This document shows, in pieces, positions 1 to 36,394 of a stretch of 36,394 nucleotides of DNA. The position numbers and the translations under genes are program-made. The stretch comes from a virus. Positions within the stretch are counted from its first letter, which is position 1; every line of letters starts with the position of its first letter. The notes below the pieces were generated by a model. It was not told the origin of the DNA. It was given only the letters and a program-made list of their open reading frames with translations, and searched no databases. The stretch is taken from IMG/VR virus record IMGVR_UViG_3300032249_000754, positions 1 through 36,394 of that record; one strand, written 5' to 3'.

Positions 1-1
1 A

Positions 2-685
2 TCTGCATCAATTCAGTGGGGGACTGGAGCGGCTCCAAACAACAATCAGGGAGACACAAAAATATTAAGAGATGCGGCGGGTGTTTTGGCCTTGCAAAAC
101 GGAACCAACGCCCAAACCTTCCGACTCTACAACACCTTTACTGACGCAAGCAACTATGAGCGTGGGTTCTTTAGGTGGAGCAGTAACGTCCTAGAGATTG
201 GGGCGGAGGCGGCTGGGACGGGGACGCAGAGAAATGTTGTTATCAAAACAGGAGCAACAACACTTTTAACGCTTAACGCATCAAGTCAGGTAGCAGCTTT
301 TATTGGAAGAGTTCAGGCTGATAATTTTAGTAGCGCCGGAAATTTTTTGTATGCTGATCCCATATCAAACGGATTTAGGTTTGTAGATGGAAGCGGAAGT
401 ACAATTAGCTCTGGTGGGCTATTCCTATATAACGTTTACACAAACACAACCAATAACGAGCGTGGTTTTGTAAGGTGGGGGTCAAATAGATTTCAAGTTG
501 GAACAATTTCGATTGGAACTGGTACTGCTAGGACTTGCGAAATTACATTCTATACAAGCGCATCAGATCCAACATCTTCTGATATAACTGCTGGATATTT
601 TTCCGTTTGGAAGAACTCTGGAACAGGAATAATCAAGCTATGGGCTAATGATGGCGGAACAATGAAATCCGTAGCACTCGTGTAA
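2..685 (+). CDS. Tail fibre protein, C-terminal part (5' end outside window)
   Basis: The frame is open from base 2 with no stop, so the gene enters from beyond the window edge; the first internal start-like codon (TTG at 86) is not the true start. The 227 visible residues are Gly/Ser/Thr/Asn-rich. They contain two divergent copies of a motif, LYNTFTDASNYERGFFRW near the beginning and LYNVYTNTTNNERGFVRW about 100 residues later, each followed by a short beta-type stretch ending in SIGTGT or AAGTGT. Such N-Y-E-R-G-F repeats are common in phage fibre proteins. It may be the continuation of the fibre ORF opening at 36281, but the two do not join in frame at the window ends. Confidence 0.7.
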   Translation, partial: SASIQWGTGAAPNNNQGDTKILRDAAGVLALQNGTNAQTFRLYNTFTDASNYERGFFRWSSNVLEIGAEAAGTGTQRNVVIKTGATTLLTLNASSQVAAFIGRVQADNFSSAGNFLYADPISNGFRFVDGSGSTISSGGLFLYNVYTNTTNNERGFVRWGSNRFQVGTISIGTGTARTCEITFYTSASDPTSSDITAGYFSVWKNSGTGIIKLWANDGGTMKSVALV

Positions 686-688
686 TTT

Positions 689-841
689 ATGAAACAAATC
701 CACCTCACCGAAGAACAAGCCAAAAACGCCATGCAACTCCTCGACCTCGCCGTGAAGGCGGGAGGGCTGAACGCCTCTGTCTTGGCGTTGCCGATCGCAC
801 AGGCGATCGAGGAACAGCTAACGAAAGAGGAATCGAAATGA
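689..841 (+). CDS. Small hypothetical protein, 50 aa
   Basis: ATG at 689 opens a 50-codon frame starting MKQIHLTEEQAKNAMQLLDL and ending in TGA that overlaps the next ATG (ATGA at 838-841). It is predicted helical and amphipathic, with no signal or membrane segment. It follows the fibre gene by 3 bases, so translation is probably coupled. Family not recognised; the tight overlap with both neighbours is the main support. Confidence 0.5.
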   Translation: MKQIHLTEEQAKNAMQLLDLAVKAGGLNASVLALPIAQAIEEQLTKEESK

Positions 842-1017
842 CATTTACTATTGAAATCACAGACCCATCACATCTTTCTGGAATCACCGCCGCCCGTGAG
901 GCAAGGAACGCATCCTTGCCTGATGATTCAGGTGAGAGGCTCACTACGGATGCCGAATACGTGCAGTTCGTCATGGCCTCGGCGGCAGAGAGCTATTCCA
1001 AGCAGTATAGTGCATGA
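838..1017 (+). CDS. Small phage protein with ITDPSHLSGITAAREA N-terminus, 59 aa
   Basis: ATG at 838 overlaps the previous stop (ATGA). The 59-residue product has a short beta stretch (TFTIEITDP), then a helix containing ITAAREARNASLP, and an Asp-rich turn followed by a second helix (YVQFVMASAAESY). I recall similar short proteins beside tail fibre genes in other phages, but no function is known. The ATGA overlap argues for a real coupled gene. Confidence 0.55.
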   Translation: MTFTIEITDPSHLSGITAAREARNASLPDDSGERLTTDAEYVQFVMASAAESYSKQYSA

Positions 1018-1060
1018 GTGATGCCGTCCAGTTTGTCGCCCCGCCCGTGCCGGAGGGGAT

Positions 1061-1138
1061 GTGAATTTGAAAACCCGCAGTAGCTTCGGCGAAACGGCCA
1101 TGGCGGCGGCAAAAGCCAAAGCCAAAGTTTTCTCATGA
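1061..1138 (+). CDS. Possible tiny ORF, 25 aa
   Basis: GTG at 1061 (or TTG at 1067) opens a short Ala/Lys-rich frame that ends with TGA overlapping the ATG of the next gene at 1135. A GGAGGGG stretch at 1052-1058 lies 2-8 bases upstream, depending on the start used. Support is only the ribosome-binding sequence and the ATGA junction, so this is a weak call. Confidence 0.25.
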   Translation: MNLKTRSSFGETAMAAAKAKAKVFS

Positions 1139-1326
1139 ATACGACCTATACATTCTTGGCCGAGGCGGAACACAACGGCGTAAAGACCGTGAACGCCGCC
1201 AGCACGAACTCGGTGGCACTGGACGAAATTGTCGACCAGTTTGGCCTGTTCCTCAAGGGATGCGGGTTTGTGTTTCATTCGCTGGAAGTTCACGCCACGA
1301 ACCCAGATGGGCTTAAAGATGAGTGA
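1135..1326 (+). CDS. Small phage protein, FLKGCGFVF type, 63 aa
   Basis: The 63-residue product begins MNTTYTFLAEAEHNGVKTVN and contains IVDQFGLFLKGCGFVF, a pattern I associate with short uncharacterised phage proteins near tail genes. It reads as a small alpha/beta domain with no signal peptide. Its 3' end overlaps the next gene by 8 bases. Function unknown. Confidence 0.55.
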   Translation: MNTTYTFLAEAEHNGVKTVNAASTNSVALDEIVDQFGLFLKGCGFVFHSLEVHATNPDGLKDE

Positions 1327-1459
1327 GCCTTACAGCTACGCAGACTTCTTGGCCTCCCTCAAATACCTAGAGGCCGAGGGCTATATCGAGCGTTTCTATG
1401 ATGCAGATGGAGAAGAGTGCGTCCGCATCTGTGAGGGCGCAGAGGAGTGTGAGGTGTGA
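1319..1459 (+). CDS. Small acidic hypothetical protein, 46 aa
   Basis: ATG at 1319 overlaps the end of the previous gene and gives a 46-residue acidic protein (MSEPYSYADFLASLKYLEAE...) ending in ECEV. The frame is open further upstream to 1229, but a start there would lie well inside the previous gene, so 1319 is preferred. The C-terminal third is Glu/Cys-rich. Not recognised. Confidence 0.5.
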   Translation: MSEPYSYADFLASLKYLEAEGYIERFYDADGEECVRICEGAEECEV

Positions 1460-1689
1460 GCGCAGACGATCACAGCGTTCTAATAGAAATCAGAGAAAGG
1501 GTTGCCAGAATGGAAACACGGCAAGCCTATATTCTTGAGCTTCTAACAGACCATAAGACAAAGATGGATAGGATTGAACAGGAAGCCCACAGCGTTAAGG
1601 GCAGGGTTTGGCTTGTATCCACTATTGTCTTTGGGGTCTTGGCGGCGGCTTGGGAGATTATCAAAAGCAGACTTCTTGGGCATCCCTAA
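1456..1689 (+). CDS. Coiled-coil protein with C-terminal membrane helix (XhlA/holin-like)
   Basis: GTG at 1456 overlaps the previous stop (GTGA). Residues 5-50 form a charged amphipathic helix (IEIRERVARMETRQAYILELL...). One hydrophobic segment follows (about residues 51-68, VWLVSTIVFGVLAAAWEII), then a short basic tail. This layout resembles XhlA-type haemolysin/holin accessory proteins, which sit on the inner membrane. It is far from the lysis cassette at 9.5 kb, so its lysis role is only inference. Confidence 0.5.
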   Translation: MSADDHSVLIEIRERVARMETRQAYILELLTDHKTKMDRIEQEAHSVKGRVWLVSTIVFGVLAAAWEIIKSRLLGHP

Positions 1690-1692
1690 AAT

Positions 1693-1701
1693 TTGACATA
1701 A
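1693..1701 (+). promoter_or_regulatory. TTGACATAA motif, copy 1
   Basis: Exact 9-base copy of a motif found seven times in this window, 24 bases before the ATG at 1717, which opens the tail tube block. An AAGGA lies between motif and start. It resembles a -35 box (TTGACA) or an extended -10 (TGA-CATAAA); no partner element at standard spacing is obvious. Confidence 0.5.
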
Positions 1702-1716
1702 AACAAGGAATATCTT

Positions 1717-2067
1717 ATGGCCGCAACTTCTATTGGTCTTTCCACGGTAGTCTTTGGGCTTGCCGCTGAAACTGGCGTTGTTGTTCAGAATTTTACCTCA
1801 ACTGAAACTGCTGAAACAACTGAAATTTCGAAGCATGACGGAACCTTTTCAGCGGTTGCGTTTTCTAATAAAAAGATAAATGTGAGCCTATCTGGAAATT
1901 GTAATGATTCAATAGGGAGCGTTGGGGCATCCCTTACTCTTGCGGCCAACGCAACTGCCGTTTGCTCTGGAACCTACTATGTAACAGACACGAGTTATAC
2001 GGAAACATCGGATGGATTTAATTCTTTCGATATTTCCGCAACCAAGTTTCCGTTCCTAAGCACCTAA
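1717..2067 (+). CDS. Tail tube-like protein, copy A
   Basis: The 116-residue protein has the layout (M.ATxIG.ST...FG.A...G.VVQ..T) seen again in the next gene, so the two are tandem paralogues. It is Thr/Ser/Ala-rich and predicted all-beta, as expected for a short tail tube or related beta-sandwich virion protein. The position just before the tail assembly chaperone pair matches gpV of lambda, but it is much shorter than gpV. The tube assignment rests on position and composition, not on a decisive motif. An AAGGA lies 7 bases before the ATG. Confidence 0.45.
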   Translation: MAATSIGLSTVVFGLAAETGVVVQNFTSTETAETTEISKHDGTFSAVAFSNKKINVSLSGNCNDSIGSVGASLTLAANATAVCSGTYYVTDTSYTETSDGFNSFDISATKFPFLST

Positions 2068-2071
2068 TTTT

Positions 2072-2425
2072 ATGCCAGCAACAATTATTGGAAATTCGAC
2101 TGACCTAGCCTTTGGCGTTGCGGATACGCAAACAGGCATGGTTGTTCAGTCTATTACCCACGCCAACTCTTCCGATGCCGTTGAGCTAAAGAACAAGGCT
2201 GGGGACACAACTTCTGTGGTGTTTCGCAACAAGCGTGTGACCTATACCGTTGAAGGGGCTTATACCACTTTTTCTGATTCCGTAGGAACAGACATCACCG
2301 TTGCCGGAGGCGAGACATTTGGCCTTTCAGGGGCGGCTTATGTGACTGAAATCACACGAACAAGAAGTGCAGACAATTTTGAGCAGGTCAGCTACAGCGC
2401 AGTCATCTACGATGGAATAGCCTAA
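2072..2425 (+). CDS. Tail tube-like protein, copy B
   Basis: The 117-residue paralogue of the preceding gene begins MPATIIGNSTDLAFGVADTQ. It shares the G-x-VVQ-x-x-T segment, the central F-x-N-K-x-(I/V)-x-(V/Y) strand and a similar C-terminal half. It starts 4 bases after the stop of copy A. Neighbouring gene order (tube, unknown, chaperones, tape measure) supports a tail tube or tube-associated role. Which copy is the main tube cannot be decided from sequence. Confidence 0.5.
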   Translation: MPATIIGNSTDLAFGVADTQTGMVVQSITHANSSDAVELKNKAGDTTSVVFRNKRVTYTVEGAYTTFSDSVGTDITVAGGETFGLSGAAYVTEITRTRSADNFEQVSYSAVIYDGIA

Positions 2426-2444
2426 CGGCTTTTCTGAAATCCCT

Positions 2445-2834
2445 ATGAGCCAAGAAAAAATCCTTTTTACTAAAAATCTAAAACTTGCTTCAGTCCTAGC
2501 CACTCTTGGTATTCCGTTTAGAAAAGAGCGTCCTTTTTCCGTTGTTGAAGATGCAGACAAAAACAATCAAAGGAGCGTAACCTTTTTCTTTAGTGATACG
2601 GCAGATGGTCTTGGAGGAAAAATTGTTAATGTTTGGGAGAGGGGCTGGGAAGCCATCAAAGACCCAGAAGATCCATTGGCTTATATGCGAGCCGTTCTAG
2701 AAAACAGGGAAAGGCTTTTAGATGCAATGAACAACGCAACGCCCTTGGTCAAAAAGAGCTTTGGGAAGGCTACCCTTCTCATCAGCAAAAATGCCAGCCC
2801 TGACCTAAAGAAAAGGATAAGTAAATATCTATGA
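2445..2834 (+). CDS. Hypothetical tail-region protein, 129 aa
   Basis: The 129-residue product starts MSQEKILFTKNLKLASVLAT and has a mixed alpha/beta character with a basic C-terminus (SPDLKKRISKYL). It has no membrane segment or recognisable motif. It ends in an ATGA overlap with the chaperone gene at 2831, so the two are likely cotranslated. In this position some phages carry tail completion proteins, but I cannot assign it. Confidence 0.5.
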   Translation: MSQEKILFTKNLKLASVLATLGIPFRKERPFSVVEDADKNNQRSVTFFFSDTADGLGGKIVNVWERGWEAIKDPEDPLAYMRAVLENRERLLDAMNNATPLVKKSFGKATLLISKNASPDLKKRISKYL

Positions 2835-3214
2835 ACGACCTAGATTTTGTAAAAGACGATGAGGCATTAAATAAGAATTTAGACAAAACATTTGCACTTG
2901 GAGAAAGGCAATTTAAAGGGCAGAAACTAAATAAGTTTACACTTGGGCATAGAATTATTCTTAATCAAGTAAGGGAAGAAAGCGATTCCACCGAGTTTTT
3001 TATTTGGAGCACCTTATTTTGCCTCGTGACCAAAAGAGAAAAGCTGGTTGAGCTTGGGTGGGATAAGAACAAATTTAGGTGCGCTGTATTGGATTGGGCC
3101 GATCCCTTTGTAGAGGAGGATTTTATTGAAGCAGTTAAAATTGTAGAGGGCGTTTTCAAGGAAATTTCAGATTCCAAGGTTGTGACCAAGGATGGTGGTG
3201 GAGACCCAAAATAG
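2831..3214 (+). CDS. Tail assembly chaperone, short form (gpG-like)
   Basis: The 127-residue, mostly helical, charged protein precedes a -1 frameshift site and the tape measure region, which is the position of lambda gpG. Such chaperones bind and protect the tape measure protein while the tube polymerises around it. The last zero-frame codons are CCA AAA TAG, the slip site itself. There is little sequence identity to lambda that I can see; the call rests on the frameshift arrangement and neighbours. Confidence 0.75.
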   Translation: MNDLDFVKDDEALNKNLDKTFALGERQFKGQKLNKFTLGHRIILNQVREESDSTEFFIWSTLFCLVTKREKLVELGWDKNKFRCAVLDWADPFVEEDFIEAVKIVEGVFKEISDSKVVTKDGGGDPK

Positions 3215-3408
3215 AACAGCCCGGCGGAGTAGCGGCAACCGTCTGGCTCTTTGCCAAGGAGTTTGGCTGGAGCAAGGATTATGTCTTATGGGAGATGGGC
3301 GAGGCAGAGTTATTCCAACTTGAGCACGCCATCTTAATTAACAAGGGAATAGATGTTAAAAGGCGAACACAAAATGCCGATAAAATTATAGATAATATTT
3401 TAAGATAA
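2831..3408 (+). CDS. Tail assembly chaperone, frameshift product (gpGT-like)
   Basis: A -1 shift at C CCA AAA (3205-3211) avoids the TAG at 3212 and continues from the ATA at 3211 to a stop at 3406-3408. It adds 65 residues (beginning IEQPGGVAATVWLFAKEFGW) for a 192-residue fusion. The added frame has no start codon or ribosome-binding site of its own and encodes a sensible helical domain ending NADKIIDNILR. The gene order and the shift match the G/GT system of lambda, where the minor long product links the tape measure to tube subunits. Confidence 0.8.
3205..3211 (+). promoter_or_regulatory. -1 programmed ribosomal frameshift site (CCCAAAA)
   Basis: The heptamer C CCA AAA fits X XXY YYZ exactly in the zero frame and is followed at once by TAG. 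An AAGGA at 3188-3192 lies 12 bases upstream, the spacing at which a Shine-Dalgarno-like sequence stimulates -1 slippage in dnaX of E. coli. The downstream GC-containing stretch (3217-3245) may fold, but I could not establish a stem. Confidence 0.85.
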
Positions 3409-3411
3409 TAT

Positions 3412-4179
3412 ATGGAAACCATTTTTAAACTAGACGCAACTGAATTCAATCAGACGATAGACAAATACCTTGAGCTTTCTCGCAGAGAAAGAGTAAATGA
3501 ATTAAACCGAAGAGCGGCAAATATTTGTGCTAGGGCGGCAAATCTTACTCCTAGGGCAAGCCCAGATCAAATCGTTAGGGATATGAAGGCTATTGAAACC
3601 GTGATGGCCTCTTATGTGAAGGTGACGAAAAGAAAGGGCGAATCAGTTGCCCTTGGCAAAGGGGGAAGAACCACGCAAGGCAAATCAACGGTTGGGTATA
3701 TGGGCAAGGCAGAAGCCTTTGCCATCGCAAACTTTAGGCTCCAAAGGGGAAAGAGAATGGGATTTTATTCCAAGTTTCCAAAGAATTTTGCAGGGCCGGG
3801 CAGGGGCAATAGCGGAGGAACTGCCAGCGCATTTTACCAAAGATTTGTAAAAAGAGCCAGATCGTCCTCTGGTTATATAGCCGCCGGATGGTTGCCAGCC
3901 TTTCGGCATTTTTCTCAGCTTGCCAAAGGCCAGACAATAAAGATTGCGGGAGGATTAGATAAGTTCTTTAAGACATTAAAGGGAAGAGCTGGGCAAGGCT
4001 TTGGAATTGAGGCAATTCAAGCAGGGGATAAGGTAAAAGCCATATTTGTAAACGCCGCAAAGGGGGCCGGGAAAATAGGCCAAAGGGCTTTGCAAGATGC
4101 CTTGAAGCAAGAACAATTAGATATGATCCCATATATAGAGCGCAAGGAACAAGAGGCTCTTAACAAGGCAAATAGATAA
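3412..4179 (+). CDS. Basic tail-associated protein upstream of tape measure, 255 aa
   Basis: It begins METIFKLDATEFNQTIDKYL and has a helical N-terminus rich in Arg (ELSRRERVNELNRRAANI). The central part is Gly/Lys/Arg-rich and the C-terminus is helical (DMIPYIERKEQEALNKANR). It starts 3 bases after the chaperone fusion and ends 1 base before the tape measure start. The N-terminal pattern recalls HK97 gp10-like tail/neck proteins, but the position is unusual for that family. Role in tail assembly is inferred from context only. Confidence 0.5.
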   Translation: METIFKLDATEFNQTIDKYLELSRRERVNELNRRAANICARAANLTPRASPDQIVRDMKAIETVMASYVKVTKRKGESVALGKGGRTTQGKSTVGYMGKAEAFAIANFRLQRGKRMGFYSKFPKNFAGPGRGNSGGTASAFYQRFVKRARSSSGYIAAGWLPAFRHFSQLAKGQTIKIAGGLDKFFKTLKGRAGQGFGIEAIQAGDKVKAIFVNAAKGAGKIGQRALQDALKQEQLDMIPYIERKEQEALNKANR

Positions 4180-4180
4180 A

Positions 4181-5518
4181 ATGGCCTTTGTATTAAGAGG
4201 AGAAATTGAGATTGATGGACGGAAGGGAACTGCCGTCCTAAAGGGCATTCAGAGAGAAGCCAAGGCAACCTCAAGAAGTTTTGATCAATCTGGGCGATCG
4301 GCCTCTAGTTTGGCAAAAAGCTTATTGTCAATCAATAGTCAAGCATCTGCCACTTCAAAGGCATTACAACTTATTGGAAGAACAGGTGGGCTTGGGCTTT
4401 TTGGTGCTGGGGCTGTTAAGGGCGGAATTGCTCTCGGTGATGCCCTAACAAGGATTGCCGGAGAAGCAGAGGCAAGCGGAAAGAGCTTGGATAAGGCATT
4501 TAGGGCTGGACTTGCGGCAACAACCCCTGAAGGAGTTCAGTCATCAATAGAAAATATCACATCCGAAATAGATAGGCTTCAGAAAAAAACAGAGGGCTTT
4601 AGCCTCCCAAGGGCAATCAATAGGGCTTTTGAAAGTATATTTAAAACTGATCTTGGTCTTGCGCCAGAAGAAGGCCTTATCGCCGCAGGAGAGGCAGAGG
4701 TTAAACTTCTTAAGGTAGAAAAAGAGCGACTTTCAACAATTTCAAATTTAATCAAATTTCAGTCGCAACAACTATCCGTTGTTGATCAAAGCCAAAAAGA
4801 TGAGCTTTTAAGCCTTAAAATTCTTCAAGCAAAAAATCCCGCACAGGCAAAATTTCTTAGTGGCAAATCAGAAGAAATATCACTTGCAGAGCAGGTTGTT
4901 ACACAAGAAGCAGAGACTCTTAATTTGTTGAAAATTCAAGACAAAGAGTTAAGGAGCGTTGCAGACAGAACCAAGGATATTGAAATTATAAATAGAAGTC
5001 AAAATTCTATTACAGAACAAAATATAAAACTTAAGCAAGCGCAACTAAGTCTTATAAAGCTACAAGCGGCAGAGCAAAAAAAGGCTCAACAAGAATCATT
5101 CCAAAGGGGAGGCGAAGGGGCTGGGTTTTTGCTACAAGGAAGGGCCGGAGAACAAGCCCTAACCGTTGCAAGAAAAAGGCAACAAATCGAAACAACTAGG
5201 GAGAATTTTAGATTGCGTGAGGCCACTCTTGCCGATCTCGCAAAAAAGGCGAGCGCAGAAGAAGGGATTACGCTAACGAAGCAAGATATTAGAAAAAGAC
5301 TTGCGGCCCAGCAAGCGGCGGCAGAAATGCCGTCAATGGCGCAAAAGGTTATGGCGCAAGAGGCTGGGATAAGCCCAGAGATGGTTGCGGCTGGTGCTAG
5401 GGCGCAGAAAGGAACTAGGGGGATGGGGCCAAAGGAATCATTTGGTGGAGTTTTTGAGTCCTTAAAAAAATCCATTGATGATCTTTCAAAGAAAATCCCG
5501 TCCGCAGTTCCACAATAA
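4181..5518 (+). CDS. Tape measure protein (short)
   Basis: The 445-residue product opens with MAFVLRGEIEIDGRKGTAVL, resembling the N-terminus of lambda-type tape measure proteins. A Gly/Ala-rich hydrophobic patch follows at about 65-90 (IGRTGGLGLFGAGAVKGG), then long Gln/Lys/Glu-rich predicted coiled-coil stretches. It follows directly after the chaperone region, the standard place. Using the usual 0.15 nm per residue, the tail tube would be roughly 65-70 nm, short for a siphovirus. No lytic transglycosylase or peptidase domain is visible. Confidence 0.7.
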   Translation: MAFVLRGEIEIDGRKGTAVLKGIQREAKATSRSFDQSGRSASSLAKSLLSINSQASATSKALQLIGRTGGLGLFGAGAVKGGIALGDALTRIAGEAEASGKSLDKAFRAGLAATTPEGVQSSIENITSEIDRLQKKTEGFSLPRAINRAFESIFKTDLGLAPEEGLIAAGEAEVKLLKVEKERLSTISNLIKFQSQQLSVVDQSQKDELLSLKILQAKNPAQAKFLSGKSEEISLAEQVVTQEAETLNLLKIQDKELRSVADRTKDIEIINRSQNSITEQNIKLKQAQLSLIKLQAAEQKKAQQESFQRGGEGAGFLLQGRAGEQALTVARKRQQIETTRENFRLREATLADLAKKASAEEGITLTKQDIRKRLAAQQAAAEMPSMAQKVMAQEAGISPEMVAAGARAQKGTRGMGPKESFGGVFESLKKSIDDLSKKIPSAVPQ

Positions 5519-5521
5519 TTT

Positions 5522-6127
5522 ATGAGCGCAACAATCATAGGCGGAAATAGTGCGGAGCTTGAGCCAGAAATTATTTCCGATAATGGGAGAGATGGAATTA
5601 CGGCTTTTCAGTTTAGTGTGGTTGGACGCTCTGTTTCTGGGCTTTATTTATTAGATTCGTCTGTAAGCGGAGTTCCGGGTCAGCCATCTGGCTCGTTTAA
5701 GGTGGTTAGAAGAAATGTTGAAAATATTGTTGATGGATTACAGAGATTAAAAATTTCAGCAGAAGGCGGCACTCCGTCCTCTATTTATTATAGTGAGGCA
5801 TCATATTCGTATAACGAAAGCGTTGAACCCGGTCTTATAACCCTGCCATTGGCACAAGTCCAAGTTCAATATAAACTACAATGGCTTTCCCCATCTGTAA
5901 CCGTTACCACAAATTCAGGCTCTGCAAGCGATGGAGCGGCAAGGGGAATAGCAACTCAAATTGTAAACTCGATGAGTGTTGAAATTCTACAAAATAGGCC
6001 ATCAAATGTTAATGGCGGGAAGCAAATTAACACAAGCAATGTTAGGATTACCGGATCTTCAATAGAAAAGGCAGGGGGGCTTTGGCGTGTTAGGGCTACG
6101 GCAACAAAAGGATTCTTGCCTCTATGA
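5522..6127 (+). CDS. Distal tail-region protein, 201 aa
   Basis: The protein begins MSATIIGGNSAELEPEIISD and is predicted mostly beta. Its start resembles that of the tube-like gene at 2072 (MPATIIGNSTDL), a faint sign of shared ancestry. It lies just after the tape measure, where distal tail or baseplate proteins are found, and overlaps the next gene by 4 bases. Family not recognised. Confidence 0.45.
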   Translation: MSATIIGGNSAELEPEIISDNGRDGITAFQFSVVGRSVSGLYLLDSSVSGVPGQPSGSFKVVRRNVENIVDGLQRLKISAEGGTPSSIYYSEASYSYNESVEPGLITLPLAQVQVQYKLQWLSPSVTVTTNSGSASDGAARGIATQIVNSMSVEILQNRPSNVNGGKQINTSNVRITGSSIEKAGGLWRVRATATKGFLPL

Positions 6128-6507
6128 GAGAAGGTGAAAAAATAAAGGGGGCTGTTCCTAGTTTTGATGATGGCTCTGTTCTAACTATTAAATATTTGCA
6201 TGAGTTGGAAGATTCTGTAAAGACAAGAACCCCGCTTGCGGGAAGGGGAATTTCAATCACCCGAACAGATGAGGGGGCAAATATTTCCCTAGTTAATGGC
6301 GCAACAGCACAATATCTAAAGTATAATGCACTTAGTGTTAATGTTTGTTCTAATGGCGTTCCAGTTGAAATTGGCTTTGTGACAAAAACAGAGGATAACC
6401 CCTATTCTGGAATCTTCATGGTTCCTAGTGTTGTGACAATCCCTACTGGAGTTTATGATCAAGATCAGCCATTGTCATATCTTCAGATTGACACAACAAG
6501 AAAATAG
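6124..6507 (+). CDS. Distal tail-region protein, 127 aa
   Basis: ATG at 6124 overlaps the preceding stop (ATGA). The 127-residue product has a charged N-terminus (MREGEKIKGAVPSFDDGSVL), the motif LAGRGISITRTDEGANISL and a beta-rich C-terminal half. The G-x-G-I-x-I-x-x-x-x-x-G-x-x-I-S-L pattern is frequent in short attachment segments of phage tail proteins. It probably belongs to the distal tail or fibre base; exact role unknown. Confidence 0.45.
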   Translation: MREGEKIKGAVPSFDDGSVLTIKYLHELEDSVKTRTPLAGRGISITRTDEGANISLVNGATAQYLKYNALSVNVCSNGVPVEIGFVTKTEDNPYSGIFMVPSVVTIPTGVYDQDQPLSYLQIDTTRK

Positions 6508-6515
6508 AACCTAGG

Positions 6516-8399
6516 ATGAATGTTTTTACACTTCTGATTGATGTTGATGCTAAACAGCTTTTAGCAAATCGCTTTGGCGGAACCTCAACCCTTCCAAGAT
6601 TAGACCGAGGCGATGCGCCTAATTTTGAAATAGGCTTTCTTAAATACAATGGCATTGAATACGATTATTTAAACTTTCAAAACTCGGCAATAAAGTTTGG
6701 AATTGGGGTTAATGCGGCTACTCCCACAGATGGAGAATTTAAGTTAACCTTTAATGGAGTAACATCATCAGCCATCAGCTATAATGCCTCTGCGGCCTCT
6801 GTCCAAACAGCGATTGCCAATGCAATTTCGGCCTCAGTCACAACGGTTGCAGGGGTCAATTCTGCTTATCAAATTACAGCAACAACGGCAGGGGTTTTTG
6901 CAGGGACAACGGCTGGACTTGGCGGGGACTCCTTTTCCCTATATCCGGCATCTTCTGTTATCATCAACACGACAAGGAGCGCAACAGCCGGGGTTGCTTT
7001 AAGGCAAATTGTCCGCCTTGTTCAAAGCCCCGCAGTATTTCAAGATGTTTGGGCAAACTCCCAAACCACTGGCGGCGCAACTCTTTCACTTGCACAGCAG
7101 GGATCAGCGATACAAAGTGAGACATATTCCCTAGAAATTGATGACAATGTTTATGCGGGTCAATACAACCTTCTTTTCGGCAATCAGACCGCTGGAATTG
7201 CCTACAATGCCACCGCCGAACAAATACAGACAGAGCTTGCCAAGCTAACATCTATCGGCGAATACTTAGATGTAAGCGGGGTCAGCCAGCCCAATGTTAG
7301 GGTTTCTGGCGCAAATGGGAAATTTGGTATTGCCTTTGTTGGAAACCTATCACAGATAAACATTGCCACGGCATTTCTTGTAAATGACTCTGCATTGTTC
7401 CGCCCGCCGTATAAAACAGCTACGGTAACTTTCAATACGGCACAGATTGAGAACTTTCTAAACTCTGGAGTTACCGGGTTAAGTTTAGAGATTGAAATAT
7501 CGGACGGAGGAAAGCCTCAAACAGTCCTCTCAACCGCAGTAACATTTAATCAAAACGCCCTTATTGTTACTGGCTCTGCGGTTCCAGCCAACCAAGCGGC
7601 TTACCTAACGGCAACTGAAATTGCGGCTCAATATGTAGAGGATTCAACAGCTAATGTGGATGCCACAAATAGAAGGCTAAAAAACTCAAGCGGAACAACC
7701 GTTGTTGATTACGAGCAGTCGTTGTTCGGCAATGGTGCGCTTGATCTTTCTGGCTCCGGGGTCACAATTTCTTCATACCCGCTTTATGTTAATTCAACAT
7801 TGACCGTTGGCGGGGCTGTTAGTTTTGGCAAGAATCTTTATGTTAATTCAACATTGACCGTTGGCGGGGATGTTAGTTTTGGCAAGAATCTTTATGTTGC
7901 CACAGCCATTACTGCGGTTGGAGCGGTTAGCTTTGGGGGCGGGATGGCCGTCTCTGGGAATTTGGGATTCTTTGGAACCTCCCCAACAGCACAAGGCTCT
8001 GGGATAAATATAGCCAACTCCATAACAAAAAGCGGCATTATCTCGTTCACGCAACCAACCCAAGCCAATGTGGTTTCAAATATTATTTCCCTTGGCCTAA
8101 TTGCATCGTCTCCTACTTATGGAGTGTTGCCGCAATCTCCAAGGACTCTCACGGCAATAACTTATATCACATTTGGACTAGTTCCATCCAATAATGTTAT
8201 TTCTAAAACAGTTACAATTACTGGATGCCAACTGAATGACATTGTTTTGCTTGGGTTGCCCGCTGATGTTGAGGAAGGACTTTCTTTTAGTGGTCACGTT
8301 GTTAATGCTAATCAAATTCATATTGATGCCCTAAATGTGACTGGAAGTGGAAAGACACAAAACGCAACAACATTCAGAGTCACCGTCATAGGCTATTAA
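6516..8399 (+). CDS. Tail fibre / baseplate protein with internal repeats, 627 aa
   Basis: The N-terminal part (residues 1-55) starts MNVFTLLIDVDAKQLLANRF. Two copies of a module follow, in which a strand (FKLTFNGVTSSAISYNAS at about 73; YNLLFGNQTAGIAYNAT at about 213) leads into a helix (AASVQTAIANA; AEQIQTELAKL). I know this module from phage fibre and host-recognition proteins. Residues about 420-475 hold three 18-residue repeats (LYVNSTLTVGGAVSFGKN), encoded by a 54-bp tandem repeat. The C-terminus is beta-rich. It is likely a structural fibre component at the tail tip. Confidence 0.6.
   Translation: MNVFTLLIDVDAKQLLANRFGGTSTLPRLDRGDAPNFEIGFLKYNGIEYDYLNFQNSAIKFGIGVNAATPTDGEFKLTFNGVTSSAISYNASAASVQTAIANAISASVTTVAGVNSAYQITATTAGVFAGTTAGLGGDSFSLYPASSVIINTTRSATAGVALRQIVRLVQSPAVFQDVWANSQTTGGATLSLAQQGSAIQSETYSLEIDDNVYAGQYNLLFGNQTAGIAYNATAEQIQTELAKLTSIGEYLDVSGVSQPNVRVSGANGKFGIAFVGNLSQINIATAFLVNDSALFRPPYKTATVTFNTAQIENFLNSGVTGLSLEIEISDGGKPQTVLSTAVTFNQNALIVTGSAVPANQAAYLTATEIAAQYVEDSTANVDATNRRLKNSSGTTVVDYEQSLFGNGALDLSGSGVTISSYPLYVNSTLTVGGAVSFGKNLYVNSTLTVGGDVSFGKNLYVATAITAVGAVSFGGGMAVSGNLGFFGTSPTAQGSGINIANSITKSGIISFTQPTQANVVSNIISLGLIASSPTYGVLPQSPRTLTAITYITFGLVPSNNVISKTVTITGCQLNDIVLLGLPADVEEGLSFSGHVVNANQIHIDALNVTGSGKTQNATTFRVTVIGY
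7782..7943 (+). repeat. 54-bp tandem repeat (3 units) in fibre gene
   Basis: Units start at 7782, 7836 and 7890. The first two differ at a single base (c at 7816, a at 7870); the third is diverged. The period is in frame (18 codons) and encodes Y-V-x(10)-G-x-V-S-F-G-x-x. Near identity of units 1 and 2 implies a recent duplication. Confidence 0.9.
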
Positions 8400-8420
8400 G
8401 GCCAAAGAGAAATCCTTAAA

Positions 8421-9353
8421 ATGCTTTGGATGACAGGCATGGGCTGGGGCATTCAAGAAGTAACCCCAAATGAATGCAGAATAAGGTGTGGGCCATATGC
8501 CTATATGCAAAAGGTATATGAGGGAAATTCTGTAACAAAAGGCGGTGATCCAGAAATTACAATGATACCAATAAATGTGCCCGGCCCAACACAGCAACAT
8601 CCAAATTCAACAGGAAAAAAAAGATATTTAGAGTGTTTTTTTTACAAATGGTTTTGCTCAAGGGTTTATGTTGCTAAGGAGTGCATTGTTCATGATTGGA
8701 AGGATAGCCCGCCCCCAAATGTAACTGATAAAATAATATTCCCAGATGACCCGACTGGAGAATTATATAAGTGCCATAAGACTTGGCGATGGGGAAGAGA
8801 TAGCAGAAATCTTGGGAATAAGGAAATTGATTTTGAAAGTGAATACGAGTTTCCAAAATATATTCATTGCTTTAGATATAGCCCGGAAAAAAGATATACA
8901 GACCCACAAGACCCAAGTAAAAATTCACCCCCATTCCCATCAACAGAATTGTGGGAGGCTGGACTTCCAAAAAATTTCCCTCCCGGAAATGAGGAAGTCC
9001 AGCCTCCTTTTGCGAAAACTGCTCCATGGTATTATTTTAGCCCATTCGTTCCCAACCCAGAAGAAGATGCCACTTGCTTCCGCAATCCAAAAGAAGATGA
9101 AAATCTAAATGAGATTGTTGAAAAACTGAATGCTTGCGCCAATGGTCTTTTTGATTCTCCAAAAACTTGCACTCTTCTTTTCTACTATGAGGCGTGGGGA
9201 GGGCATAAGGCATTCAGAAGAACAGGAAGTCAAGGGAATCAATATGGCGAGCCAAGGCCAGATGATAATTTTATTTCTGGCACACCAATACCTCCAATTA
9301 AAACACAATCTGAAAGTGAAAGAGATTATTGGCTGACGGTCTTTGCAATGTGA
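8421..9353 (+). CDS. Cys/Trp/Pro-rich hypothetical protein, 310 aa
   Basis: The protein begins MLWMTGMGWGIQEVTPNECR and is unusual in composition: many Cys, Trp, Tyr, Pro and Asn residues, few long helices, and Pro-rich stretches (DPSKNSPPFPSTELWEAGLP). No membrane segment or known motif is seen. It is the last gene of the tail block and is followed by the longest stretch without a gene on this side. It could be a tail tip or receptor-interacting protein; that is inference from position. Confidence 0.5.
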   Translation: MLWMTGMGWGIQEVTPNECRIRCGPYAYMQKVYEGNSVTKGGDPEITMIPINVPGPTQQHPNSTGKKRYLECFFYKWFCSRVYVAKECIVHDWKDSPPPNVTDKIIFPDDPTGELYKCHKTWRWGRDSRNLGNKEIDFESEYEFPKYIHCFRYSPEKRYTDPQDPSKNSPPFPSTELWEAGLPKNFPPGNEEVQPPFAKTAPWYYFSPFVPNPEEDATCFRNPKEDENLNEIVEKLNACANGLFDSPKTCTLLFYYEAWGGHKAFRRTGSQGNQYGEPRPDDNFISGTPIPPIKTQSESERDYWLTVFAM

Positions 9354-9540
9354 CAAAGATTGATGATTGGAGAAGACAACTAAAACCCTTCTAATCGCCA
9401 AGCCAGAAGCGAGGGCGAGCCAAGCCTGAAAGGGAAGGCCCGAGAGATCATACGGAGGGGCGGGACAAAGACCGCAAGACATGATCCCCTAATTGTAGGG
9501 TCTCCAATTTTGGAACGCCTTGGGGTGTTGTCTGCCCAAA
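9354..9540 (+). other. Non-coding gap between tail and lysis blocks
   Basis: No frame of useful length with a start is seen. The stretch is purine-rich and more GC-rich than its flanks, and includes CCCTA-ATTG-TAGGG, a 5-bp stem near 9486-9499 not followed by a T run, so it is a poor terminator. It ends at the TTGACATAA motif. It may hold a leader RNA or gene remnant; nothing more can be supported. Confidence 0.4.
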
Positions 9541-9549
9541 TTGACATAA
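9541..9549 (+). promoter_or_regulatory. TTGACATAA motif, copy 2
   Basis: The motif lies 10 bases before ATG 9551 and 19 before ATG 9560, which open the lysis cassette. No ribosome-binding sequence is visible between motif and start, so a very short leader is possible. Confidence 0.5.
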
Positions 9550-9550
9550 A

Positions 9551-9730
9551 ATGATTGATATGGAAACCGTCATCTCCCTTATCACCTCACAGGATTGGCT
9601 TGCTTGGCTTGGCGCAATCACGGCCTTGCTCGGAGCGGTTATCGCAATCGCCCAACTGATTCCCGGCGATCAGCCGGAGAAAAGCCTGCAGGCCGTTCTC
9701 GATTTCCTCTCTAAATTTTCCCGCAAATGA
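9551..9730 (+). CDS. Holin-like small membrane protein, 59 aa
   Basis: The frame runs from ATG 9551 (MIDMETVISLITSQDWLAWL) to TGA 9728-9730, with an alternative in-frame ATG at 9560. One strong hydrophobic segment (about residues 18-38, AWLGAITALLGAVIAIAQLI) is followed by PGD and a soluble amphipathic helix (SLQAVLDFLSKFSRK). It opens the lysis cassette and overlaps the i-spanin start (ATGA). Small size, one membrane span and neighbours fit a holin that times lysis by forming inner-membrane lesions. The motif at 9541 favours the 9560 start on spacing. Confidence 0.6.
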   Translation: MIDMETVISLITSQDWLAWLGAITALLGAVIAIAQLIPGDQPEKSLQAVLDFLSKFSRK

Positions 9731-9918
9731 TCGAAGGAGTCCTTGCAGTTGCAGGGGCATTGTTGGGAGCGTGGGTATGGTGGTTGAAGAATAGAGCCAA
9801 GACCCGCTTGCAAAAAAGTGACGAAGAGATAGAACAAAGGAATGACAAGCGTAAAAAAGCGATTGATGGTTGGGTTCGTGGCGTGGGCGGGACTAGCTGG
9901 TGGGTTGATCGGGATTAG
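9727..9918 (+). CDS. Inner-membrane spanin (i-spanin, Rz-like)
   Basis: Residues 2-20 (IEGVLAVAGALLGAWVWWL) form a membrane anchor followed by a highly charged stretch (KNRAKTRLQKSDEEIEQRND) suited to a periplasmic coiled coil. At 63 residues it is short for an Rz protein. It overlaps the upstream holin-like gene by 4 bases, and its last 77 bases are shared with the o-spanin in another frame. That nested arrangement is the hallmark of spanin pairs, which fuse inner and outer membranes at the last step of lysis. Confidence 0.65.
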   Translation: MIEGVLAVAGALLGAWVWWLKNRAKTRLQKSDEEIEQRNDKRKKAIDGWVRGVGGTSWWVDRD

Positions 9919-10126
9919 CGGTTGCGCCACTACTACCCAAGAAATAACCTACTCTTACCCAACCTCCTCCGATATTCTCCACCTAATGATGGAGTGGGAT
10001 AGGGTGGAACAAGAGACCAAGATATTCAATAACAAACTGCGGGAGCAGTATTCAAAAGCCCTTGTAGAGCTTTCCAATGCCATCGCCGAAGGGGAAAGGT
10101 GGAGGGCTAGGGCAGAAAACAAATGA
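9842..10126 (+). CDS. Outer-membrane lipoprotein spanin (o-spanin, Rz1-like)
   Basis: The 94-residue product has a basic N-terminus (MTSVKKRL), a hydrophobic core and a lipobox ISGC with Cys28, so signal peptidase II processing would leave a 67-residue lipoprotein. The mature part has a polar linker (ATTTQEITYSYPTSS) and a charged helix up to the end. It starts inside the i-spanin gene in a different frame and overlaps the endolysin gene by 4 bases (ATGA). This is the clearest evidence for a Gram-negative host. Confidence 0.75.
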   Translation: MTSVKKRLMVGFVAWAGLAGGLIGISGCATTTQEITYSYPTSSDILHLMMEWDRVEQETKIFNNKLREQYSKALVELSNAIAEGERWRARAENK

Positions 10127-10638
10127 CGCTTAAACAGGCTTTAGAACGCTCTGAAGGCCATATAAAGAGCCTTGAGCCTAAGTTCCAGAAGAAGGTAGCC
10201 AAGTGGTTTTCCGAGTGCTGGGCTAAGAAGGTTTATGTTCTAGTCTATTGCTCGAACAGGACGGCAGAGGAGCAAGAGGAGCTATACAAAAAGGGGCGAG
10301 TGCCGGGGCATCCGGGGCCAAAGGTGACGAATGCAAGGGGCTATCCAGAGTGCCAGTCGATGCATTGCTACAAAAGGGCGATTGATTTTGTCCCGCTGGT
10401 TGAGACTGCGACAGGCTCCTTCATTGCGGGTTTCGATGATAACGAGACCTATGCCATCGCCCACAAAATCGCCGAGAGCATTGGGGGTTTGCGTAGGCTC
10501 GATTGGGAGGAGCCTCATCTAGAAGATGCCAGCATTTCGGGATGGCGGGAGCTTGTGTCTCCGCAAAAAGAACAAGTGAATAACCCAAAACCCGCTAAGA
10601 AAATTGTTTCAAAAAAGAATTCGTGGTCTAGTCGTTAA
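10123..10638 (+). CDS. Endolysin, M15-type peptidase (D-Ala-D-Ala / L-Ala-D-Glu family)
   Basis: The product is 171 residues. The zinc-site pattern is visible: S-M-H at 79-81, A-x-D at 86-88 and P-H-L-E at 131-134, giving H81, D88 and H132 as likely zinc ligands and E129/E130 as catalytic candidate. R46 in SNRTAEEQEELYKKGR matches the conserved Arg-...-Q-x-x-L-Y-x-x-G segment of the family. The usual Gly of S-x-H-x-x-G-x-A-x-D is Lys here. There is no signal peptide, so export would depend on the holin. It would cleave peptide cross-bridges of the cell wall. Confidence 0.8.
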   Translation: MTLKQALERSEGHIKSLEPKFQKKVAKWFSECWAKKVYVLVYCSNRTAEEQEELYKKGRVPGHPGPKVTNARGYPECQSMHCYKRAIDFVPLVETATGSFIAGFDDNETYAIAHKIAESIGGLRRLDWEEPHLEDASISGWRELVSPQKEQVNNPKPAKKIVSKKNSWSSR

Positions 10639-10642
10639 TCAA

Positions 10643-10990
10643 ATGACAGCGAACAAGGTTGTGCTCAAGCCCAACAACGAAATGACTGCGGCGCACGAAG
10701 CCCACCTTGAGCAGATAAAATTAGCCACTTGTGATTTGCTGGATCGAAAATATAGGGCGGGGCAGAAAAATCATGGGGGTAGCCTCTGGTCAATGCCAGC
10801 GGCCAGACAGGTTGAGAATGGCATTGAGGAAGCCACAGACCAAATCACCTACCTATTATCGTTGAGGCAAAGCATGAGAATCATAATGGAGCTTGCCCAC
10901 GAGGGCATGAATGACGATTCTGTTTGTGCCACTACTGCCAGAGAAAATTGTAGAGCCATTTGGTTCACAATTACTGGCCATGAAAAATGA
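10643..10990 (+). CDS. Hypothetical protein, possibly MazG-like, 115 aa
   Basis: ATG 10643 (MTANKVVLKPNNEMTAAHEA) lies 5 bases after the endolysin stop; the frame is open upstream to 10604, but that would lie inside the endolysin gene. The segment KYRAGQKNHGGSLWSMPA followed by IEEATDQITYLLSLRQ resembles small helical phage proteins with an E-E-x-x-D helix, as in MazG-type nucleotide pyrophosphohydrolases. The second half of the MazG metal site is not evident. It overlaps the next gene by 4 bases. Confidence 0.45.
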   Translation: MTANKVVLKPNNEMTAAHEAHLEQIKLATCDLLDRKYRAGQKNHGGSLWSMPAARQVENGIEEATDQITYLLSLRQSMRIIMELAHEGMNDDSVCATTARENCRAIWFTITGHEK

Positions 10991-11718
10991 CCAAGTGGAA
11001 AAAGTTTATGGCTGTCTCCTGTTCTCACGGCCACTTGGCCGATGCGAAGGCAACCAAGGCGGCTTTAGAATTTAAGAAACGCTGGAAGCCCGACCTTATC
11101 CTCCACCTTGGGGACGCAATCGACTTGGCCGCTTTTCGGGCTGGAGCGATGCGCTCTCCCGATTCTGCGGATAGGGCCGCAAGCATAACCGAGGATTTCC
11201 GCGCGGGCATAAACTTTTTACAGCTTTTAGAGCCAAATGTTTTTTTCATAGGCAACCACGAGCATCGAGCTTACGAACACCAGTATTCGCCCAATGCAAT
11301 TCTAGCCCACTGCGCCACCTCTTGCCTTGCGGACATTCATCAGCTTTGCAAAGACATCAAGGCAGAGATCGTCCAATACGATATTGTAAAAGGATGGAGG
11401 GAGTTTGGCGGAACAATGTTCGGCCATGGCTGGATGTTCAATGAGAACGCCGTGCGCGACCATTGCGAAATGATGAAGAAACCAATCGTCATCGGGCATC
11501 TTCATCGGGTGGATCGAGCCGCCGGAAGATCGGTGGGTGCGCCTGTCGGTTGGACGATTGGATGCTTGGCAAATGTGGATTCGATGCACTACGCAAGACG
11601 CAATCGTTCGATTACTAGATGGCAACACGGCATTGCGTGGGGAGAATACAACGACAAGAACTGCATCGTGAATGTTCTATCACCGACCAGCGATGGAGAG
11701 TGGAGGTTCCCGGTATGA
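10987..11718 (+). CDS. Calcineurin-like metallophosphoesterase
   Basis: The 243-residue product shows the ordered motifs of the family: GDAID (42-46), GNHE (89-92), GHGW (146-149) and GHLHR (170-174). The first motif, normally D-x-H, reads SCSHGH at 11-16, so the usual metal-binding Asp is replaced (Cys or His, depending on register). Such enzymes hydrolyse phosphodiesters or phosphomonoesters using two metals, and phage versions may act on nucleotides or nucleic acid ends. It is coupled to both neighbours by ATGA overlaps. Substrate unknown. Confidence 0.75.
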   Translation: MTKWKKFMAVSCSHGHLADAKATKAALEFKKRWKPDLILHLGDAIDLAAFRAGAMRSPDSADRAASITEDFRAGINFLQLLEPNVFFIGNHEHRAYEHQYSPNAILAHCATSCLADIHQLCKDIKAEIVQYDIVKGWREFGGTMFGHGWMFNENAVRDHCEMMKKPIVIGHLHRVDRAAGRSVGAPVGWTIGCLANVDSMHYARRNRSITRWQHGIAWGEYNDKNCIVNVLSPTSDGEWRFPV

Positions 11719-12011
11719 AGCCGCACCACAACAAAAGCTGGAATAAGATAGGCTTCAAGGGCGAGTGGGCGCAGACCCTGAAAAAATATTTGGAGAGACA
11801 ACAGGAACAAGTTCCTAGTGGATGGCTCCGCACCGATGCCGCATTGAAGGCCATGGGATTTAATGCAAAACATACAGGGGGCAGTTGCAATAAGCTGATT
11901 AACCAAATGGTCGAGGCTGGTTTTCTGCTCAAAAAAGACTTCCGAATTTTCGATCTTTCTGGTCGCAGAATCTCAGCAATCACCCATTACAAAATCAGCG
12001 GGAAGGCGTAA
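11715..12011 (+). CDS. Small basic protein, winged-helix-like, 98 aa
   Basis: ATG 11715 overlaps the phosphoesterase stop; the frame is open upstream to 11619, inside that gene, so 11715 is chosen. The product has a basic N-terminus (MKPHHNKSWNKIGFKGEW). It then has helices compatible with a helix-turn-helix (RTDAALKAMGFNAKHTGGSC followed by KLINQMVEAGFLLKKD) and a beta hairpin near the end (FRIFDLSGRRISAITHY). Probably DNA-binding; family not recognised. It is the last gene of the block before a promoter-containing gap. Confidence 0.45.
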   Translation: MKPHHNKSWNKIGFKGEWAQTLKKYLERQQEQVPSGWLRTDAALKAMGFNAKHTGGSCNKLINQMVEAGFLLKKDFRIFDLSGRRISAITHYKISGKA

Positions 12012-12049
12012 GTCGTTGATATTCAAAGAGAAATAACTTAAGAAAAAGC

Positions 12050-12083
12050 TTTACAAACCCTAGAGATATGTTAAACTAGGGTT
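12050..12083 (+). promoter_or_regulatory. Promoter with overlapping inverted repeat
   Basis: TTTACA at 12050-12055 and TAAACT at 12072-12077 are 16 bases apart, a sigma-70-type pair. AACCCTAG (12056-12063) and CTAGGGTT (12076-12083) form a perfect 8-bp inverted repeat with a 12-base spacer covering the promoter, so it could be an operator or an RNA hairpin. The ATG at 12084 follows directly, so a start 7 bases after the -10 box would give a leaderless message. Confidence 0.6.
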
Positions 12084-12551
12084 ATGCAAAATAAGGAAAG
12101 ACAAATAACGGTCCGCAAGTCGGTGAGGCCGGAAATTACCGAAAGGATTCCTGCCCTTATTGATGAGGCGGCAAACTGGATGCAGTTAAAATATCCCACG
12201 GTGGACTTCACTACCACAGAATTTATTTTCTCTGGTAGTTATAACCGCTCAAGATATTTTAGAAACGAGCTAAAAGCTGGACAAGGTCTTGGAAAATATC
12301 TTGCTCCGAATGTTTGTATCAGCACAAGGGCATGGCTCATTCTTTACGACATGAAAACTCTTTGCATTAAAAAGAGAAAAATGTTTGTTGGTAGCGAGAT
12401 TCAGATGGTGTGTGCCTTAATTCACGAGCTTACCCACCACGCTCAATATGAATTGGGGTTGCCGACAGGTGAGCTTGAGACAACAAGAAACGAGCTTGAT
12501 TATTTAAAGGAGTTTCATCCAGAGTATCACGCCAAGATGGTAGAAGCCTAA
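12084..12551 (+). CDS. Zinc metalloprotease-like protein (HELTH motif)
   Basis: The 155-residue product carries HELTH at 114-118, a gluzincin/SprT-like H-E-x-x-H site, within ALIHELTHHAQ. Downstream Glu residues in GELETTRNELDY (129-140) are candidates for the third zinc ligand. The N-terminus is basic and helical, and there is no signal peptide. The gene has its own promoter with an inverted repeat and little ribosome-binding sequence. It may cleave a host or phage protein in the cytoplasm; target unknown. A non-catalytic SprT-type role is possible. Confidence 0.6.
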   Translation: MQNKERQITVRKSVRPEITERIPALIDEAANWMQLKYPTVDFTTTEFIFSGSYNRSRYFRNELKAGQGLGKYLAPNVCISTRAWLILYDMKTLCIKKRKMFVGSEIQMVCALIHELTHHAQYELGLPTGELETTRNELDYLKEFHPEYHAKMVEA

Positions 12552-12575
12552 CCAACCAAGAAAGGAAATCATAAT

Positions 12576-12671
12576 ATGAATCAAGCATTCAAAATCTACA
12601 TTGCCGTAATGGTCGGAATCCTCGTTGGCCTTTCCCTTGGGGATTGGCTAGAAATCTGGTTGAGCAAATGA
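12576..12671 (+). CDS. Tiny membrane protein, 31 aa
   Basis: ATG 12576 is preceded by AAAGGAAA at good spacing. The 31-residue product is almost entirely one hydrophobic segment (FKIYIAVMVGILVGLSLGDW) with a short polar tail, and it overlaps the next ATG (ATGA at 12668). It may insert into the inner membrane. Function unknown. Confidence 0.5.
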   Translation: MNQAFKIYIAVMVGILVGLSLGDWLEIWLSK

Positions 12672-12847
12672 GCGAACAATACCAACTCCTAGTCGATCAG
12701 TTTATGCGTGAAGGCATGACGGAAGAAGATGCTTTGGCCTGCGCCGACCGAGAGTTTAATGTGGTGGCAACCAAGCCCTCGGTTTATATCGGCACTTACG
12801 CTTGGCATTTTTCTAGGGCAGAGGGAGAAAAAACTTTACATTCCTAG
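12668..12847 (+). CDS. Small hypothetical protein, 59 aa
   Basis: ATG 12668 overlaps the preceding stop; the frame is open to 12644 but that start lies inside the tiny membrane gene. The product begins MSEQYQLLVDQFMREGMTEE and has helices with a UBA-like M-T-E-E-D-A-L pattern, then a short beta end (SVYIGTYAWHF). Not recognised. Confidence 0.45.
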   Translation: MSEQYQLLVDQFMREGMTEEDALACADREFNVVATKPSVYIGTYAWHFSRAEGEKTLHS

Positions 12848-12870
12848 ACTGCCAAACTAAAAATCTTAAA

Positions 12871-13419
12871 GTGAAATCCTATTACCCTGCAAGACCAGTC
12901 GGAGCCGCCGATGCCCCATGGTCGGAGACTTACAGCGAGTGGGCAATCGAACCGAAGGCAAATGGATGGAGGGGTTGGTTAGATCAAAAGGAAGGCGTGG
13001 CCTACAATCGGCATGGAAAAGTCGCATCCAACGCCCCGCTGATGTTCGAGCGGTTGGCAACTGCCGGGATCAAGTCACGGTTCATTGATTGCGAGATTAT
13101 GGGGATGCGTGAAAAGAGGGGGCTTGGAACCATCATCGTTATTGACGCTTTCGATCCCGACAACCCCAAGCCCTACGCCCAGCGGGTCAAAGAATTTGAG
13201 GAGATCGAGCCAGCATCCTTTGACCTAAAGCAAAACGCCCTGCTACGGATGCCAAGGCTCAACCACAAAAAGCTCAAGGCCATTTGGGAAGAGATGAATT
13301 TTCAAAATTGTGGCGGGCTGGTTTGGGAAGGCTTTGTTATGAAGAACGATGACCGCTACCCTTTCGTCACCAATCCCTCTTACCGCTCACTGGACTGGCA
13401 CAAGTGGAGGATTCTATGA
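12871..13419 (+). CDS. Minimal ATP-dependent DNA ligase-like nucleotidyltransferase, 182 aa
   Basis: GTG 12871 opens a protein with ordered ligase motifs: motif I K29-A-N-G-W-R-G (the Lys that would carry AMP), YNRHGK (45-50, motif Ia type), DCEI (73-76, motif III), EGFVMK (153-158, motif IV) and W-H-K-W (176-179, motif V). Only the adenylation domain is present; the usual OB-fold domain is missing, since the gene ends at motif V and overlaps the next start. It may seal nicks with a separate partner or act on RNA ends. The compact size is unusual, as T7 ligase has 359 residues. Confidence 0.7.
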   Translation: MKSYYPARPVGAADAPWSETYSEWAIEPKANGWRGWLDQKEGVAYNRHGKVASNAPLMFERLATAGIKSRFIDCEIMGMREKRGLGTIIVIDAFDPDNPKPYAQRVKEFEEIEPASFDLKQNALLRMPRLNHKKLKAIWEEMNFQNCGGLVWEGFVMKNDDRYPFVTNPSYRSLDWHKWRIL

Positions 13420-13625
13420 TCGAAGCCATTTTAATTTTCCTTTGCCTGTTCGCCTATTTCGGAGCCAAGGAGCTTTGCAAATATTTAGACCAGCGGGAGT
13501 ATGAGAGGCGAAGATTCTATCTAATGGTGGCAGAAGAACTTGATCGTCTGGACAAGGCGACCGAGGAAACAAAGCAGTCCGAGTCCAGAAGCCGCAACCC
13601 TTCAATTTGGGAGATGCGAAATTGA
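13416..13625 (+). CDS. Small membrane-anchored protein, 69 aa
   Basis: ATG 13416 overlaps the ligase stop (ATGA). One N-terminal hydrophobic segment (residues 2-20, IEAILIFLCLFAYFGAKEL) is followed by a charged helix (YLDQREYERRRFYLMVAEEL) and an acidic, Ser-rich tail. It would be anchored in the inner membrane with a cytoplasmic or periplasmic helix. Function unknown. Its end overlaps the TTG start proposed for the next gene. Confidence 0.5.
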   Translation: MIEAILIFLCLFAYFGAKELCKYLDQREYERRRFYLMVAEELDRLDKATEETKQSESRSRNPSIWEMRN

Positions 13626-13963
13626 GTAAGTTTGAAATTGTCTGGCGGGCATTGAACGGCCCGAAGCTAACGGCGGAATACAAGTTCCACCCCACCCGCC
13701 GCTGGCGGATTGACTTCTGGCATGAGTCCGGGGTGGCGGTCGAGGTCGAGGGTTCCGTATGGACGAAGGGCAGACATACAAGAGGCTCAGGCTTCATGGC
13801 TGATATGGAAAAATATAACGCCATTGCCGAGCGTGGCATCTTGCTTTTCCGAATCCCCGCCCATCAGATCACGGCCAAATGGCTTACTCCTATTATTGAA
13901 ACAATTTATAGGGGCGGATCGGATTCTTATTTGCGCCTAAAGAGGGAGGCCCAAAATGGCTAG
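13622..13963 (+). CDS. PD-(D/E)XK-type nuclease-like protein
   Basis: TTG 13622 is chosen because GGGAG lies 8 bases upstream and TTGA overlaps the previous stop; a TTG at 13607 is an alternative. The 113-residue core reads EYKFHPTRRWRIDFWHESGV then AVEVEG, with R-I-D-F and E-V-E-G as the likely metal-binding Asp and Glu. A G-R-H-T-R-G-x-G-F-x-x-D-x-x-K segment follows. I know this combination from small phage nucleases placed in replication modules, possibly for branch resolution or end processing. Exact substrate unknown. Confidence 0.6.
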   Translation: MSKFEIVWRALNGPKLTAEYKFHPTRRWRIDFWHESGVAVEVEGSVWTKGRHTRGSGFMADMEKYNAIAERGILLFRIPAHQITAKWLTPIIETIYRGGSDSYLRLKREAQNG

Positions 13964-14321
13964 CTTCTTTGAGGAATACCAGAAAGAGGCAGACGATATT
14001 CGACATCAATCATTTGTGGATTGGCGGGAAAGGGTCTTGCGGGTCGAAGATAGCTGGGCGGATCGTAAGGCTACCGATGGTGAACAGGAACAATCCGACA
14101 ATGCGGAATGGCTCAAGACCTACAACGGATGGGCACACGAAAATCCTCAAGGACATTTTAAGAGGCTAAAGAAGGAACTAGATAGGGAATATTTTTGCAT
14201 AATGAACAAGGTTCCTTATGAGCCATCATTCATCGGCGGGCTTCCCGGCTATTGGGAATACCGCAAAGAAAATTTGGAGATCGCCTTCCATAACAACCGC
14301 CAAAGGCTTCCCAACGAGTAA
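13956..14321 (+). CDS. Hypothetical protein, 121 aa
   Basis: The charged helical product begins MASFFEEYQKEADDIRHQSF and has many Trp and Glu residues (DWRERVLRVEDSWADRK). No motif or membrane segment is seen. It overlaps the nuclease-like gene by 8 bases and is followed by a good AAAGGA ribosome-binding site for the recombination-type gene. Not recognised. Confidence 0.45.
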   Translation: MASFFEEYQKEADDIRHQSFVDWRERVLRVEDSWADRKATDGEQEQSDNAEWLKTYNGWAHENPQGHFKRLKKELDREYFCIMNKVPYEPSFIGGLPGYWEYRKENLEIAFHNNRQRLPNE

Positions 14322-14345
14322 ACCAAAAAAGAAAGGAACCACATA

Positions 14346-15116
14346 ATGAGCGAAACACAATTAGCAACAATTAACAACGGAGTTGCCCAACATATCCGAC
14401 AAGCGACCGATGTTGCGGGGGCTTGCAGAGAAATCGTCAAGGCCACGGCACAACGGATTGGCAATCGTGACTATGTTCGGGTAGAGGGCTGGCAATCCAT
14501 CGCAGTTGCCCATGGATGCGTAGCTTCGGCAAGGGATGTCGAGCGCATCGATGAAGGCTGGAAGTGCATTGGCGAAGTTCGCCGAATGGACAACGGCCAA
14601 ACAATCGCAACTGCCGAGGGATTCCTCGGCTTCGATGAGGATATGTGGGCAAAGCGTCCGACCTATGCACAGCGGGCAATGTGCCAGACAAGGGCGATCA
14701 GTCGGGCTTGCCGCTCGGCCTTCGCCCATGTCGTTGTATTGATCGACCGCAACCTCTCAACCACCCCAGCGGAAGAAGTTCCCTTCGGTGGTTTTGAAGA
14801 TGCCAAGCAACTCAACACGGACAAATACGAAGAGCCTTCGAAGGCAGAGATCAAAGAGATAACGGCAAAGCTGGTTGAAAAAAAGAAAACCAAGGATTCC
14901 GAGGTCAAGGATATGGTCGTTGGTTTTGGTAAATACAAAGGCCAGACCGTGCGCCAGATCGCAAGATCATCCGAGGGCTTCGGTTGGTTGATGTGGTTAA
15001 TGGAACAGCCAATGAAGAACGCCCCAGACGGACAGCCCTACAAAAAGGATGTCCAGCTTCGGGCGGTTATTAAGGCAGTAATTGATGAGGATAAAAAAGA
15101 TGACATCCCCTTCTGA
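14346..15116 (+). CDS. Recombination-associated protein with GKYKGQT C-terminal domain
   Basis: AAAGGAACC precedes ATG 14346. Residues about 38-135 contain RDYVRVEGWQSIAVAHGC and later AMCQTRAISRACRSAFAHVV. I recognise this pattern from phage proteins related to single-strand annealing or recombination functions (T-R-A-x-S-R-A-x-R). The C-terminal domain has VVGFGKYKGQTVRQIA and W-L-M-W-L, matching the DUF3820/exonuclease X C-terminal type. The name ends in DDIPF, an acidic-plus-Phe tail like those of SSB-type proteins. It likely acts in phage DNA replication or repair. Confidence 0.55.
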   Translation: MSETQLATINNGVAQHIRQATDVAGACREIVKATAQRIGNRDYVRVEGWQSIAVAHGCVASARDVERIDEGWKCIGEVRRMDNGQTIATAEGFLGFDEDMWAKRPTYAQRAMCQTRAISRACRSAFAHVVVLIDRNLSTTPAEEVPFGGFEDAKQLNTDKYEEPSKAEIKEITAKLVEKKKTKDSEVKDMVVGFGKYKGQTVRQIARSSEGFGWLMWLMEQPMKNAPDGQPYKKDVQLRAVIKAVIDEDKKDDIPF

Positions 15117-15300
15117 CTCTGCCCTAAATCAAATCGATAGGTCTTTGTCTGCCTTGGCCAACACGGTAGCAAAGAAAGAGAGGGAAGCCTGTGCAGAGCT
15201 TGTTCAATCCATGGCTGATGCAGAGGAAGACCAAGTAAGGAAAGACCTTCTTAATGATGTGGCAACCGCCATTAGGAGGATGCCAAATGCCAAGTATTGA
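15100..15300 (+). CDS. Small helical hypothetical protein, 66 aa
   Basis: ATG 15100 overlaps the end of the previous gene; an in-frame ATG at 15082 lies deeper inside it. The product has a Ser/Leu-rich N-terminus (MTSPSDSALNQIDRSLSALA) and a long charged helix (VAKKEREACAELVQSMADAE). Similar helical proteins occur in many phages without known function. Confidence 0.45.
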   Translation: MTSPSDSALNQIDRSLSALANTVAKKEREACAELVQSMADAEEDQVRKDLLNDVATAIRRMPNAKY

Positions 15301-15505
15301 TTTGCAAATACCCAAAACAAAGTTTGGACTAATTGAATGGAGGGACACAGATGATAAGCCGCAGGAAAATCATAGATGCCTTGTTGTTATTGGAATCAGC
15401 GTTATGGTGGCTCGCTTCCACCGCGGGGAATTTTATATGGACAACTGGACAAGAGCTAGTTCGGTTCGTTGTTGGTCGCCGTGGCCGAAGGCTCCTATCT
15501 CATAG
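15287..15505 (+). CDS. DUF551-like small protein, 72 aa
   Basis: ATG 15287 gives MPSIDLQIPKTKFGLIEWRD and overlaps the previous gene by 14 bases. The segments DDKPQENHRCLVV, F-H-R-G-E-F-Y and the end V-R-C-W-S-P-W-P-K-A-P fit the DUF551 pattern (a short beta domain ending in H/C-W-x-P-x-P-x-x-P). Function of that family is unknown. Confidence 0.5.
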   Translation: MPSIDLQIPKTKFGLIEWRDTDDKPQENHRCLVVIGISVMVARFHRGEFYMDNWTRASSVRCWSPWPKAPIS

Positions 15506-15513
15506 GGAGATTT

Positions 15514-15654
15514 ATGCAAGAAACATTACTAGAACTTGGGAAATTGATGGTTCTCATTGGCCTAGCTGTGGGATTTATATTCGCAGGGTTGGTAGGCTTG
15601 GCGCTTCTCGCTGGCTGGGCGTGGGACAAGTTGGAAAGGATGCTAAATAAATGA
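15514..15654 (+). CDS. Small membrane protein, 46 aa
   Basis: ATG 15514 follows AGGGAGA at 15504-15510; the frame is open to 15469, inside the previous gene. One long hydrophobic stretch (LMVLIGLAVGFIFAGLVGLA) is followed by W-A-W-D-K-L-E-R. It would be an inner-membrane protein. Function unknown; it overlaps the next ATG by 4 bases. Confidence 0.45.
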   Translation: MQETLLELGKLMVLIGLAVGFIFAGLVGLALLAGWAWDKLERMLNK

Positions 15655-15860
15655 GCGTTAAAAGGCTTACTTACTTAAAGCAGTTGCTTCGTTATACAAC
15701 AGCAAGGCTCAAAGACATGAGGAAGGACTGGACTCATGCCCAAGAAAAAAACTACAAGGACATCCTAGCCCACGCAGACTTGGCCGAGGTTATGGCAAAG
15801 GAGCTTTTGGATCGAGCCAAGAAATACCAGAAGCGTGACTTAGAGAGCGGTAAAAAGTGA
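15651..15860 (+). CDS. Small basic helical protein, 69 aa
   Basis: The Lys/Arg-rich product begins MSVKRLTYLKQLLRYTTARL and is predicted to be two or three helices. Overlaps of 4 bases on both sides (ATGA and GTGA) place it in one translational unit with the initiator gene. Not recognised. Confidence 0.45.
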   Translation: MSVKRLTYLKQLLRYTTARLKDMRKDWTHAQEKNYKDILAHADLAEVMAKELLDRAKKYQKRDLESGKK

Positions 15861-16603
15861 AGTTGCCTTGGCTTAAATTCTATCCGGCTGATTGGCTTTC
15901 GGATGAAGCCCTTCGTGGTTGTTCCCCGGCGGCTAGAGGGCTTTGGGTCGATATGATTTGCCTCATGGCAAAGTCCAAAAGGCATGGCTATCTTATGGCT
16001 GGGGATAGCCCAATGGGGGCAGAGCATATCGCTAGAATCTTCGGAGAAAGTCTTGAAACGACCAGCGGCTTGCTTGTTGAGTTGGCACAAGCTGGGGTCT
16101 ATTCAGTTGAGGAAGATTGCATATTTTCACGCAGAATGGTGAAAGATGAGCGTGGCCGTAAGTCTAATAGGGAAAAGGTTTTACGCTGGCGTAACCATCA
16201 TGTAACCGACATGAAACCATTTTGTAACCAAAATGTAACCCCTCAGAGGCTAGAGGCTAGAGGCCAGAGGCTAGATATAAAGAAAGAGAGGGCGCAAGTG
16301 CGCCCAACGCTTTCGCAATGGTCGGAATACGCAAAGAGCATCGGATGGACTGGCAAAGATGTTCAAGGAGCATTCGATCATTACGAAAGCAACGGATGGA
16401 AGGTCGGAGGCCGTGCTCCTGTTAAGGATTGGCAAGCCGCCGCAAGGAATTGTTTCAGAAGAAACCAAACCACAAACCAGAAAGGGAACCACACAATGCA
16501 ACCAAAACCGCAACCGAAATCATCGTGCGAGTCTGCTCCGCTCTATCGGCGGATGGGCTTTGCCTCATACTACGATTGGCAGAAAGCGGGGTTCCCATCG
16601 TGA
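15857..16603 (+). CDS. Replication initiator, lambda O / DnaT-like organisation
   Basis: GTG 15857 opens a 248-residue protein. Residues 3-110 match the N-terminal domain of many phage replication proteins (WLKFYPADWLSDEALRGCSP, then ARGLWVDMICLM), a winged-helix DNA-binding type. Residues 112-140 are a low-complexity linker whose DNA carries iterons. Residues about 150-195 (WSEYAKSIGWTGKDVQGAFD, then GGRAPVKDWQAAARNC) match the C-terminal helicase-recruiting domain of primosomal proteins. It probably binds the origin inside its own gene and loads the host helicase. No helicase or loader gene is seen nearby. Confidence 0.65.
   Translation: MKLPWLKFYPADWLSDEALRGCSPAARGLWVDMICLMAKSKRHGYLMAGDSPMGAEHIARIFGESLETTSGLLVELAQAGVYSVEEDCIFSRRMVKDERGRKSNREKVLRWRNHHVTDMKPFCNQNVTPQRLEARGQRLDIKKERAQVRPTLSQWSEYAKSIGWTGKDVQGAFDHYESNGWKVGGRAPVKDWQAAARNCFRRNQTTNQKGNHTMQPKPQPKSSCESAPLYRRMGFASYYDWQKAGFPS
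16191..16290 (+). other. Candidate replication origin (iterons within initiator gene)
   Basis: GTAACC occurs at 16191, 16202, 16224 and 16235, with GAAACC at 16213. That makes five units at exactly 11-bp spacing, so all lie on one face of the helix. A 7-bp tandem repeat (AGAGGCT at 16245, 16252, 16259 with one change, and 16266) follows, then an AT/purine-rich stretch at 16272-16290. An 11-bp period is not a multiple of three and the encoded peptide does not repeat, so the DNA itself appears selected. Lambda places its origin the same way inside gene O. Confidence 0.65.
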
Positions 16604-17163
16604 GCCTACTTAAATCATTTGAAAGAACTGTGGATCGTGGTTTTGTGCCATATCGCAAAATCCAACCCGAATACAAATCGCTGGCCGATCAAGCAATGGA
16701 ATTTGAAAAGGGGGTCACTATGCCAAAGCGAATCCAAGAGATTGAGGAACGGATCAATAGCATTGAATTGAGCCTTCAGATTATGCGGAACGCCAAGGAA
16801 GCAGACCCGGTGAAAGCCTACCTTGCACCGCTTTGCTCCAGAATAGGCCAAATTGAAGCGCATTTGGGCCTAGAAAGGGCCAAGACCGCCGAACCGATAG
16901 ACTTGCCACAAATCATCGTTCCGCACGAATTAAGGGTTTTAAGGGGCAAATTTGGAAAGTGCAAGAATCGCAAGGTTGAAGTCGTCCAGAAGCGTTGGGC
17001 ATTGTGGAAGGCTCAATACGAGGCCGGAATCCCAATGACGGTTATCGCTAGGGCTTGGGGTTGCGACCATGCCTCAATCTGCCACGCCAAAAAGCAGGGA
17101 TGGGAGCCAAGCAAACAAGCTAGGCACAACTACCCGAACAAAAGAAAGTCGGCAAAAAAATGA
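16600..17163 (+). CDS. Protein with DnaA domain IV-like C-terminus, 187 aa
   Basis: GTG 16600 overlaps the initiator stop (GTGA); the frame is open further up to 16429, but this lies inside the initiator gene. The middle is a helical coiled-coil (RIQEIEERINSIELSLQIMR). Residues about 135-170 read IPMTVIARAWGCDHASICHA, very close to the DnaA box-binding signature (x-I-G-x-A-F-G-G-R-D-H-T-T-V-L-H-A). There is no AAA+ domain. It probably binds DNA near the origin, as a DnaA mimic or competitor; that role is inferred. Confidence 0.55.
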   Translation: MSLLKSFERTVDRGFVPYRKIQPEYKSLADQAMEFEKGVTMPKRIQEIEERINSIELSLQIMRNAKEADPVKAYLAPLCSRIGQIEAHLGLERAKTAEPIDLPQIIVPHELRVLRGKFGKCKNRKVEVVQKRWALWKAQYEAGIPMTVIARAWGCDHASICHAKKQGWEPSKQARHNYPNKRKSAKK

Positions 17164-17432
17164 GCTTCCATTTTGCATCTCAACTAACCATGGACTTCGT
17201 TGAGCCAACGGAAACACACCACCCAAACAAGCCCATAGGCTCCAAACAATGCCAGCAAGTGTTGTCGCATCTACAAAGCGGGAAGCCGATCACGGCATTG
17301 GAGGCATTGAAGCTTTACGGAATCTTTCGGCTGGCCTCTCGCATTCATGACCTGAAAAAGGCGGGGATGACCATCCAAAGTCGGGACATCCAAACGGACA
17401 ACGGAAAGAAGATCGCCCAATACTATCTTTGA
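17160..17432 (+). CDS. Helix-turn-helix protein, HTH_39-like, 90 aa
   Basis: ATG 17160 overlaps the previous stop. The core (QVLSHLQSGKPITALEALKL, then YGIFRLASRIHDLKKAGMTI) fits the small phage HTH domain with an I-T-x-x-E-A-L helix and R-L-A-x-R-I-x-x-L-K-x-x-G recognition end. It is likely a sequence-specific DNA-binding regulator. It closes the replication block and is followed by a gap containing a TTGACATAA motif. Confidence 0.6.
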   Translation: MSFHFASQLTMDFVEPTETHHPNKPIGSKQCQQVLSHLQSGKPITALEALKLYGIFRLASRIHDLKKAGMTIQSRDIQTDNGKKIAQYYL

Positions 17433-17450
17433 ACAAGATTAGACCAGCCT

Positions 17451-17459
17451 TTGACATAA
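17451..17459 (+). promoter_or_regulatory. TTGACATAA motif, copy 3
   Basis: The motif lies 35 bases before the ATG at 17486, the longest spacing of the set, in the 53-base gap after the HTH gene. No ribosome-binding sequence is evident before that ATG. Confidence 0.45.
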
Positions 17460-17485
17460 AATAAACACAGCCTAAAGAAATCCTA

Positions 17486-17791
17486 ATGGAGACCGCTCCC
17501 ATCGAGTCCGACCAGTTAAGAGCCGAAAGGCTCTTGTTGGAGCTATGCCCGGACAACTCCGAGCTTAAAAAGATCACGAAGGGCGGACGATCACAGGAGC
17601 GGATCAAGATGCTTCGGCAAGTCATCGAAAGGCTATTGCTCAACGGCATACCAACGGCGGTCATCGCCAAGACGCTAAAGATGGAACAGCCTGTCGTTCA
17701 GTATCACGCAAGATGGTTGGAAAAACACGGTCGGGTAAGCCGCCATAGCAAGTTCGCTCATTGGGTTTGGGCAAAAGGAACGGATGAATGA
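17486..17791 (+). CDS. Putative HTH regulator, 101 aa
   Basis: The product begins METAPIESDQLRAERLLLEL. Its helix-turn-helix-like core (LRQVIERLLLNGIPTAVIAK, then TLKMEQPVVQYHARWLEKHG) has the T-x-x-I-A-x-x-L-x-x-x-x-x-x-V-x-x-H-x-x-x-L pattern of small transcription regulators. It overlaps the methyltransferase start by 8 bases, so the two are coexpressed. Target unknown. Confidence 0.5.
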   Translation: METAPIESDQLRAERLLLELCPDNSELKKITKGGRSQERIKMLRQVIERLLLNGIPTAVIAKTLKMEQPVVQYHARWLEKHGRVSRHSKFAHWVWAKGTDE

Positions 17792-18519
17792 GCAACCAAC
17801 CCACCTCGATTTGTTCAGCGGTATCGGAGGATTTGCTCTTGCCGCTGGATGGGCTGGATTTGAAACCATTGGATTCTGTGAAATCGAACCATACTGCCAA
17901 GCCGTTCTTAAAAAGCATTGGCCGCAAGTCCCAATTCACACGGACATCAGAGAACTGCGGGGGGGGGGCAAAGAATCGATTTACTTACAGGGGGCTTTCC
18001 TTGCCAGCCATTCAGTTATTGCGGGAAGCGAAGAGGCAAAAATGATCACCGCAATCTCTGGCCGGAAATGTTGCGAATTATTAAAGAGCAAAGGCCGCTT
18101 GGGTCATTGGCGAAAATGTTGCTGGAATCATCAATATGGAACTCGACCAAGTGCATTCTGATTTGGAGTCCGAGGGTTACTCCGTGCAAACGCTACTTAT
18201 TCCAGCTTGTGCCGTTGGCGCAATCCACAGAAGAAACCGAGCATGGATTATTGCCAACAACAACAACATCGGAATGGAGAGGGGCGGCGAAGCAAAGATA
18301 TTTGGGGTCAAAAAAATACAGAGGAACAAAAATGGTGGAGGCTTTAAGGAACTCTGCGGAATGCCCCCAATATCTACACCCAGAATTTTCAGAGCTTGCG
18401 ATGGGGTTCCCGGATGGGTGGACAGACTTAAAGGATTGGGCAACGCCATCGTCCCGCAAGTCGCATACCAAATCATCAAAGGCATCAAAGAAGTGATGGA
18501 GCAATCCGATGAGAATTGA
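17784..18519 (+). pseudogene. C5 cytosine DNA methyltransferase, broken across three frames
   Basis: Frame A (from ATG 17784) has motif I, HLDLFSGIGGFALAAGWAGF, and GFCEIEPYCQ. After a run of ten G (17959-17968) homology continues in frame B with the catalytic motif IV GGFPCQPFS and LWPEMLRIIKEQRP. From about 18094, frame C has ENV (motif VI), AVGAIHRRNRAWIIA (motif VIII) and GLGNAIVPQVAYQII (motif X). Each break is explained by one missing base (a G in the run; one base near 18096). It may be a decayed gene, a phase-variable tract, or sequencing error. Frame B also runs on to 18496 with methyltransferase-like text. Confidence 0.7.
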
Positions 18520-19042
18520 CGGCCAAGACCCGGCGGACAGCATCGCCGCATCCTACACGGTCGATATGGCCGACCAAGTGGACAAGCTAGAGGATGTCGT
18601 TAGGGAAAGGCTGGCGTACCTAAAAGCCCAAAATCCGGCCATGAATTTGGACGAACTGGCAAGGGCAACGGCTCAAATCATAGAGGAGACGATCAAGACC
18701 GAGGCTGATAGCCCGATGCTCCGAACAAAAAGAGACGACACTTTGGACGAAGCCCTCTTAGCCCTAGCAACCAACCGAAGCCCAGACAGCCTAACGAGCA
18801 TTGCCAAACGCTACCTTAACCCAAACACAAACCGCCCATACACAAGAGCCGCCCTATCTGCACGGCTATCGGAGCTAACTCAAAGGACAGGGCTTGTCTT
18901 AAGAGTTCAACGGAGCGAGCGAGTCAGGCAAATCTACAAAGAGCGAGCCTTGAGGGTGCATGAAAGGCGGCGGAAGGAATGTCCGAAATGGAACAAGGAC
19001 GCATGGCAAAAGGGCTTAAAAAGGCGATGCAAAAAACGGTGA
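18509..19042 (+). CDS. Basic helical protein, possibly DNA-binding, 177 aa
   Basis: GGAG lies 7 bases upstream of ATG 18509, and the gene overlaps the end of the methyltransferase frame C by 11 bases. The N-terminal half is acidic and helical. The C-terminal half is strongly basic (LTQRTGLVLRVQRSERVRQI, then RVHERRRKECPKW). A central segment (SLTSIAKRYLNPNTNRPYTR) resembles the turn of an HTH as found in small terminase or sigma-like proteins. Family not recognised. Confidence 0.45.
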   Translation: MRIDGQDPADSIAASYTVDMADQVDKLEDVVRERLAYLKAQNPAMNLDELARATAQIIEETIKTEADSPMLRTKRDDTLDEALLALATNRSPDSLTSIAKRYLNPNTNRPYTRAALSARLSELTQRTGLVLRVQRSERVRQIYKERALRVHERRRKECPKWNKDAWQKGLKRRCKKR

Positions 19043-19335
19043 GAACAGGCTCAAAAGTTGTCTGCGTGGATGATCGGTTCCCGCCCGAACTGCTCCTGTT
19101 CTATAACTGCCTACCAATAAAAGATAGGGTCTATAAGGTAAGGGACATGGGCGTTGGGCTTTCAAGCACAGGCGAACACGGCGAGATTGTGGTTTATTTG
19201 GAGGGAATGCAAAACCCATGCTCATCCGTGCCGCCCCACCCGGAAAGAGGCTTTGCAGAATGGCGTTTTCGAGAGATCGAACCACCCGCCGAGGAACACG
19301 AACAGGCCGAGGAGCTTGTCGAGGCCGAGGCATAA
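18979..19335 (+). CDS. Small phage protein with VCVDDRFPP motif, 118 aa
   Basis: The 118-residue product overlaps the previous gene by 64 bases in another frame; ATG 18979 or the Met at residue 4 or 9 could start it. The core VVCVDDRFPPELLLFYNCLP, then KDRVYKVRDMGVG, and FAEWRFREIEP is a recurrent small domain in phage genomes with no known function. It reads as an SH3-like beta fold. The C-terminus is Glu-rich. Confidence 0.55.
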   Translation: MSEMEQGRMAKGLKKAMQKTVRTGSKVVCVDDRFPPELLLFYNCLPIKDRVYKVRDMGVGLSSTGEHGEIVVYLEGMQNPCSSVPPHPERGFAEWRFREIEPPAEEHEQAEELVEAEA

Positions 19336-19353
19336 CCAAGGAGAAATCCCAAA

Positions 19354-19857
19354 ATGAGCAAGGCACTAGCTACCCTAGATAACAACGAAAAAAGCATCGG
19401 AATGGAACTTAAAAAAACGATGCGACTTTTACAGGAACAGCGGGAAGAGGCCGTTAAGAGCATGGCCGAGACCATCAGCCTAGCCGCTGACGCTGGGGAC
19501 ATCATCCTATCAGCACGCACAGAGGGATTGGATGTGGACGGCATCCTTGAGGTGGCGGGGCTTAATGGGGAGGAGGGTCGGAGGCTGGAGCGGGTAGCAA
19601 AGGCAAGGCCATCCCTGACCAACCCCGAACCCGGCCAGCTTAAGCAACTCGCATTATGGGCTGGCATCCTACCCGACCCCATCACCAGCACCAACGAACC
19701 ACGCCCCGAAGCCCATTGGCTGACCTACCCCATCAAGGCCGCACAATGGCTGGCACGCAAGAGTCCCCAGCAATGGAGCGAGGCGCAACGTTTGGAGTTT
19801 GTTCGTGAGGCTCGCCCAATCGTGGATGCTTGGGTTGAGGCCGGGGGCAAACTCTAA
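19354..19857 (+). CDS. Hypothetical helical protein, 167 aa
   Basis: ATG 19354 is preceded by AAGGAG at good spacing. The N-terminal half is a long charged helix (MELKKTMRLLQEQREEAVKS) and the C-terminal half contains a Pro/Trp-containing helical domain (WLTYPIKAAQWLARKSPQQW). No motif is recognised. It ends the early block before a 195-base gap. Confidence 0.45.
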   Translation: MSKALATLDNNEKSIGMELKKTMRLLQEQREEAVKSMAETISLAADAGDIILSARTEGLDVDGILEVAGLNGEEGRRLERVAKARPSLTNPEPGQLKQLALWAGILPDPITSTNEPRPEAHWLTYPIKAAQWLARKSPQQWSEAQRLEFVREARPIVDAWVEAGGKL

Positions 19858-19878
19858 AAGTGGGTATGCGACTTAGGC

Positions 19879-20004
19879 ATGAAAACACAAGAAAAGCGTG
19901 AAAAGGCTATTAACGACTTACGCAAGCTAACTAGGAGACTTCTATGCGTAAAAATGCCCCAAAACAGGTTCCGACCGCAATTTTTTTGTGCGAGTTTCCT
20001 GTAA
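19879..20004 (+). CDS. Possible small basic ORF, 41 aa, in 19858-20052 gap
   Basis: ATG 19879 opens a 41-residue Lys/Arg-rich frame (MKTQEKREKAINDLRKLTRR...). A second overlapping frame from 19944 (MRKNAPKQVPTAIFLCEFPV...) could code 33 residues instead. The surrounding 195-base gap otherwise shows no gene or clear promoter pair; a TGTAAAAT near 20000 could be a weak -10 box for the ParB-like gene. Low support for either frame. Confidence 0.25.
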   Translation: MKTQEKREKAINDLRKLTRRLLCVKMPQNRFRPQFFCASFL

Positions 20005-20052
20005 AATGCTCAGGGAAACAAAGTTACGAGAAGTCAAGAAAATAAAAATCCA

Positions 20053-20526
20053 ATGAACGAAAAATATCCTCGCCTCATCACAAAAAAAATCAGCGAGCTT
20101 CAGCCCGCTTCATACAATCCAAGAAAAATTTCTTCCGATGCGTTGGGAAGGCTCACGAAAAGTTTAAGCGAGCTTGGGAATCTCCAGCCGATCACTTGGA
20201 ACGCCAAGACCGGGAACATTGTTGGAGGCCATCAAAGGCTAAAGTGCTATTCAGCACTTCAAAAAGAAGAGGTCGAGGTTTGGGCGGTTTGGCTAGATGA
20301 GGCGCAAGAAAAAGCGGCCAATATCGCCCTAAACAAATTGAGCGGAGAATTTGATTTGCCAGCCCTCAAAGACTTAATCGAAGAACTCGATACAGGCGAA
20401 ATCGACTTGGATATCACAGGCTTTGGGGCTGATGAGCTTTGCGAACTCATGGAGCAGACAAAACCAGACGAAAAAGAGGGCGGGGACAGCGGAGAAAAAT
20501 GCGAGGCTTGCGGGCGACCGCTATGA
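20053..20526 (+). CDS. ParB/Srx-like N-terminal domain protein
   Basis: The 157-residue product contains the ParB-type fold signature: SELQPASYNPRKIS (14-27), L-x-x-S-L-x-E-L-G-N-L-Q-P-I (34-47) and IVGGHQRL (56-63), where G-G-H-Q-R is the conserved nucleotide-binding box. Phage proteins of this type often precede terminase genes and may have nuclease or CTP-binding activity. There is no HTH domain as in true ParB, and no methyltransferase domain as in some fusions. A C-terminal C-E-A-C-G pair could bind metal. It probably acts in DNA processing before packaging. Confidence 0.65.
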   Translation: MNEKYPRLITKKISELQPASYNPRKISSDALGRLTKSLSELGNLQPITWNAKTGNIVGGHQRLKCYSALQKEEVEVWAVWLDEAQEKAANIALNKLSGEFDLPALKDLIEELDTGEIDLDITGFGADELCELMEQTKPDEKEGGDSGEKCEACGRPL

Positions 20527-20529
20527 TAA

Positions 20530-21126
20530 ATGATAAGGCAAACAGAGCTTGTGGAAAAGTGGGGAATGTCGAAAGGCCAAATCTCAAAGATGGTGGCGAG
20601 GGGGATGCCATTGACCTCGGAGGCCGATGCGATGAGGTGGAGGATGGAAAACCAACAAGCCATCGCAAGAACCCCACCCCCGCTAAAACCAGAATCAGAA
20701 GAACCAGAATCTCAAAATATCTCTGATGAGGACTTGTCCGCTCTTAATACGCTCGGAAGGCTCCTTCGGGCGCAACGGATGGAGGTTGCGGCATTTAGGC
20801 TTATGGTGCGAGCGGCGAAAGAATCAAACCCGATTGCTACCAGAGCCGCCATTCATGCTTACGAGCGAGCGCAAAAAGTTGTTAGGCAAGCCGAGATAGA
20901 CCACAATGAGGAACAAGCTCATCTTCGACAAACACTTTCGACTGACGAAGTTCAAGAAACTTTCACGAAATACCTTGGCGGGATTCGTGCATTATTGGAT
21001 GCAATGCCATCATCAATCTGTTCAAGGGCAAATCCAAGCGACCCGGAGTGTGCCAAGCAAGCCATCGAGGACGGAGTGAATCAAATCTTCTTGGCAATTC
21101 AAAAAGCAGAAGGGGCTTTCAAATGA
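20530..21126 (+). CDS. Terminase small subunit (Nu1-like)
   Basis: The 198-residue protein begins with an HTH (RQTELVEKWGMSKGQISKMV, then ARGMPLTSEADAMRW), the winged-helix arrangement of Nu1-type small terminases that bind packaging sites. A Pro-rich linker (TPPPLKPESEEPE) and a helical C-terminal domain for oligomerisation and large-subunit contact follow. It lies three small genes upstream of... the large terminase: two short ORFs and an HNH gene intervene. Start ATG 20530 lies 3 bases after the ParB-like stop. Confidence 0.65.
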   Translation: MIRQTELVEKWGMSKGQISKMVARGMPLTSEADAMRWRMENQQAIARTPPPLKPESEEPESQNISDEDLSALNTLGRLLRAQRMEVAAFRLMVRAAKESNPIATRAAIHAYERAQKVVRQAEIDHNEEQAHLRQTLSTDEVQETFTKYLGGIRALLDAMPSSICSRANPSDPECAKQAIEDGVNQIFLAIQKAEGAFK

Positions 21127-21302
21127 ATCTAACGCCAAAGGAGGCCAGAATTCTTTTAATTCTTCTCGAAAGCAAGACTGCATATGAAGGATTGAAAGAG
21201 GCCATTGGCGCAATTTATGGACACGAAAGCGACAAAAAAATAACCTTGCCTAGAACCATAAAAAGAAAAATCAAAAATCTTTATATGTCTCAATTCAAAT
21301 GA
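21123..21302 (+). CDS. Small basic hypothetical protein, 59 aa
   Basis: ATG 21123 overlaps the small terminase stop; the frame is open to 21048 but this lies inside that gene. The product MNLTPKEARILLILLESKTA... is helical with a basic end (TIKRKIKNLYMSQFK). Not recognised. It overlaps the next tiny ORF by 4 bases. Confidence 0.45.
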   Translation: MNLTPKEARILLILLESKTAYEGLKEAIGAIYGHESDKKITLPRTIKRKIKNLYMSQFK

Positions 21303-21370
21303 ATGATCCCCTTGTGATTTTTCTTGGCTTCTTTGCGTTGTGTTGTGTAATTCTTTCTTTAAGCGAATGA
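21299..21370 (+). CDS. Tiny membrane ORF, 23 aa
   Basis: ATG 21299 (ATGA overlap) gives a 23-residue hydrophobic peptide, MNDPLVIFLGFFALCCVILS..., ending in TGA that overlaps the HNH start at 21367. Overlaps on both sides and a single membrane segment are the only support. Confidence 0.35.
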   Translation: MNDPLVIFLGFFALCCVILSLSE

Positions 21371-21669
21371 AACGCTCCCCACTTAAAAGAAAAACCCCAT
21401 TGAAAAGGGGCGGAAGGCTTCGGCCTGTTTCAAAGAAAAGAGCAAGGGAGAATCGTGCCTATACTTGGCTTCGGGAATGGTATTTAGAACAGAACCCGGC
21501 TTGCGAAATCTGCGGAAAGAAAGCAACCCAGATTCACCATAAGCGAGGGCGATTCGGGGCAAGGCTAAATGAAAAGGAATATTTTATGTCAATCTGTATG
21601 GCTTGCCATGATTGGATTCATAAAAACCCAATGGAAGCCTACGCCAAGGGCTATATGCTTTTAAGATGA
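21367..21669 (+). CDS. HNH endonuclease
   Basis: ATG 21367 overlaps the tiny ORF stop; the frame is open to 21340. The 100-residue protein has a basic N-terminus (MKRSPLKRKTPLKRGGRLRP), C-x-x-C at 46-49, the catalytic His region IHHKRGRFG (56-64), C-x-x-C at 77-80 and D-W-I-H (82-85). HNH nucleases beside terminase are required for DNA cleavage in packaging in several phages. It stops directly before the large terminase start. Confidence 0.75.
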   Translation: MKRSPLKRKTPLKRGGRLRPVSKKRARENRAYTWLREWYLEQNPACEICGKKATQIHHKRGRFGARLNEKEYFMSICMACHDWIHKNPMEAYAKGYMLLR

Positions 21670-23436
21670 ATGAAAACAGAGGAACGAATCAAATCCTTGT
21701 TTATACCAAGGAAAAAACTTTCCATTCCAGAATGGTGTGAGGCCAATCTAACCCTATCGGCTAGGGTCACAAACATACCCGGCCCATATTCAACTGCGCT
21801 TACGCCCTATGTAAAGGAACCGTTAGAGGCTTTTGGGAATGATTCAATCCGCAGGGTTACTTTGGTTTGGGGAGCTCAAACATCCAAGACAACCACGATC
21901 CTTGCTGGGTTAGCGTATAGGCTTGCGGAGCGGCCTTGCCCTTCTTTGTGGGTTATGCCTAGCGAGCAACTAGCAAGGAGCTTTAGCGAAACCCGCTGGC
22001 TTCCGATGGTGGATGACTGCCCATCTCTAGCAAAAGAACGCCCGATTGATACCGACAAAATCAAAATTCTAGAGCAACACTTCCAGAAAATGTCGTTATG
22101 GTTTGTCGGGTCGAATAGCCCTGCCAATCTTTCCAGTCGATCAGTATCTTTGTTAATGCTCGATGAGGTGGACAAGTTTTCCGATGGCTCCTCATCAAAA
22201 GAAGCCGGGGCATTGCAGTTGGCAGAGGCCAGAGTTGCGACCTATCCAAACCACCTAATCATCTCAACCAGCACCCCCACAACCGCAGACTCAATTATAT
22301 GGGCGGAATGGCTAAAGGGGGATATGCGGTTCTATTTTGTTCCCTGCCCCCATTGCGGACACAAGCAGAAGCTACTTTGGGAACAGGTCAAATGGGACAA
22401 GGCCGCAAAACTAAGCGACACAGAATGGGATTTTGGGCTGATAAAATCATCAGCCTTTTATGAGTGCGTAGAGTGCAAGGGACAGATTCGAGACGGACAA
22501 AAGACAAAGATGCTTCGGGATGGGGAATGGATTGCCACAAACCCCAAAGGGGAGCCGGGGCGCAGAAGCTACCACCTAAACGGACTATATGCGCCTTGGG
22601 TTACTTTCGGCTCCTTGGCGGTCAAATGGCTACAAGACAAAAATGGAATCTTGGGCTTGCAGGATTTTGTAAACCGCATCTTGGCCGAGCCTTGGTTGGA
22701 GCATGAAACAGAGCGTGTAGAGATAAAGCCCGGAGCCTACAAGATGGGAGAGATTCGCATGGGCGAGTTCCCTGTAATGTCTTGCGACATCCAAGAGGCA
22801 GGGGGCTTCCACGCTTGGGCTATTATTAGGGCTTGGGATACAGAAGGAAAATCTAGGCTTGTATGGGCGGGAAGGCTTGAAACTTGGGGCGACATCCAAG
22901 CGAAGGCCGAGGAGTTTTCAGTTAAATCCGCCGCCGTCTTTTGCGATTCGGGGGATCAGACTAGGGATGTTTATTTGAATTGTTGTAAGAACGGCTGGAT
23001 TGCGCTTGTTGGCTCCGACAAGACCAGCTTCTCGGAGATTGTGGGTAATGCCAAGGTTCAACGCCCCTACGCCAGAATTGCCAATGGCGATCCCTTTAGT
23101 GGCAAGCAAACCCTTTCGAGAGAGGGGTGGAAATGGAAACTCTGCCCTGTTTGGCGATGGTCAAACCCATCAATAAAAGACATCCTTTCTAGCTTCTTAA
23201 AAACCGATGGCTGGGTAGCTCAAGATACCCCCCTTGTGTATTTTGAGCATTTGAACTCCGAAGCAAAGGTCAAGATCAAGAACCCCCTCACAGGCAGGGA
23301 GCGCATGGTTTGGAAGCAAGTCGGCAAAAACAATCACTTAATGGATGCAGAGTGCATGAACATCGTGGGGGCGGCTTTGCATGGCAAATTAAAGGTCACA
23401 GCTAGTGATCTTAACCAAGAGGAAATCGTTGAGTAA
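21670..23436 (+). CDS. Terminase large subunit, GpA type
   Basis: The product is 588 residues. The N-terminal ATPase has a Walker A-like loop WGAQTSKT (67-74), Walker B LLMLDE (161-166) and coupling motif STSTPT (199-204). Cys pairs CPHC (226-229) and CVEC (266-269) form the zinc site typical of the lambda gpA family. The nuclease domain has acidic residues in SCDIQE (371-376), VFCDSGD (423-429) and HLMDAE near the C-terminus. It cuts and pumps phage DNA into proheads. The GpA family usually packages from cos-type sites, so an end-specific genome is possible. Confidence 0.88.
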   Translation: MKTEERIKSLFIPRKKLSIPEWCEANLTLSARVTNIPGPYSTALTPYVKEPLEAFGNDSIRRVTLVWGAQTSKTTTILAGLAYRLAERPCPSLWVMPSEQLARSFSETRWLPMVDDCPSLAKERPIDTDKIKILEQHFQKMSLWFVGSNSPANLSSRSVSLLMLDEVDKFSDGSSSKEAGALQLAEARVATYPNHLIISTSTPTTADSIIWAEWLKGDMRFYFVPCPHCGHKQKLLWEQVKWDKAAKLSDTEWDFGLIKSSAFYECVECKGQIRDGQKTKMLRDGEWIATNPKGEPGRRSYHLNGLYAPWVTFGSLAVKWLQDKNGILGLQDFVNRILAEPWLEHETERVEIKPGAYKMGEIRMGEFPVMSCDIQEAGGFHAWAIIRAWDTEGKSRLVWAGRLETWGDIQAKAEEFSVKSAAVFCDSGDQTRDVYLNCCKNGWIALVGSDKTSFSEIVGNAKVQRPYARIANGDPFSGKQTLSREGWKWKLCPVWRWSNPSIKDILSSFLKTDGWVAQDTPLVYFEHLNSEAKVKIKNPLTGRERMVWKQVGKNNHLMDAECMNIVGAALHGKLKVTASDLNQEEIVE

Positions 23437-23438
23437 TT

Positions 23439-23447
23439 TTGACATAA
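23439..23447 (+). promoter_or_regulatory. TTGACATAA motif, copy 4
   Basis: The motif begins 2 bases after the terminase stop and 21 bases before ATG 23460. GGGGA lies 5 bases before the start. It opens the gpW-portal unit. Confidence 0.5.
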
Positions 23448-23459
23448 GTGGGGATTTTT

Positions 23460-23696
23460 ATGGCTAGGGGTTCATTTGTCGGGCTTCCCATAGCTACCCT
23501 AACGAGTCTCCGCACAAAGTATCTTGAGTGCCTAGAAGCGATTGCGGTAGCCGGAGCGTCTTATTCAATCGGGGGAAGGTCTTTTAGCCGAGCCAATCTT
23601 GGGGAAGTCAAGGACACGATTGAGGAATTGACTTATGCCATTAAACTGGCAGATGGTTCTAGGGTGCTGACAACCTACGCAAAATTCGGGCCATGA
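23460..23696 (+). CDS. gpW-like head-tail joining protein
   Basis: ATG 23460 is used rather than the upstream in-frame ATG 23448 because GGGGA and the motif precede it. The 78-residue alpha/beta product (LTSLRTKYLECLEAIAVAGA, then S-I-G-G-R-S-F-S-R-A-N-L-G-E-V) resembles gpW. Lambda has gpW in this same place between terminase and portal. It stabilises packaged DNA and prepares the head for tail joining. It overlaps the portal start by 4 bases. Confidence 0.65.
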   Translation: MARGSFVGLPIATLTSLRTKYLECLEAIAVAGASYSIGGRSFSRANLGEVKDTIEELTYAIKLADGSRVLTTYAKFGP

Positions 23697-26488
23697 AGAA
23701 AAAGGCCGAACTGAATCTGATCGACAAGGCCATAGCCTTCGTCAATCCGCAAGGTGCGGTGGATCGCCTTCTTGCCCGACAGAAGCTCAAGAACTTTGAA
23801 TATGATGCGGTAAAATATAGCCGGGAACGCAAGGGGCCAAGCTCACTTTCTGGGGCTGAAGATTATCGCTCCAACTATGATCGTGTAGAGTTGATGAAGC
23901 GGGCGAGGGACTTGGCCGAAAATGTCGGCTTGGTTCGCTCAATCCTTTTGAAGTTTGCAGGTCATGTTGCGGGAACAATCAGCTACCAAGCGAGAACGCA
24001 GAATCCCCAAGTAAACACCGATGTCGAAGCCTACTGGAACGAATGGTGGGACAAGTGCGACATATCCACAAGGCATACAGGTTCGACCCTTATGCAAGTG
24101 GCGGTCATGTCGATGTTGCGGGATGGTGACTTCCTTTTTGTTTTGGTTCGTGATTCCAATGGAGACCTAAAAATTCAAGGCATTGAGGCCGACCGACTCG
24201 GTGACCCTTTTAAAGTTTATACCAGCCTAGAGCTTATCGGCGGAATCCATATCGATCGCAACACAGGTGCACCCACGGCTTACGATATTTACAACCGAAG
24301 CATCGGGGATTTTTATAGCTACCAAATCACCATTCCCTCAAGCCAAGCCTTCCACCTTTTTGACCCGCTACGCATCGACCAGTATCGTGGCGTTTCGGCC
24401 TTTCATACGGCCATCAATGACGCAACCGACATTCACGAACTTACCAGCTTTGAAAAGATGGCGGCCAAGGTTGCAAGCTCCCAAAGTGGAATCGTAAAGC
24501 GCAACAACAACAATGCCGCCGACCTTTCCACACTTTCAACCGAAGAGGACATCAGCGGGAATCAGATCAAGCTAGAAACGATTGAGTCGGGAAAAATTTC
24601 CTACCTAGAGCCGGGTGAGGATATAATTTTCCCCAACGGCCCAAGTCGCCCTAGCGGAGCGTTCATCGAGTTTCACAAAGTTCTAATGCGGAATATCTGT
24701 CTTGGACTTGGTATCCCATATTCCTTTGCGGTTGATCCTTCCGCCATGTCTGGCCCGACCGCTCGCCTAGAAATGCAACAAGCGGGGCGCACCTTCAAGC
24801 GGTACCAGAATCTTTTAAATGATAAGGTGCTTCGCCCCATCAAGAACATCGTAATTGCAGACGCAGTTGCTAGGGGATTGATCCAAACGAGCGAGGGCGG
24901 AAAAACTACTAGGGGCATTTTCAATTTCGGGGCGAATGTTTCAATCGACCTTGGGCGGGAATCGGCAAGTGCAATCGCAGAGTTTAAGAGCGGACTTCGC
25001 ACAGGCTCCGACATTTATGCAGAGCGTGGTTCAGATTGGGAGGCTTCGATGCGTCAAAGGGCAATCGAGGCAAAAGCAATTCAAGACTTGGCGAAGGAAT
25101 ATGGAGTCCCGCCAGAAACAATCAGCGATGTTGTCCCGCCAGAAAAACCAGCCCCAGCCGCCCCAGCACCAAAGCCACAACTAGCACCGAAACCCGATGA
25201 GGACGAACAAGACGATGGCGAGGAACCAGAGAATGCACCCGAACCAGATGAACCGATTGAGCCTTCTTCGGAAAATTTAGAAGTTAAAAAAAAAGATACT
25301 GAAGAGGTATTAGCAAAGCTAGACCCCGCATCTATTAAGATGCTGATTCAAGGGATGATGGGCGGTATCGAGCTAGGGAAATACGATGGGATAGACTTCA
25401 CGCCCCCACAAGGAGCTAGGGATGCGGCTAAGAGAGCTTTGGATGTTAGGGAAGGCAAGCCAGCAAGCCAAAGGGGAATGACCCCGGTCGGCATCTCCAG
25501 AGCAAGGGATTTGATGAATGGTGTGAACCTCTCCCCAGATACCGTCCGCAGAATGAAAGCCTTCTTTGATCGCCATGAAGTCGACAAGAAAGGTGCAACT
25601 TGGGACGAACAGGGCAAGGGATGGCAAGCGTGGCACGGATGGGGTGGTGATGCTGGCTTTTCTTGGGCAAGGAAAGTAGTTGGGCAGATGGAAGAAAGGG
25701 ACAAAAAAGAACTAGCAGAACCAGCCTCTTGCCCAATCGCAACTCAAGACATCAAAACCAATCTAGCCAATAGGAAGACAGCGGTTGATGATGCGAACTA
25801 CGGCCCAGCCAACCCTAATGAACCTAATGAGGATTATTGGAAAGCCAAGGCAGACGAGTTCCAAGGCGATGTAGCCACGGCCAAAAAGATGCTTTGCGGT
25901 AATTGTGCGGCCTTCGACCAAAGGACTAAAGTTCTTGGGTGTATTAAGAAGGGCATCGGCGAGGATGCAAATGAAGTCGCTATTGGTGGCAATCTAGGTT
26001 ACTGCGAGATTTTTGATTTTAAATGTGCGGCCAAAAGAACTTGTGACGCTTGGATTGTGGGTGGCCCAATGACTGATGAGAAGGCAAAGGAACTAGCCCG
26101 ACCCGGCCCCAAGTCTGCGGCACAAACTCCCGCACCTCCCAAGGAGCGAATCAAAGGCTCCAAGGAGAACCCAGAAGGAACAGCATCCACCAGAAGCAAA
26201 GCTGGCGACATAGAGATTTCAGCCGAGAACGAGGAGGCATTGAAGAGCAAGATTGACGAGTTCAAGGACAAGCACCCCTCAAGGAAAGCCCCTAGCCTTG
26301 GAGCATTAAAAAAAGTGTTTCGCAGGGGGGCGGGTGCGTTCTCCACTAGCTTTAGGCCAACGATTACCGGGGGTAAGCCCAACTCACGCAACGCTTGGGC
26401 GATGGCTAGGGTGAACAAGTTTCTAAAGATGGCTGGCGGTGGAGAGGTCAAAGAATCCTATCGCAAGGCAGACGGAGACCTTCTTTGA
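23693..26488 (+). CDS. Portal protein (GpB type) fused to three C-terminal domains, 931 aa
   Basis: Residues 1-480 match the lambda gpB/portal family (NLIDKAIAFVNPQGAVDRLL; RDGDFLFVLVRDSNGDLKIQ; PYSFAVDPSAMSGPTARLEM). A Pro/Glu-rich linker covers about 480-525. Residues 542-665 hold an unnamed phage domain (FTPPQGARDAAKRALDVREG; MKAFFDRHEVDK). Residues 679-800 have paired cysteines (CGNCAAFD; FKCAAKRTCDAWI), perhaps metal-binding. Residues 821-931 resemble a DUF5824-type domain (RRGAGAFSTSFRP; WAMARVNKFL; ADGDLL). It forms the DNA entry ring; extra domains may process or line the head. No internal stop or start suggests separate genes. Confidence 0.75.
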   Translation: MKKKAELNLIDKAIAFVNPQGAVDRLLARQKLKNFEYDAVKYSRERKGPSSLSGAEDYRSNYDRVELMKRARDLAENVGLVRSILLKFAGHVAGTISYQARTQNPQVNTDVEAYWNEWWDKCDISTRHTGSTLMQVAVMSMLRDGDFLFVLVRDSNGDLKIQGIEADRLGDPFKVYTSLELIGGIHIDRNTGAPTAYDIYNRSIGDFYSYQITIPSSQAFHLFDPLRIDQYRGVSAFHTAINDATDIHELTSFEKMAAKVASSQSGIVKRNNNNAADLSTLSTEEDISGNQIKLETIESGKISYLEPGEDIIFPNGPSRPSGAFIEFHKVLMRNICLGLGIPYSFAVDPSAMSGPTARLEMQQAGRTFKRYQNLLNDKVLRPIKNIVIADAVARGLIQTSEGGKTTRGIFNFGANVSIDLGRESASAIAEFKSGLRTGSDIYAERGSDWEASMRQRAIEAKAIQDLAKEYGVPPETISDVVPPEKPAPAAPAPKPQLAPKPDEDEQDDGEEPENAPEPDEPIEPSSENLEVKKKDTEEVLAKLDPASIKMLIQGMMGGIELGKYDGIDFTPPQGARDAAKRALDVREGKPASQRGMTPVGISRARDLMNGVNLSPDTVRRMKAFFDRHEVDKKGATWDEQGKGWQAWHGWGGDAGFSWARKVVGQMEERDKKELAEPASCPIATQDIKTNLANRKTAVDDANYGPANPNEPNEDYWKAKADEFQGDVATAKKMLCGNCAAFDQRTKVLGCIKKGIGEDANEVAIGGNLGYCEIFDFKCAAKRTCDAWIVGGPMTDEKAKELARPGPKSAAQTPAPPKERIKGSKENPEGTASTRSKAGDIEISAENEEALKSKIDEFKDKHPSRKAPSLGALKKVFRRGAGAFSTSFRPTITGGKPNSRNAWAMARVNKFLKMAGGGEVKESYRKADGDLL

Positions 26489-26493
26489 CATAA
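26485..26493 (+). promoter_or_regulatory. TTGACATAA motif, copy 5
   Basis: The motif includes the portal stop codon (TGA at 26486-26488) and lies 20 bases before ATG 26505 of the protease gene. No ribosome-binding sequence is visible between them. Confidence 0.5.
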
Positions 26494-26504
26494 AAAAATA
26501 TTCT

Positions 26505-27629
26505 ATGCCCCTACCTACCCCCAGAGGAGACGAGTCGGAACAAGATTTTGTTGGAAGGTTTATGGCTAACGAACAAGCCATCAGCGATTTTCCGGATGAA
26601 AAACAGAGAGCGGCGGTTGCTTATAGCACCTATCGTGACGAAGATGCAGAGATGGAGGAGTTAGAGTTGGGCGGGGTCTCAATCCTTGAGGTAGGCGAAG
26701 CAAAGGGGCATGATCTGTTTGTAGATAGAAAAAGCCTAGAAGCCGCCCTCGAAATTATGAAGTCTGCAAAGAATGGCGTTAAGGTAAAGATGAACCACGG
26801 CTCTGGGCTGGACGCAGTAGTGGCGTTTGCACGCAATCCTCGGATCGAAGGCGACAAGCTGGTTGCCGACCTTCGCCTTCTCCGCAACTCCCCGCACTAC
26901 GGCCTCATCAAAGAGATGGCCGCAGAAGCTCCCGACCAGTTTGGCGTTTCCTTGGCTTTCGTGAATGAGTCCGAGACCATCAATGGCAAGGACTATATCC
27001 GACCCCAATCCATCGCTTCCGCCGACCTAGTAAGTAGCCCTGCGGCAACGAACGGACTTTTTGAGGAGATGGTTAAGTTCATGCAGAAATTTGCCGAGAC
27101 CCAGACCAAATGCTCTGGAGAAACAATCAAAATGGGATATATGGTTGGCGGCAAGCCGATTCCCACCGATCTGCCCGAAGCCCAAGTTGAGGGCGAGGGT
27201 TTGACAAAAGGAGAAAACACAATGGAAAACAAAGATTACGGTAAGGAAGTGGAAGATATCAAGGTGCGCCTCGCCAAACTGGAAGAGGCCATGTCTCCCA
27301 AAGAAGAGGAAAAAAAGCCTGAAGCTCCTGAAATCGAAGTGAAGGTTGAGCCTTCCGAGAGTGAAGAGGAAATGGGCAAGGGCAAAGTCAAGACCGAGGA
27401 GATGAGCGAAGTGGTGAAGAAAGTTCTCACCGAGTTCGGCATCAAGCCTGTTCCGGCTTCCCCGGTGATCGAAGAGGCTCCCAAGAAGGATGAGCCGAAA
27501 AATTTTGAGGCTCTTGTGGCGGCTCATGCCGATTACGGAACTTCAAAGCTGAAGGCCATGAAAGCCGTCATGCTCTCCAACCCAAAAGAATATGCCGAGG
27601 CTCTTGGCCGTGGCATTAGCAAAATCTAA
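26505..27629 (+). CDS. Head maturation protease with C-terminal scaffold region
   Basis: ATG 26505 (MPLPTPRGDESEQDFVGRFM) is chosen because the motif at 26485 lies 20 bases upstream and an earlier ATG at 26439 is inside the portal gene. Residues about 65-215 show a prohead-protease-like core (VKVKMNHGSGLDAVVAFARN; DQFGVSLAFV; SADLVSSPAATNGLF). From about 240 on the protein is acidic and coiled-coil-rich, as in scaffolds. The position matches lambda C/Nu3. It would cleave scaffold and portal during head maturation. The catalytic residues cannot be named with certainty. Confidence 0.65.
   Translation: MPLPTPRGDESEQDFVGRFMANEQAISDFPDEKQRAAVAYSTYRDEDAEMEELELGGVSILEVGEAKGHDLFVDRKSLEAALEIMKSAKNGVKVKMNHGSGLDAVVAFARNPRIEGDKLVADLRLLRNSPHYGLIKEMAAEAPDQFGVSLAFVNESETINGKDYIRPQSIASADLVSSPAATNGLFEEMVKFMQKFAETQTKCSGETIKMGYMVGGKPIPTDLPEAQVEGEGLTKGENTMENKDYGKEVEDIKVRLAKLEEAMSPKEEEKKPEAPEIEVKVEPSESEEEMGKGKVKTEEMSEVVKKVLTEFGIKPVPASPVIEEAPKKDEPKNFEALVAAHADYGTSKLKAMKAVMLSNPKEYAEALGRGISKI
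27222..27629 (+). CDS. Nested in-frame scaffold protein (Nu3-like), 135 aa
   Basis: An in-frame ATG at 27222 is preceded by AAAGGAG (27207-27213), a near-perfect ribosome-binding site 8 bases upstream, inside the protease gene. The product (MENKDYGKEVEDIKVRLAKL...) is acidic and helical, then Pro/Glu-rich, then a helical end for capsid contact (KAMKAVMLSNPKEYAEAL). Lambda makes its scaffold Nu3 from exactly such an internal start in gene C. The internal site is seen; the use of it is inferred. Confidence 0.6.
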   Translation: MENKDYGKEVEDIKVRLAKLEEAMSPKEEEKKPEAPEIEVKVEPSESEEEMGKGKVKTEEMSEVVKKVLTEFGIKPVPASPVIEEAPKKDEPKNFEALVAAHADYGTSKLKAMKAVMLSNPKEYAEALGRGISKI

Positions 27630-27645
27630 CAAAGGATAAAATAGA

Positions 27646-28008
27646 ATGAGCACCAATATTGATAATAATTTTCGGACGTTCAGCACATCGTCCGCTATCT
27701 CGGCTTATCGCCTTGTTCAGCCCTCCACGGTGACGGCTGGCGGGGTTGATGTGGCTGTAACCGGGGCGACCAAGGCCATCGGAGCCACCATTGATGACGG
27801 AGCGGCTGGCGGTTATGTGACCGTGAAGTTGTTTCACCCCACCTTCTTCGCAGTCGTCTCGGGCGTTGCGGCAGTTGGTGATGTTTTGAAATTCGATGCG
27901 GCTGGTCAAGTGACCACGCTGGCGGCTAATCTGGTTACGGCTGGTGTCGCTCTCGAAGCGGCCACCGCCACCTCGGCTGTCATCGAAATCGCCGTTCCGA
28001 TGTTCTAA
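27646..28008 (+). CDS. Head decoration protein (gpD-like)
   Basis: The 120-residue protein is Ala/Gly/Val/Thr-rich with no Cys (MSTNIDNNFRTFSTSSAISA; VVSGVAAVGDVLKFDAAGQV) and lies between protease/scaffold and major capsid protein, the place of lambda gpD. Its G-A-T-K-A-I-G-A-T and V-K-L-F-H-P-T-F-F-A-V-V-S-G segments fit DUF2190/decoration-type beta proteins. It likely binds the expanded capsid as a stabilising spike. Confidence 0.65.
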   Translation: MSTNIDNNFRTFSTSSAISAYRLVQPSTVTAGGVDVAVTGATKAIGATIDDGAAGGYVTVKLFHPTFFAVVSGVAAVGDVLKFDAAGQVTTLAANLVTAGVALEAATATSAVIEIAVPMF

Positions 28009-28039
28009 GGATTAACCCAAACAAAGAAAGAATAAGAAA

Positions 28040-29005
28040 ATGAGCTATATCTCTGGTGGAACAACGATTCGGGCAGACATCAACCAAGCGTTGGTGGAAG
28101 CCCCCAATGGCGATACCGGGCTGATCGGTGCGGAAATTTTCCCACTTCTGCCTGTTCCCGCCAAAAGCGGTCAGTATCTCAAGGTTCAGTTGGCACAGGC
28201 CGACCTCCTCAACAACGACTCCAAGGCTCGTGACGCTGGTTCGGGCTATGCTCGCGCCATCCGTGCCTTCGGGACGGACACCTATGACACCGTTGAATTC
28301 GGGTTGGAAGAACTAATTGACGATGCGTTTCGCGCTGATGCGGATCGCTTCTTTGATCTTGAGGCTTCCTCGGCTCGCTTCCTCCTCCGCCAAATCAAGC
28401 TCGGCCATGAGAAGCGTGTGAACGACATCGTTAATGCTGGCACTACCCCCTTCACCACCTCCGACCAATCCGCCATCTCCGCATATACCAATGCGAACCT
28501 TGGCAATATTGATGTGGCTGGCGATGTGGCGAATGCCCGCACCGAACTCAACAAGTTAGGGTATGAGGCCAATACGGTTATCATGTCCGCCCCTGTGTTC
28601 GAGCGTATCCGCCGGACTACCAAGCTCCAGAATCAGTTCTTCGGGGTTATCTCCGATACTGGCGGTCGCTTGCTCTCCGAGGCTGAAATCGCGGCGGCTC
28701 TTGGCGTTCAGAAGGTTCTCGTTGGTCGCGCGGCGATCAACTCGGCCAACAAGAACAAAGCCTACTCTGGTGGGTTTGTGTTCTCCAACAGCTACATCAC
28801 CGTTGCCAATGTGCAGAGCGGCCAGTTCACCGCTGGTGGAATCGGGCGCACCTTGGTCTGGTCGGTTGATGCCCCCGGAGGCTTCGTCTCCGAGAGCTAT
28901 CGTGATGAGGCTCGCCGGAGCAATGTGCTTCGGGTTCGCATGAACACGGCTGAGAAGCTGATTGATGCGAATGCGGGTGTGCGTATCACCACCAGCTTCG
29001 CCTAA
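28040..29005 (+). CDS. Major capsid protein (gpE-like)
   Basis: AAAGAAAG precedes ATG 28040. The 321-residue product has typical HK97-fold text: an N-arm (IRADINQALVEAPNGDTGLI), a spine helix region (FFDLEASSARFLLRQIKLGH), an A-domain part (YEANTVIMSAPVFERIRRTT) and a C-terminal V-S-E-S-Y-R-D-E-A-R-R-S-N-V-L-R-V. The codon use is visibly GC-richer than neighbours, fitting high expression. It is followed by a strong terminator. Confidence 0.8.
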   Translation: MSYISGGTTIRADINQALVEAPNGDTGLIGAEIFPLLPVPAKSGQYLKVQLAQADLLNNDSKARDAGSGYARAIRAFGTDTYDTVEFGLEELIDDAFRADADRFFDLEASSARFLLRQIKLGHEKRVNDIVNAGTTPFTTSDQSAISAYTNANLGNIDVAGDVANARTELNKLGYEANTVIMSAPVFERIRRTTKLQNQFFGVISDTGGRLLSEAEIAAALGVQKVLVGRAAINSANKNKAYSGGFVFSNSYITVANVQSGQFTAGGIGRTLVWSVDAPGGFVSESYRDEARRSNVLRVRMNTAEKLIDANAGVRITTSFA

Positions 29006-29028
29006 AGAATAGATTGTGTGGTTCCTTG

Positions 29029-29070
29029 GAGGGGCTAGAGCCTAAAAAACTCTAGCCCCTCTTTCTTTTA
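29029..29070 (+). terminator. Intrinsic terminator after the capsid gene
   Basis: GAGGGGCTAGAG (29029-29040) pairs perfectly with CTCTAGCCCCTC (29050-29061) across a 9-base loop, giving a 12-bp stem followed at once by TTTCTTTT. It separates the head module from the glycan block, and a TTGACATAA motif follows 5 bases later. Confidence 0.92.
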
Positions 29071-29074
29071 TGAA

Positions 29075-29083
29075 TTGACATAA
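29075..29083 (+). promoter_or_regulatory. TTGACATAA motif, copy 6
   Basis: The motif lies directly after the terminator and 29 bases before ATG 29104. Terminator then motif is the arrangement expected if the motif belongs to a promoter for the glycan block. Confidence 0.6.
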
Positions 29084-29103
29084 ATCCCCTCTTGAAATCC
29101 TTT

Positions 29104-30765
29104 ATGAGAAATCCTCTGTCTGTTTACCTTATTTGTGGCGGCAATGAAGCCGAATATCTCGAAAGATGCCTTAGCTCCTTCAAGCCCATTGCGAAGGAGT
29201 TTGTTGTTTGCTTGGCTGGGGGGAGCAATCCGACAACCGAAGAGGAGAAAGTTGCACTGGCTCACGGTGCTAGAGTTGTTCATTATAAGAATCAAAGAAC
29301 GGACTGGCCTCATATAGATGACTTTGCCGCCGCAAGGAACACGGCCTTGGATGCTTGTTCCGAGAAGTGGGCAATGTGGGTGGATGCCGATGATGAGATG
29401 CAACCGGGGGCAGAGGCGGTTATTGATGAAGCTATAACTAAGGCAGAGGAAAGGGGCGCACAGCTTATCGCATTTAGGTATTTCGTGGCTAACGCTGGTT
29501 TGATCCCACTAAGGGAGATGGTTTCCTTAAGGGGAAAATGCAAGTGGAAGAATCGGGTTCACGAAATGCTTGTGGCTGAGGATCAGTCAAAGATTTTTGG
29601 CATAGATAAGGTGGTTAGGGTTCACAATCCTAAGGGATACAAAAAGACTTCGGCAGATAGAAATTTTGCAATTCTTAAAGACACCCTAGAGCCAACCCCA
29701 AACGCTCTTTACTATACCCAACAAGAGCATTTTTTAACCCAGAATTGGGCGGACTGCTTAAAGTATGGCAAGTTGGCAATTCAATTTCCAGAGCTAGAGG
29801 ACACGCTTCGATATGATGTTCTTTGCAACATGGGAAGATGCGCCCCCACAGGCGAGGAGAAGCTAAAATATCTTGGGGAGGCTATTGCTATTCAGCCGGA
29901 TCGAAGGGAAGCCCACTATTGGATGGCGGTTGAATATTCTGCAAGGGGGCAATGGGTAAAGGCATGGGGAGCGGCAAGAGCGGCGATGAGTTTACCAAGG
30001 CCAACTGCCCATTACTGGAATTTAGTCGAAGCTATTTATCAATGGCAATCTTTGGACATTTATGAAACTGCCTCTGTTTGTGTAAGTAAAAAAGAGGAGG
30101 CCGAAAAGATTAAGAAGTCAAGACCAGCCCCTAAAATCTCAATCATTCACGCAACCAAAGGAAGGCCGCAGATCGCTTGGCAAAGGAGGCAACAATGGCT
30201 GATGCTGGCAAAAAACCCTCTTGAGATTGAGTGGATTTTTGTTGTCGATCACGATGACCCACAAGATTACACCCCCCATCAAGCCATCCGATGCAATCCC
30301 GGCGGAATCGTGAATGCTTGGAACTATGGAGCAAAACAAGCCAAGGGGGATATCTTGGTTCAAATGTCGGATGACTGGAGCCCGCCGAGGCATTGGGATA
30401 CCCTAATTTCGACCGCTATGGGGGCTACAAATGAAGAGAAAGTTCTGGCAATATCTGATGGGCTTAGAACCGATAAACTCCTTTGTATGGCGATTATGAC
30501 GCAAAAGAGGCTTGAGAAGCAGGGGGGCCATATGTTCGACCCCGATTACCAAGAGAGTGACGGCATCTATTCAGACAATGAATTTACAGAAAGAGCTTAT
30601 GGTGATAGAGTTGTGATTGATGCCAAGCATATTCAATTCAAACACGAAAACCCTCTCTTTACAGGCGGAAAGCCGGATGATCTAATTAAGCACCACAACA
30701 AGCCAGAATTTTATGAGAAAGGAAAAGCCATCTATGAAAAAAGAAAAGCCGCAAATTGGAATTAG
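29104..30765 (+). CDS. Two-domain glycosyltransferase with central TPR-like region, 553 aa
   Basis: ATG 29104 is preferred over TTG 29092. The N-terminal GT-A domain (SVYLICGGNEAEYLERCLSS) has F-A-A-A-R-N (74-79) and D-A-D-D-E (94-98), the metal and sugar-nucleotide site. About 200-330 is helical and repeat-like (YLGEAIAIQPDRREAHYWMA; YSARGQWVKAWGAARAAMSL), a TPR. A second GT-A-like domain starts at 341 (ISIIHATKGRPQIAWQRRQQ) with V-D-H-D-D and S-D-D-W near 422. It probably transfers two sugars. It opens the glycan block. Confidence 0.7.
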   Translation: MRNPLSVYLICGGNEAEYLERCLSSFKPIAKEFVVCLAGGSNPTTEEEKVALAHGARVVHYKNQRTDWPHIDDFAAARNTALDACSEKWAMWVDADDEMQPGAEAVIDEAITKAEERGAQLIAFRYFVANAGLIPLREMVSLRGKCKWKNRVHEMLVAEDQSKIFGIDKVVRVHNPKGYKKTSADRNFAILKDTLEPTPNALYYTQQEHFLTQNWADCLKYGKLAIQFPELEDTLRYDVLCNMGRCAPTGEEKLKYLGEAIAIQPDRREAHYWMAVEYSARGQWVKAWGAARAAMSLPRPTAHYWNLVEAIYQWQSLDIYETASVCVSKKEEAEKIKKSRPAPKISIIHATKGRPQIAWQRRQQWLMLAKNPLEIEWIFVVDHDDPQDYTPHQAIRCNPGGIVNAWNYGAKQAKGDILVQMSDDWSPPRHWDTLISTAMGATNEEKVLAISDGLRTDKLLCMAIMTQKRLEKQGGHMFDPDYQESDGIYSDNEFTERAYGDRVVIDAKHIQFKHENPLFTGGKPDDLIKHHNKPEFYEKGKAIYEKRKAANWN

Positions 30766-30994
30766 GTCAGCCAAAAAAGGCGAAGATGCCAAGGGTATTG
30801 GTATGATTAAATTTGGAAAATCGCGCCCAGACAAAACAAAATATGTGCTTGTTGATATTGAGTATGATGAAAAGGCGGGGAAAGAGCTCTATGAAATTGG
30901 AATGGAATTGCTTGCCAAAGACAAAGAGGCAGTCATCAACTATGTGATTGTTGAGGCCATCAAAAATTCAGTAAAATCAAAATGCAAGAAATAA
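30734..30994 (+). CDS. Small hypothetical protein, 86 aa
   Basis: ATG 30734 follows AAAGGA at good spacing; the frame is open to 30713. The product has a Lys-rich N-terminus, a beta segment (KYVLVDIEYDEKAGKEL) and a helical end. It overlaps the preceding glycosyltransferase by 32 bases and the next gene by 13. Not recognised; the VDIEYDEKAGKELYEIGMEL segment suggests a small alpha/beta fold. Confidence 0.45.
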   Translation: MKKEKPQIGIRSAKKGEDAKGIGMIKFGKSRPDKTKYVLVDIEYDEKAGKELYEIGMELLAKDKEAVINYVIVEAIKNSVKSKCKK

Positions 30995-31581
30995 CCCTTC
31001 AAGACCCATTCGGCCAAGCCCTAGCAAAATACAGCGAGAGGCTTTCCCTTGGGGTTGAGATAGGTGGCGGAACCGGGGACGGCTCCACGCAATGCATCAA
31101 GACAAGGGAATTATTCAGCTTTGAGATTCATCCAGACCGCATAGGCCGACACAAATATAACCTTGACTCAAGACAGGGCGGAATGGCAATCAACTGGCTT
31201 TCCAGCAATCCGATGATGTGGATGAGCCTAAAGGATGTTGAAGATTTTTATAGGACAACCAGAACTAACCTAAATCAATATTGCCTAGAAGAAATTACGG
31301 AATGGCACAAAGAAGATTTTAGGGTTTCTAAAAATTATACTTGGGGGCATCCATCCATTAAAGATGAGGCCGACTTTCTACTATTAGATGGAGGGGCATT
31401 TTCTGGGCGAGCTGATTTTATGGCTTGGTTCCCCAAGGTTAAAGAGGGCGGCATCATCGCTCTAGACGATACAAACGACATTAAGAATTACGGAAATTAT
31501 CAATGGCTAAAAACAGCGGGGCATGATCTTTTATGGGAGGAGCAGTCTTGGAGGAATGGAAGTGCCATCTTTAGGAAATGA
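30982..31581 (+). CDS. Class I SAM-dependent methyltransferase-like protein A, 199 aa
   Basis: Motif I is visible as VEIGGGTGDGST (25-36), with an acidic residue at the end of the next strand (SFEIHPDR). ADFLLLDGGAFSGRADF and GGIIALDDTND fit later strands of the Rossmann fold. The substrate may be a sugar or small phage/host molecule, judging by the glycosyltransferase neighbours. It overlaps the next gene by 4 bases (ATGA). The methylation activity is inferred from the fold. Confidence 0.6.
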   Translation: MQEITLQDPFGQALAKYSERLSLGVEIGGGTGDGSTQCIKTRELFSFEIHPDRIGRHKYNLDSRQGGMAINWLSSNPMMWMSLKDVEDFYRTTRTNLNQYCLEEITEWHKEDFRVSKNYTWGHPSIKDEADFLLLDGGAFSGRADFMAWFPKVKEGGIIALDDTNDIKNYGNYQWLKTAGHDLLWEEQSWRNGSAIFRK

Positions 31582-32123
31582 TCGAGCATATTTATGAAGG
31601 GGAATGCTTCGAGGAAAATTGGTTTACCGATTCCTATGTCTATAAGACCATGGTTCAAAATTGCAGGAACAATGGAGCCATCGTTGAGCTTGGGGCTTGG
31701 AAAGGTAGAAGTTCAGCCTTCCTAGTTGTAGAGGCAAAAAACAAAAGCAAAGACATCCAAGTTCATATTGTGGACACTTGGAAAGGATCACAAGAGCATA
31801 CGGAAAGCATGACGGATGGCTTGTATGAAAAGTTTATTTCAAACATGGCTCCCCTCAATGGCCTTTATCATGCCCACAGAATGACAACCAACGAGGCATC
31901 AAAATTGTTTGAAGATGGCTCCTTGGATGGTGTTTTTATAGATGCCGATCATTCTTATGAGGCAGTAAAGCAAGACATTCAAAACTGGCTACCCAAAATT
32001 AGGGTTGGCGGGATATTGGCTGGGCATGATTATAACTCAACATTCCAAGAGGTAATGAAAGCTGTGAATGAGCTTTTGCATGGGTTTGGGCTTTATGGTC
32101 AATGCTGGATAAAAGTATGTTGA
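31578..32123 (+). CDS. Class I SAM-dependent methyltransferase-like protein B (Methyltransf_24 type), 181 aa
   Basis: VELGAWKGRSS (36-46) is motif I. VHIVDTWKGS and DGVFIDADHSYEAVKQDI, then GGILAGHDY, fit the Methyltransf_24/cephalosporin-hydroxylase-like family often seen in glycan modification clusters. ATG 31578 overlaps the previous stop. The product differs clearly from its neighbour A, so it is not a recent duplicate. Probable role: methylation or modification of a sugar made by the flanking transferases. Confidence 0.65.
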   Translation: MIEHIYEGECFEENWFTDSYVYKTMVQNCRNNGAIVELGAWKGRSSAFLVVEAKNKSKDIQVHIVDTWKGSQEHTESMTDGLYEKFISNMAPLNGLYHAHRMTTNEASKLFEDGSLDGVFIDADHSYEAVKQDIQNWLPKIRVGGILAGHDYNSTFQEVMKAVNELLHGFGLYGQCWIKVC

Positions 32124-32884
32124 CCATCTTCACCATCGTCTTAAATGGCGAGCCATTCATAAGCAAAAAGCTAGAAATTTATCAAAAGCTAACTATCCCT
32201 TGGCAATGGAGGATTGTGGAGGGAGTAAGCAACCCGATCAACTGCACAAGATGGTGCAAGCAAGTTCCCGACAAATGGCACAAGGAATTTCTATCCATAG
32301 ACGGAACGCATGAATATCTGCAAAACCTAAAGCACGATAAGGTTAAAATCTATTCTCAAAACAAGCCCTTCAATGGGAAGATCGAGATGGTAAACAATGC
32401 TCTTAATGGAGTGGATTGCGGGGTGGTTATGGAGCAAGACGCTGACGAATTTTGGACAGAAAAACAGATGGAAGATGTTTACAGGCTTTTGATTGACCGA
32501 ACACCCGGAACCACGGCACAATTTTTTTGCCACTATCATATAGGAAAAAAGGTTGTGGTTTCACGCTCTGGCCTTGGGGCTTATCCTTACGAATGGTATA
32601 GGGCATGGAAATGGGGGGAAGGCATTGAGTTTACCAGCCATGAGCCGCCCATTTTAAATCATCAGCCAATCAGAATCCCAAGGGGAATCACAGAGGAGAT
32701 GGGGCTAGTGTTTGACCACTTTGCCTATTCGACAAAAAGCCAAGTTGAATTTAAAGAAGATTTTTATGGCTATGCAGGGCTTTTAAAATCTTGGGAGGAA
32801 TTACAAAAGACCCATGGCCCTGTTAGGATCAATAGATATTTTGCCCATGTCCAAGACAGGAGCGTTGTTGATGATGCAACCTAA
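32117..32884 (+). CDS. Glycosyltransferase, GT-A type, 255 aa
   Basis: ATG 32117 (MLTIFTIVLNGEPFISKKLE) overlaps the preceding stop; the frame is open to 32102. The GT2-type N-terminus (F-T-I-V-L-N-G-x-x-F-I) and E-Q-D-A-D-E-F-W near residues 105-112 give the D-x-D metal-binding site. The C-terminal part is Tyr/Trp-rich. It would transfer a sugar to a phage glycan or host surface molecule. It overlaps the next gene by 14 bases. Confidence 0.65.
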   Translation: MLTIFTIVLNGEPFISKKLEIYQKLTIPWQWRIVEGVSNPINCTRWCKQVPDKWHKEFLSIDGTHEYLQNLKHDKVKIYSQNKPFNGKIEMVNNALNGVDCGVVMEQDADEFWTEKQMEDVYRLLIDRTPGTTAQFFCHYHIGKKVVVSRSGLGAYPYEWYRAWKWGEGIEFTSHEPPILNHQPIRIPRGITEEMGLVFDHFAYSTKSQVEFKEDFYGYAGLLKSWEELQKTHGPVRINRYFAHVQDRSVVDDAT

Positions 32885-33557
32885 AGTTATAAAATACCAA
32901 CAAAGGCTTGGGGATGTTCTTCAATGCCTCCCCGCCTGTAAATATCTAGCCGACCAAGGGCATGAGGTTTTATTCGATTGCTTCGAACAATATCATGGCG
33001 TGTTTGATTTGGTGTCCTATGCGAAGCCAATGGGTGCAATCCCATTCAATGCAGATATTATTGATCTTGAGGTATGGCCTAATAAATATATTGATTACAG
33101 AAAGAGCAGAAAGACTTGGACTGATTTTGTTTATTCAGACCCAAGGATCAAAGACGCAGACAAAACAAACATTATTCTGGACAGGCTTGGGGAAGAAAAA
33201 GCGGAAGGACTTCCAGAAAAGTATCATCTGATTGCCCCTTTTGGAATTTCTCAAAACACACAGCATAGCCCACTTAAAATCATTCAAGAGGCGGCAAAGG
33301 AATTGGGTAAAGATAATATCATTGTTCTTTGTCCAAGAGATATCCGCATTGAGGGGCTTGCTACCTATACGGCTCCAAGCGTTGAACAAATGGCTAAGGC
33401 TATAAGGGACGCAGACCAATTCTGGGCGATTAACTCATCTCCTATCATTTTGGCCTCTACGGTAAGGCGGGGAAAGGAAAGCAAATTTTGGGGGCAAAAA
33501 GGAGAGTTTGAATCAGACAATGTTCCATTGTTTGAGGGGCTTATAAGGATAGATTGA
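32871..33557 (+). CDS. GT9-like heptosyltransferase-type protein, 228 aa
   Basis: ATG 32871 (or 32874) follows AGGAG at 32858-32862; the frame is open to 32814. The start MMQPKVIKYQQRLGDVLQCL, then PACKYLADQGHEVLFDC, matches the G-D-x-L-x-x-x-P-x-x-x-x-L signature of ADP-heptose:LPS heptosyltransferases. HLIAPFGISQNTQHSP and the D-Q-F-W-A-I-N-S-S-P region near the C-terminus match the second GT-B half. At 228 residues it is shorter than typical (about 320-350). It may act on LPS-like sugars. Confidence 0.6.
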   Translation: MMQPKVIKYQQRLGDVLQCLPACKYLADQGHEVLFDCFEQYHGVFDLVSYAKPMGAIPFNADIIDLEVWPNKYIDYRKSRKTWTDFVYSDPRIKDADKTNIILDRLGEEKAEGLPEKYHLIAPFGISQNTQHSPLKIIQEAAKELGKDNIIVLCPRDIRIEGLATYTAPSVEQMAKAIRDADQFWAINSSPIILASTVRRGKESKFWGQKGEFESDNVPLFEGLIRID

Positions 33558-33562
33558 CATAA
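33554..33562 (+). promoter_or_regulatory. TTGACATAA motif, copy 7
   Basis: The motif contains the stop codon of the GT9-like gene (TGA at 33555-33557) and lies 20 bases before GTG 33574, which opens the connector/tail block. AGGTGG sits 5 bases before that GTG. Confidence 0.5.
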
Positions 33563-33573
33563 GAGGTGGTTTT

Positions 33574-33891
33574 GTGGGCGGGGCTATTTCTACTTCCTAT
33601 TTTGGCAACGACTTGTCTTATGTCATTAACGACCTTTGGACAAGCGTGACAGGGCTTGCCACAAACGCTGTATCTGCCTCTGTCACAGACTTGGCGACTT
33701 CATCGGAGTTGGATGTAGGAGGCGAGGTTTTTAGGATCACACAAAGTCTAGTGGTTTGCGCCGGAGTAATTTCAGCCCCATCAATCGGCGGCTTGGTCAC
33801 TCTAGGTGGCAATGAGAGGATGATTGCGGGCTTTAGCCTGTCTCCAGATGGCATTTCCTACACAATCGATCTTGCCGACATAACCACCTAA
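33574..33891 (+). CDS. Head-tail connector-like protein, 105 aa
   Basis: The GTG start is chosen by its AGGTGG site and the motif upstream. The beta-rich product (MGGAISTSYFGNDLSYVIND) has V-x-G-E-V-F-R-I-T and G-G-L-V-T-L-G-G-N-E-R-M-I-A-G-F segments, reminiscent of gpFII/DUF-type connectors in other phages. Its place between capsid and tail terminator genes fits a connector. The assignment is from position. Confidence 0.45.
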   Translation: MGGAISTSYFGNDLSYVINDLWTSVTGLATNAVSASVTDLATSSELDVGGEVFRITQSLVVCAGVISAPSIGGLVTLGGNERMIAGFSLSPDGISYTIDLADITT

Positions 33892-33895
33892 AGCG

Positions 33896-34312
33896 ATGGC
33901 CTCAATTGAAAGAGAGGTCGAAAATGGGCTTCTTAATGCCGTTTCTGGCATAACTGGCGTTAATCCATACACAAGCGAACGAGGATCGCCAAGAACGCTC
34001 CCAAGCCTAGTTGCCCAAGCCCAGATAGGGTCAGAACTTCTGGGGCCGTTTACAGGGGTTTTTAGCGTCCCTGCGACCATTACCTACACGGCGAGGGCTG
34101 ATGGCAACACAAAGCAACTATTCGATCAAAAATTCCAAAGCATAATGGCAGAGCTTTACAGAGACCCAGACTTAGCTTCCTACATGACCAATGTGACCAG
34201 TTGCAAAATCTTTGTTGCCAAAGTCACCGGGGAAAGCCCCCAAGTGATAGCAACAAATAGGACTTGGGCCAAAACCATTACGCTAGACATAAACGCCACC
34301 TATAAGCAATGA
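33896..34312 (+). CDS. Tail terminator-like protein, copy A
   Basis: The 138-residue product shares an aligned pattern with the next gene: (G/S)-G-x-N-x-Y-T-x-x-R, L-L-G-x-(F/Y)-T-G-(V/L)-(F/Y), a helix with F-(D/E)-x-x-(F/Y)-x-x-I-(M/F), and a late strand (R-(T/A)-W-x-(K/R)-x-(I/L)-T-L-(D/N)-I). It is the size of gpU/gpZ tail completion proteins and follows the connector-like gene, where such proteins lie. Overlap with copy B is 4 bases (ATGA). Confidence 0.5.
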   Translation: MASIEREVENGLLNAVSGITGVNPYTSERGSPRTLPSLVAQAQIGSELLGPFTGVFSVPATITYTARADGNTKQLFDQKFQSIMAELYRDPDLASYMTNVTSCKIFVAKVTGESPQVIATNRTWAKTITLDINATYKQ

Positions 34313-34800
34313 ATCAATCCACCCCATTTGAGGTTGAAGATGCGTTGGCAAGGCTTATTGAGGACTATTCTGGCCTCAATGCCTATACAACGAATAGGAC
34401 AGGCAAAAGGCTATTCCCTTATGTGACTATTTCGGCAACTATCAATGGACAGCTTTTGGGAAACTATACAGGGCTATATGACCTAACCGTGGCGGTCAAT
34501 TATAGCGATACGGCATCCAAGACCACCCAAGAAAATTTTGATTCTGAATACTGCCAAATCTTTGAGTCTCTATACGAGGAAACCCCAACCCTAGCCGCCA
34601 AGATTCAAAATAGAATCATCAACACAAAGGTATATATGGCTAGGATAACGAGCCAAGCCCCAACCATAAGAACAGACAAAAGGGCTTGGCAGAGGGGATT
34701 GACTCTCAATATCTTTGCAACCCCGCAAGAGGACGAAGATGGCCTGAGAAACTATGACTTTAGCGACCAGCTTAATAGTTTTTACATTGCCACAATTTAA
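34309..34800 (+). CDS. Tail terminator-like protein, copy B
   Basis: The 163-residue paralogue of the preceding gene begins MNQSTPFEVEDALARLIEDY. It has the same Tyr-Thr-x-x-Arg and L-L-G-N-Y-T-G-L-Y elements and a conserved R-A-W-Q-R-G-L-T-L-N-I strand. About 25 extra residues at the C-terminus (ATPQEDEDGLRNYDFSDQLN) are unique. One of the pair is probably the tail terminator (gpU role) and the other the completion protein (gpZ role); I cannot say which is which. Confidence 0.5.
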   Translation: MNQSTPFEVEDALARLIEDYSGLNAYTTNRTGKRLFPYVTISATINGQLLGNYTGLYDLTVAVNYSDTASKTTQENFDSEYCQIFESLYEETPTLAAKIQNRIINTKVYMARITSQAPTIRTDKRAWQRGLTLNIFATPQEDEDGLRNYDFSDQLNSFYIATI

Positions 34801-34816
34801 CAAAGGAACCTAGAAA

Positions 34817-36277
34817 ATGGCTCTTCCAATTTTAGACGGCAACCAGTCAGCAACCACCCTCTCAACCATTGTGACGGGGGGGCAACATATTCCAGCCCAT
34901 ACAGTTGTGTCTTTGGGTTCCCAAGCCATCACAGATATGCGGAGTGCAGTTAGCGGGAGCGTTGTTTCAATCTCTAACTTCCCCAACTCCCAATCTACCA
35001 CTTTCGGGGCAGTTACTGGAAGCGTGTCAGTTCTAAATTTCCCCACCTCTCAGGCAGTAACCTTTGGGGCTACAACTGGGAATGTCTCAATTCTTAATTT
35101 CCCAGCTTCGCAGGCCGTTACATTTTCAAACCTAGCCCTCACCGATACGCAGCTCCGAGCAAGCGCGGTGACGATTGGCGGGACGGTCACGGCAAATCTT
35201 GCAAATGTTGTAACAACTGATTTATATTCGATTTCAAGTGCAGTTAAAGTAACAGGGGCGGATGGAAAAGGGCTTATACTTGGCGGGTTAAGCATTTCAG
35301 GATTCCCCGAAAATGTTTATGAGGGAGGGGCAATCCCTGTTCGTGGGTTAGACGAAATGGATGTCCCCATCTCCGGCACGGTCACGGCGAATGTATTGGC
35401 AGGTCAATACACAACCATCACATCTGGCTCAGTGACAGTTGGTTCAAATTCTGGCTTAATAGACATTTCCTCGTATCCAAACGGCGCAGTATTTTCTGTT
35501 GAAGCTCAACCAACTGGAGGAGCAAACGGCGTATATAAAATTCAACATATAAATGAATTTGGTTTTGGTGCAACCGATATTTCCGTAACAAATATTTTTA
35601 CGCAAACATCTGCAATAAACATTTCTGCTGTTGGCACTTATTCTTTTAGAAAGAATCAATTTGTTACACATCTTAGATTTACTTATGTAAGTGGCACTGG
35701 AAGTATTGCAGTATATAAAATTCGTGCATTTAGCGAATCTTATTGGAATCAAACTATTCCTGTCAGCATTTCGTCCGTCACCATCGGCAACACAGTCACC
35801 GTTGGCTCTCTCCCAGCCATCTCCGGCACGGTCACGGCAAATAATTTATCTCAAGATATTTATGACGGAGCAAATGATTGGAAGCTAACTAGGTCAGCTA
35901 TACATTTAAGCGTTGGCGGGGGGGAGTGGCAAGCAGTCGGGGGTGAAGATGGAGCAGAAAACCCCATCCCCATCTCCGGCACCGTCACGGTCGGAGCCAT
36001 GCCCTCCGGCGCACTGACCACCCGCTTCGGCTCCGTCACCACGGCCAACACCGCCCAGCTGACCAGTGCGGTGACTAACACTTCCCGCAAATATCTCCTA
36101 GTCCAAAACATCGCCACTAGCGCCGTGACGATCGGGATCGGCTTTGCCCCCACGACCACCCAAGGCATCCAGTTAACCGCCGGAGCGGGGCTGACCTTCG
36201 ATGCGTTTTGCCCGACCGGCGGGGTATGGTGGCTGTCGTCCACCACAGGATCGAATTTCTCGATCTTGGAAGGTTAG
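34817..36277 (+). CDS. Repeat-rich fibre/spike-like protein, 486 aa
   Basis: AAAGGAACC precedes ATG 34817. Residues 50-109 hold three 20-residue repeats (VSVLNFPTSQAVTFGATTG type), followed by several I-S-G-T-V-T-(A/V) units at about 185, 335 and 385. A more complex beta domain (FSVEAQPTGGANGVYKIQHI) and a C-terminal beta module (RKYLLVQNIATSAVTIGIGF; GVWWLSSTTGSNFSIL) follow. It looks like an extended beta-structured tail or head fibre. It lies between the tail terminator-like genes and a fibre gene. Confidence 0.6.
   Translation: MALPILDGNQSATTLSTIVTGGQHIPAHTVVSLGSQAITDMRSAVSGSVVSISNFPNSQSTTFGAVTGSVSVLNFPTSQAVTFGATTGNVSILNFPASQAVTFSNLALTDTQLRASAVTIGGTVTANLANVVTTDLYSISSAVKVTGADGKGLILGGLSISGFPENVYEGGAIPVRGLDEMDVPISGTVTANVLAGQYTTITSGSVTVGSNSGLIDISSYPNGAVFSVEAQPTGGANGVYKIQHINEFGFGATDISVTNIFTQTSAINISAVGTYSFRKNQFVTHLRFTYVSGTGSIAVYKIRAFSESYWNQTIPVSISSVTIGNTVTVGSLPAISGTVTANNLSQDIYDGANDWKLTRSAIHLSVGGGEWQAVGGEDGAENPIPISGTVTVGAMPSGALTTRFGSVTTANTAQLTSAVTNTSRKYLLVQNIATSAVTIGIGFAPTTTQGIQLTAGAGLTFDAFCPTGGVWWLSSTTGSNFSILEG
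34964..35143 (+). repeat. Three 60-bp tandem repeats in fibre-like gene
   Basis: Units begin at 34964, 35024 and 35084 and encode 20 residues each with a conserved N-F-P-x-S-Q-x-x-T-F core. DNA identity is partial, so the duplication is older than the one at 7782. A related 19-base string around ATCTCCGGCACGGTCACGG recurs near 35370, 35819 and (one change) 35971. Confidence 0.8.
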
Positions 36278-36280
36278 TTT

Positions 36281-36394
36281 ATGGGCTTCTTCGGCGGCGG
36301 CGGGAGTAGCGTGGATCTGGCCAGTCCTCCGGCCATCGGTTCCACCACGCCGAACACGGGGGAGTTTACCACGCTGTCGGCAAACAATGGAACG
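36281..36394 (+). CDS. Tail fibre protein, N-terminal part (3' end outside window)
   Basis: ATG 36281 follows the previous stop by 3 bases. The first 38 residues (MGFFGGGGSSVDLASPPAIG, then STTPNTGEFTTLSANN) carry the common phage fibre start with P-P-A-I-G-S-T-T-P-N-T-G-x-F-T-T-L-S. The frame is open at the window edge. In a circular genome it could continue into the fibre fragment at 2-685, though the two frames differ at the join. AGGTTAG just upstream is a weak ribosome-binding sequence. Confidence 0.65.
   Translation, partial: MGFFGGGGSSVDLASPPAIGSTTPNTGEFTTLSANNGT

Follow-up and report, generated by a model that had tools for sequence, protein, structure and literature searches.

We report here a short DNA box, TTGACA, that looks, from its sequence context in an uncultured phage and its relatives, like a phage promoter of a type not described before. 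The box stands ahead of start codons at a preferred spacing, is strongly biased toward the coding strand, is avoided in its reverse form inside genes, adjoins terminators and is not followed by a -10 element. It is probably a promoter element of late phage genes, and the mRNAs made from it would be leaderless or carry a short leader.

By the window we mean the whole stretch of DNA that was analyzed (IMG/VR virus record IMGVR_UViG_3300032249_000754, positions 1-36,394; 36,394 bases), which carries genes for a terminase, head-tail adaptor, portal, major capsid and glycosyltransferase. A preliminary description had listed seven exact + strand copies of TTGACATAA, at 1693, 9541, 17451, 23439, 26485, 29075 and 33554, together with a single - strand copy inside an HNH gene, and all of these coordinates were verified (the last at 21592-21584). 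The excess over chance that it had claimed was also found, with 8 copies on the two strands versus 0.34 expected and with none of 100 dinucleotide shuffles reaching 8. The bare hexamer is not over-represented in the window (11 found, 9 on the + strand and 2 on the - strand, versus 19 expected), so the signal lies in placement and strand. Two + strand TTGACA sites beyond the seven 9-mers, at 6488 and 27201, join the set, and every one of the resulting nine is 19 to 35 nt ahead of a start codon, as counted from the first T (19, 20, 20, 21, 21, 24, 28, 29 and 35 nt). All nine fall inside the zone from 10 to 45 nt before a start, which occupies 6.2% of positions (binomial P of 1.4e-11, computed from a start list that we compiled ourselves, with the nested start at 27222 included and with the protease start at 26497, where the sequence gives 26505). 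The - strand 9-mer (21584..21592) is probably a chance occurrence and was not counted as a member.

Taken in order along the + strand, the box at 1693..1701 (distance to the start codon, 24) precedes a tail-tube-like gene (1717-2067), and that at 6488..6493 (variant TTGACACAA; distance, 28) precedes a gene at 6516-8399 and has a GAACC word 19 nt past its first T. The box at 9541..9549 stands before the lysis block. Start distances of 10 to 35 nt had been given for the seven copies; the upper end was kept, but the 10, which refers to an in-frame ATG at 9551, is probably 19, the start at ATG 9560 being preferred because the orthologous start in a related genome (G008) is also at 19. Next come the box at 17451..17459, which lies before an HTH gene (17486-17791; distance, 35) with GAAATCC at 17477; that at 23439..23447, between terminase and head-tail adaptor (ATG 23460; distance, 21); and that at 26485..26493, which overlaps the portal stop codon and precedes the protease ATG at 26505 (distance, 20). 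The box at 27201..27206 is inside the protease gene, 21 nt from a nested ATG (27222) that opens a scaffold-like C-terminal part (27222-27629), an arrangement which recurs in many relatives and in the second phage group described below. The last two are at 29075..29083, before the glycosyltransferase gene (ATG 29104; distance, 29) with GAAATCC at 29094, 19 nt past the first T, and at 33554..33562, overlapping the stop codon of 32814-33557 and preceding a GTG at 33574 (distance, 20). The capsid gene itself has no box, and boxes are absent from much of the early region, leaving box-free gaps of 7 to 16 kb. The block-opening role first ascribed to the motif is supported as that of a one-directional, start-associated element.

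Relatives were collected through terminase and capsid searches, which gave 157 loci, the distant matches being dropped for the hexamer count in group 1, to which the window belongs. The strand bias holds among the relatives, and the motif is not equally frequent on the opposite strand: 144 exact copies of the 9-mer lie on the coding strand versus 3 on the other. TTGACA is the most strand-asymmetric of all 4096 hexamers in group 1 (432:13, a count that includes overlapping and redundant contigs); the nonredundant group 1 set comprises 104 sites, 98 of which have a start codon no more than 60 nt away. TTGACA is the conserved core; bases 7 to 9 differ among relatives at the same site, and after the terminase, for instance, TTGACATAA, TTGACATAG, TTGACACAA, TTGACACTA and TTGACAGAG are all found. 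In group 2 (81 loci; terminase 44% identical; GC content of 58%), the strand ratio is 387:47 and the core is longer, TTTGACA, with the extra T in 56 of 60 sites. The orientation of the sites tracks gene direction in complete records, and a genome stored in reverse (G004) has 10 on the - strand and 2 on the + strand. The box is not general in the wider family, given that Akkermansia phage Moulinsart, the best isolate match to the terminase, has no TTGACA bias (7:7). When viral contigs were scanned with a 29-base pattern (72 stretches), the matches were mostly group 1 and group 2 relatives, together with unrelated matches that had no consistent strand bias, and a genome scan with the window terminase returned distant prophages only. 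We found no account of the TTGACA motif in the literature.

Measured from the first T, the start codon lies 19 to 22 nt downstream at 54 of 98 group 1 sites and less than 19 nt downstream at 4 of them. Spacing is looser in this group than in group 2, where the distances peak at 19 (18, n = 1; 19, n = 34; 20, n = 16; 21, n = 9) and where twelve further distances of 11 to 15 probably include chance ATG and GTG codons. When no start codon lies at 18 to 23, the word GAAAYCC usually begins there (at 17 to 21 in 19/26; at 18 to 20 in 20/26), and in group 2 the start codon of such sites is further downstream; GAAATCC is also found ahead of box-less starts. Because start codon and GAAAYCC share one landing point, we infer that the message has a fixed 5′ end, ca. 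19 to 20 nt past the first T, at one or the other. The near-leaderless message proposed in the preliminary description is consistent with this geometry and with a box that lacks a usable -10. Some group 1 sites, however, have a Shine-Dalgarno sequence just 3 to 8 nt after the box, upstream of the putative start point, and so would need another start or a read-through message. The Shine-Dalgarno core was found at 0 of 41 group 2 short-class sites; since Shine-Dalgarno sequences are not above background at group 2 starts overall, this absence is by itself no argument for leaderless messages. Convincing covariation for a hairpin between box and start was not found in group 2.

A strong hairpin with a T tract adjoins the box at 19 of 104 group 1 sites and 17 of 127 group 2 sites (13 to 18%), compared with 1 of 838 and 4 of 662 box-less starts (less than 1%) and ca. 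1% of random places. Viewed from the other side, strong + strand terminators are followed by a box within 30 nt in 11 of 16 and 18 of 27 cases, and often the interval from terminator to start consists of the box plus 13 to 16 nt and nothing else. The copy that had been noticed directly after a terminator is indeed so placed: the box at 29075 follows a hairpin at 29030..29069 (+ strand; -24.6 kcal/mol), an intrinsic terminator after the major capsid gene that our terminator scan missed because its loop exceeds the length permitted. When the window was scanned with promoter and terminator consensus sequences, no excess was seen. It is possible that the terminators are leaky.

Inside genes, counts were set against synonymous-codon shuffles in which protein and codon usage were preserved. 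The reverse form, TGTCAA, is strongly avoided in group 1 (5 seen versus 72 expected) and in group 2 (4 versus 29; TGTCAAA, 1 versus 12), which argues that the box is recognized as DNA; such avoidance would be expected if the box acted as DNA and spurious antisense starts were harmful. TTGACA itself was seen 36 times in group 1 genes versus 111 expected, nearly always before a nested or following start. On the + strand of group 2 genes it is undepleted (35 seen, 35 expected); many of these copies precede nested starts, and a good part are off the geometry of the motif or not near a start. Control words such as TTGACC, TGGACA and TTCACA are not avoided, and in group 1 most controls are near or above expectation. 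Group 1 also avoids very many short restriction-site-like words, so this avoidance is not in itself proof of a promoter; it is the combination with placement that carries weight.

With regard to known promoter types, the early remark that the box leaves no usable -10 was confirmed, in that -10-like hexamers 15 to 19 nt after the box occur at 7.7% of group 1 sites versus 7.9% of controls, and at 3.1% of both sites and controls in group 2. The idea of an extended -10 had to be abandoned: what does not vary is TTGACA, rather than CATAA(T), and a T at the -7 equivalent is present in 2 of 34 cases. Nothing upstream of the box, including the place expected for a -35, is strongly conserved in either group, and there is no conserved T7-type sequence of ca. 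20 bp beyond the box. A site for a phage- or host-specific sigma factor had also been suggested; a specific promoter, as opposed to an ordinary sigma-70 one, is supported, but a phage-coded sigma factor is not, since no sigma-70 domain was found above the cutoff (Sigma70_r2, not in the window; Sigma70_r4, not in 11 genomes, with a weak partial match in the candidate HTH protein of G004). A search for single-subunit RNA polymerase (PF00940) gave no match, but control genomes gave none either; no open reading frame of the window exceeds 931 amino acids, and the one of that length is the portal. To our knowledge, a lone hexamer near -20 to -14 fits no known RNA polymerase holoenzyme.

These results bear on several other explanations. 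It is very improbable that the boxes are ordinary sigma-70 promoters recognized by the -35 hexamer only, even though TTGACA is the exact -35 consensus and site 6488 has a TAGGAT at 18 nt: -10-like hexamers are at control frequency, the RNA would begin within the gene, beyond the conserved start codon, and the window has no excess of sigma-70-type sites. Alternatively, the box may be an RNA-level signal that acts on translation. The near-fixed distance between box and start codon, most of all in group 2, speaks for this, as do the boxes preceding nested and coupled starts, for which a separate promoter is unnecessary, and the background level of Shine-Dalgarno sequences in group 2. We nevertheless consider it unlikely, as an RNA signal does not predict that the reverse complement should be strongly avoided in genes, and as the distance is bounded below yet tails to 44 nt above, terminators adjoin the box, and the spacing is kept to GAAAYCC in place of a start codon.

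The L5-type stoperator 13-mer, GGTGGMTGTCAAG, holds TTGACA on its other strand. If the boxes were likewise asymmetric sites at which a repressor blocks elongation, as in L5-type mycobacteriophages, their one-directional occurrence in short gaps at gene starts, the DNA-level avoidance and the integrases found in 4 of 5 genomes of group 2, which is probably temperate, would be accounted for. Such a role seems quite improbable given that 6 to 9 bases are conserved and not 13 (a core of 6 to 7 bp with weak flanks), that boxes nested in coding sequence keep a precise distance from starts, and that conservation is equal in group 1, whose records, the window included, gave no integrase or resolvase match; moreover, a repressor site predicts neither the 19- to 20-nt geometry nor placement after terminators. 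Least probable, in our opinion, is a recombination linker, that is, a conserved junction word for module swapping among related phages. Boxes do sit at block borders and precede several unrelated gene families after terminators, but a linker needs no avoidance inside genes, no orientation with transcription and no set distance to a start codon, and homologous exchange requires more than six bases.

In the reading we prefer, late genes of the phage have promoters that are recognized through (W/T)TTGACA. A factor of phage or host origin would read this single box and direct RNA polymerase to start ca. 19 to 20 nt downstream of its first T, and the message would open either at the start codon, with no leader or almost none, or with a leader that contains GAAAYCC. 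A late block (lysis, tail, packaging/head, capsid-distal or connector) would begin at each box, often right after a terminator, and the box at 27201 would let the scaffold nested in the protease gene be expressed separately. Late timing is suggested by the genes served and by the long box-free gaps over the early region. The model in its full form is put forward tentatively: late genes of a tailed phage would be served by a promoter that has one TTGACA box, ca. 20 bp ahead of the start point, and neither a -10 nor a -35; an undescribed specificity factor (possibly of the shared HTH family) would read the box, and the 5′ end would be fixed at the start codon or a GAAAYCC leader.

As for the reader of the box, few genes are common to both groups (terminase subunits, portal, tail tube, a ParB-type gene and a phosphatase), and a family of HTH proteins of ca. 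170 amino acids, encoded ahead of the terminase genes in both, is a candidate only; its member in the window is at 18509..19042 on the + strand, and another is at 27843-28352 of the genome G002. Profile similarity between the groups is weak but consistent (hhalign P of ~6e-5, probability of ~65%; matching N-terminal SYTxDMAxxID). Structure models were poor (pLDDT of 68 and 65), and no significant match came from a fold search. The reader may equally well be a host factor.

What stands before these genes is the textbook -35 hexamer in the wrong place, which standard promoter tools would misread. If it is a promoter, then its architecture, with one box, is new, and a large group of uncultured phages could have their operon starts, nested genes and late regulons read from sequence. 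How RNA polymerase might be directed to a start without a -10 is thereby made a testable question. Across this phage and hundreds of sequences related to it, the TTGACA box stands in one orientation, some 20 letters ahead of the genes that open many of the operons, and is found almost nowhere else.

In its working, the closest known element is the UCS (ATNTGA) of yeast cytoplasmic linear plasmids, also a six-base box ahead of starts, which usually lies 20 to 40 nt before each open reading frame and is essential for transcription, sequence further upstream being without effect (PMC6211774). The UCS is unrelated, however; it has another sequence and is probably served by a plasmid-coded, poxvirus-like polymerase in the yeast cytoplasm (PMC6211774). 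As described in the available part of PMC9283540, the L5-type stoperators of cluster A mycobacteriophages share with the box its asymmetry, a location in short gaps between genes and an orientation along transcription, but they are 13 bp long, versus a 6- to 7-bp core, and are bound by the immunity repressor in temperate phages; that part does not describe for them the fixed start spacing and terminator adjacency of the box. The SAS of cluster K mycobacteriophages (GGGATAGGAGCCC) is similarly a short asymmetric repeat before many starts, mostly in one orientation and of unproven function, but it has 16S rRNA pairing potential and lies immediately before the start (PMC3203893), whereas the box ends ca. 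13 nt upstream of the start and has no Shine-Dalgarno part. T1-like phages (TLS and Stevie), which are rich in terminators, have 21- to 22-bp intergenic repeats of unknown function, also upstream of starts and along transcription; these are longer, differ in sequence and lie ca. 76 nt from starts (PMC11447400, PMC4319613). Our candidate HTH protein is placed similarly to the RinA/Ltr late regulators of Gram-positive phages, but the repeats that those bind are longer and lie upstream of a promoter whose -10 is of the TATA type, and a sequence relation to the candidate is not established (PMC13123087). For each of the sigma-70, SAS and stoperator classes, the box thus lacks a defining feature that was tested, which places it among phage start-associated regulatory elements, most probably as a promoter.

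The heptamer GAAATCC, or its extension GAAATCCT, lies shortly 5′ of the start codons at 2445, 8421, 17486, 19354 and 29104 of the window, and a 9-mer, GAAATCCTA, returned a strand count of 88:0. The word may represent a ribosome-binding signal or a 5′-end signal. It also occurs near start codons in the window's relatives, and is found close to starts even where the TTGACA box is absent. A small hairpin (window about 2415-2444), located downstream of the tail-tube genes, immediately precedes one such GAAATCC start and is a possible attenuator. Hairpins at this position vary in sequence, with stems of AGCC/GGCT, GGGG/CCCC and GAGG/CCTC; equivalents were seen downstream of the tail-tube genes in the related loci L107, L108, L119 and L153. 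Upstream of box-less starts, both in the window and in its relatives, TTTAACAAAGGA-like words are enriched (window about 27620-27645 and 34790-34816), and these possibly constitute a second class of start signal.

The protease open reading frame (ORF) contains a nested scaffold-like gene (window 27222-27629) which has its own TTGACA box and, here in the window, a Shine-Dalgarno sequence as well. The nested layout with its box was found again in both phage groups. In group 2, the small-terminase-like gene has an inverted repeat (GTTGC-rich/AAGCAAC) whose arms lie on either side of its box and start codon (loci L066, 7884; L068, 42; L221, 7914). Unlike group 2, in which phages G001, G002, G003 and G005 encode a tyrosine integrase, the group 1 records yielded no integrase.

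A DNA methyltransferase-like gene in the window is apparently split into two overlapping ORFs (17784-18161 and 18136-18519), and the ParB-type gene (20053-20526) is without the methyltransferase part present in the related phages G008 and G006. Many restriction-type words, among them GCAGC, ACGT, GGWCC, GGYRCC, RGATCY, GTYRAC, GTAC and CAATTG, are very strongly avoided in group 1 coding sequences, which suggests that the hosts of these phages are rich in restriction systems.

Follow-up and report, generated by a model that had tools for sequence, protein, structure and literature searches.

Does a run of evenly spaced repeats inside an initiator-like gene mark the replication origin of the phage that carries it? 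The window analyzed here, i.e. the whole 36,394-nucleotide stretch of viral DNA, contains five helically phased iterons in the order GTAACC/GTAACC/GAAACC/GTAACC/GTAACC, at exact 11-bp steps, about one turn of DNA each (Table 1). The letters of the array are GTAACCATCAT GTAACCGACAT GAAACCATTTT GTAACCAAAAT GTAACC, and the sequence and coordinates reported in a preliminary description of this DNA proved exact. The whole window was scanned for five phased 6-bp units at any period of 9 to 14 bp. The iteron array was the best phased repeat, with a score of 29/30 versus 24 for the runner-up and a maximum of 25 in 12 Markov simulations of the window. The three-unit pattern of the array was matched three times, for an expectation of 0.00 (100 shuffles). 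Thus, the array stands far above chance.

Table 1. Features of the initiator-like gene and its surroundings (positions in the window).
Feature	Position	Strand	Basis or remarks
Initiator-like gene, 248 aa, GTG start	15857-16603	+	ORF; PHROG and Pfam matches; 28 close relatives
Predicted winged-helix domain, residues 8-93	15878-16135	+	AlphaFold2, pLDDT mostly >90
Predicted long basic helix, residues 92-114	16130-16198	+	AlphaFold2; end overlaps first iteron
Divergent patch versus L002 (helix end, iterons, 7-bp array)	16175-16300 (approximate)	+	Comparison of near-identical genes
Five iterons (GTAACC x4, GAAACC x1)	16191-16240; starts 16191, 16202, 16213, 16224, 16235	+	Period 11 bp
7-bp tandem array, consensus AGAGGCT, 4.4 copies	16245-16275	+	TRF
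Short A/G-rich tract between 7-bp array and hairpin	16276-16289	+	Sequence; in most relatives
Inverted repeat GGGCGC-AAGT-GCGCCC	16290-16305	.	Sequence comparison
Predicted small C-terminal helical domain, residues 152-206	16310-16474	+	AlphaFold2; region common to many phage proteins (phrog_15768)
Overlapping downstream gene, coiled coil and C-terminal HTH	16600-17163	+	Model and fold comparison; conserved beside initiator

The peptide encoded by the iteron array (RNHHVTDMKPFCNQNVTPQ) is non-repeating. Among 19 relatives with GTAA-class iterons, zero diversity was observed at unit positions T, G, A, and A of the pattern TG.AA. In the family of the window, successive units are read in different phases of the gene, and each core base thereby meets all three codon positions. 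Diversity at first codon positions was 0.000 in the core versus 0.355 in the spacers, and diversity at third positions was 0.187 in the core versus 0.382 elsewhere in the gene. In the same 19 sequences, the spacers between iterons were free to vary at every codon position, with changes in the peptide. A non-repeating peptide combined with a core frozen at all codon positions indicates, at the level of sequence diversity, that the iteron DNA itself is under selection, as the preliminary description had proposed. Among relatives, the core word switches jointly in all copies (GTAACC, GTAACG, GTAATG, GTCACG, or GTCCAG). The close relatives that were read through the region retain the repeats and their 11-bp register, the repeats being degenerate in the divergent relative L024. 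In relatives with six copies, the single extra unit is 12 bp rather than 11 bp, and the reading frame is therefore kept.

The iterons are one part of a three-part element also comprising a 7-bp array and an inverted repeat, which follow the iterons in this order and were both missed by the earlier description. The 7-bp word changes jointly in all copies, to AGAGGTT (L286), AGAGGTA (L281), AGAGTCC (L304), or AGAAGCC (L277), and the period stays at 7 in a comparison of relatives that leaves out L024 and L303. In L024 (positions 1993-2733), the short array is built on an 8-bp word (AGAGGATC) instead of a 7-bp word. AGAGGCT has a G+C content of 4/7, and the array lacks the A/T-richness typical of a classic unwinding element. 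A literature search limited to open-licence papers returned no match to the 7-bp word or its peptide. The A/G-rich tract that follows is a possible melting site. In the inverted repeat, several relatives have A-T instead of G-C as the third pair, both arms being altered, a compensatory change that concerns one base pair and few events; this pair is broken in L286 and L289, and the repeat is imperfect in a few relatives. Relatives L222-L229 and L306-L323, which have a different N-domain, contain other phased repeats, 6-bp A/T-rich repeats that replace the 7-bp array, and, mostly, a related inverted repeat. In L222 and L306-L323, poly-Asn linkers are encoded by 6-bp AATAAC or AATAGT repeats at the place of the 7-bp array of the window.

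The recurrence of this layout was assessed by scanning viral contigs for three AGARGCY units, which provided a sample of at least 101 distinct arrays with usable flanks. Among the matches listed, 80 of the 101 distinct arrays were located inside genes encoding the initiator N-domain, and 37 of these 80, again among the matches listed, were outside the set of sequences behind the N-domain profile. The other 21 of the 101 arrays listed (e.g. L106, L110, and L190) were in genes lacking the initiator N-domain, some of them outside any ORF. A non-redundant set of 36 initiators (<60% identity) was drawn from the matches listed, the loci being picked by the 7-bp array, not by iterons or hairpins. Significant phased repeats were detected in the 75 bp upstream of the 7-bp array in 18 of the 36 initiators (17 at 11 or 12 bp), the other half having none by the method used, versus 1/36 and 1/36 in control segments of the same genes. 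Hairpins were detected in the 45 bp downstream of the array in 12 of the 36 (controls, 1/36 and 1/36). Sequence comparison thus indicates that the iteron, 7-bp array, and hairpin layout is general and found in unrelated initiator genes.

These data bear on the possibility that the repeats are functionless, slippage-prone DNA homogenized by recombination and tolerated in a disordered linker. The element does sit in the part of the gene that encodes the linker from the DNA-binding to the C-terminal domain. This linker, modeled by AlphaFold2 over the repeats with low confidence, is probably disordered, and words switch together within an array as they do under concerted evolution. However, the period of 11 persists while the spacers diverge, the core is frozen at every codon position, and arrays of 11 or 12 bp occupy the same place in unrelated genes, versus 1/36 in controls. 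We consider such an absence of function highly improbable.

An isolated phage, the Pseudanabaena cyanophage Pam1, displays the same order of parts. Its gene 56 encodes a homologous protein (40% over 131 aa) and contains 12-bp repeats (CCTAATAGG), units reading AGAAGCC, and an inverted repeat, CAATTAC-TAAC-GTAATTG. The iterons of Pam1 differ by their 12-bp length and by their sequence. Gene 56 adjoins a replicative helicase gene, whereas none turned up in the scanned ORFs of the window. In the Rac prophage of E. coli, the ydaU gene (DUF1376; L195:6120-6977) contains ATGTTCAAACA-like repeats spaced by 33, 33, and 12 bp, followed by an A/T-rich stretch and an inverted repeat formed by a C-run and a G-run. 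Rac carries an active origin, oriJ (PMC3945230), and ydaU is a candidate location for it based on these motifs.

The product of the gene matched the replisome organizer of PHROG with E = 0.0032 and, with E = 0.0012 but 19.2 bits for a cut-off of 23.3, Pfam Phage_rep_org_N; the latter family was also matched at E ≤ 0.01 by 6 of 51 relatives. The predicted winged-helix domain resembled the DNA-binding domains of CRP and NtcA (VIA Z of 8-9), a range in which common folds also score. The N-terminal domains of plasmid Rep proteins (4pql and 5kbj) were tied with CRP and NtcA, at Z of 8.1-8.3, and aligned over a longer stretch (79-81 residues). Foldseek additionally returned weak matches to DnaD and to the initiator of a multidrug-resistance plasmid. 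Pfam RepA_N was absent among the matches listed for the protein and its relatives, and when solved structures were searched with the sequence of the initiator, matches were at chance level only. The C-terminal domain is a candidate for the recruitment of the replisome. Neither helicase, loader, primase, nor polymerase genes were seen among the window ORFs scanned, a subset of the total, and the phage therefore probably replicates with the host machinery. The genome contigs searched with a related protein contained three loci, too few for placement of hosts.

The downstream gene overlaps the stop codon of the initiator gene, and its homologs were found beside the initiator in 108 records, some contigs being counted twice. 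A DnaA-like DNA-binding end had been attributed to its product. Pfam Bac_DnaA_C had no match in the window and matched weakly 4 of 36 homologs (best E of 0.013), versus 17 of 36 for HTH_23. In fold comparisons of the C-terminal HTH, DnaA domain IV chains ranked 1, 2, 3, and 7, with Z of 5.2-6.0, tied with ParB, KorB, and other HTH proteins. Likeness to DnaA is possible in view of these weak sequence and model matches.

Two other features of the window were observed. A gene for a C5 cytosine methylase (17784-18519) is apparently divided between two ORFs that overlap in different frames and correspond to positions 4-54 and 123-168 of Pfam DNA_methylase; it is absent from L002 and L003, where the sequences flanking it at 17787 and 18506 adjoin. 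A 54-bp tandem repeat (2.2 to 2.9 copies; 7782-7936) is located inside a 627-aa ORF that has no Pfam match.

The location of a replication origin inside the initiator gene, suggested in the preliminary description, is supported by the sequence anatomy, conservation, controls, and analogues; GC skew gave no signal, as no turning point was present at the iteron site. The iterons could alternatively be operators through which the protein represses or times its own operon from inside the gene, replication starting elsewhere, and a winged-helix protein with a predicted CRP/NtcA-like fold could act as such a regulator. However, the position deep in the gene, the second array and downstream hairpin, and the occurrence of the same layout in many initiator-type genes are better suited to an origin, and the window contains no other comparable phased array. 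Regulation of this kind appears improbable. We favor, with a probability of about 0.8, a reading in which the element is the intragenic origin of the phage itself, bound by the winged-helix initiator, opened and loaded as described below, and exchanged as a cassette; this assignment of function draws on sequence and on analogy.

According to the proposed mechanism, initiator monomers would use the winged-helix domain to bind every TGTAAC-type unit, all from one face of the DNA helix. Bound initiators would assemble side by side and strain the DNA, leading to opening of the 7-bp array and adjacent A/G-rich tract. The C-terminal domain would then recruit the helicase and replisome of the host. 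The hairpin may end the opened region or, alternatively, aid loading or priming on single-stranded DNA.

Known systems offer parallels for this scheme. In phage lambda, iterons are located in the middle of the initiator gene O, beside the region that opens (PMC7466680), and phased repeats are also located inside the initiator gene here. The lambda O-like character attributed to the gene holds for this analogy but not for family membership, since the Pfam lambda O model, Phage_rep_O (PF04492), matched nothing in the window at E ≤ 10 and Phage_rep_org_N remained below its cut-off. In addition, ori-lambda combines inverted-repeat iterons of about 19 bp with an adjoining A/T-rich tract, in contrast to the 11-bp direct repeats and 7-bp array found here, where the only comparable tract is short, A/G-rich, and located after the 7-bp array instead of directly beside the iterons.

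The Rep protein of plasmid pSK41 (RepA_N) comprises a winged-helix N-domain and a C-domain for contact with the replisome, with four Rep boxes in the center of rep and an origin that encodes a dispensable linker (PMC5703833). The initiator of the window may resemble pSK41 Rep in the predicted fold of its N-domain and in its central repeats, which are putative binding sites. It differs by the lack of a sequence match to the RepA_N family, and the passages considered mention no 7-bp array for pSK41. For plasmid pPR9, an exchange of about 500 bp spanning the N-domain and origin has been reported (PMC5703833); that swap takes in the N-domain, whereas the patch detected here spares the winged-helix domain. 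In PLE satellites, the initiator domain of RepA and the origin co-vary and are exchanged, the changes in the origin providing escape from an origin-directed nuclease (PMC8263062). The proposed origin similarly varies and is probably exchanged here, but that of PLE is outside the gene and has semi-palindromic iterons of about 30 bp. The parallels with lambda O, pSK41/pPR9, and PLE make the proposed mechanism one of a known kind. The present case departs from them in its 7-bp module, in a hairpin whose place is fixed, and in how short the exchanged patch is; of these, the module and the patch are new here.

Evidence for exchange came from comparison of the window with L002. Identity was 96-100% up to base 318 of the gene and, from about base 460 onward, 94-98%. 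In the divergent patch, 26 of 124 positions differed, in addition to a 12-bp insertion, versus 19 of 621 over the remainder of the gene. The bounds of the patch were chosen after the divergence had been seen, and the Fisher values (8.6e-11 and 1.4e-6) are therefore descriptive. Over the 7 kb compared, identity was mostly high and dropped in other patches too, indicating that the genomes are mosaics and that the patch is not unique; no other such patch is inside the initiator gene. L025 is also a mosaic, with a gene body similar to that of the window and a cassette similar to that of L009. In a tree based on the first 290 bases of the gene, the iteron type changed at least 11 times, and supported branches forced two origins each for GTAACC and GTCACG and three for GTAATG. 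A patch of about 125 bp differing between otherwise near-identical genes looks like the exchange of an origin cassette, and short-cassette recombination is the simplest reading of this sequence pattern. The end of the helix, the iterons, and the 7-bp array would be swapped together between related phages, which may alter the match between initiator and origin.

Whether exchange alters specificity depends on how the types are recognized. The window, L002, and L025 share their first ~105 residues, including an identical predicted DNA-binding domain, despite having three iteron types (GTAACC, GTAACG, and GTAATG). The types may therefore result from neutral drift and recombination, all of them being bound equally by one winged-helix domain, and bases 5 and 6 of the iteron may not be contacted. 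Drift accounts less readily for type switches that recur and involve whole arrays. Helix residues 107-112, which were chosen after looking at the data, agreed with iteron base 3 in 44 of 45 rows, an agreement that amounts to about three independent events, is not significant (sign test, p = 0.5), and at least partly reflects co-inheritance; the helix end and the first iteron adjoin on the DNA. Weighed solely against exchange of specificity, neutral drift has, in our opinion, slightly less than an even chance of being correct.

The intragenic origin proposed here may belong to a widespread class that combines iterons, a 7-bp array acting as a shared module for opening or helicase loading, and a hairpin inside the initiator gene. 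In this class, specificity would be switched by exchange of a cassette of about 125 bp (end of the helix, iterons, and 7-bp array) with conservation of the winged-helix domain, perhaps allowing escape from origin-targeting parasites or competing phages, a generalization that we regard as possible rather than likely. The layout provides a signature at the sequence level by which origins can be sought in phages that lack experimental data, and the 7-bp module becomes directly testable. The window and L002, with initiator genes that hardly differ apart from the cassette, form a natural pair suited to the study of changes in initiator-origin specificity.
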